Of a stretch of 32,177 nt of DNA, positions 1 to 32,177 are shown piece by piece. Within the stretch, counting starts at the first letter, position 1, and every line of letters starts with the position of its first letter. This DNA is from Prochlorococcus sp. AG-409-L21 (GTDB taxonomy: Bacteria > Cyanobacteriota > Cyanobacteriia > PCC-6307 > Cyanobiaceae). The notes under the pieces are model-generated. The model made no database searches. It worked only from the letters and a program-made list of their open reading frames with translations, and was not told the origin of the DNA. Made by a program: the position numbers and the translations under genes. The stretch spans positions 1-32,177 of the forward strand of contig QCKH01000014.1 of assembly GCA_003215475.1 (NCBI GenBank). Reading direction: 5' to 3'.

Positions 1-326
1 GGAATTGATTGACGTAGAGAAGTGTGAAGATTCAGGTATGGGTGATGACCAACATCAAAACCTTAGCTGGAAACGCTGAGTATGCTATGGCAGCCTAATT
101 AGATTAGATGCTAAGCACATCATGTAACTGAGTATACTTGTAGGTTACTAAGATGTAAAAGGAAGTAGATGGTGATGTTTGGTAATGATAGTGATTTGCC
201 AGTGACGACCTTACAGTTAACGAAAACCTATCAATTTATGGAAGTTTAGAAAAACTTATCCTAAACCTGTAAAAAGATCTCATATGGATGACGGGCAAGA
301 CGGGGGTTCGAATCCCCCCATCTCCA
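1..326 (+). ncRNA. ssrA: tmRNA (transfer-messenger RNA), 5' end cut by window
   Basis: This RNA rescues stalled ribosomes and tags unfinished proteins. The 3' tRNA-like end is clear: T arm GGGGG-TTCGAAT-CCCCC at 302-318, acceptor strand CATCTCC at 319-325 and discriminator A at 326; CCA is not encoded. The window opens on G-GAATTGATTGACG, which fits the conserved tmRNA 5' end after a GGAGAT that would lie just outside. A tag reading frame runs from GCT at 66 to TAA at 96-98 and encodes AGNAEYAMAA. The last four residues, AMAA, are a variant of the common ALAA degron. From memory, AMAA endings occur in some Bacteroidota and Chlorobi. Whether it belongs to a virus or to a bacterial chromosome cannot be settled here. 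Confidence 0.93.
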
Positions 327-428
327 CTCCTTAATATTTTCTTAACAATAATTTAACCTATTTTATCTGTATATTCTAATAATTTTAAGTAGTTATTGTG
401 TGAATAAAATAATTATAAAATTAAAAGA

Positions 429-1565
429 ATGAAAAACACTTTATTAGTATTAACAATGTTAGGTTTTCTTTTCTCTTGTGAAAAGATAAACCCACCCCAA
501 CCACAATCTGAGTTGAGGGTTGATGATTTAGGAAATAACACGTACCAAATTAGTGGTAACTTTGATGAAGACTATTTCCTAACCAATAATAAAACGTGGT
601 ATATTTCAGGAGGTGTATTTGTAAAAGAAGGGGTCACCTTAACTATAGAAGAAGGGACCACTATTTATGCAGCAACTGATATGACAACACCTTTTTTATC
701 AATAAAACAAGGGGGTAAATTAATTGCAAATGGATCACCTAATAACCCTATTGTTTTTACTTCTGAATTAGAAGAACCCGGTTCTTGGGGTGGTATAATC
801 GTTAATGGTTATGCAACTATTAATACGGGTTTAACCGCTGAAGGTGAAGGGGGAACTGGTATATATGGTGGTACTAATGATGAGGATAACTCCGGTATTT
901 TAAGGTATGTAAGAGTAGAGTATGGGGGAAAAATATTAGGTACTGATAATGAATTAAATGGGTTTTCTTTTAATGGTGTAGGTAATGGTACAACCGTAGA
1001 ATATATTGAAGCTTATAGAGGGGCAGATGACGGTATTGAATTTTTTGGTGGTACAGTAAATGTAAAATATGCGCTATCCATTGGTAATCACGATGATTCA
1101 TTTGATTGGACACATGGTTGGAGAGGTAATGGACAATATTGGATTGCTAAACAATTAAGTGATGGTGGAGATAGAGGGATTGAGGCAGATAATAATGGGG
1201 ATGATAATACGGCAGAACCATATTCTAACCCAACAGTATCTCATATCACTTTAATAGGTGTAGATGACGGAGACGGATCAAATACAGGAATTAGGTTGAG
1301 AGAAGGAACTAAAGGTAGACTCTATAATGTAGAAGTAAGAGACTTCCCAAAGTACGGTGTAAGAGTTTCTGATCAAGTAACATTAAACAATGTAATAAAT
1401 AATCACTTATTTTTAAGTCAAACTAATGTAAGTAATAATGGTACTGACTGGAAAGATTGTGATTTTTCACTAAATGTCGACACATTAACTAATAATTGGT
1501 TTAATTATGATACTAACATAGGTGCAGGTACAGATTGGACTCAGGGGTGGACAATAGGGTTGTAA
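429..1565 (+). CDS. Surface lipoprotein with right-handed beta-helix, partner of TonB receptor
   Basis: A 378-aa protein with a lipoprotein signal (hydrophobic residues 4-15, lipobox LFSC with Cys17). The rest is rich in Gly, Asn and Asp, with repeats of the type VKEGVTLTIEEGTTIYA and DDSFDWTHGWRGNGQYW. This fits the beta-helix lipoproteins found beside TonB-dependent receptors in marine Bacteroidota and other Gram-negatives. Family identity is from remembered patterns; the ligand is unknown. The stop codon overlaps the receptor start (TAATG at 1563-1567), so the two are translationally coupled. It probably sits on the outer membrane and captures a substrate for the receptor. No clear promoter of either class seen elsewhere in the window was found in the 102 nt upstream. 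Confidence 0.8.
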   Translation: MKNTLLVLTMLGFLFSCEKINPPQPQSELRVDDLGNNTYQISGNFDEDYFLTNNKTWYISGGVFVKEGVTLTIEEGTTIYAATDMTTPFLSIKQGGKLIANGSPNNPIVFTSELEEPGSWGGIIVNGYATINTGLTAEGEGGTGIYGGTNDEDNSGILRYVRVEYGGKILGTDNELNGFSFNGVGNGTTVEYIEAYRGADDGIEFFGGTVNVKYALSIGNHDDSFDWTHGWRGNGQYWIAKQLSDGGDRGIEADNNGDDNTAEPYSNPTVSHITLIGVDDGDGSNTGIRLREGTKGRLYNVEVRDFPKYGVRVSDQVTLNNVINNHLFLSQTNVSNNGTDWKDCDFSLNVDTLTNNWFNYDTNIGAGTDWTQGWTIGL

Positions 1566-3961
1566 TGATAAGAAATATATTATTTTTAATCTGTTTATTT
1601 ACATCCACTTTTTGTTGGGGTGTGAATGGTAAGGTAATTGATTCTGACACAAAAGAATCTTTACCCTATGTTACTGTATACGTACTAAATAAAAAAATAG
1701 GTACTATTACCGATTTTGATGGGCATTATAACATAGAAGTTTCCACAGGAGATACCATCAAGTTTTCGTTTATTAGTTATAAAGAACAAATAATTATCGT
1801 AGATGACAAGTGGGATGGTGTAGTAGAATTAAAAACATCTGATTTTGAATTGGAAGAAGTGGTAATTAAAACTACGAGAAATATAGGTAGTGAAAATAGT
1901 ACTATTAATGATAAAATAAATTCTGATGAGGTAGTAAGTATTGTGGGTAAAGAAGAGATTGAGCGTAAAGGGATACAATCTACGCAACAAGTAGTCTCTA
2001 AAATAGTGGGGGTAAACTATAATGATGACGATATCACTATACGTGGTTTAACAGATAGGTACAATCAAACCACCCTTAATTTATTACCTGTACCATCTTC
2101 AGACCCCGATAAAAAGAATTTAGATATTAATCTTATCCCCAAAGGGGTTATTGGTAATATATCTGTTACAAAAACTTATAGTCCAGATTTCTTTTCTGAA
2201 GCAACGGGTGCACAAATTAATGTTAATACCGATAAAATATTAAAAAACAAAATATCATTAAAATCTTCTATAAGTCATTCTAATGGTTTTAATCATTCAC
2301 ATCAGTTCTCCATAAGTAATAAAAATAAATTTTTAAATGTATATGGGTATATAAAATGGGGGGAATCCATCTCAAATACTTTAGGGAATATTAAAAATAT
2401 TAATAAACAGGGTAATATATCTTTAAATTATAATATAGACAGGAGAGATAAGGGGGAAAATTTAAATGGTTTTATTTTACTAAATAAAGATTTAGAAAAA
2501 TGTATTGTAGATTTTATTAGTTTGTTAAATTTTAATGAAAACACGACAACATTTTTTACTGAAGGGAGTCATTTTGATTATAATAAAAATATATTTACTA
2601 TGAGAAACACTCCCACTAAAAATATATTAAGTACTAACCAACTTAACTTTAAAATTCCATTGGAAAAGGGAAGCATTAATTTATTAAATTCTTATTCTTA
2701 TTTAACTAATGAAGAAAATAATAGAGAACAATATGTTTGGTTTGAGGATATGAGTATGAATACCATAGATATTAATGATAATCACCGATTCACTAGTTAT
2801 TTTAGGGAACATAATTTTGCACATAAATTTTTCATCAATAAAACTTATAATAATTTCCACACACTTTTTGGTGGGGATTTTTACAATTCTTTAAGGGAAT
2901 TTGATTATAATAGATATTATTTCCAATTCCATAATACTTCTAATATACATATAGATTCCTTATCTACCTATATAAATGATGAAGTAGTTATTAATGACCC
3001 AGCATCTAATGTAGTAGGAAATTTAATGATAGGTGCACTCTATATTAAACAAAAAATAGAATTAAAAAAATGGTTGATTAATGGAGGAGTAAGGGGTGAA
3101 TTGGTAAACCAAAGCATTTCTCACAGGGATCAAATACAACCTATTTTTGAAAGATCCTATAATAACACTAATCTTTTTGTTTTACCTTATTTTTCTAGTA
3201 AGGTTAAATTTAATAAACAACAATTAAGATTTAATTACTCCAAAACACTTTCCCAACCAAGATTTAGAGAATTAACTCCTTTTGAATATACGGAGATGTT
3301 TGCAACTGCAAAAATAAAAGGGAATCCAGATTTAGTTACTTCTTCTATTAATAATTTTGATGTAAGAGTAGAAAGTAAAAATAAAATAATGTATAGTGTG
3401 GGGTTATTTTATAAATTAATTAATAATCCAATAGAAAGAGTGAACTTAGCAACTGCGAGTGGACAGTTACAATCATATCAAAATTCTGATAAAGCATCTA
3501 CTTATGGTATAGAAATAGAAGTAAAGAAAAAATATAAAGATTTAACCATAGATGGTAATTTTATATGGATGAACAGTAATATAATATTAAATGATGTAGA
3601 CGAAGCTTCGTTAATTTTAACTAATACTGAAAGACCTTTACAAGGTGCTACCCCACTTATATTTAATACGGACATAAGTTATGAATGGAAAGATTTTAAT
3701 TTCTCTACTACCTATAATTATAATCATAGCCAACTATTTGCTGCAGGTATACAAGGTTTAGGAGACATCTATCAAAGACAACAACATAATTTAAACATTA
3801 CAATAAAGTATAAATATAAAAATCATTATTTTACGATATTTGGTAATAATATTTTATCTACTCCTTTTGTGTTAGAGCAGTCTCACGATTATGGGGTGGA
3901 AAATATTAGAGACATAGAAAATCCATTAAGTTTGGGTATGTCGTATAAAGTAAATTTTTAA
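1565..3961 (+). CDS. TonB-dependent outer-membrane receptor
   Basis: I start the gene at the ATG at 1565 (TAATG overlap with the lipoprotein) rather than the TTG at 1535, because this places a signal peptide (MIRNILFLICLFTSTFCWG) at the N-terminus. The product is 798 aa. Residues about 22-105 form a carboxypeptidase-regulatory-like (CarboxypepD_reg/DUF4480) domain, typical of Bacteroidota receptors. It is followed by a plug domain with the signature VGVNYNDDDITIRGL and a long beta-barrel ending in Phe, as outer-membrane proteins do. A TonB-box-like stretch (ELEEVVIKTT) precedes the plug. The receptor would import a substrate such as a chelated metal or oligomer using host TonB/ExbBD. A ferritin gene 9 kb away hints at iron, but that link is inference. 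Confidence 0.88.
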   Translation: MIRNILFLICLFTSTFCWGVNGKVIDSDTKESLPYVTVYVLNKKIGTITDFDGHYNIEVSTGDTIKFSFISYKEQIIIVDDKWDGVVELKTSDFELEEVVIKTTRNIGSENSTINDKINSDEVVSIVGKEEIERKGIQSTQQVVSKIVGVNYNDDDITIRGLTDRYNQTTLNLLPVPSSDPDKKNLDINLIPKGVIGNISVTKTYSPDFFSEATGAQINVNTDKILKNKISLKSSISHSNGFNHSHQFSISNKNKFLNVYGYIKWGESISNTLGNIKNINKQGNISLNYNIDRRDKGENLNGFILLNKDLEKCIVDFISLLNFNENTTTFFTEGSHFDYNKNIFTMRNTPTKNILSTNQLNFKIPLEKGSINLLNSYSYLTNEENNREQYVWFEDMSMNTIDINDNHRFTSYFREHNFAHKFFINKTYNNFHTLFGGDFYNSLREFDYNRYYFQFHNTSNIHIDSLSTYINDEVVINDPASNVVGNLMIGALYIKQKIELKKWLINGGVRGELVNQSISHRDQIQPIFERSYNNTNLFVLPYFSSKVKFNKQQLRFNYSKTLSQPRFRELTPFEYTEMFATAKIKGNPDLVTSSINNFDVRVESKNKIMYSVGLFYKLINNPIERVNLATASGQLQSYQNSDKASTYGIEIEVKKKYKDLTIDGNFIWMNSNIILNDVDEASLILTNTERPLQGATPLIFNTDISYEWKDFNFSTTYNYNHSQLFAAGIQGLGDIYQRQQHNLNITIKYKYKNHYFTIFGNNILSTPFVLEQSHDYGVENIRDIENPLSLGMSYKVNF

Positions 3962-4026
3962 TTTTCTTTACTACTTTATTTTTTATACCTATATTTAATC
4001 ATTACAAAAAAATAAAATTTAAAATT

Positions 4027-4452
4027 ATGACAAAAGTTGAAGCAGGTAAAAATGTTAAAATTAACTACACAGGTAAATTTGAGGATGGGTCAGTATTTGA
4101 TTCATCACTAACAGAGGGTAGAGAGCCCCTACAAACTGTGTTAGGACAAGGAAATTTAATTCCCGGTTTTGAAAAGGGATTATTGGGGATGACGGTAGGT
4201 GAAAATAGAATTATTGAAATTGAGCCGGTTGAAGGATACGGTGAATATTTAGATGGGTTGGTAACTACTGTACCAAAAACACAAATGCCAAATGGTGTTA
4301 AGATTGGTGATGTATTACAATCTACTGGTGACAGAGGAACTATTAATGTTACTGTTAAAGAAGTTAATGAAAATGATGTTAAAGTAGATGCAAATCATCC
4401 ATTAGCGGGTAAAAAACTGGTTTTTGAAGTAGAATTATTAGATATAGTTTAA
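4027..4452 (+). CDS. SlyD-like FKBP peptidyl-prolyl isomerase
   Basis: A 141-aa protein. The FKBP fold begins with VKINYTGKFEDGSVFDSS and continues with GNLIPGFEKGLLGMTVGE. The middle (about residues 70-120) is the inserted chaperone flap of the SlyD type, and VDANHPLAGKKLVFEVEL is a SlyD signature near the C-terminus. It should catalyse proline isomerisation and hold folding intermediates in the cytoplasm. The His/Cys-rich metal-binding tail of E. coli SlyD is absent. It has no signal peptide and stands alone: 65 nt from the receptor gene and 86 nt from the next. A weak promoter-like TATATTTA lies at 3990-3997. A folding helper in a phage is uncommon. Confidence 0.9.
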   Translation: MTKVEAGKNVKINYTGKFEDGSVFDSSLTEGREPLQTVLGQGNLIPGFEKGLLGMTVGENRIIEIEPVEGYGEYLDGLVTTVPKTQMPNGVKIGDVLQSTGDRGTINVTVKEVNENDVKVDANHPLAGKKLVFEVELLDIV

Positions 4453-4538
4453 TTTTTTTTAAAAAAATGTTGATTATTAAAAATAAAATACTTAACATTG
4501 AATATTAATAATAACATAAAACTAAAAATCGTTTTAAA

Positions 4539-4721
4539 ATGAGTAATTCAACTAAAAAAACCAGAGAAGAGTCTTTAGTATCTCTTTTCGGTCCTTCAGG
4601 AACTGAAGTACCAACAGAATCATTAACTTACATTAGAAAAAATCCTAAGAGATTTGTTAAGAAATTAACAGAAATTTATGGGTTAAATTCTGTAGTTAAA
4701 TGGGTTGGTGAATCAGTTTAA
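4539..4721 (+). CDS. Small protein of unknown function (60 aa)
   Basis: I do not recognise this 60-aa protein. It is basic and probably helical in its C-terminal half (YIRKNPKRFVKKLTEIYGL), with a Ser/Thr-rich N-terminus and no membrane segment or Cys. It looks like a real gene: good start context in an A-rich leader, and a strong intrinsic terminator begins 16 nt after its stop. A degenerate Bacteroidota-type promoter (GTTG-N20-TAACATTG, 4469-4500) lies 38 nt upstream. With its own promoter and terminator it may be transcribed alone. Confidence 0.6.
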   Translation: MSNSTKKTREESLVSLFGPSGTEVPTESLTYIRKNPKRFVKKLTEIYGLNSVVKWVGESV

Positions 4722-4736
4722 TTATTAATTAGTGTT

Positions 4737-4765
4737 AATGGGGGATTAATTTCCCCCATTTTTTT
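4737..4765 (+). terminator. Intrinsic terminator
   Basis: A 9-bp stem AATGGGGGA/TCCCCCATT with loop TTAATT (4737-4760) runs into a T-tract to 4765. It ends the unit containing the 60-aa gene and insulates the YubB-like gene, which starts 14 nt later. Confidence 0.85.
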
Positions 4766-4778
4766 AAATTAAAGAAAA

Positions 4779-5369
4779 ATGGCAAATCACGTATATACAA
4801 CAATTAACATCACCGGTAATAAAGAAGTGATGGATAAATTAGAAGAAATTAAAATTAAAGTCGAAGAACACAATAATGATAACCATACTGCATTAATAAA
4901 TGGGTTTTATGATAATGTGGAAAATACCTATGCATGGTATGGTGATAATGTTGGTGCTAAATGGTGTTATCATGATGAATTTTGGGTAGATATTGATGGC
5001 GAAGTGGCAGAAATAATGACTACATCGGCTTGGTATCCCCCTTTAGAATTTGTACAACACCTATATAATATATGTTCTTCATTAGATTCTGAATGTGAGA
5101 TAGATGGTGATTATGAAAATGAAGCCACCACACCTATTGGGGGATTTGTAATCAATAAAAATGGTTTTAATCATGAAGAATATGATGACGAAGTAGAATA
5201 TCCACATGAAGAAAACTACGAAAATGAAGAGGGGGAAATTGATGACAATGAATATGATAACGCTATGGAAGAATATTATGAAAAAGTAAGTGGGATCAGA
5301 AGTGATATGAAAAGTTTGGCACACCATAATTTAAATGATAAATTAGAAGGTGCTACCACTAATAGTTAG
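4779..5369 (+). CDS. YubB/Api92-like ferredoxin-fold protein
   Basis: A 196-aa protein. It opens with ANHVYTTINITGNKEVMDKL and carries the core WYGDNVGAKW ... TTSAWYPPLEFVQHL. These match the pattern of the YubB/Api92-like family with a ferredoxin-like fold (N-terminal strand ending in TG, then N-x-GxKW, then a T-AW-PP-P motif), which is common on phages and plasmids. Its molecular role is not established. The C-terminal third is very acidic (runs of E, D and N with many Tyr), a trait shared with many proteins in this window. It begins just after an intrinsic terminator, so its promoter must lie very close or read-through must occur. Confidence 0.7.
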   Translation: MANHVYTTINITGNKEVMDKLEEIKIKVEEHNNDNHTALINGFYDNVENTYAWYGDNVGAKWCYHDEFWVDIDGEVAEIMTTSAWYPPLEFVQHLYNICSSLDSECEIDGDYENEATTPIGGFVINKNGFNHEEYDDEVEYPHEENYENEEGEIDDNEYDNAMEEYYEKVSGIRSDMKSLAHHNLNDKLEGATTNS

Positions 5370-5388
5370 TGGGTTGAAGGAAAACCAT

Positions 5389-5396
5389 ATATTTAT
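5389..5396 (+). promoter_or_regulatory. ATATTTAT motif, candidate late promoter
   Basis: ATATTTAT lies 33 nt upstream of the 52-aa gene at 5430. It falls within a small hairpin, AACCATA/TATGGTT (5383-5400), which has no T-tract after it. Confidence 0.45.
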
Positions 5397-5429
5397 GGTT
5401 GTAAATAACATATATTAAATATCTTTAAT

Positions 5430-5588
5430 ATGGAAACAATAAGTAAAATAGTTAATAACAGTCTTTTTAGAACTGGTGTTTGTGGTGCAATTGCTACGGC
5501 ATTATTTATTAACGGAAGTGTATTATATGCAGGAATAGCAATAGGAGTTGGTGTAAGAGAATTCTTGTTGGCGTTTAAAAGTGCATAA
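5430..5588 (+). CDS. Small membrane protein (52 aa)
   Basis: An ATG at 5430 opens a 52-aa frame ending with TAA at 5586-5588. Residues about 17-40 are hydrophobic and rich in Gly and Ala (GAIATALFINGSVLYAGIAI), giving one or two membrane segments. A terminator starts 22 nt after the stop and an ATATTTAT motif precedes it, so the plus strand is favoured over an antisense frame across the same bases. No family is recognised. A small helper membrane protein is possible; nothing in the sequence tells its target. Confidence 0.55.
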   Translation: METISKIVNNSLFRTGVCGAIATALFINGSVLYAGIAIGVGVREFLLAFKSA

Positions 5589-5610
5589 ACATACAATACT
5601 TAAAAAATTA

Positions 5611-5636
5611 ACCCATCTATTTAGGTGGGTTTTTTT
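5611..5636 (+). terminator. Intrinsic terminator
   Basis: An 8-bp stem, ACCCATCT/AGGTGGGT with one T-G pair and loop ATTT (5611-5630), is followed by six T residues. It closes the unit of the 52-aa membrane protein. Confidence 0.85.
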
Positions 5637-5647
5637 GTGCTTTATTA

Positions 5648-5660
5648 ATATTTATTAATA
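5648..5660 (+). promoter_or_regulatory. ATATTTATTAATA, candidate late promoter
   Basis: This 13-bp extended form of the motif lies 9 nt upstream of the ATG at 5670 and directly after a terminator. It therefore has to start the 5670-8418 operon. There is no correctly spaced TTTG upstream. Confidence 0.6.
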
Positions 5661-5669
5661 AACGAAGAT

Positions 5670-6092
5670 ATGAATTTTTTTAGAAGATGTTGTGAATCAA
5701 AGAGAGAATGTTTAACATATGTTATAATTTTGATATGGGTAGGTATAGGAATATTAGGTACATATTATGACACTAATTTTAATGAACTAGCCGCTTATTT
5801 TATTTCCTTAACTGGTTTTGCGGGGGCATATATGTATGGTGAGTCAATGAGACAAAGTAATGATGCATCAATATTCAGACCGGGTAAATCTAGTAAACGT
5901 GAAATTATTATTTACATAACTGTGGGGTTATGGTTATTAATTGGGATTTTTACTATAATTAATAAGGCAGATTTAATGGGTATGAGTGCATATTTTGCAG
6001 CACTTACACCATTTGTTGGTTCTTATATTATAGGGGAAACCCTTAAAAAAGAAGATGAAGATAACGAAGAAGTAGAAGAAGATGAGGGTTAA
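5670..6092 (+). CDS. Membrane protein made of two duplicated halves
   Basis: A 140-aa protein with four hydrophobic segments (about residues 17-33, 39-58, 80-95 and 104-122). The halves align with each other: LAAYFISLTGFAGAYMYGES in the first matches MSAYFAALTPFVGSYIIGET in the second, so it arose by tandem duplication of a two-helix unit. The tail (about residues 125-140) is almost all Glu and Asp and should be cytoplasmic. No family is recognised with confidence; the shape would suit a holin or other envelope protein. Its 3' end overlaps the next gene by 11 nt, so it heads the operon of KLTE-type proteins. Confidence 0.7.
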   Translation: MNFFRRCCESKRECLTYVIILIWVGIGILGTYYDTNFNELAAYFISLTGFAGAYMYGESMRQSNDASIFRPGKSSKREIIIYITVGLWLLIGIFTIINKADLMGMSAYFAALTPFVGSYIIGETLKKEDEDNEEVEEDEG

Positions 6093-6696
6093 ATTAACGG
6101 AAGAACAATATAATAGATTATTAAAAGAAAATGATAAAGATTTTCTTGATGGTATGGTTAACTTTAAAGAGATAGGTAATAAGGTTGATAGGTTTGTTAT
6201 AAGATGTTTTAATTTTATAAGAAAAAACTACACCAATCTTAAACAACTAAACAATGTACCTATGTTCTCAAAAAAGGTTGCTCAAGATTTAGTGATACCA
6301 AATGCAGTATCATTAGTTATCTGTTATAACTATTATTTAATTAATAATAAAATAAATCCTGAAAAATATGAAGGAGACTTTAGTGAATTTTTAGGTGAAC
6401 CATTAGAATTTTATGGGGAGTTTGAACTTAGGGAGGAGATTCCTCTGAGAGGGTATTTAAATGGATATCAAATGGGTACATATACTGGTTATGCTACTAA
6501 TCAAGAAGAGTTTTTAGATCAATTAGAAGATGGTGAATATTATAATTATGACGTAACTGATAATTATGTTGATTATGATGCATCTAACATAGACTGGGAA
6601 ATAGATGATGGATATGTAGATGATTTCCTTTACCAAAGAATAGACGATCAGGATAGAGAGGATCTAATAGATGGTGTAGAATTAGTAAATAAATAA
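6082..6696 (+). CDS. KLTE-type acidic protein, possible packaged head protein
   Basis: A 204-aa protein of unknown function. It starts MRVKLTEEQYNRLLKEN and so has two (L/I)xE sites (LTE, ending at residue 7, and LKE, ending at 16), the recognition form of T4-type prohead protease. The core FVIRCFNFIRK ... FLGEPLEFYGEFELREEIP is matched by the next gene (FIVRLFKKIRD ... LLGKPMEYMGVWKIPTHIP), so the two are diverged paralogs. The C-terminal third is packed with Asp and Tyr. It overlaps the membrane protein gene and lies 1 nt from the next gene. A capsid role is inferred from the N-terminus and the operon. Confidence 0.75.
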   Translation: MRVKLTEEQYNRLLKENDKDFLDGMVNFKEIGNKVDRFVIRCFNFIRKNYTNLKQLNNVPMFSKKVAQDLVIPNAVSLVICYNYYLINNKINPEKYEGDFSEFLGEPLEFYGEFELREEIPLRGYLNGYQMGTYTGYATNQEEFLDQLEDGEYYNYDVTDNYVDYDASNIDWEIDDGYVDDFLYQRIDDQDREDLIDGVELVNK

Positions 6697-6697
6697 A

Positions 6698-7375
6698 ATG
6701 AAAGTAAAATTAACAGAGAGTCAATATAATAGATTACTAACTGAGGACACTGGTGAGAACTGGGGTAGGGTTAGTAAAACTGTTAATGCTTTTATTGTAA
6801 GATTATTTAAAAAAATAAGAGATAAAATCCAAAATGGTGGGTTAAAAATGAATTCTGATATTGTAGATTTTATAAAAAATGATGTTTTTCTTACACAAGA
6901 AGAAGCAATTATTTTAGCACATAACTTTAAAGTTATGGTAGATTATCATTCAGAACAAGATTTAGATGAGTTGTTAGGTAAACCTATGGAGTATATGGGT
7001 GTGTGGAAAATACCTACACATATACCAACAGTGGTTGAATTGACGGGTAGAGGTTATCCTGATGGTAGAGTGTATGTTATGGGTAGAACACCACAGGAAG
7101 CATTAAGTACAATTACACATGGTTCAGAAAACGATTTTGAAGTGGGGCAGATGGATGAACTAGATGTAGATTCGATAATAGATGAATTTGATATGGATAT
7201 TGTAGATGGCGTATTCCCACAAAAAGGAATGGTACAAAATGATTTCTATGACGATGATATGGATGGTAAATTTGAGGTTCTACCATATATAGATGATGAT
7301 CAGAATGAACCTATGTCTTGGAGGTACGATTTAAAAAAACAACAATTAAATAATTTATTAAAAAATATAGGATAA
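6698..7375 (+). CDS. KLTE-type acidic protein, paralog of preceding gene
   Basis: A 225-aa protein starting MKVKLTESQYNRLLTED, with LTE sites ending at residues 7 and 16. It aligns loosely with the 204-aa neighbour over a helical N-terminal region and the LLGKPMEYMGVW motif. The second half is strongly acidic (DELDVDSIIDEFDMDIVDG) and would suit binding to basic partners or filling a head interior. No enzyme motif is visible. It is third in the operon, with 1-2 nt gaps on either side and no Shine-Dalgarno site (leader AAATAAA). Confidence 0.75.
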   Translation: MKVKLTESQYNRLLTEDTGENWGRVSKTVNAFIVRLFKKIRDKIQNGGLKMNSDIVDFIKNDVFLTQEEAIILAHNFKVMVDYHSEQDLDELLGKPMEYMGVWKIPTHIPTVVELTGRGYPDGRVYVMGRTPQEALSTITHGSENDFEVGQMDELDVDSIIDEFDMDIVDGVFPQKGMVQNDFYDDDMDGKFEVLPYIDDDQNEPMSWRYDLKKQQLNNLLKNIG

Positions 7376-7377
7376 AA

Positions 7378-7932
7378 ATGGGTCGATTAGCAAAATTAAA
7401 AAGAGAATTAATATTAGAATCTAATAAAAGATTATTGGGTGAAAGTAAAAGTTATTTGACTGAAGAAGAAAAAGAAGAAATAAGATTACCTTTTATAAAG
7501 TTAGTGACTAAATATAAAACTGCGTTACAAGGAATTATAGAAAACCTTAATTTTGAAAATAAACAAGAGGAAGAAGAATTTTGTATTAACAAAAAAAGCC
7601 GTGTTACTGATGTAACAGAAAAATTAGATGATTTAATTAACAGAATGGCTTTAGATATGGAAAAAAAACATAAGAAAGAAGTTACTCCAGAACAAGTTCT
7701 GGAAGCATTATATGATAAAGGTAATAATGGATTAATAAAGACAATTATTAATATTGCTAAACCATTAGTAGATGCATTTGGTAATCAAAAAGGTGCTATA
7801 ATGTCTAAAGAAATATTAGATGGTATTGAAGAAAATATGAGAACAAAATACGGTCAAATTGGTAGAGGAATAAATAGTATGTTAACAGAAATTATGTCAA
7901 AATTAAATGTGTCGGTAGAGGACATATGTTAA
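7378..7932 (+). CDS. Helical protein with LxE-rich N-terminus, unknown
   Basis: A 184-aa, mostly helical and charged protein. The N-terminus (MGRLAKLKRELILESNKRLLGES) is basic, then shows ILE (ending at residue 14) and LGE (ending at 22), in keeping with the propeptide-like starts of its operon neighbours although the exact KLTE form is missing. Residues 30-184 contain long amphipathic helices and no membrane segment, metal motif or catalytic signature. It starts 3 nt after the preceding gene. Function unknown; a head-internal or scaffold-like role is only a guess from context. Confidence 0.7.
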   Translation: MGRLAKLKRELILESNKRLLGESKSYLTEEEKEEIRLPFIKLVTKYKTALQGIIENLNFENKQEEEEFCINKKSRVTDVTEKLDDLINRMALDMEKKHKKEVTPEQVLEALYDKGNNGLIKTIINIAKPLVDAFGNQKGAIMSKEILDGIEENMRTKYGQIGRGINSMLTEIMSKLNVSVEDIC

Positions 7933-7944
7933 TAAAAATTCATT

Positions 7945-8418
7945 ATGAAAATTAAACTTACAGAATCACAATATAAAAAAGTAGTCCTAAGAGAGTTTGG
8001 GGAAACAGTTATTGATCCGAAAGAATGGTACTTACAAATACTTTCTTGGGTAGATTCACCTAATGATTTAACATTCAAAAGCAGTGCACACGAAGTTGTC
8101 GTTTTTGATCAAGATGGTGTGTATTTAGGTTATTATGACAAAGAACAAGGTTTTGGATTTGTAGTCAATGAATACGATGTAGATTCTATAACTGATGATG
8201 AGTTAATTGATGAACAAGAAGAAGGTGGTACTTCAGATTCTGCATCTACTGGTGGTGGGTCAGGTACAGTCTGGGACGTTTCACCCACAAGGGGTCCCGC
8301 TAATACATTAGATAATAGTCCATGGTCGGTAAGTCCTAATAGAGGACCAGCTAATACATTAGATAATAGTCCATGGTCAGTAAGTCCTAATAGAGGACCC
8401 GCTAATGAGATAAATTAA
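7945..8418 (+). CDS. KLTE-type protein with C-terminal tandem repeats
   Basis: A 157-aa protein starting MKIKLTESQYKKVVLRE, with LTE ending at residue 7 and LRE at residue 17. Residues about 20-90 form a small domain of unknown type (ILSWVDSPNDLTFKSSAHEVVVFDQDGVYLGYY). A Gly/Ser linker follows, then from residue 112 a 17-residue unit (VSPNRGPANTLDNSPWS) is repeated 2.7 times to the C-terminus. The repeat is polar and Pro-rich and likely disordered. It is the last gene of the 5670-8418 operon. The repeat could bind a partner several times over; no function is known. Confidence 0.75.
   Translation: MKIKLTESQYKKVVLREFGETVIDPKEWYLQILSWVDSPNDLTFKSSAHEVVVFDQDGVYLGYYDKEQGFGFVVNEYDVDSITDDELIDEQEEGGTSDSASTGGGSGTVWDVSPTRGPANTLDNSPWSVSPNRGPANTLDNSPWSVSPNRGPANEIN
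8278..8415 (+). repeat. 51-bp tandem repeat, 2.7 copies, in coding sequence
   Basis: Three copies of a 51-bp unit (8278-8328, 8329-8379, 8380-8415 partial) encode the Pro/Asn-rich 17-residue repeat. Copies two and three are nearly identical at the DNA level; copy one differs mainly at its start, which suggests recent expansion by slippage or recombination. Confidence 0.9.
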
Positions 8419-8517
8419 TTATTTAGATTTTGGTTTAGTTGGTGTAGGAGTGCTACTACCACTACTTTTTGGTTTTGGTTTTGGTGTTGGTTTCTTTTTT
8501 TTACATCCACATCCCAT
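8419..8517 (-). CDS. Tiny Lys/Pro-rich MGCGC peptide (32 aa)
   Basis: On the minus strand an ATG at 8517-8515 opens a 33-codon frame ending in TAA at 8421-8419. It encodes MGCGCKKKK, then alternating Thr/Pro/Lys, a short SSGSS and TPTPTKPKSK. The Cys-Gly-Cys start and the basic proline-rich tail look deliberate, not random. Very small proteins of this kind beginning MGCGC or MCGC are, from memory, seen in metagenomic phage genomes, without known function. An oriented CTATTTAT motif lies 39 nt upstream. The stop codon directly follows the stop codon of the convergent gene (8416-8418). Confidence 0.55.
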   Translation of the reverse strand: MGCGCKKKKPTPKPKPKSSGSSTPTPTKPKSK

Positions 8518-8556
8518 AATATTTGTTTTTTTTAAATTTTCTTATTAACTTTATTA

Positions 8557-8564
8557 ATAAATAG
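8557..8564 (-). promoter_or_regulatory. CTATTTAT motif, candidate late promoter (minus)
   Basis: Read on the minus strand the sequence is CTATTTATTAATAAAG, 39 nt upstream of the MGCGC peptide start. It is the only promoter-like site for that gene. Confidence 0.45.
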
Positions 8565-8616
8565 TGATAAAAGTAAGAATTGTAAATAAAATTTAGTAAA
8601 AATATATCTCTTAAAA

Positions 8617-8648
8617 TTTGGATTTAAGAGAAAAAAGTATTATATTTG
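8617..8648 (+). promoter_or_regulatory. Bacteroidota-type promoter TTTG-N20-TATATTTG
   Basis: TTTG at 8617-8620, a 20-bp spacer and TATATTTG at 8641-8648 match the primary sigma consensus of Bacteroidota exactly (-33 TTTG, -7 TAnnTTTG). Transcription should begin at about 8654, leaving roughly 10 nt of leader before the ATG at 8665. Confidence 0.8.
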
Positions 8649-8664
8649 TTTAAATTTGGTAACT

Positions 8665-9666
8665 ATGAATGTAGAGTTTTTAAAAGATGTGCTATCAATA
8701 CCCTCAATATCGGGTAACGAAAGTATGTTAAGAGATTATATAGTAGAATTTGCAATAGAGAACGAAATTGACTATGTATTAGATAAGAAAGGTAATGTAT
8801 ATCTAACTAAAGGTAAGGATAAAGTAACTTTAGGGGAATATTATCCTTGTGTAGTTTCACACATAGATACCGTTCATAGATCCCATATAGACTTAATTAA
8901 CGATAAGAGAAGGTTAGACATTGTAGAGAATGTTAAAGGGGATTTAATTGCATATAATCCATTGACTAATGAACAAACAGGTATTGGTGGGGATGATAAG
9001 TGTGGGGTATTTGTTTGTTTATCACTTTTTTTACATATGGATATATTAAAAGGTGCATTTTTCGTTGAGGAAGAGATTGGTATGTTAGGGTCTAGAGAAG
9101 CTTGTGGAGAATTTTTTAAAAATGTAGGTTATGCTATACAATTTGATGCACCCTCCGCTAATTGGATAACTGAAGTATGTAGTGGTGTTAAAATTTTTGA
9201 TGATGAATTTAAGGACAATGTAAAAACAGTGTTAAGTGAAGGTGGTTATACAAAATTTAGTAATGATCCCTTTACTGACGTTAACCAACTAGCCCAAAAG
9301 TTTAATTTTAATTGTTTAAATTTAGGTTGTGGCTATTACGACCAACATAGAGATACAGAATATGTCGTAATAGATGAAGTAAAGAAAGCGTTACATATGG
9401 GAATTAATCTACTACATCATTTAGGTATAAATGACTATGAAAGAAAGGACATACCCAAAGAAGATTATAATTTTGGAGATGATTATGGATATGACTGGAA
9501 GGAATCAGATTTTGACATAGATTTTTTATCTAATGGTAACCCTTACGATCAAGAGAAATCTAGTAAAATAGTTGATGCCGTAATTGAAATGTATAATGAT
9601 GGATACGATAAAGATGATATTAAATTATTTATAACAGAATTTTTATCTTTAGAAGATGATGAATAA
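8665..9666 (+). CDS. Compact M20/peptidase T-like zinc peptidase
   Basis: I start at the ATG at 8665 rather than the TTG at 8656, because the promoter predicts a start near 8654. The product is 333 aa. Zinc and catalytic residues of the M20 (PepT-like) family are in order: His66 and Asp68 in VSHIDTVH, Asp110 in GIGGDDKCGV, Glu136-Glu137 in EEEIGMLGS, Asp161 in FDAPS, and a late His in GYYDQHRDTEYVVIDE. The segment between Asp161 and the last His is short, so the usual dimerisation/lid domain seems to be missing. About 65 acidic residues are appended at the C-terminus. It should hydrolyse small peptides in the cytoplasm. It begins an operon that runs to about 11922. Confidence 0.85.
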   Translation: MNVEFLKDVLSIPSISGNESMLRDYIVEFAIENEIDYVLDKKGNVYLTKGKDKVTLGEYYPCVVSHIDTVHRSHIDLINDKRRLDIVENVKGDLIAYNPLTNEQTGIGGDDKCGVFVCLSLFLHMDILKGAFFVEEEIGMLGSREACGEFFKNVGYAIQFDAPSANWITEVCSGVKIFDDEFKDNVKTVLSEGGYTKFSNDPFTDVNQLAQKFNFNCLNLGCGYYDQHRDTEYVVIDEVKKALHMGINLLHHLGINDYERKDIPKEDYNFGDDYGYDWKESDFDIDFLSNGNPYDQEKSSKIVDAVIEMYNDGYDKDDIKLFITEFLSLEDDE

Positions 9667-9820
9667 ATATAATATTAAGAAAATTGTTTTATGGTCGATA
9701 TTTACTATATCACTATTTTTAGGTATATTAACCTTATTCCCTATATTGGGATATATTTTAATAATTAGTGGTATAATAATACCACCTTATTTTTTATATA
9801 AAAATTATTACGAAGAATGA
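9659..9820 (+). CDS. Small two-helix membrane protein (53 aa)
   Basis: An ATG at 9659, overlapping the end of the peptidase gene by 8 nt, opens a 53-aa frame whose TGA (9818-9820) overlaps the next ATG (ATGA). The sequence is a Lys-rich start followed by two hydrophobic stretches (VLWSIFTISLFLGILTLF and GYILIISGIIIPPYFLY) and a short charged tail. The double overlap is strong evidence that it is translated. No family recognised. Confidence 0.75.
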   Translation: MNKYNIKKIVLWSIFTISLFLGILTLFPILGYILIISGIIIPPYFLYKNYYEE

Positions 9821-11922
9821 AAAATTTATTGGAACAAAAAGATATTGCAATTAAAATTATGAAAGTATTAAATTCTTTAGGTACTTTACCCGATAGAGGA
9901 TTTTTAGCCGGAGGTGCAGTAGCTAATACATTATTAAAGATTAAATACGGTAATAAAGCGACATACCCAATAAATGATTTAGATATTTTTGTTGAAGCAA
10001 ACGAAGATACCCATAATAATACATTTAGTAATACCCCAATTAGAACAAAAGAATTAGTAATTAGTGAAGGTTATTATGTGGGGGATGTAGATTATGATAT
10101 GGAAAGTTCTTATAGAATTTTAAAGGTGGATAGAGAAGAATTAATTAATACTATTACTATATCGAGAATAAATGATAAAGAAAATAATAGAGATTATCTA
10201 TATATATTAAATGCGTTCGATTTCAATTGTTGTCAAGTTGGAATTGATTTGTCTACCGCTGAATTGTATTATACCACACATTTTGAAGAATTTTTAAATA
10301 GTCAACAATTAGATGTTACTGCGATATATACACCAGCACATACCGCCATAAGATTATTTAAAAAAATTGAAGAGTTAAACTGTTATTGTAATATAGAAAA
10401 ATGTATGGAAATACTTTCTCACCCTTTAATTTATGATGTAAGGTGGAGATTGGTTCCGAGACAATGGGGGTTTTATTTTGGGGATAAATACAAAGATATG
10501 TATAAAAAATATTTCTCTAAACTAAAAGAATATTTTAAATTAGTAAGGTTTTTCGATGATAAAAAAAGTTTATGGGATGCTAAAAATCATGCTTTATCAC
10601 CTCAACCATTAGATGATAATCATGCGGCACATTGGTTAGATCCTAAGAATAGTATACCACCTAATCTTTTATCTAAATGGGCAGAATTTAATGATGTAAT
10701 ATGGTCTTTACAACCAATTAAATATAACACACCTAATAAACTAATTATGGACAAGGTGTATGTTGGTTTTAGTAGTCCCATCGCATTTATTAACGCCTAT
10801 TATTATGTAAATGGTAAAGTTAAAAAATCTTTAATTAAAAAATGTGAAGTTATTTTTGAAAGGACAAAACATTTAAAAAAATTATTAGTTATTAATATGG
10901 ATTTTGCGGACTGTGATTTCGATATTAAACACTTAGATGAACTAGAAGGGTATGTTTCAGATAATTTAAATTATATGTTTGCAATATTAAAATATAATTT
11001 AAATTTACAGGAGAGTATTAAGTTATTTAAAAACATTAGTAGAATACAGAAAAAAGAAGGTGAATGGATGGTATTTGTTCTTACAGAGGCATTAAAAAAT
11101 GGTAATAAAAACCTTAAACCATCTTATGAAAATTTAATGTCTTTAGTTAAAGAACATAAAGCAATAATGGCAAAACCATTAACCGCACCTTTAATTAACA
11201 TTGATGAAATACCTCTACCTAAAGATGTTAATATAAAAGAAATATTATCAGAAACCGAAATTCAATGGGCAGGTACTAAATTAAGAAATTGTATCAATAA
11301 TGAGGGACAAAATTATAAAGAAAAAATAGAAAAAGGTGACGTTAAAATTTTTGTTATTATGACACCTAATAGTTGTTCTGCAGTAGAATATCACTTAACT
11401 AAAAGTACTGCCCAACTTAAAGAAAAACAATTATTATCTACATGTAATAAAAAACCTAGTAGATATCATAGATTATTGGCAGATTTATTAACTACTTATA
11501 TAAACCGTAAAATTTTACAAAGATATTATAACACCCATATGAATACCTATAGTTCATTATTAACATTATATAATGGATTGTTGCCCTCTGCGGTAGATGA
11601 AAAAACTGATCAAAATGAACAAGTTTTTGGTTTTGCTGCGAATATAGATGAAGATTGGGAAGGAAACCAGGAGGAAGAAATAGTAGACGATTTCCAGTTT
11701 GATTTTTACGACATTGAACCAACGCCGCCTGAAATAGACAATATTAGAGAACAGGTAGAAGCTCAAGTTGCTTTTGAAAGGGATGTAGTGACAGAAACAC
11801 TTAATAATCCAGTGAGAGAATGGGTTAGGAGAACAATAACACCACTTCCATTAGATTATACAATTAATACTACTTTAAGAGACAATGATAACCCAGATCC
11901 GGATGATGTTTGGGATACATAG
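9817..11922 (+). CDS. Nucleotidyltransferase-fold protein fused to PcfJ-like domain
   Basis: A 701-aa protein. Residues about 25-190 look like a pol-beta-type nucleotidyltransferase: FLAGGAVAN (Gly32-Gly33), NDLDIF (Asp54, Asp56), then FDFNCCQVGIDL as a likely third acidic strand, followed by TPAHTAIRLFKK. The substrate is unknown; CCA-adding enzymes and antitoxin-type nucleotidyltransferases share this core. Residues about 480-570 (WAGTKLRNCINNEGQNY ... IEKGDVKIFVIM) resemble the PcfJ-like domain found on plasmids and phages. The last 130 residues are acidic and probably disordered. It overlaps the small membrane gene by ATGA. The fusion is unusual; the PcfJ call is from motif memory only. 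Confidence 0.65.
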   Translation: MKNLLEQKDIAIKIMKVLNSLGTLPDRGFLAGGAVANTLLKIKYGNKATYPINDLDIFVEANEDTHNNTFSNTPIRTKELVISEGYYVGDVDYDMESSYRILKVDREELINTITISRINDKENNRDYLYILNAFDFNCCQVGIDLSTAELYYTTHFEEFLNSQQLDVTAIYTPAHTAIRLFKKIEELNCYCNIEKCMEILSHPLIYDVRWRLVPRQWGFYFGDKYKDMYKKYFSKLKEYFKLVRFFDDKKSLWDAKNHALSPQPLDDNHAAHWLDPKNSIPPNLLSKWAEFNDVIWSLQPIKYNTPNKLIMDKVYVGFSSPIAFINAYYYVNGKVKKSLIKKCEVIFERTKHLKKLLVINMDFADCDFDIKHLDELEGYVSDNLNYMFAILKYNLNLQESIKLFKNISRIQKKEGEWMVFVLTEALKNGNKNLKPSYENLMSLVKEHKAIMAKPLTAPLINIDEIPLPKDVNIKEILSETEIQWAGTKLRNCINNEGQNYKEKIEKGDVKIFVIMTPNSCSAVEYHLTKSTAQLKEKQLLSTCNKKPSRYHRLLADLLTTYINRKILQRYYNTHMNTYSSLLTLYNGLLPSAVDEKTDQNEQVFGFAANIDEDWEGNQEEEIVDDFQFDFYDIEPTPPEIDNIREQVEAQVAFERDVVTETLNNPVREWVRRTITPLPLDYTINTTLRDNDNPDPDDVWDT

Positions 11923-11924
11923 TA

Positions 11925-11937
11925 ATATTTATAAATA
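11925..11937 (+). promoter_or_regulatory. ATATTTATAAATA, candidate late promoter
   Basis: The motif abuts the HNH gene start (ATG 11937-11939), so any transcript started here would be leaderless or begin inside the gene. It is an inverted repeat, reading similarly on both strands. Confidence 0.35.
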
Positions 11938-12434
11938 TGGAAAGTATTTTGGTATTAAATGCGGATTATACACCCATTAACATAACAGATCTAAAAAGAG
12001 CTTTTAACTTAATCTATAAAGGTAAAGCGGAAATTATTAAACATAATATTATTTCACCCATAATTACGGAATTAAAAAATTTTAAACGACCAACTATTAT
12101 AAGGTTATTAAGATATATTAGTATTCCATTTAGGAAAGTTAATTTAAATAGACAAAATATATTTAGAAGAGATAAATTTAAATGTGGTTATTGTGGTGAA
12201 AAAAATAAATCTAAACTTACTATTGATCATATAATCCCTAAATCTAAAGGGGGTAAAAATACTTGGCAAAATTTAGTCACATGTTGTAAATCTTGTAACA
12301 TCAAAAAAGATAACAACTCTTTAGAAGAGGTTGAGATGACATTAAATTGTGTTCCTTATAGACCAACCTATATTCAATTCGTTAAAAATATCACTATTAG
12401 TTATAGTGAGGACTGGTTACCCTTCCTCGTTTAA
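11937..12434 (+). CDS. HNH endonuclease
   Basis: I start at the ATG at 11937; the TTG at 11910 would lie inside the upstream gene. The product is 165 aa. The N-terminal part (MESILVLNADYTPINI ... RAFNLIYKGKAEII) is the one usual in stand-alone HNH proteins of bacteria and phages. The HNH core follows at about residues 85-125: CGYC, DHIIPKSKGG, NLVTCCKSCN. The two CxxC pairs hold a structural zinc, and the DH plus the later Asn form the metal-binding active site. It cuts DNA; homing, packaging or host-DNA breakdown are all possible. It is not an IscB or Cas9: it has no RuvC domain and is far too short. Confidence 0.88.
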   Translation: MESILVLNADYTPINITDLKRAFNLIYKGKAEIIKHNIISPIITELKNFKRPTIIRLLRYISIPFRKVNLNRQNIFRRDKFKCGYCGEKNKSKLTIDHIIPKSKGGKNTWQNLVTCCKSCNIKKDNNSLEEVEMTLNCVPYRPTYIQFVKNITISYSEDWLPFLV

Positions 12435-12486
12435 AAAATTTTAACCATAATTGGACATATATACCCTAAACTAAAATATTTTATAG

Positions 12487-12494
12487 ATATTTAT
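12487..12494 (+). promoter_or_regulatory. ATATTTAT motif, candidate late promoter
   Basis: ATATTTAT lies 14 nt upstream of the ATG at 12509, in the 74-nt gap after the HNH gene. Confidence 0.45.
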
Positions 12495-12508
12495 TGTTAA
12501 ACGGAAAT

Positions 12509-12706
12509 ATGCCGATATATAGTGATCAATATGGTAATGAGAGTAGTTTACTATTTTTAGGTAAACACGCAGTTAAAGAATTTGAAAATAATTTCGATCT
12601 TTATTATGATAAATATCGTGATATATCTAATAAAAGGGGATTTTTCGGTGAAATTAAATTTGTAATTTCTTATGGTGTAGTATGGATTTATGTGATTATA
12701 GAATAA
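12509..12706 (+). CDS. Small protein of unknown function (65 aa)
   Basis: I choose the ATG at 12509 (MPIYSDQYGNESSLLFL) over the TTG at 12494, which overlaps the promoter-like motif. The 65-aa product ends in a hydrophobic stretch (FVISYGVVWIYVIIE) that could be a buried strand or a weak membrane segment. No family recognised. It converges with the ferritin gene: the two stop codons are 2 nt apart. Confidence 0.55.
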   Translation: MPIYSDQYGNESSLLFLGKHAVKEFENNFDLYYDKYRDISNKRGFFGEIKFVISYGVVWIYVIIE

Positions 12707-12715
12707 TTTTATTCT
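12700..12715. terminator. Inverted repeat over two convergent stop codons
   Basis: AGAATAA-TT-TTATTCT spans the stop codons of the 65-aa gene and of the ferritin gene. It is AT-rich with a tiny loop and no long T-tract, so it is at best a weak terminator acting in both directions. Confidence 0.3.
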
Positions 12716-13221
12716 TCTGTGGGTAATGTGCCTAATTGTTTGTTTAATTCATATAAACCACTTCCACTATCACCTATAATTTTTAAATCGTCAATAATAC
12801 TTTTAAACTTTGTCTCTTCTTCACGTTGCTCAATTACGAACCATTGCATAAAATTTTCAGTATTCACATCGTTAATTTCTTTACATTTAGTAACAATTTT
12901 ATTTATTGATTCTGTTACTTGCCTTTCATTATATAAAGAATTTTGAAAATGAGATAAAATATCAAACTCTTCATCTAAGTCTTCCATAAAATTATAATTA
13001 GGTATTAAGGGTTGACTATCTTGATCCAACATGTACTCCATTATCTTTAACATATGTTCTCGTTCTTCATTAGATTGTTCTAAAAAAAACTTGGAAATTC
13101 CGTTATAACCATTTTCACCAAATTGGTTGGATAAATATAGATAATAAAAAGATGCGTTATTTTCTAACCAAATTTGTTCGTTTAATAAACTAATGACTTG
13201 CTTGTCTAAAGCACTATTCAT
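12709..13221 (-). CDS. Ferritin (FtnA-like iron storage protein)
   Basis: I start at the ATG at 13221-13219, which overlaps the end of the bS21 gene, and not at 13248, which lies deep inside it. The product is 170 aa, the normal bacterial ferritin length. All diiron (ferroxidase) ligands are present by alignment to E. coli FtnA: Glu20, Glu53, His56, Glu99 and Gln132, with EEE at 134-136. The signatures NEQIWLE, EEREHM, MQWFVIEQREEE and GDSGSGLYELNKQLGTL are typical. It should oxidise Fe(II) and store iron in a 24-mer cage in the cytoplasm. Neither a heme-ligand Met nor an encapsulin tag is evident. It is translated from the same mRNA as bS21. Confidence 0.93.
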   Translation of the reverse strand: MNSALDKQVISLLNEQIWLENNASFYYLYLSNQFGENGYNGISKFFLEQSNEEREHMLKIMEYMLDQDSQPLIPNYNFMEDLDEEFDILSHFQNSLYNERQVTESINKIVTKCKEINDVNTENFMQWFVIEQREEETKFKSIIDDLKIIGDSGSGLYELNKQLGTLPTEE

Positions 13222-13405
13222 CTTCTTCTCTTTTTTTCTTTTGTACATATTTTGCTTTATTTACTTCTTTTCTTCTTATAACTGATGGTTTGGTAAACTC
13301 TTCCCTTTCTCTACATTTTCTCGCAACTTTAGTTTTTATGAATTTACTTTTCATTTCTTTGAGTGCCCTCTCAATATTACCTTTTTTTACGTTTACTTTT
13401 AACAT
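13214..13405 (-). CDS. rpsU: Ribosomal protein bS21
   Basis: A 63-aa protein starting MLKVNVKKGNIERALKEMKS and including REEFTKPSVIRRKEVNKAKY. This is the Bacteroidota form of bS21 (compare the RQAFIKPSVVKRAQ pattern in flavobacteria). Tyr53 aligns with the Tyr that, in Flavobacterium ribosomes, helps hold the anti-Shine-Dalgarno tail of 16S rRNA out of action. The tail is a short basic-then-acidic KKKREEDE. An AAAGGA directly abuts the ATG, too close to act as a normal Shine-Dalgarno site. The TAG stop overlaps the ferritin start by 8 nt. bS21 is the ribosomal protein most often carried by phages; it likely biases host ribosomes. Confidence 0.92.
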   Translation of the reverse strand: MLKVNVKKGNIERALKEMKSKFIKTKVARKCREREEFTKPSVIRRKEVNKAKYVQKKKREEDE

Positions 13406-13452
13406 TCCTTTATAATTATATTTCTTTTTTGAAAAAGATAAAGTATATTTAC

Positions 13453-13460
13453 ATAAATAT
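13453..13460 (-). promoter_or_regulatory. ATATTTAT motif on minus strand, candidate rpsU promoter
   Basis: On the minus strand ATATTTAT lies 47 nt upstream of the bS21 start. The same bases form part of TATATTTACATAAATATC, an imperfect inverted repeat (13444-13461), so the site may also serve the divergent gene at 13470. Confidence 0.45.
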
Positions 13461-13469
13461 CAATGAAAA

Positions 13470-13721
13470 ATGAAAATTTTTAACATTTTTAAAAAATCTA
13501 AAGTGATTAATGTTGTAGATAAAGAATTTAAAACTATCAAAAATAACATTAAAATGACATCGTTACCCCAGATAGGGGAAAAAATTTATTTTAAGGATTC
13601 TCAGATATATAATGTTATAGATGTCATTCACTATCTCGATACTCATCAAACCATATGGTTAATAGTACAAAAACAATCTGAAGAAAATTTGGTTAAAGCC
13701 ACCCTTAATGTTTCATTATAA
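13470..13721 (+). CDS. Small protein of unknown function (83 aa)
   Basis: An 83-aa protein with a basic start (MKIFNIFKKSKVINVVDKEF) and a C-terminal half predicted as beta strands (GEKIYFKDSQIYNVIDVIHYL ... TIWLIVQKQ), which would suit a small SH3-like barrel. No family recognised. It is divergent from bS21 and shares the 64-nt intergenic region. An in-frame ATG at 13463 stops after three codons and is not used. Confidence 0.6.
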   Translation: MKIFNIFKKSKVINVVDKEFKTIKNNIKMTSLPQIGEKIYFKDSQIYNVIDVIHYLDTHQTIWLIVQKQSEENLVKATLNVSL

Positions 13722-13731
13722 AAAAAATTAT

Positions 13732-13739
13732 ATATTTAT
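13732..13739 (+). promoter_or_regulatory. ATATTTAT motif, candidate late promoter
   Basis: The site (TATATATTTATATAG context) lies 17 nt upstream of the GTG start at 13757 and heads the two-gene unit 13757-15974. Confidence 0.5.
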
Positions 13740-13756
13740 ATAGTAAAAATAAGATA

Positions 13757-14860
13757 GTGAAACTACTAAACTATATAAATGAATCTGAAAATAAGGTTTT
13801 ATCGCCCACTGATAAAAAAATGTTATCTATTATACATAAAAAAGTGTGGGAAAAACATGCGAGGGATGAGAAGATTAAGTATAATTTCGTAGAAGAATTA
13901 AGAAACTTAGATGAAAATTTTTTAATGCCTTTATATGAGTTTTTAAAAGATACAATGGGATTTGAATCTAAAGAACAAATAGACTTTTATATGAGATTAT
14001 TTATTAATAATTTTCAAGAAGATGGGGATTATAGTAAATTAACAACTCAACAAGAAGATATTATACCTACACCCAATGAACACCAGAAGGCTTTATCTCA
14101 AGAATTAAACCAATCACCTTTATTAGTTGTGGATATTAAGGAAGAGTATGATGAGGGGATGCCTATTTTTTATGATATGGTTCAAGATGCACACTATTAT
14201 GTTGGTACTGAAGATGCAACATTAAAAGCTATCGAAAATATGTTAAGTGATAGATATTATAGTTTTTACGATGCATTCCAACATAATGGAGGGTTAGACG
14301 GTATTACACCCTACTTTTATATTACAGATACAGATAAAAGAATTATTGCGGGAGAATATGCAGAACATAGGGAAAGTGATATGAGAGATCAAGATGTACT
14401 TCATCTGGCTAAACATGAAAGTGATTCAGAAAAAATTGAAGATTTAGTAGATAGATATGAATCATTGGAAGATGGTGAGGGTGATCCTATGTTAAATACT
14501 GGCGTACCACCCAAAGTGGAAATGGAGGATATAATGGATACTTTAAGAGAAGAGGTTAGAGAAATGATATACGACAGGGAGTATGAAGGTATGGATAAGT
14601 ATCTTGATGATTGGTTAAGAGAACATGGTTACTTAACGGAAGATAAATGGGGTAGTCCAGAATTTACTAAAGGATATTTAAATAAATATGATGAACCCGA
14701 TATGAGTAAGTTACCATCGTGGTTAAATTTTGATTTAGATGGATTGGTGAAAGATCATACAAATATAGATAGGGCAGGCGAATTAAGTAATATTGATGAT
14801 TATTATGAGATTCAAAAGATAAATGGAGATACTTATTATATAATAGAGTTAGATTATTAA
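13757..14860 (+). CDS. Acidic paralog-family protein with T4-type N-terminal propeptide
   Basis: A 367-aa protein starting with GTG. The first residues, MKLLNYINES, closely resemble the T4 internal-protein propeptide (MKTYQEFIAE): a short basic/hydrophobic leader ending in an IxE cleavage site (INE, residue 9). Residues about 18-90 form the helical module shared by six proteins here (LSPTDKKMLSIIHKK ... LYEFLKDTMGFESKEQ). A middle region (ALSQELNQSPLLVVDIKEEYD ... AHYYVGTEDATLKAIENML) also recurs in the next gene. The C-terminus ends in a strand, INGDTYYIIELDY, again echoed in paralogs. Very acidic; no catalytic motif seen. The next gene starts 1 nt after the stop. Confidence 0.75.
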   Translation: MKLLNYINESENKVLSPTDKKMLSIIHKKVWEKHARDEKIKYNFVEELRNLDENFLMPLYEFLKDTMGFESKEQIDFYMRLFINNFQEDGDYSKLTTQQEDIIPTPNEHQKALSQELNQSPLLVVDIKEEYDEGMPIFYDMVQDAHYYVGTEDATLKAIENMLSDRYYSFYDAFQHNGGLDGITPYFYITDTDKRIIAGEYAEHRESDMRDQDVLHLAKHESDSEKIEDLVDRYESLEDGEGDPMLNTGVPPKVEMEDIMDTLREEVREMIYDREYEGMDKYLDDWLREHGYLTEDKWGSPEFTKGYLNKYDEPDMSKLPSWLNFDLDGLVKDHTNIDRAGELSNIDDYYEIQKINGDTYYIIELDY

Positions 14861-14861
14861 G

Positions 14862-15974
14862 ATGAAATTATTTAAGATATACGAACAAGTTGAACAAGAA
14901 CAGAAGAAAGAACCAAAAAAGGTTACACTTACACCTGTAGATAAAAAATTCCTTAAAATTATGTCTAAAAAGAATGTTGATGTTACAGATGGTGCAGAAA
15001 TATGGGAGTTTTTAAGTGATACTTTGTTTTTAGAAGATATGGATTTAAAACTTAGGTTAGCTTATTTGTATATGCAAGACTTAATTGATGAAGATGAGGG
15101 AGAATCTTATGATGATTTAATTGCAGTTAATTTAGATATAGATGAACTTAATAAAAAGTTTGATGATAAGATATTAGCATTATCTGCAGAGTTAGGTGAA
15201 CCACCTTTTGTAATCGGAGACGGTGATGGTTGGAGGCATTATGGTTTAGATACTTACGAAGTAGATGGTGACACATATGCGGTAGGCGACGAAGATGATA
15301 TGGATAATGCAATGGAAGAATACGCTCAAAATATGATAGATGAGGGATTAGACCAATTTGAGTCATGGTGGATTGAACAATATTTAGAACCTAATGACAC
15401 TGACATAGAACAATTTGCGGAAGAAGAAGCCGACCATAGAATAGAGGATTTAACAGACGAAGAAATATTGGAGGAAACTGGTGAAGAAGGACCGGATGAT
15501 TTTAGAGAGTATTTAGAAATAAAAGTAAGTGAAAAAGAAGATTACGAGTCTCAAAAAGAAGATTTAGAGGACGAATTAAACGATTTAGATTTCGATGAAG
15601 ATGAAGAAAGAATGGAAGAAATAGAAGATGAAATTGCAGAAATAGAAAGTGAGATAAATGATTTAGATGAAGAAATTTCTGACTTAGAAAGTAAAATATC
15701 CGATTTTGATATTGATGAAGCGAAAGATGAATTGAGACAAACTTATATCGATAACACTTTAGATGAGATTAGATCAGATGGTGTTAGTTATTTTACTAGC
15801 AATTTAGGGATGGACTTTAATGATGCAGTAGATTATTATTTTTGGTTCGATGAAGAATCTGCCAAATACGATTTAGCTAATGAACAAGGTTACGAACCTG
15901 TTTGTTCTTATGATGGAGGTTATAATGAACAAGAAGTTGATGGTATAGTATATTATTTACTTCGTGTAGATTAA
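14862..15974 (+). CDS. Acidic coiled-coil paralog with T4-type N-terminal propeptide
   Basis: A 370-aa paralog of its neighbour. It starts MKLFKIYEQVEQ with an IxE site (IYE, residue 8). The shared module is at about residues 24-75 (LTPVDKKFLKIMSKK ... IWEFLSDTLFLEDMDLKLRLAYLYMQ). The middle region has SAELGEPPFVIGDGDG and YAVGDEDDMDNAMEEYA. Residues about 220-290 are an extreme Glu/Asp coiled coil (DLEDELNDL, IEDEIAEIESEINDLDEEI). The end, VDGIVYYLLRVD, matches the family C-terminus. It is cotranscribed with 13757. Possible roles are head filling, DNA mimicry or inhibition of a basic host protein; none is shown by the sequence. Confidence 0.75.
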   Translation: MKLFKIYEQVEQEQKKEPKKVTLTPVDKKFLKIMSKKNVDVTDGAEIWEFLSDTLFLEDMDLKLRLAYLYMQDLIDEDEGESYDDLIAVNLDIDELNKKFDDKILALSAELGEPPFVIGDGDGWRHYGLDTYEVDGDTYAVGDEDDMDNAMEEYAQNMIDEGLDQFESWWIEQYLEPNDTDIEQFAEEEADHRIEDLTDEEILEETGEEGPDDFREYLEIKVSEKEDYESQKEDLEDELNDLDFDEDEERMEEIEDEIAEIESEINDLDEEISDLESKISDFDIDEAKDELRQTYIDNTLDEIRSDGVSYFTSNLGMDFNDAVDYYFWFDEESAKYDLANEQGYEPVCSYDGGYNEQEVDGIVYYLLRVD

Positions 15975-16039
15975 TTATAATTATATCCCCCAAAACGTTC
16001 ATTTTACCCAAAAAGTTTACCTTTTTATATATTAGGTAT

Positions 16040-16047
16040 ATATTTAT
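16040..16047 (+). promoter_or_regulatory. ATATTTAT motif, candidate late promoter with long leader
   Basis: The site is 176 nt upstream of the ATG at 16224, farther than any other copy of this motif, and implies a structured leader of about 170 nt. Confidence 0.4.
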
Positions 16048-16102
16048 ATAATATATAAGTATAAATACGTATGTTTCTTTACGTATTAGTTACTAAATAA
16101 TG

Positions 16103-16199
16103 AATGTTTATTTTGCATAAACATTAAAAAAAAAAGTACTATGGAAAAGACAGTTCTACACACCAAAGGGGGAAGTGTATTTTTTCGTGTCCGTACTTT
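16103..16199 (+). promoter_or_regulatory. Structured leader with hairpins upstream of T9SS cargo gene
   Basis: The 249-nt gap at 15975-16223 has no long gene. It holds three inverted repeats: AATGTTTA/TAAACATT (16103-16125), AAAGTAC/GTACTTT closing 16133-16199, and inside it TACAC/GTGTA (16157-16179) followed directly by six T residues, like a weak attenuator. The outer and inner stems could coexist. No known riboswitch class is recognised. Confidence 0.45.
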
Positions 16200-16227
16200 A
16201 ATAACACTTAAAAACTTAAACTTATGA
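16141..16227 (+). CDS. Possible 28-aa leader peptide coupled to T9SS cargo gene
   Basis: An ATG at 16141 opens a 28-codon frame (MEKTVLHTKGGSVFFRVRTL and eight further residues) whose TGA at 16225-16227 overlaps the ATG of the 962-aa gene (ATGA). It runs right through the leader hairpins, so its translation would open them. It may be chance; the ATGA overlap is the only support. Confidence 0.3.
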   Translation: MEKTVLHTKGGSVFFRVRTLITLKNLNL

Positions 16228-19112
16228 AAAAATTTATACACATCGTATTAACATGTTTTTTATTTATTGCATGTTTACCAGTTTATAGTCAAATCAGTAC
16301 TTTTCCTAATACGACTGATTTTGAATCCGGATTCGGAGACTGGAACCAATCATCATCCGATAATTTTGATTGGACTTTAAGGAGTAGTGCAACAACACCG
16401 TCTTCTGGTACTGGTCCACAATCTGGACCATATGGGGCAAATGGTACTAGTGGGTATGCATTTACCGAAAGTTCCTCACCACGAACTAATAACGATGTGG
16501 CAAGAATTTTTATTACTTTAGATTTAAGTAGTTATTCAAGTTGTTCAATAGCATTTAACTATCATCAGTATTCGAGTTATGGTTATGGTCCGGGAACTTT
16601 AAGATTAAAAGTTTATAAAGGAAACTCTGGGTCAGGAGGTACAGTAGATTACCCTTGGTCCAATAGTAGTAGTGTAAATGGTTGGCAAAGTGCGGTTGTA
16701 GATCTTTCTAGTTATGTAGGATATACGTATGTACAACTTTCATTTGAATCTATTTTACCTTCCACCGGCACTTGTTGGCAATCTGATAATTGTGTTGATG
16801 AAATAGTTATTGATGCTGCTAGTTGTGTTAATGCATGGAATGGGGCAGCGAATGATGGGGATTGGAATAATTCTCAGAACTGGACCTGTGGAAGTATCCC
16901 TTCTTCAAGTGAAAATATTACAATATCGGCAGGTGCACTTTCTTATCCAGCCCTTACGTCTTCCGCTACTGTTAATAGTTTAACTGTAGATGCAGGTGGA
17001 GAACTCAATATAAATAATCCTTTAGCGATACTTACAGTTAATGGTAATTTTAGTGCTAGTGGTATAGTAAATATAGTAGATGGGAAATTAGATATTACTG
17101 GTACTGCAGATTTTAATAGAGGGGCAACCATTATCAATGGTGAGATAGAAGTAGACGGAGCAACTACTATAGGATCTGGTTATGTATTAGATATTGGTGA
17201 TGGAACTTTTGATGCTAATGGTAATTTTGATGCAACTGTAGACCCACCTACTTTTCCTAATGCAGATATTAATTTTGGGAATAGTGGTAAATTAACACTT
17301 GCTGGTACAACAAATTATTTAGGTGATTTAAGTACTAGTTCTGGAACTGTAGAGTATGATGGTAGCACGCAAACAATAGTTACTGACACTTATTATAATA
17401 TAGAAGTTGATGGTTCAGGAACTAAAACACTGAGTGGTAATGTTACAGTAGGAGGTGATGTTACAATATCAAATGGTGTAATGGATATTGCTTCTAATAA
17501 TTTAACGATAGGAGGTAATTTTTCTACAGTACAATATGGGTTTGATGAAGGAACAGGAACCGTAACATTTAATGGAAGTAATTCACATAGTGTAACACAT
17601 AATGGTTCTAGTGAAAATACTGCAAGTCAATATAATTCTATAACTGAAAGTTTCCCTAGTGGGACAGGGACCCATACATGGACAACTACAACAATAATGG
17701 GTAATACATGGGCAATAGATGCCAGTGGTTTTGCATTCTATTATTATGATGCTTCCTCTTCTGCCTTTTCAGGTCTATGGAGTGAAGGTATAATATTAAA
17801 TGCGGGAGATCAAATAACCGTTACTTGGAAAGATAGGACTGGTGGATATACTGAAAAGTATGCCGTTTTATTAAATACTTCAACATCACATATAGGGGCA
17901 ACTACTCTTCATGATAACAGTGGATTTTCAACTACAACATGGACTTCACGATCGGAAGTTCATACAATAACTACATCAGGAACTTATTATCTGGGATATT
18001 TATGTTATTCAGCTGCAGATATGTTTTGGTTAGGAATTGATGATATTACTATAGATGTAGATGGTACTATTGCTTCGGATGTTGCAGGTAAATTAAATAA
18101 TTTTACAATTGATGGTGATGGTGATGTAACATTAAGTTCACCATTAACGGTAAATGGTACACTTACACTTACAAATGGTGATGTAATTACTAGTTCTACT
18201 AATTATTTAAAATTAGGTAAAAATGGTAGTGTGTCTGGTGGGGACAATGATTCTCATATTGTGGGTGATATTAAAAAAGAAACGGAAAGTACTTCTTCTG
18301 TAACTATACCTGTGGGAGACGGTAATTTGTATAGACCCGTAGTAATAACACCAGTTAACGCAACTAACGAAACATGGTCAATTAAATATTATAATACTGC
18401 ACATTCTAATACAACAATGGGGAGTGGTTTACATCACGTATCTCAGTACTATTGGGATATAAGTAGAAGTGGAAGTAATACCGCAACTTTATCATTTGAT
18501 TGGGACGCTTCATATGCGGTAGATGTACCAATAGATTTAAGAATGGCACATTTCAACGGTACAGAATGGGAAGAATTAAATACTACTATTAGTGGTGTTG
18601 GTGGAAGCGGTCAAGCTACCGCCTCTACAGGAAGAATCACTGCAACCGCAAACTCATTTAGTCCGTTTGGTTTTGGAAGTAGTAGTAGTGGTAACGCATT
18701 ACCTATTGAATTGATATCTTTTACTGGTAGGGAAGATGCTGGTAATGTAAGGTTAGATTGGGAAGTAGCATCTCAAAATAATAATGATTATTTTACCGTT
18801 GAAAAATCTACAGACTTCACGGATTGGGAACAAATAGGGAAATTACCAGGTGCGGGAAATACTAGTCAACATATGAGTTATACTTTGTATGATGAAAGAC
18901 CATTAGTCGGACATAATTACTACAGACTTACTCAAACCGATTATGATGGAATATACGAAACTTTTCACCCAATAGTTGTTACAATAAAAGGTGAAAGAAA
19001 AGAAGTGGTTAAAGTATATAATCAAATTGGACAAGAAGTGGGTATTGATTCTAAAGGTTTGGTAATTTTATTATGGGATAATGGTGATATTACTAAAACT
19101 ATTAATGATTAA
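16224..19112 (+). CDS. Secreted MAM-domain protein with type IX secretion-like C-terminus
   Basis: A 962-aa protein with a signal peptide (residues 1-23, ending VYSQ). Residues about 30-205 resemble a MAM/lectin-like jelly-roll domain (FESGFGDWNQSSSDNFDW ... SDNCVDEIVIDAA). It is followed by repetitive beta-strand units rich in Thr, Ser, Gly and Asn, with an SGTHTW-type lectin-like stretch near the middle. From about residue 825 it has the segment typical of Bacteroidota T9SS cargo (LPIELISFTGRE, NNDYFTVEKSTDFTDWEQIG, YYRLTQTDYDG), then VKVYNQIGQEVG and a short ending. The final sorting domain is shorter and less regular than usual. It should be exported to the cell surface through host Sec and T9SS. 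An adhesin, glycan binder or superinfection blocker are possible roles. Confidence 0.82.
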   Translation: MKKFIHIVLTCFLFIACLPVYSQISTFPNTTDFESGFGDWNQSSSDNFDWTLRSSATTPSSGTGPQSGPYGANGTSGYAFTESSSPRTNNDVARIFITLDLSSYSSCSIAFNYHQYSSYGYGPGTLRLKVYKGNSGSGGTVDYPWSNSSSVNGWQSAVVDLSSYVGYTYVQLSFESILPSTGTCWQSDNCVDEIVIDAASCVNAWNGAANDGDWNNSQNWTCGSIPSSSENITISAGALSYPALTSSATVNSLTVDAGGELNINNPLAILTVNGNFSASGIVNIVDGKLDITGTADFNRGATIINGEIEVDGATTIGSGYVLDIGDGTFDANGNFDATVDPPTFPNADINFGNSGKLTLAGTTNYLGDLSTSSGTVEYDGSTQTIVTDTYYNIEVDGSGTKTLSGNVTVGGDVTISNGVMDIASNNLTIGGNFSTVQYGFDEGTGTVTFNGSNSHSVTHNGSSENTASQYNSITESFPSGTGTHTWTTTTIMGNTWAIDASGFAFYYYDASSSAFSGLWSEGIILNAGDQITVTWKDRTGGYTEKYAVLLNTSTSHIGATTLHDNSGFSTTTWTSRSEVHTITTSGTYYLGYLCYSAADMFWLGIDDITIDVDGTIASDVAGKLNNFTIDGDGDVTLSSPLTVNGTLTLTNGDVITSSTNYLKLGKNGSVSGGDNDSHIVGDIKKETESTSSVTIPVGDGNLYRPVVITPVNATNETWSIKYYNTAHSNTTMGSGLHHVSQYYWDISRSGSNTATLSFDWDASYAVDVPIDLRMAHFNGTEWEELNTTISGVGGSGQATASTGRITATANSFSPFGFGSSSSGNALPIELISFTGREDAGNVRLDWEVASQNNNDYFTVEKSTDFTDWEQIGKLPGAGNTSQHMSYTLYDERPLVGHNYYRLTQTDYDGIYETFHPIVVTIKGERKEVVKVYNQIGQEVGIDSKGLVILLWDNGDITKTIND

Positions 19113-19137
19113 AACCTATACTTTTATTTATCTATAG

Positions 19138-19145
19138 ATATTTAT
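19138..19145 (+). promoter_or_regulatory. ATATTTAT motif, candidate late promoter
   Basis: The site is only 6 nt from the ATG at 19152, so a transcript from here would have almost no leader. Confidence 0.45.
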
Positions 19146-19151
19146 GTGTAT

Positions 19152-19946
19152 ATGAAAAAGAAACACATAATTAAGTCAGGTAAAAGACTAGTTAAGAAAA
19201 AAATAAAGTCAATAAAAGAATCTACTGACCTAAATTTGATTAATGAAGGTAAGTTAGAGGATTTAAAATCATCTTGGTCAGCATTTGTGGATGGTGCACG
19301 AAGAGAGGGTAAGGAAACTACTGAAGCAGCAAAAATTTTATCGAAGATATTAAATAGAAAAGAAGTTTCAGAAGAAGAAAAAAAATTTCTTAAAGAACAA
19401 TCAAAAGACTTAGCACGAATAGTAGCAGTTATGGGGTTAGGTGCAGTATCTATGGCACTACCAGTGGCATTAGAAAAGATTTTAAATAAATGGGGAATCA
19501 GTATTTTACCTAAAAATCAATCTAAAGAATTGGAGGGGGAGAAAGAAGAAATAAATGAGTCTACTGGTAATCTTTTATATTCTGCAGTAGTTTTAGATGA
19601 CGATGATCAAGATAATTTAATTATGTTTGTAGAGGATTATGTAGATATCCCACTAAATTGGAAAAAAATTGCCCATCATATGACGATAGGGTTTAAACAA
19701 CCAGTACCACCCCATCTAAGAGATGGTATTGGAAAAACCGTCCAACTAGCAGTAAAAGAAATAGGTGTTTCTGAAGATGCAATAGCGGTTAAAGTAGATG
19801 GTTATCCTAGTAGTAATAAAATACCACACGTTACAATTGCAATACCTAAAGATGGTAAACCATTCCATTCAAATTTAATTACTGATTGGAGACCAGTTGA
19901 CGAAGAAATCATTATTAAAGGAAAGGTGAGAGAAATCTATTCTTAA
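19152..19946 (+). CDS. LETM1-like segment fused to 2H phosphoesterase, with LxE-type N-terminus
   Basis: I use the ATG at 19152 (MKKKHIIKSGKRL), two codons inside a GTG-started frame; the product is 264 aa. The basic N-terminus has IKE (residue 23) and INE (residue 32) sites. Residues about 35-125 (SSWSAFVDGARREGKET ... KKFLKEQSKDL ... ALPVALEKILNKWGISILPK) recall the LETM1-like domain. Another INE precedes the second domain. Residues 140-264 show two HxT motifs, His176-Met-Thr178 in HHMTIGF and His226-Val-Thr228 in PHVTIAI, 50 residues apart, as in 2H phosphoesterases that open cyclic phosphates on RNA ends or process nucleotides. Fold calls are from motifs alone. Confidence 0.72.
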   Translation: MKKKHIIKSGKRLVKKKIKSIKESTDLNLINEGKLEDLKSSWSAFVDGARREGKETTEAAKILSKILNRKEVSEEEKKFLKEQSKDLARIVAVMGLGAVSMALPVALEKILNKWGISILPKNQSKELEGEKEEINESTGNLLYSAVVLDDDDQDNLIMFVEDYVDIPLNWKKIAHHMTIGFKQPVPPHLRDGIGKTVQLAVKEIGVSEDAIAVKVDGYPSSNKIPHVTIAIPKDGKPFHSNLITDWRPVDEEIIIKGKVREIYS

Positions 19947-19948
19947 TT

Positions 19949-19961
19949 ATATTTATTAATA
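19949..19961 (+). promoter_or_regulatory. ATATTTATTAATA, candidate late promoter
   Basis: This is identical over 13 bp to the site at 5648-5660. It ends 1 nt before the ATG at 19963 and heads the unit 19963-23047. Confidence 0.5.
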
Positions 19962-19962
19962 T

Positions 19963-20760
19963 ATGATTAAGTTTAAAGACATATTAAAAGAATCAGAAGA
20001 TTTAGATACATTAGTTAATAGAAAACTATTGAATATAGTTGCAAAAAAGTTTGATTTAAATTTTAGGTATGATGATTTGTCTAACCCACTAATAGATCAG
20101 ATAAGAAGATCAGGAATTATTAGTTTTATGGAAGAGACATTGGCTTTAGATTATCAACAAATTGCAGAGTTATGTTGGGTGATATTTTTAAACGGATCTA
20201 TAGATTATTTAACTGATTCTATAAAAACAGATGAAACTTTTTATGTGTATGAAGTAGGTTACTATGGTGAAATGGGACATGAGGAAGTGGAGTTAGATGG
20301 TGAGTGTGGTGATTGTGACGGAATGGGTACACAAAATAATGACTGTCAAAATTGTCAGGGTTCTGGAGAATATGATTATGGTGAAGGTGAAGTGGAATGT
20401 GAAGACTGTGGTGGTGGTGGAGAAGTAGAAAATGACTGTTGGAACTGTGAAGGAACAGGTATTGATTACTTTACTGAGGATGAATATTATCTAGCAGATA
20501 ATACAGTAATATTTTATAGTAATGAACCTGATTTAGATAAACCTATAAAGGAAGAAACAAATTTTGAAAAGTGGTACGAAGATAATGAGGCACTTTTAAT
20601 ACCGATGGTTGATAGATGGGAGGACACAGAATCTAGTTTTGAAGAAACGGACTTTGAAGATACAGAAGGAACAGTTAATGCGTATTATCCACAAGGTGAT
20701 ATAAGTTTTGACAATATAAGATTTAGAACGTATTTTAGAAATTTAATTGAACATAGATAA
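19963..20760 (+). CDS. Paralog-family protein with four DnaJ-type zinc motifs
   Basis: A 265-aa protein starting MIKFKDILKES, with an LxE site (LKE, residue 10) as in T4 internal proteins. The shared family module is at about residues 15-85 (LVNRKLLNIVAKKFDLNF ... ISFMEETLALDYQQIAELCWVIFLNGS). Residues 115-166 contain four CxxCxGxG motifs (CGDCDGMG, CQNCQGSG, CEDCGGGG, CWNCEGTG), the pattern of the DnaJ cysteine-rich domain, enough for two zinc ions. There is no J domain. The rest is acidic. The TAA overlaps the next ATG by one base. It may bind unfolded proteins or only use zinc for structure. Confidence 0.78.
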   Translation: MIKFKDILKESEDLDTLVNRKLLNIVAKKFDLNFRYDDLSNPLIDQIRRSGIISFMEETLALDYQQIAELCWVIFLNGSIDYLTDSIKTDETFYVYEVGYYGEMGHEEVELDGECGDCDGMGTQNNDCQNCQGSGEYDYGEGEVECEDCGGGGEVENDCWNCEGTGIDYFTEDEYYLADNTVIFYSNEPDLDKPIKEETNFEKWYEDNEALLIPMVDRWEDTESSFEETDFEDTEGTVNAYYPQGDISFDNIRFRTYFRNLIEHR

Positions 20761-21761
20761 TGATAAAGTTTGTTGACATATTAAAAGAGCAAGAGGAAAT
20801 AATTGAAGTTCCTAAATTGGACACACCTACCAATAGGAAGTTAATGAACATCATATCTAAAAAATTTGATTTTGATTATTTTAGAGAACAGGCAGATAAA
20901 TGGAATTTAGGACATAAAAGTCATATATTTTTTAACAGGTATATGAAAGGTGATAATAAAAATAGAGATTTACCATATAATAACATGGAACAATTTATGG
21001 ATGGTACATTAGCACTTCCCAAATCCAAAATTAGAGAATTAGCGTTCCTACTAATAACTAATTTAAAGGTAGAGAATTGGTTGACTGATCCTATTTTAGA
21101 ACCTTACGATTATTATTACTATACAGTTGATTATTATGATGATTATATAAGTGATGAAGAGGAGGAAGATTGTGAGACTTGTGATGAATGTGGTGGTAGT
21201 GGATATGAAGATGAAGATTGTGGGTATTGTGATGGTGAAGGAGAAGTAAATTACGAATGTGGAATGTGTGATGGTTCAGGAAGTATAACAGATGATGAAG
21301 GTGAAGAAGAAGAATGTGATGAATGTGGTGGATCTGGAAATGAAGAAACAGAATGTGATGAATGTCATGGTGGTGGTAGATCTAATGAAGATTGTCATTG
21401 GTGTGGTGGAGAAACAGAAATATGTGAAACACATTATTACAAACAACTGGATAAGTTAAAAATAAAACTTATATCACCAGTTAAATTACCAACACCCGGA
21501 GAAGAAGTGGGTGACTATTATACTGAAGATTATACTGATTGGATGGAGAAGGTTAGTGAGATTGATGGGGTAATAGTATTAGGTGAATACCATTGGGATC
21601 AGGAGCAAGATGAATATGATCCAGATGATGATAATTATAAGAGTGAGTTATATGAAAAAGAAAATAAAATTACGTGGTTTTATGAAGAACCGTTTAGAAA
21701 AGTATTGGAGTCAACACCAATTCATAATTCGTCACACCCTTTTAAATTTGTAGTAAGATGA
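20760..21761 (+). CDS. Paralog-family protein with six DnaJ-type zinc motifs
   Basis: A 333-aa protein, the close paralog of the preceding one. It starts MIKFVDILKEQ (LKE, residue 10). The family module is at about residues 20-105 (TPTNRKLMNIISKKFDFDYF ... MEQFMDGTLALPKSKIRELAFLLITN). Residues 138-219 hold six Cys-pair motifs (CDECGGSG, CGYCDGEG, CGMCDGSG, CDECGGSG, CDECHGGG, CHWCGG), two more than the neighbour, separated by acidic loops. The C-terminal 110 residues are acidic, Tyr-rich and unrecognised. Its TGA overlaps the next start (ATGA). The extra motifs suggest expansion by internal duplication. Confidence 0.78.
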   Translation: MIKFVDILKEQEEIIEVPKLDTPTNRKLMNIISKKFDFDYFREQADKWNLGHKSHIFFNRYMKGDNKNRDLPYNNMEQFMDGTLALPKSKIRELAFLLITNLKVENWLTDPILEPYDYYYYTVDYYDDYISDEEEEDCETCDECGGSGYEDEDCGYCDGEGEVNYECGMCDGSGSITDDEGEEEECDECGGSGNEETECDECHGGGRSNEDCHWCGGETEICETHYYKQLDKLKIKLISPVKLPTPGEEVGDYYTEDYTDWMEKVSEIDGVIVLGEYHWDQEQDEYDPDDDNYKSELYEKENKITWFYEEPFRKVLESTPIHNSSHPFKFVVR

Positions 21762-23047
21762 AACTATTTAACCTCATATCCGAATCTAATGACAGTAATA
21801 TAAAGTATAGTGAGTTAAAGCCTGTGGAAAGAAAGTTATTGCAATTTATGTTAGGGAAGGGAATCATTTATAATAATGATAAATTAATATATAAATTTAT
21901 TAAAGATATCTTGGCAATAGATGACTTAGAAACACAAACTAGATTAATTAATTTATATATGTTAAATGCGTTGACTGCAATGAAACTAGATAAGGGTTTT
22001 TTAGAAATGGATAAAGTAATTGAGTTAGATACTACTGATAGTAATGATTATCGTAAAGTAGTGTCAGAATTTAAAGGTATACCAGAGACATTTGTGGTGG
22101 AAGTTTATAAGGGACAAATAAATGATGTGTATGATGTTTATCTACCAGAGTATAGAGTATTTGATGTGGCGAGAGGTCAATATGAAACTTATCAAATTGC
22201 TAGAGATTCTGATGAAGCTTGGGTTGCAGCAGAAACTAGAGTTAATGATATAATTCAAAGTGAAGGTTATGATGCAATGAATCAAGAGTGGTTAATGAAT
22301 TTTGTCGAACCGGATGAAACGGCTATTGTATATGATATAGAAGAGGGTGCAATGGATAGAGCGAGAGACTTAGATGAAGATGAATTAAGAGATGAACTAT
22401 TTGCGTACAGACCATCGGCAGGTGATAATTATGAAAGTGCAATTGATGAAATTGAATTCACCAAAGAAGAAATTAAAAAACTTACCTTAGAGATACAAGA
22501 AAAGGAATTTAAAAAGGATGAAATAGAAGGGGAGTTAATAGTTCTAGAAAAAGATATTGAAAGAATAGATTATTATAGTGATGACGAAACAAACTATAGA
22601 GATATGGAGTATAGTGAAGAGATTGATGAATTACAACAACAATACAATGATTATAAAAGAATCTTTGAGGAACTAGAAATATATTTGGAACAATCCTATA
22701 GAGAGTTAGATAAAAACCAAACTGAACTAGAAGAACAGAAAGAAATTATAGAGGAATATAGTGGTGACCGTCTTAGAGATTTATATGTTGAAGAAGTAAC
22801 TGCTGATAGAACACATGAGGCACTTAACGATATTGAAGATTGGTTAGATGATAGAGGTTTAGAAATTTCTGAAGCATTGGATTATGGTTTAATACACATT
22901 GATAAAGGTGAGGTAATTGAAGGGGCAGTCGAGTCAGATGGGGTAGGTCATTGGTTAGCGGGATATGATGGATACGAAAATGAAGAAACTATTACAATAG
23001 AAGATGGGGATTATTCTGATCCTTTTTATCTTTTTAGAATAGAATAA
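21758..23047 (+). CDS. Acidic coiled-coil paralog with T4-type N-terminal propeptide
   Basis: A 429-aa protein starting MKLFNLISESNDS, with an ISE site at residue 9. The family module is at about residues 20-75 (LKPVERKLLQFMLGKG ... YKFIKDILAIDDLETQTRLINLYMLN). The middle (FKGIPETFVVEVYKG ... EPDETAIVYDIEEGAMDRARDLDEDEL) aligns with the 370-aa protein at 14862, and the C-terminal YSDPFYLFRIE matches the family end. Residues about 220-345 form a long coiled coil. So 14862 and this gene are full-length paralogs, while the two zinc proteins share only the front. Last gene of its unit. Confidence 0.75.
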   Translation: MKLFNLISESNDSNIKYSELKPVERKLLQFMLGKGIIYNNDKLIYKFIKDILAIDDLETQTRLINLYMLNALTAMKLDKGFLEMDKVIELDTTDSNDYRKVVSEFKGIPETFVVEVYKGQINDVYDVYLPEYRVFDVARGQYETYQIARDSDEAWVAAETRVNDIIQSEGYDAMNQEWLMNFVEPDETAIVYDIEEGAMDRARDLDEDELRDELFAYRPSAGDNYESAIDEIEFTKEEIKKLTLEIQEKEFKKDEIEGELIVLEKDIERIDYYSDDETNYRDMEYSEEIDELQQQYNDYKRIFEELEIYLEQSYRELDKNQTELEEQKEIIEEYSGDRLRDLYVEEVTADRTHEALNDIEDWLDDRGLEISEALDYGLIHIDKGEVIEGAVESDGVGHWLAGYDGYENEETITIEDGDYSDPFYLFRIE

Positions 23048-23077
23048 TTGACATTCAAATAATATATTATTATATTT
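23047..23077 (+). promoter_or_regulatory. Promoter variant TTGA-N19-TATATTTA
   Basis: TTGA (23047-23050), a 19-bp spacer and TATATTTA (23070-23077) come close to the Bacteroidota consensus. The site lies 19 nt upstream of the DUF3310 gene. Confidence 0.4.
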
Positions 23078-23096
23078 AATTAAAATTTATAATAAT

Positions 23097-23360
23097 ATGT
23101 CAGAAAGAGTAAAACACCCTAAACATTATAACAGAGGAATTGAGATGTGGGATTACGCACATTCACATAACTTAGATTTTTTTGAAGGTAACATTGTAAA
23201 GTATGTTACTAGATGGAAAGACAAAAATGGTGTTGAAGATCTCCATAAGGCAAAACAATATTTAGATAAATTAATTGATTTAGTAGGGGAAAAAAATAAT
23301 ACACCTTATAAGGTTAATGTTAATTATTTAGATTTACAAGAAGATTTAGGAAAAAGCTAA
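23097..23360 (+). CDS. DUF3310 protein
   Basis: An 87-aa protein with the DUF3310 signature: VKHPKHYNRGIEMWDYAHSHNLDFFEGNIVKYVTRWKDKNG, then a helix with EDLHKAKQYLDKLI. Small DUF3310 proteins are very common in tailed phages and are often annotated as nucleotide-kinase-like, without firm biochemical proof. This one supports phage origin of the surrounding region. The C-terminal 20 residues are extra. It has its own promoter-like site and is followed by an ATATTTAT motif overlapping its stop. Confidence 0.9.
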   Translation: MSERVKHPKHYNRGIEMWDYAHSHNLDFFEGNIVKYVTRWKDKNGVEDLHKAKQYLDKLIDLVGEKNNTPYKVNVNYLDLQEDLGKS

Positions 23361-23367
23361 TATTTAT
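23360..23367 (+). promoter_or_regulatory. ATATTTAT motif, candidate late promoter
   Basis: The site begins at the last base of the DUF3310 stop codon and ends 13 nt before the ATG at 23381. Confidence 0.4.
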
Positions 23368-23380
23368 TTCCAAAAAAGTT

Positions 23381-23713
23381 ATGGAAAAATATTTTATTAA
23401 TGAGATTTTGGATATGGATTGTGATGACAATGGTTATTTAAAAGTTAAGTTTGTTTTAGAAGGAGATGAAGAAAATACTTATAGGGAATTAGAAACAGAG
23501 GAATATTATTATTGGGTTGATGATAATTATAATGATGAAATAGGTGGAGAACCACTTACTGATGAATGGGATGAAGAAAATTACCATTTAAATGAAGGTT
23601 TTAATTTTATACTATGGAAAGATTATAATCATAGTGAAGAAATTGTTATCGAATTCATCAAAGATAATTTTTTAACCAAAGAACAATTACCAAATAAAAT
23701 AAAAATGATATGA
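23381..23713 (+). CDS. Acidic protein of unknown function (110 aa)
   Basis: A 110-aa acidic protein rich in Tyr, Glu and Asp (RELETEEYYYWVDDNYNDEI). Alternating hydrophobic residues at the start (YLKVKFVLEGDEE) and end (EIVIEFIKDNFL) suggest a small mixed alpha/beta fold. No family recognised. Its stop overlaps the next start (ATGA at 23710), so the two are coupled. Confidence 0.6.
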   Translation: MEKYFINEILDMDCDDNGYLKVKFVLEGDEENTYRELETEEYYYWVDDNYNDEIGGEPLTDEWDEENYHLNEGFNFILWKDYNHSEEIVIEFIKDNFLTKEQLPNKIKMI

Positions 23714-23910
23714 GAAGATTAACAGTACATTTAAACAGAGTACCTAAAAAAACCGAAGTAGTAGACGGTAAAACAGTGAGTAAAATTTTTAATACACTTT
23801 CATATAAAGTGTCAAATGAAGAAGAAGCGTTAAGAATAATTAATAATATTAACGAAAATGAAAAACCACGTAATAACGTTAAGAAGTGGTATTTGTCAGG
23901 TATATTATAA
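23710..23910 (+). CDS. Small basic protein of unknown function (66 aa)
   Basis: A 66-aa protein, MRRLTVHLNRVPKKTEVVDGK, with a strand-helix-strand outline and a WYLSGIL end. The TLSYKVSNEEEALRIINNI stretch is typical of small two-layer folds that pack a helix on strands. No family recognised. Coupled to the 110-aa gene by an ATGA overlap. Confidence 0.6.
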   Translation: MRRLTVHLNRVPKKTEVVDGKTVSKIFNTLSYKVSNEEEALRIINNINENEKPRNNVKKWYLSGIL

Positions 23911-23927
23911 ATTTAAGACATTTTTAT

Positions 23928-23935
23928 ATATTTAT
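23928..23935 (+). promoter_or_regulatory. ATATTTAT motif, candidate late promoter
   Basis: The site lies 13 nt upstream of the PAS gene start. An AAAGG at 23941-23945, one of few Shine-Dalgarno-like runs in the window, lies between them. Confidence 0.45.
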
Positions 23936-23948
23936 ATATAAAAGGTGA

Positions 23949-24365
23949 ATGAATAATATAGATAAATTAAGACAATTAGTAGAAGATTTATCCCTTAGAG
24001 ATCAAGATTTAATTCAAAAGGTAGAGCATTTTGAAATACTAGAACATGTATTTTTAACGTCTCCTAGACCAATGGCAATAATGGCGGAGGATTGGAAATA
24101 TCTTTTGGTGAATGAATTATTTGCTGAGTTATATGGATTTGAAAACCCTGATGATATGGTAGGTAAGAGGCATTATGAATTGTTCCTTAAAATTCCGGAA
24201 AGACCTATTGATGAAATTAACCACAAATTAAATAACGAGGGGAGCTGGCAAGGAGTAATTAAATGTCCCCATAAATCAGGTCAAGATTTTATATCTAAAC
24301 TAACAATTAAAAAAGTTTCGGGGAGAGATGTATTATTATGTACTTGTGAAGTAGTAAAAGAGTGA
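23949..24365 (+). CDS. Stand-alone PAS-domain protein
   Basis: A 138-aa protein. Residues 1-30 form a short helical, coiled-coil-like segment. Residues about 35-136 are a PAS fold with the usual order: LTSPRPMAIMAEDWKYLLVNELFAELYGF, then the GKRHYEL turn, a linker helix, GSWQGVIKCPHKSGQDFISKLTIKKV and a final strand. There is no kinase, GGDEF or DNA-binding domain, so it may sense a ligand or dimerise with a host signalling protein. The ligand cannot be read from the sequence. PAS proteins are rare in phages. The next ATG begins 2 nt after the stop. Confidence 0.85.
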   Translation: MNNIDKLRQLVEDLSLRDQDLIQKVEHFEILEHVFLTSPRPMAIMAEDWKYLLVNELFAELYGFENPDDMVGKRHYELFLKIPERPIDEINHKLNNEGSWQGVIKCPHKSGQDFISKLTIKKVSGRDVLLCTCEVVKE

Positions 24366-24367
24366 TT

Positions 24368-24712
24368 ATGGGAGGTAATAATCAAAACCAAAACGGCTGG
24401 AATGAATATTCAAGGTTAGTTTTGGCAGAATTAGAGAAATTGAATAATAAAGTAGATTCTTTGACAGAAGAGAATAGTGCTATTAAACAAGAATTATCTA
24501 AATTAGAACAATTTAAAGATGAAATCTCTACATTAAAAGATTGGAAAGGTAATGTAGATGAGGTTTCTTCTCCTACTCAGTTAAAAGAACTACAAAAAGA
24601 AGTGGAAAATTTAAAAACTTTTAAAACTATGTCTACTACTGTATGGGTGGTAGTACAAATAATATTTGGTATTGCTGCTACTTTATTTGGGCTTTATTTA
24701 AAATCTAGTTGA
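24368..24712 (+). CDS. Coiled-coil protein with C-terminal membrane anchor
   Basis: I start at the ATG at 24368 rather than the GTG at 24362. The 114-aa product has a polar N-terminus, heptad-like coiled coil at about residues 15-90 (LAELEKLNNKVDSLTEEN ... LKELQKEVENLKTF) and one C-terminal membrane helix (VWVVVQIIFGIAATLFGLYL). This is the outline of XhlA-like lysis helpers and of some holin partners, but no lysin is nearby. Coupled to the PAS gene. Its last 19 nt overlap the convergent HAD gene. Confidence 0.65.
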   Translation: MGGNNQNQNGWNEYSRLVLAELEKLNNKVDSLTEENSAIKQELSKLEQFKDEISTLKDWKGNVDEVSSPTQLKELQKEVENLKTFKTMSTTVWVVVQIIFGIAATLFGLYLKSS

Positions 24713-26565
24713 GGTTTAGTAACTAAATTTACTTTTATATTGACATCATTTTCTTTTCCCCATTCCTCAAATGCGATAGCATGAGGTTCTCTATCTTCAT
24801 ACATTTCAATTAATTCCACATTAGGAAACCTATTTAATAAAGAGGTAATTGTATTTATTTTACTCTTTAATGTATCTCCATCGTCTTTATAATGATATTC
24901 ATCAAATATAATATCATAACTGTGAAGAATATCTTCTACCTGATCTTTCTGATTAGGTAATCTACCTGTTAACATAACCATATAAGTTGTTGGAGTATCA
25001 TTTTCCACCACATAATCTTCTATAGTAGATTTAATAGGTTTAATGTCAAATACTTCAGTATCTAAAGATTCTCTTTTACTCCACCATCCTCTGTGGGGAT
25101 ATGGTGAACCAGTTTTTTCTTCCCATTCTCTTTTACCTTCTTCTGCGTGTGGTGTGTCCATCAACGTACCATCAAAGTCAAAGATTGCAATCTTGTTAAT
25201 ATCTAAAGGATCTCCTACTGTTTCCATAATTAATCTGAATTTACTTACTGTTACACACTCATTTAAATCTAATACGCTACCTTGTACCCAAGGGGTGAAA
25301 TTTTCTAACGAAGTTTTATGTTTTTCTCCGTTATATGTAAAAGTAATCATTTTTTCGTCTAAATCCAAATCTTGTTCTAAAAATTCTAATTTTCCATCCT
25401 CACTAGTCCATTTAATTTTTGCCCAACCAGTCATTTTAAAACCATTTTTCTTAAGAAATTCTAAAAAATCTCTTTTTAATTTTATTTTTTCTGTGTAGTT
25501 TTCATCATCTTCTAATATATGTAATTTTCGTTCTAGTTCTGCATTTAATACTTCTTTAACATATTTTGCACCTGCTTCATCAATAAAGTCACCACCCCAA
25601 TATATATCATCTAAATCACAATGACTACAAGGGTTTAGTTCTTCCTCTAAATCCTGTAAATCAGTGAATGTGAAAATACCGTGCTCTTTAATTTTCTCCA
25701 ATAAATCTTCATATGGTATTTTTATTGCGTGTGGGCCATATGGACTGTAATATGGTTCATAAGTAATTTGATTTTCATAATAATCTCTTACTTGTTCTGA
25801 TCTATACCTACCAGTTTCACCATTTAATGCCCATATATATTCATCTACTACATCATCATGATCATCTTTAGTTAAATTATCTTCTAAATAATTATTTAAT
25901 CCACCATCATCAATACCACCATACTTAGGATCCTCAATATAGATACCTAAAATATCACCTATCTTTTTTAATATTTCTAATGTTTTATCATTATACATTA
26001 CATAGTCGAATTCTTCCGCGTCATAATCTTCATTATGATCTCCGTCATCATTTATTCTCCAAGCCTGATCACCTACACCGGAGATAAAACCTTCAAAATC
26101 ATTATTATCACCCGCAATTTCTACACCATCTGGCTCAAATGCGACACAGGGGTATTTATAAGAATTTCTATCACAATAGTGAAAATCATCCCCTAATAAA
26201 GTCTGAAGTAAATTATTATGTTCATCACTAGGATAATAAACTTCTAATACTTCATCTTCGTCACCATCTTTTTCTTTTAATCTTTCTACAAATTTATATA
26301 ATGTATCTCCTCTATTAACATTTTCAATAGTTTCCCACGGAATTCTATATTTATTATCCCCAAACTCATTATCCCCAACCTTAACTGCGGATTTGGTATC
26401 TTTATTTAAAAACCATAATGCGTACCATTGTTGAGCTTCCTCGTTGGTAAAACCTAGTGTCTTTTTTAACCATTGTGTCACTTTTTGTTTATGAGGGTAA
26501 GTACCAACAAACTCTTTATTGATGATATCTAATATTTTTACTTCTACTTTAGAAAATTTGTCCAT
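24694..26565 (-). CDS. Paralog-family protein fused to Swiss-army-knife-like HAD domain
   Basis: A 623-aa protein. The N-terminus (VEVKILDIINKEF ... KVTQWLKKTLGFTNEEAQQWYALWFLN) is the helical module shared with the proteins at 13757, 14862, 19963, 20760 and 21758, but it lacks an early (L/I)xE site. The middle 350 residues are acidic and unrecognised, with a CSHCDLDD motif. Residues about 455-623 form a HAD-type phosphatase: DFDGTL (Asp463 and Asp465), PHRGWW, MLTGR as the Thr motif, and EDREPH near the end. The WW-containing form recalls the HAD domains of Swiss-army-knife RNA repair proteins. It may remove phosphates from RNA ends or nucleotides; the substrate is unproven. Confidence 0.75.
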   Translation of the reverse strand: MDKFSKVEVKILDIINKEFVGTYPHKQKVTQWLKKTLGFTNEEAQQWYALWFLNKDTKSAVKVGDNEFGDNKYRIPWETIENVNRGDTLYKFVERLKEKDGDEDEVLEVYYPSDEHNNLLQTLLGDDFHYCDRNSYKYPCVAFEPDGVEIAGDNNDFEGFISGVGDQAWRINDDGDHNEDYDAEEFDYVMYNDKTLEILKKIGDILGIYIEDPKYGGIDDGGLNNYLEDNLTKDDHDDVVDEYIWALNGETGRYRSEQVRDYYENQITYEPYYSPYGPHAIKIPYEDLLEKIKEHGIFTFTDLQDLEEELNPCSHCDLDDIYWGGDFIDEAGAKYVKEVLNAELERKLHILEDDENYTEKIKLKRDFLEFLKKNGFKMTGWAKIKWTSEDGKLEFLEQDLDLDEKMITFTYNGEKHKTSLENFTPWVQGSVLDLNECVTVSKFRLIMETVGDPLDINKIAIFDFDGTLMDTPHAEEGKREWEEKTGSPYPHRGWWSKRESLDTEVFDIKPIKSTIEDYVVENDTPTTYMVMLTGRLPNQKDQVEDILHSYDIIFDEYHYKDDGDTLKSKINTITSLLNRFPNVELIEMYEDREPHAIAFEEWGKENDVNIKVNLVTKPQLDFK

Positions 26566-26583
26566 AAAGTTAAATTTATATCT

Positions 26584-26591
26584 ATAAATAT
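26584..26591 (-). promoter_or_regulatory. ATATTTAT motif on minus strand, candidate late promoter
   Basis: On the minus strand ATATTTATAGATAT lies 18 nt upstream of the 623-aa gene. It sits back to back with the Bacteroidota-type promoter at 26610-26641 that fires the other way. Confidence 0.5.
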
Positions 26592-26609
26592 TAAAAATAA
26601 AGTAATAAA

Positions 26610-26641
26610 TTTGGATATTTGAAAAAAATATTATACTTTTG
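26610..26641 (+). promoter_or_regulatory. Bacteroidota-type promoter TTTG-N20-TACTTTTG
   Basis: TTTG at 26610-26613, a 20-bp spacer and TACTTTTG at 26634-26641 match the consensus. The ATG follows after only 4 nt, so the transcript should be leaderless or nearly so. Confidence 0.75.
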
Positions 26642-26645
26642 AGGT

Positions 26646-27131
26646 ATGAATATTTTTATATTAGATGAAGACCCAAAAAAATGTGCAGAGTATCACAATG
26701 ATAAGCACGTAGTTAAAATGATATTAGAAACTGCACAACTTCTATGTGGGGTACATCATATGGTAGAATCAGGGTTAGATGTACCTTATGGTTTATCCCA
26801 TAAAAATCACCCTTGTTCAATATGGGCGAGAGAATGTTTAGAAAATTATGTATGGTTGTGTGATTTAGGAATGGAATTATGTTTAGAATACACATATCGT
26901 TATGAAAAAAGACACAAATCACAAGATATAATTGAATGGTGTATTATTAACCATCCTCCTTTGAAGGAATTAGGTAAACTTACCCCATTTAGACTGGCGA
27001 TGCCGGAAGAATGTAAAATAGGTAACGCAGTTGAGTCGTACAGAGAGTACTATATTAGAGAGAAAAAACACTTTTCTAAGTGGAAAAAAAGAAAAATACC
27101 ACATTTTATGGAAAAATGTTTGGCAGTTTAA
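26646..27131 (+). CDS. Pyrimidine-dimer glycosylase-like (Pyr_excise) protein
   Basis: A 161-aa protein: MNIFILDEDPKKCAEYHNDKHVVKMILETAQLL, then HKNHPCSIWARECLENYVWL, TYRYEKRHKS, LTPFRLAMPEE and VESYREYYIREKKHFSKWKKRKIPHFM. From memory this is the form common in cyanophages and other tailed phages and annotated as pyrimidine-dimer DNA glycosylase / endonuclease V-like (T4 DenV relatives). It is thought to start repair of UV damage, but this longer group is less well tested than DenV. It stands alone under a leaderless early-type promoter. Confidence 0.8.
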   Translation: MNIFILDEDPKKCAEYHNDKHVVKMILETAQLLCGVHHMVESGLDVPYGLSHKNHPCSIWARECLENYVWLCDLGMELCLEYTYRYEKRHKSQDIIEWCIINHPPLKELGKLTPFRLAMPEECKIGNAVESYREYYIREKKHFSKWKKRKIPHFMEKCLAV

Positions 27132-27150
27132 AATATTTGCCGTATATTTG
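27119..27150 (+). promoter_or_regulatory. Bacteroidota-type promoter TTTG-N20-TATATTTG
   Basis: TTTG at 27119-27122 (inside the end of the upstream gene), a 20-bp spacer and TATATTTG at 27143-27150 give a perfect consensus. The ATG of the DUF932 gene is 21 nt downstream. Confidence 0.8.
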
Positions 27151-27171
27151 TAATAACAAAAATAAATAACT

Positions 27172-27963
27172 ATGGAATACTTAAATTTAGAACAAATCGG
27201 AGCACAGTGTCCTTCGGCATTAACACAGACACAATCAAGACATCTTTCACACATTTACAAACACATTCCTACTACTAGGGTAATTGATATCTTAGAAGAG
27301 AAGAATTGGAAACCAACCGCAGCGATGCAAACTGGTACTCGTACAGGTTACGAAGATACTGTACCATTTAAGAAACATATTTTACGTTTCAGAAACGCAG
27401 AGTTGGATAACCTTTCAAATGAGATTGGGGATACACATCCAGAGATTGTATTAACAAACTCTCACAATGGTAGATCATCCTTCAAATTTCATGTAGGACT
27501 TTTCAGATTAGTTTGTAGTAACGGATTAGTAGTTGCGGATCAGACTTTTGATCAGTACACTATTCGACACAAAGGATTTAAAAAATCTTCTATCTTAGAG
27601 ACGGTAGGTCAGATTACTACACATATCCCACAGGTTGTTGGTAAAGTACAAAGTATGATGGGTGTGGAACTAACCCCTCAACAACGAAGAGATTTCGCAC
27701 AACAAGCGGTAATCGAAAGATGGGGTAAAGACAGACACGTTAACTTAGACGAATTATTAACCATTAACAGAGCCGCAGACAAAGGAAATGATTTGTGGAC
27801 AGTATTCAACAGAATACAAGAGGGAATGATTAGAGGAGGTTTAAATACCTACGTTAAGAAAGACGGAAAAATTAAATATAATAAAACCAGAGCAGTTAAG
27901 TCGATAGATGAAAATCTAAAGGTTAACAAAATGTTGTGGAGTTTATCAGAGACTATGGTGTAA
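27172..27963 (+). CDS. DUF932 (phage/plasmid-like) protein
   Basis: A 263-aa protein matching the DUF932 family of phages and plasmids: WKPTAAMQTGTRTGYEDTVPFKKHILRFR, then NSHNGRSSFKFHVGLFRLVCSNGLVV and a C-terminal helical half with LWTVFNRIQEGMIRGG. Function is not firmly known; a role in DNA handling is suspected. Codon use differs from its neighbours, with more C-ending codons (TTC, AAC, GAC, CAC) and CGT/CGA arginine, which points to high expression or a different origin. It has a perfect promoter and its own terminator, so it is a strongly defined single-gene unit. Confidence 0.85.
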   Translation: MEYLNLEQIGAQCPSALTQTQSRHLSHIYKHIPTTRVIDILEEKNWKPTAAMQTGTRTGYEDTVPFKKHILRFRNAELDNLSNEIGDTHPEIVLTNSHNGRSSFKFHVGLFRLVCSNGLVVADQTFDQYTIRHKGFKKSSILETVGQITTHIPQVVGKVQSMMGVELTPQQRRDFAQQAVIERWGKDRHVNLDELLTINRAADKGNDLWTVFNRIQEGMIRGGLNTYVKKDGKIKYNKTRAVKSIDENLKVNKMLWSLSETMV

Positions 27964-27990
27964 TAGTGGTTTGATTTGTTTGTAAAATTA

Positions 27991-28017
27991 GGGGGAAGAA
28001 ATTCTCCCTTTTTTTTT
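27991..28017 (+). terminator. Intrinsic terminator
   Basis: Stem GGGGGAA/TTCTCCC (one G-T pair) with loop GAAA, 27991-28008, is followed by nine T residues. It ends the DUF932 transcript. Its T-run also supplies the -33 TTTG of the next promoter. Confidence 0.88.
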
Positions 28018-28045
28018 GTTTATTAAATTATTTTTTGTATATTTG
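28015..28045 (+). promoter_or_regulatory. Bacteroidota-type promoter TTTG-N19-TATATTTG
   Basis: TTTG at 28015-28018, a 19-bp spacer and TATATTTG at 28038-28045 match the consensus. The ATG at 28062 is 16 nt downstream, which rules out a TTG start at 28035 that would lie within the promoter. Confidence 0.78.
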
Positions 28046-28061
28046 TATAAACAAATTAATT

Positions 28062-28796
28062 ATGCCACAAATATATGAAGTAGGAGGATGTGTTAGAGAT
28101 GAAATCATAGGGGTTCACACCAACGATATTGATTTCACATTCGTTTTAGATAATACCGATCAAACAGTAGATGAAGGGTGGGATGAAATGTTATCTCATC
28201 TAAAAAATGAAGGGTTTAAAATATTCTTAGAAACGAAAGATTGTTTTACTGTTAGAGCTAAGTTCCCTAAAGGACATGTGAATGAGGGGTTAGTGGCAGA
28301 CTTTGTAATGGCTCGTAAGGAAGTAGGTTACATATTAGGTACACGAAAACCTATATTAGAGTTAGGTACATTGGAAGATGACTTAAGGAGAAGGGATTTT
28401 ACTCTTAATGCATTAGCAAAAGATTTAGATGGAACTATTGTTGATTTATTTGACGGTAGAAAACATTTAGAGGAAGGTATTTTAGTTACGCCACTAAATC
28501 CAATTAAAACTTTCTTTGACGATCCGTTAAGGATGATTAGAGCATTAAGGTTTTCAATTACTAAAGGGTTTGAGATTGATTCTGAAGTTTGGGACGCAAT
28601 GTTTGAACCGGGATTAATTGAACATTTAAAGAACGTAGTATCAAAAGAAAGGATACAAGGTGAGGTTTCTAAAATGATGAAACATGATACAGTATCTACT
28701 TTAAGGTTACTGGCGAAGATTGATAAAATTGAACCTAAACTATTAGAGGTTATGTTTGGTGGTGATATATGGTTACTACCATCAACAAAGAAATAA
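28062..28796 (+). CDS. Short CCA-adding / poly(A) polymerase-type nucleotidyltransferase
   Basis: A 244-aa protein with class II nucleotidyltransferase motifs in order: VGGCVRD (Gly8-Gly9), NDIDFTF (Asp22 and Asp24, metal-binding), RRRDFTLNALA, then DPLRMIRALRF and KERIQGEVSKMM. These fit tRNA CCA-adding enzymes or poly(A) polymerases. Bacterial enzymes are usually 400 residues or more; here the tail and any HD domain are gone. It may mature or repair tRNA and tmRNA ends; the tmRNA at the window start lacks an encoded CCA. A structured RNA begins right after the stop codon. Confidence 0.87.
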   Translation: MPQIYEVGGCVRDEIIGVHTNDIDFTFVLDNTDQTVDEGWDEMLSHLKNEGFKIFLETKDCFTVRAKFPKGHVNEGLVADFVMARKEVGYILGTRKPILELGTLEDDLRRRDFTLNALAKDLDGTIVDLFDGRKHLEEGILVTPLNPIKTFFDDPLRMIRALRFSITKGFEIDSEVWDAMFEPGLIEHLKNVVSKERIQGEVSKMMKHDTVSTLRLLAKIDKIEPKLLEVMFGGDIWLLPSTKK

Positions 28797-29044
28797 GAGT
28801 ACACAACGGACAAGGCTATGGCGAGTGAGTTGTGACATAATGAGGATAGGAGATTAAAAAGGTTTTGTTATTATAGAAGAAAAACATACTTATAACAAAA
28901 GGAAGTAGCGGAAAGGTACATAATATGATCCTGTAAATTCTAGACAGTCAGGAGGCCAAAACCCTTTTTAATCGTTTGAACTAACGTTATGAACAACAAC
29001 AAATCGGTGGGATGCGAGTGGTTGACCAGTACTCTTTTTTTTTT
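28797..29044 (+). ncRNA. Structured RNA of about 240 nt with intrinsic T-run end
   Basis: There is no convincing gene from 28797 to 29088. The sequence folds into a closed multi-branch form. The outer stem is GAGTAC (28797-28802) with GTACTC (29029-29034). CACAAC (28802-28807) can pair with GTTGTG (28829-28834). A 16-bp stem joins GATTAAAAAGGTTTTG (28852-28867) to CAAAACCCTTTTTAATC (28957-28973) with one bulged C. Inside it TTTTGTTAT/ATAACAAAA (28863-28900) and TCCTG/CAGGA (28929-28953) form hairpins. The outer stem runs straight into ten T residues. I see no match to RNase P, 6S, tmRNA or known riboswitches. It could be cotranscribed with, and cut from, the upstream mRNA. Confidence 0.72.
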
Positions 29045-29058
29045 ATTTTTTTTTCTAC

Positions 29059-29066
29059 ATATTTAT
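29059..29066 (+). promoter_or_regulatory. ATATTTAT motif, candidate late promoter
   Basis: The site directly follows the T-tracts that end the structured RNA and is 22 nt upstream of the ATG at 29089. Confidence 0.5.
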
Positions 29067-29088
29067 TTAATAGAAACCTTAAACTTTA

Positions 29089-29595
29089 ATGAAAAATGTG
29101 CCAAGTAAATTTAATTTGAGCACTCGTTTAATACTGGTAATATTGGGTATCGTATCAATAATATTATTGCCTATAGTATTCGGGTGGGAAGAGAGTTATA
29201 GTCAGTATTACAAATATATGCCTATAGGTTTTACTGCAATTTTTTCTACATTATCTATAGGGTTATATATCCATACTAATAACGAATGGAAAATATCGGC
29301 ACTGGCATTAATTTGTTTATCTATTTTCGATATGTATAGATTTCCTGTTATTCATTACAGTAGTGCAGTTTTCTTTTTTATTTTCGCCACTTATGCGATG
29401 TGGAATGATAAAAGAGTAAGTGGATTTGGGAAGTTTTCACTTGCGATTTACCCAATATTTTTTATTAATCTTTTAATTTTTGAAATGTTAGAAGTACTTA
29501 TCATATGCACTTTTCATTTAATATATGTATTAAAAATGTTTAATGTGAAAGAAGAAAAAAAAATTATAGAAGAAGTTTTAGAAGAAGATATTTAA
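29089..29595 (+). CDS. Multi-pass membrane protein, unknown
   Basis: A 168-aa protein with about five hydrophobic segments (LILVILGIVSIILLPIVF, YMPIGFTAIFSTLSIGLYI, ISALALICLSIF, AVFFFIFATYAMW, LAIYPIFFINLLIFEMLEVLIICTF) and a Lys/Glu-rich tail (KEEKKIIEEVLEED). No family recognised. It belongs in the inner membrane by composition. The next gene starts 7 nt after the stop. Confidence 0.6.
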   Translation: MKNVPSKFNLSTRLILVILGIVSIILLPIVFGWEESYSQYYKYMPIGFTAIFSTLSIGLYIHTNNEWKISALALICLSIFDMYRFPVIHYSSAVFFFIFATYAMWNDKRVSGFGKFSLAIYPIFFINLLIFEMLEVLIICTFHLIYVLKMFNVKEEKKIIEEVLEEDI

Positions 29596-29602
29596 ATAAT
29601 AT

Positions 29603-29893
29603 ATGTTACCTAAACAGTTTCAAAAACAAAATATAAGTAAAAGGAATAAATTACTCTCTCAATTAAAGATGTATACAATAACGTATGAGTACGAATTAAA
29701 TCCTTTCTATGCACAATACATTAAAGATTCTTATGAGAAATTAGGTACTATCGTAGATGTATTAGGGGTAATGAAACTAACAGGTTATGATAAAGATGAA
29801 GTAGAATATAACTTCCACCAACTAATGTCAATACACTATAAGAATACAAAAAAAATAACTTCTTATTCAATTATAGAAATTACTCATTCGTAA
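29603..29893 (+). CDS. Small protein of unknown function (96 aa)
   Basis: A 96-aa, mainly helical protein with a basic start (MLPKQFQKQNISKRNKLLSQLK) and a helix-turn-helix-like middle (DVLGVMKLTGYDKDEVEYNFHQLM). No family recognised. Likely cotranscribed with the membrane protein. Its last 14 nt overlap the end of the convergent gene on the minus strand. Confidence 0.6.
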   Translation: MLPKQFQKQNISKRNKLLSQLKMYTITYEYELNPFYAQYIKDSYEKLGTIVDVLGVMKLTGYDKDEVEYNFHQLMSIHYKNTKKITSYSIIEITHS

Positions 29894-30623
29894 ACCCATT
29901 TTGTAATCTATCTAAAATCTTTTTTAATTGTGCCGCTTCTTCAAAATTTTGAATTTCTACTGCAGCTTCTTTTTGTTTTTCTAACATGTCAATAATGTTG
30001 GTATTACCAATAATTTGGATAAATTTTTCCTTTGCTGATTTTCTACCTTTTGGGTTGTTATGTATGGTAACTATATACACTATCGTCCCTATTAATTCAA
30101 ATAGTAAAACAAAAGAATTTCCTTTAAAAAATAGTTCTTCCCCTTTAATATTAGAAACTGTTCTATATATAGAAATATTTTCTTCTACAACCATAGGTAT
30201 TGGTTTAAGATCGTTGAGTGGGATAAATTCTAAATTATATAGTTGATCATCACAACCAAAACCATCAAAATCTATTCTTATATCAATAAAATCTTTTTTA
30301 TCATTTAATTCGATATAATCAAAAATTTTGTATGCTTTTAAATATTGTATTCCTTTATCCTTAGCTAACGGCCTAGTGGGTGGTAAATCCCATTCCTCTA
30401 TAAAGTTATCAATAGAAGAATTTTTCATTGTTTCCCTAAATATTAAATTTAGTGTATCTTTACATTTTATTATATGATTAAAAAAAGTTTCAAAGGTTAT
30501 GCCCTTTTCTAATTCTACAGGACAATCTAAATAAGAAATAATATTATCTACTTCTTCTTTTTGTTTGTTAACTTTATCTAATAAATGTAAAGTACCATTT
30601 TTATTAAAAATTAGTGTTCTCAT
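29880..30623 (-). CDS. Unknown protein ending in a UVR-like motif
   Basis: I start at the ATG at 30623-30621 (MRTLIFNKNGTLHLL), 1 nt after the stop of the upstream gene, not at an upstream TTG. The product is 247 aa. Most of it is unrecognised, with a mixed alpha/beta outline and a central strand-rich part (FKGNSFVLLFELIGTIVYIVTIHNN). The last 40 residues (MLEKQKEAAVEIQNFEEAAQLKKILDRL) match the UVR motif of UvrB/UvrC and ClpC/McsA, a helical hairpin for protein contacts. It may contact the host repair complex or a Clp adaptor. Third gene of a minus-strand unit from 31068. Confidence 0.65.
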   Translation of the reverse strand: MRTLIFNKNGTLHLLDKVNKQKEEVDNIISYLDCPVELEKGITFETFFNHIIKCKDTLNLIFRETMKNSSIDNFIEEWDLPPTRPLAKDKGIQYLKAYKIFDYIELNDKKDFIDIRIDFDGFGCDDQLYNLEFIPLNDLKPIPMVVEENISIYRTVSNIKGEELFFKGNSFVLLFELIGTIVYIVTIHNNPKGRKSAKEKFIQIIGNTNIIDMLEKQKEAAVEIQNFEEAAQLKKILDRLQNGFTNE

Positions 30624-30624
30624 C

Positions 30625-30846
30625 TTATCTATAAATAGGCACAATCTGAGATAAATTTTCTATTTTATACATTTGTCCATTTACTGTTGCACATATTTCC
30701 CAACCAAAAAAGTCGTTAGAACCTAATTTTTCAAGAATTCCTTCGATATTAGTATAACCTTCATTTATTACACCATTAGTACTGGACATACCATATACAT
30801 TTCTTAGCAAAACTTTTTTGCCTATTAATTTTAATTTATGATTCAT
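30625..30846 (-). CDS. Small beta-rich protein (73 aa), unknown
   Basis: A 73-aa protein, MNHKLKLIGKKVLLRNVYG, then NIEGILEKLGSNDFFGWEICATVNGQMYKIENLSQIVPIY. The alternating pattern suggests a small five-strand barrel of Sm or SH3 type. No family recognised. It is followed after 1 nt by the UVR-motif gene, and a CTATTTAT motif lies 15 nt upstream. Confidence 0.6.
   Translation of the reverse strand: MNHKLKLIGKKVLLRNVYGMSSTNGVINEGYTNIEGILEKLGSNDFFGWEICATVNGQMYKIENLSQIVPIYR
30631..30638 (-). promoter_or_regulatory. CTATTTAT motif on minus strand, weak candidate
   Basis: On the minus strand CTATTTATAGATAAG lies 7 nt upstream of the UVR-motif gene and within the end of the 73-aa gene. Confidence 0.3.
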
Positions 30847-30858
30847 TTTTATGAAAAA

Positions 30859-31068
30859 TTAATAAATAGTTTTTTCTTCTTTTACTATTTTTTTATTTTC
30901 TATTGTGTAGTATTCTACACTTCTACGACCTTGTGTCTTAGAAGAGATTAAACCCTCCCATTTTTCTTCTTTATTATTAACTAAATAGAAATTTTTAAAA
31001 TCGTTTCCGTATTCTTCGGACAGTCTTTTTTTAAGTTTTACAATTAATCTATCAATACTATCGCTCAT
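30859..31068 (-). CDS. Small charged protein (69 aa), unknown
   Basis: A 69-aa protein, MSDSIDRLIVKLKKRLSEEYGNDF, with an N-terminal helix followed by strands (EKWEGLISSK, RRSVEYYTIENKKIVKEEKTIY). Rich in Lys and Glu. No family recognised. It is first in the minus-strand unit 31068-29880 and divergent from the gene at 31143. Confidence 0.6.
   Translation of the reverse strand: MSDSIDRLIVKLKKRLSEEYGNDFKNFYLVNNKEEKWEGLISSKTQGRRSVEYYTIENKKIVKEEKTIY
30862..30869 (-). promoter_or_regulatory. CTATTTAT motif on minus strand, candidate late promoter
   Basis: On the minus strand CTATTTATTAATT lies 15 nt upstream of the 73-aa gene, overlapping the last codons of the gene before it. Confidence 0.4.
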
Positions 31069-31084
31069 TATATAACTTATATTA

Positions 31085-31092
31085 ATAAATAT
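31085..31092 (-). promoter_or_regulatory. ATATTTAT motif on minus strand, candidate late promoter
   Basis: On the minus strand ATATTTATTAATATA, the same extended form as at 5648 and 19949, lies 16 nt upstream of the 69-aa gene. Confidence 0.5.
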
Positions 31093-31142
31093 GTTGGTTT
31101 TAAATAATCAACAACCACTAAATATATATTTTATTTTTTAAT

Positions 31143-31607
31143 ATGTCAATAATTGACATTAATAATTTTAATAATTATATTTACCCTATGAATGATGCAA
31201 TAAAAAATGCAATAATTTCTTTTTTAGAAAAAAAAGGGTTATTAACAGAGACAACATATAAAGAATTAAATAATGATGCAGATAAATTAAAATCATTGCG
31301 TGAAGACATCGATGACGAATTTTTAAAATTAAAAATTAATATAATAAAATCTAATATTATGTTATTAAATGAAAGAATTTTTAAAGATGATGTTGAAGGT
31401 GCATTGCAAGTTTTAATTAACACGAAAGATAAAACGGTTTTTTATGATTATATTGATTCCTTAAATAATTTATTAATTAAATTAGTCCAATATGACACAT
31501 CATTAGGGTTTGATTCACCCGAATTAAAAACCATAAAAGAAAACTTTTTTCTTAAAGATGAAGAGTTAGTTAATATTATTAATGAAATTTATTTGGATAA
31601 TAAATAA
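31143..31607 (+). CDS. Helical protein of unknown function (154 aa)
   Basis: A 154-aa all-helical protein: MSIIDINNFNNYIYPMNDAIKNAIISFLEKKGLL, then ADKLKSLREDIDDEFLKLKINIIKSNIMLLNERIF and DYIDSLNNLLIKLVQYD. No membrane segment, Cys cluster or catalytic motif. No family recognised. The upstream sequence has ATATATTTTAT, a one-base-longer relative of the motif found before other genes. The next gene follows within 20 nt. Confidence 0.6.
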   Translation: MSIIDINNFNNYIYPMNDAIKNAIISFLEKKGLLTETTYKELNNDADKLKSLREDIDDEFLKLKINIIKSNIMLLNERIFKDDVEGALQVLINTKDKTVFYDYIDSLNNLLIKLVQYDTSLGFDSPELKTIKENFFLKDEELVNIINEIYLDNK

Positions 31608-31627
31608 AATTTTTGTATTTTTATAAT

Positions 31628-31930
31628 ATGTTAACCGAGAAACATATTAAACACTTCATAGAAAAAGGGAAAAATTTTTTGGGTAAACACATTTCTTATA
31701 GTAATTGTTACATGGGTGCACCCTCAATAGTTAAAATAACTAATCCCACTACACATACAGATATATGTTATAATGTAAGTACATCTTCAGAGAGACATTA
31801 TCTATCTTCTACACTTACCCAACTAATAGAGAGTAATTTGTTTTTACCTAAAGAAGATTGTAAACAAATTGCAGAACATATTGTACAAAAAAAATATGAA
31901 CAATATGTAGAATATGTAATGTCTTCATAA
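31628..31930 (+). CDS. Small protein of unknown function (100 aa)
   Basis: I start at the ATG at 31628 (MLTEKHIKHFIEKGKNFLGKHISY) rather than a TTG at 31613. The 100-aa product has a helical front and a strand-rich middle (APSIVKITNPTTHTDICYNVSTSSERHYLSS), ending in a helix (CKQIAEHIVQKKYEQYVEYVMSS). No family recognised. A promoter-like TATTTTTAT is just upstream. Confidence 0.55.
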   Translation: MLTEKHIKHFIEKGKNFLGKHISYSNCYMGAPSIVKITNPTTHTDICYNVSTSSERHYLSSTLTQLIESNLFLPKEDCKQIAEHIVQKKYEQYVEYVMSS

Positions 31931-31937
31931 CTTTCAT

Positions 31938-31945
31938 ATATTTAT
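31938..31945 (+). promoter_or_regulatory. ATATTTAT motif, candidate late promoter
   Basis: The site lies 11 nt upstream of the ATG at 31957, in the 26-nt gap between two genes. Confidence 0.45.
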
Positions 31946-31956
31946 GAAAAAAGATT

Positions 31957-32177
31957 ATGAAATATTTTATTTTTTCTTTTATTGTTATTACTATTATAAT
32001 AACAATAATTTTATTATTGAAATGGCGTAAAAAAAGAAAAAAAATGTTTTTAAACACAGAAGAGGATAAGTTATTAAAAGATTTAAAATATCTTAGAAAA
32101 AGATTATTAACTGAAACTGATCCAAACGTTAGAATAGAAATAATGAAAAAAATAGAAATTATCACTAGTTTTTATAA
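31957..32177 (+). CDS. Membrane-anchored small protein, cut by window end
   Basis: An ATG at 31957 opens a frame still open at the last base (73 codons seen). Residues about 2-21 are one membrane helix (YFIFSFIVITIIITIILLL), followed by a strongly basic patch (KWRKKRKKM) and a charged helical domain (EEDKLLKDLKYLRKRLLTETD). The order suggests an N-terminal anchor with the rest inside the cell. A nearby ATG at 31944 gives only a short frame. No family recognised. Confidence 0.6.
   Translation, partial: MKYFIFSFIVITIIITIILLLKWRKKRKKMFLNTEEDKLLKDLKYLRKRLLTETDPNVRIEIMKKIEIITSFY

What the first reader, a model, noticed from the sequence alone, without database searches (positions are those of the whole stretch)
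6082..23047. Ten proteins carry T4-like capsid-targeting propeptides
T4 internal proteins start with a short leader such as MKTYQEFIAE, cut by the prohead protease after (L/I)xE. Here proteins start MKLLNYINE, MKLFKIYE, MKLFNLISE, MIKFKDILKE, MIKFVDILKE, or KLTE forms (MKVKLTESQYNRLLTE and relatives); the proteins at 7378 and 19152 also carry early LxE/IxE sites. The bodies are otherwise unlike T4 internal proteins: zinc clusters, coiled coils and a 2H enzyme. This may be a large cargo of head-packaged, injected proteins.
Basis: partly seen in the sequence, partly recalled or inferred. Interest (0 to 1): 0.85.

Follow-up and report, generated by a model that had tools for sequence, protein, structure and literature searches.

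The report
Phage proteins tagged for head packaging
A large virus of Bacteroidota bacteria appears to put short, cuttable address labels on some thirty different proteins, probably so that they are loaded into its head and delivered into the next cell with its DNA, more such proteins than the well-studied phage T4 is known to carry by this route.

Summary
All ten proteins have a short N-terminal block ending in [LIV]xE; the Glu is kept in 30 of 30 orthologues from three similar relatives. The blocks are modules: in C9+C14, 43 of 4005 pairs of proteins with BLAST-unrelated bodies share N-termini, against 0-1 for internal windows and 0 for shuffles. The test ranks IPII/IPIII first in T4 and shows no excess in crAss001. 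The assembly has a gp21-like protease beside terminase, portal and gp23-like capsid genes. A 198-kb relative carries protease, capsid gene and the syntenic leader cluster on one contig. Leader genes lie under a motif shared with head genes, less clearly in relatives. A 2H enzyme is leader-bearing here and in three syntenic relatives but naked in five other phage records. Best reading: T4-type capsid-targeting propeptides, in several families, on about thirty proteins. In the isolate immuto two leaders resemble the scaffold's C-terminus, suggesting docking by mimicry. Packaging, cleavage and injection are inferred, not shown. New variant of a known kind.

The parts
6082..6696 (+). 204-aa protein, KLTE-type leader MRVKLTEEQYNRLLKE (6082-6129), body unknown
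6698..7375 (+). 225-aa protein, KLTE-type leader ending LTE at residue 16 (6698-6745), body unknown
7378..7932 (+). 184-aa protein, MGRL-type leader with ILE at 14 (7378-7419) and LGE at 22; a like leader stands on BLAST-unrelated bodies at C9:2409 and C9:7631
7945..8418 (+). 157-aa protein, KLTE-type leader ending LRE at residue 17 (7945-7995); C-terminal repeats
13757..14860 (+). 367-aa protein, leader MKLLNYINE (13757-13783), then the shared post-leader domain (residues 15-85)
14862..15974 (+). 370-aa protein, leader MKLFKIYE (14862-14885), shared domain 22-76, coiled-coil-like stretch (weak hits)
19152..19946 (+). 264-aa protein: leader ending IKE at residue 23 (19152-19220), helical module, conserved [IL]NE|S at residue 136, then 2H phosphoesterase domain (19560-19943)
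19963..20760 (+). 265-aa protein, leader MIKFKDILKE (19963-19992), fits the strict T4 IPIII pattern; shared domain 14-81; DnaJ-like Cys motifs (weak hit)
20760..21761 (+). 333-aa protein, leader MIKFVDILKE (20760-20789), fits the strict T4 IPIII pattern; shared domain 20-104; Cys-rich cluster
21758..23047 (+). 429-aa protein, leader MKLFNLISE (21758-21784), shared domain 19-71, coiled-coil-like stretch (weak hits)
24694..26565 (-). Natural control: 623-aa protein with the same post-leader domain starting at residue 3 and no leader; HAD domain at the C-terminus. It was one of the six seeds of the domain profile
5648..5655 (+). ATATTTAT promoter-like motif, 22 nt before 5670, heading the unit that holds 6082, 6698, 7378 and 7945
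13732..13739 (+). ATATTTAT motif heading 13757-14862
19138..19145 (+). ATATTTAT motif before 19146/19152
19949..19956 (+). ATATTTAT motif heading 19963-20760-21758

Best explanation
The ten N-terminal blocks are capsid-targeting propeptides of the T4 kind. Step 1: leader-bearing proteins are made late, from the same promoter-like motif as head genes (association shown in this phage, timing inferred). Step 2: the short amphipathic leader docks on the prohead core, at least in some cases by copying an end of the scaffold protein (sequence likeness shown in the isolate immuto, suggested here; binding inferred). Step 3: the phage's gp21-like serine protease cuts after (L/I/V)xE and frees the body inside the head (protease and conserved sites shown; cleavage inferred). 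Step 4: the bodies go into the next host cell with the DNA (inferred from T4). The cargo is about thirty diverse proteins, with several leader families in one phage.
For: Leaders are modules shared by BLAST-unrelated bodies: 43 of 4005 pairs against 0-1 in internal windows; 80 of 27,495 against 7, 4 and 5 (two internal windows, shuffles) when G011, C17 and C18 are added. The method ranks IPII/IPIII first in T4 and shows no excess in crAss001 (1 of 3655 against 0 and 2), which has no S77 match. Same codon at identical residues 195 of 313 times, 194.1 expected, so conservation is of protein, not DNA. Gp21-like protease in the same assembly, with GE.DHP and GVSSRG blocks aligned to T4 gp21 (that these hold the catalytic His and Ser is recalled). 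64 of 64 recovered capsid-protein N-termini (82 sequences examined) have (L/I/M)xE at the gp23-type site: 55 by pattern, 9 read by eye. P1 Glu aligned in 30 of 30 orthologues; leader 85%, next ten residues 70%, body 69% identical. Motif over 26 of 30 leader genes against 56 of 135 others, p 5e-6. The shared domain starts at residue 14-25 behind a leader but at residue 3 in leaderless 24694 and three orthologues. The 2H enzyme is leader-bearing here and in G010-G012 but naked in L126, L127, DAC19 and two crAss-like phages. Scaffold C-terminus against two immuto leaders: 49 and 42, 0 of 716 internal windows as high. T4 gp21 cuts after L/I-X-E and ten residues of IPIII suffice for targeting (PMC9026906, passages).
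Against: I found no virion proteomics for this phage or its clade. The motif was found in the same contigs it was tested on. With the first rule there was no association in G011 (13 of 21 against 87 of 172, p 0.36) or G012 (11 of 21 against 67 of 144, p 0.65) and one in G010 (22 of 33 against 68 of 171, p 0.007); after I widened the rule for miscalled starts the p values were 0.034, 0.10 and 2e-4. Relatives are close to each other, so orthologue counts are not independent. S77 was found in only two of the four phages with a leader-bearing 2H enzyme (this assembly and G011); the G010 and G012 contigs, perhaps incomplete, have none. Scaffold mimicry: no leader match in G003, G008 or T4, a weak one in G011 (30, 3 of 851), and in G008 a non-leader enzyme reaches 35 with 0 of 1042 windows as high, so single scores near 35 can be chance; the own-phage C-terminus match (30, 1 of 592) would not survive correction. 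The N-terminus test misses T4 IPI and Alt. P1' in the ten leaders is S (5), Q (2), N, D, F, while the capsid proteins have mostly A or S. Some leader-like proteins lie among tail genes. LR756511 has S77 and an N-terminal extension on its 2H protein but no strict [LI]xE there. BLAST does not exclude remote homology of bodies.
Confidence: 0.8

Rival explanations
1. The leaders bring the proteins into the prohead, but the bodies are head-assembly or core proteins rather than injected effectors.
For: In T4 the scaffold gp22 and two other core proteins are also cut by gp21 (PMC9026906, passages). Some bodies are strongly acidic like core proteins, e.g. C9:35063 and C9:12796 (by eye).
Against: Cargo includes a thioredoxin (PF00085, E 1.8e-17) and a 2H phosphoesterase, which look like enzymes for the next cell. 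The number and variety of bodies seem more than a core needs (inference).
Confidence: 0.2
2. The leaders are sorting tags for another place, such as a late assembly site, the membrane or the tail, and are never cut.
For: Amphipathic N-termini (mean moment 0.329 in 29 leaders against 0.253 in 110 others, p 0.001); some leader-like proteins lie among tail genes.
Against: The Glu of (L/I/V)xE is aligned in 30 of 30 orthologues and is the site type of the clade's own capsid proteins. No such sharing in crAss001.
Confidence: 0.1
3. The shared 5' ends serve translation initiation by the late, bS21-altered ribosome, not protein targeting.
For: The window encodes bS21, and bS21 phages of Bacteroidetes are thought to change late initiation (PMC9723584, abstract and passages).
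Against: Synonymous codons are random at conserved residues (195 against 194.1). Capsid, portal and terminase genes lack such N-termini (by eye).
Confidence: 0.04
4. Repeated N-termini are relics of recent gene duplication or a recombination hotspot.
For: Genes are clustered, and five of the ten window proteins share a first domain.
Against: The counted pairs have bodies without BLAST similarity; DNA is not conserved beyond protein; leaders are more conserved than bodies.
Confidence: 0.03

Closest known systems
Phage T4 internal proteins IPI-III and Alt with their capsid targeting sequence (CTS)
   Same: Short N-terminal leader ending L/I-x-E, S77 protease, gp23-type capsid protein with a protein in the scaffold position before it; two window leaders fit the strict IPIII pattern; diverse bodies with a conserved leader (PMC3012670 and PMC9026906, passages)
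   Different: About thirty proteins rather than four; several unlike leader families in one phage; bodies include a thioredoxin, a 2H enzyme and a shared domain; leaders of up to 23 residues
SPN3US / phiKZ-type giant phage ejection proteins
   Same: Many packaged proteins, protease-cut N-terminal propeptides (PMC5694885, passages)
   Different: Besides capsid protein and portal, four more SPN3US head proteins have propeptides longer than 100 residues and only gp45's (20 residues) is of CTS length; a gp22 counterpart had not been confirmed in giant phages (PMC5694885, passages)
Phage P1 DarB N-terminal packaging signal
   Same: The first 30 residues suffice to send a reporter to the capsid (PMC9024508, passages)
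   Different: One protein shown; P1 does not appear to have a separate scaffold (same passages)
bS21-encoding phages of Bacteroidetes
   Same: bS21 gene, large terminase, portal, prohead protease and capsid genes
   Different: A term search of that paper's main text found no 'motif', 'promoter' or 'proteome'; in the window bS21 lies beside ferritin, not among head genes

Membership tests
T4-type CTS internal proteins | Short N-terminal leader ending (L/I)xE | tested here: met
   10 of 10 window proteins with L or I, x, E; the 10-residue IPIII form in 2 of 10
T4-type CTS internal proteins | S77 prohead protease in the same phage | tested here: met
   on another contig of the assembly, on the same contig in G011
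T4-type CTS internal proteins | Protease site type also used by the phage's own capsid protein | tested here: met
   64 of 64 recovered N-termini, (L/I/M)xE at the gp23-type site; cleavage itself not shown
T4-type CTS internal proteins | Leader shared by unrelated bodies | tested here: met
   T4 as positive control
T4-type CTS internal proteins | Leader binds the scaffold core | tested here: inconclusive
   Likeness to scaffold ends strong in immuto, weak here, absent in G003, G008 and T4
T4-type CTS internal proteins | Protein found in mature heads, cut after Glu | not testable with these tools
   no virion sample
T4-type CTS internal proteins | Protein ejected into the host | not testable with these tools
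   needs infection experiments
2H phosphoesterase (19152 body) | Two HxT motifs and the 2H fold | tested here: met
   HMT and HVT (motif recalled); Foldseek CNPase, E 1.7e-5, query-normalised TM 0.71
Anti-CBASS Acb1 | Acb1-like fold match | tested here: inconclusive
   Weak viral fold hits named Acb1, E 2.4e-3 to 0.11, query-normalised TM 0.43-0.48; CNPase-type hits are stronger

The most novel reading that the evidence does not exclude
These Bacteroidota phages use an open address-label system: several unlike short leaders, some copied from the ends of the scaffold protein, each addressing proteins to the prohead core, so that any gene can become injected cargo by gaining a roughly 10-25 residue tag. 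The head then carries a kit of thirty or more proteins (redox, nucleotide-cleaving and unknown). The 2H enzyme, naked in other phages and labelled here, would be a case of such recruitment.
Probability: 0.5. Interest if true: 0.85.

Novelty: new variant of a known kind. Interest (0 to 1): 0.74.

Why it matters
If true, an N-terminal test that needs no homology of the body predicts which of the many unknown proteins of T4-like Bacteroidota phages are packaged and injected. I found nothing in print on these leader families in the held library, which lacks most subscription journals and holds no bioRxiv preprints. It makes the question 'what do such large phages inject?' directly testable by semi-tryptic proteomics of one isolate. 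Scaffold mimicry gives a concrete docking hypothesis for how a capsid targeting sequence finds the core. The leaders could also serve as tags for loading proteins into such heads.

Tried and rejected
DNA-repeat or recombination-site reading: rejected by random synonymous codons. Scaffold mimicry as a general rule: not upheld in G003, G008 or T4. Naming the 2H body an Acb1: not upheld beyond weak fold hits; profile searches against sequences of solved structures gave no convincing match. The full-length 19152 model had mean pLDDT 41.8 and was not used. Pfam gave no match above a curated cut-off, and PHROGs only scattered weak hits, for the ten full-length proteins (best PHROGs hit for 20760, E 7e-8, unknown function). 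A scan with the 20760 protein found a single relative. Paper searches for the leader families gave nothing relevant. The octamer motif gave no association in G011 and G012 under my first rule and none in G012 under the widened one. The first script for capsid sites used a wrong pattern and caught 2 proteins; it was repeated with a corrected pattern.
Full report
What was checked. The window is one whole contig (C14, 32,177 bases) of an assembly of 1.34 Mb in 27 contigs. Each has a first block that ends in [LIV]xE.

It is phage DNA in a bacterial bin. C9, C14, C17 and C18 have 28.3-29.6% G+C; the 15 other readable contigs that I sampled have 33.5-38.9% (22 of 27 contigs looked at, 20 of them up to their first 20 kb, three of these reading N throughout). 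C9 carries a Peptidase_S77 protease (E 2.7e-25), terminase, portal and a gp23-like capsid protein (PHROGs). Between protease and capsid gene lies a long acidic protein that I take for the scaffold by position and make-up (no clear PHROGs hit). Window and C9 share leader families, among them an almost identical MGRLAKLKREL leader on bodies without BLAST similarity. Contig G011, 198 kb, carries the protease, the capsid gene and a syntenic copy of the window cluster in one molecule.

Leaders are modules. I clustered proteins by BLAST of residues 36 to the end (E 0.01) and compared N-terminal 30-mers across clusters. In C9+C14 (97 proteins, 90 clusters) 43 of 4005 pairs score 40 or more; residues 31-60, 46-75 and 61-90 give 0, 1 and 1, shuffled N-termini 0, C-termini 4, and eight bacterial contigs 1 of 9870. 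One of the 43 pairs is two signal peptides, and two or three others look like chance or scaffold likeness. With C17, C18 and G011 added (305 proteins, 235 clusters): 80 pairs against 7, 4 and 5 (two internal windows, shuffles). At threshold 42 the groups are KLTE (15 members, one probably chance), MKxLIxKILKE (8), MGRL (3) and two RMxxL(M/F) groups (3+3). I set aside by eye a group of 3 signal peptides and three pairs that look like chance or ordinary homology. Controls: in T4 (145 of 169 kb) IPII/IPIII is the top pair, with no overall excess (6 of 15,225 against 4 and 3), and IPI and Alt are missed; in crAss001, 1 of 3655 against 0 and 2. The length cut-offs differed a little between these runs (75 to 90 residues). 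The isolate immuto has 16 of 15,400 pairs against 2 and 2; ten of the 16 are leader-like, four are signal peptides, one is a tail pair and one looks like chance (sorted by eye). The 80 capsid-gene loci, the best of at least 600, give 78 of 11,781 against 2 and 0; some of these too are signal peptides.

Protein, not DNA. In nine KLTE leaders, identical residues use the same codon 195 times of 313 against 194.1 expected from codon usage. Across three relatives the leader is 85% identical, the next ten residues 70% and the body 69%, and the P1 Glu is aligned in 30 of 30; the three relatives resemble each other, so these are not 30 independent events. Leaders are more amphipathic than other N-termini (0.329, n 29, against 0.253, n 110, p 0.001).

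The site is the protease's site type. T4 gp21 cuts after L/I-X-E, and in IPIII ten residues suffice, residues 4 and 7 mainly for targeting and 8 and 10 for processing (PMC9026906, passages). The capsid proteins of this clade have (L/I/M)xE at the gp23-type position in 64 of 64 recovered N-termini (55 by pattern, 9 by eye; 51 distinct; from 82 sequences examined). The strict IPIII pattern finds IPII and IPIII in T4 and 19963 and 20760 here, 0.11 expected. Without any choice of proteins, [LIV]xE with E at 8-20 is in excess in near phages (288 against 174.6) but not in bacterial contigs (30 against 36.8); G003 and G008 give 134 against 101.8. In the own phage alone it is 61 against 44.6, in immuto 53 against 43.5, in T4 51 against 36.4 and in crAss001 21 against 18.6.

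Natural experiments. (a) Five window proteins share a domain that begins at residue 14-25, behind the leader. Protein 24694 and its orthologues in G010, G011 and G012 have the domain at residue 3 and no leader; 24694 was among the six seeds of that profile. (b) The 2H phosphoesterase of 19152 (domain model pLDDT 79.2; CNPase fold) sits behind a 136-residue leader module whose end, [IL]NE|S, is conserved here and in G010, G011 and G012. The enzyme is naked in two short contigs of what look by eye like other phage types (67-69% identity) and as ORFs of 134, 139 and 141 residues in phage DAC19 and two crAss-like phages. S77 was found in this assembly and G011 but not in the G010 and G012 contigs, nor in the two short contigs, which are fragments. 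DAC19 and PhiCrAssBcn2 have no S77 match; the Kolpuevirus record has one below the cut-off (E 1e-3, inside an 882-residue frame); the 595-kb phage LR756511 has S77 and a short N-terminal extension without a strict [LI]xE. I looked at 4 of the 23 phage records that hold a relative of the enzyme. (c) A thioredoxin on C9 (43227) has a KLTE leader before its domain at 52-136, while G011 has a leaderless thioredoxin-like protein of 98 residues (158463; named by eye).

Expression. ATATTTAT is nine times enriched before ORFs of C9 and C14 (36 against 4.0), sits before terminase, portal, protease and others, and heads the units of all ten window leader genes. It also stands before some genes without a leader, such as 23381, 23949, 24694 and 29089. 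By rule, 26 of 30 leader genes against 56 of 135 others are under it in the own phage (p 5e-6); the same rule gave p 0.36 in G011, 0.65 in G012 and 0.007 in G010. After allowing for miscalled starts: own 27 of 30 against 60 of 135 (p 4e-6), G011 17 of 21 against 96 of 172 (p 0.034), G012 15 of 21 against 73 of 144 (p 0.10), G010 26 of 33 against 74 of 171 (p 2e-4). The rule for 'leader' uses seeds from these phages, misses some (C9:41975, C9:54479, window 19152) and takes in at least one doubtful gene (window 31613).

Docking. In immuto the scaffold's C-terminus (EQVSRWQKLAGIIK) matches two leaders (EQFRRMQKLAGIITES and kin) at 49 and 42, with 0 of 716 internal windows as high. In the own phage the scaffold N-terminus matches the leader of C9:54479 at 40 (0 of 592) and the C-terminus that of C9:35063 at 30 (1 of 592). 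G011 gives a weak match (30, 3 of 851); G003, G008 and T4 give none to a leader. In G008 a non-leader enzyme reaches 35 with 0 of 1042 windows as high, so one such score alone proves little. T4 internal proteins co-purify with gp22 (PMC9026906, passages). Scaffold mimicry is thus a hypothesis with one strong case.

Verdict. The features that define T4-type capsid targeting and can be tested by sequence are met, apart from scaffold binding, which is inconclusive; those needing virions are open. New here are the number of labelled proteins, several leader families in one phage, the enzymes among the cargo and the scaffold likeness in immuto. I found no description of these leader families in the held library. 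The paper on bS21 phages (outline, abstract and passages) floats that bS21 itself might be packaged. Of PMC3012670, PMC9024508, PMC5694885, PMC9026906 and PMC10052503 I saw passages only.

Noticed in passing
window 13214-13405 (-): Ribosomal protein bS21 gene (TIGR00030, 38.1 bits against cut-off 28.95), beside a ferritin gene; a likely link to the bS21 phages of Bacteroidetes (PMC9723584).
   Followed up: partly
window 429-3961: Lipoprotein plus TonB-dependent receptor genes with G+C like the rest of the contig; no BLAST match among the 1088 phage proteins held, and not seen beside the FKBP gene in G010, G011 or G012. Phage cargo or a chimeric contig end.
   Followed up: partly
window 16224-19112: 962-residue secreted MAM-domain protein, Bacteroidota-like, between leader genes; kin in G010 at the matching place and in G008 a few kb after the capsid gene.
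   Followed up: partly
L042 6798-8675: The prohead protease of a relative is split in frame just after its DHP block by an insert of about 390 residues that looks like an intein (by eye).
   Followed up: partly
L051 2359-5454: The portal protein of another relative (1031 residues) has an intein-like in-frame insert (by eye).
   Followed up: no
window 11910-12434: HNH protein whose best NCBIfam hit is IscB, over the HNH part only and below the cut-off.
   Followed up: no
window 23949-24712: The gene pair at 23949 and 24362 resembles, by its N-termini, a pair lying between portal and protease in L016 (6356, 6818), so head-region genes seem to move about in this clade (by eye).
   Followed up: no
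window 7945-8418: Three near-identical direct repeats (of the kind WSVSPNRGPANTLDNSP) at the C-terminus of a KLTE protein.
   Followed up: no
G000 contigs C9, C14, C17, C18: A large phage appears to be binned with a bacterial genome, by composition and gene content.
   Followed up: partly
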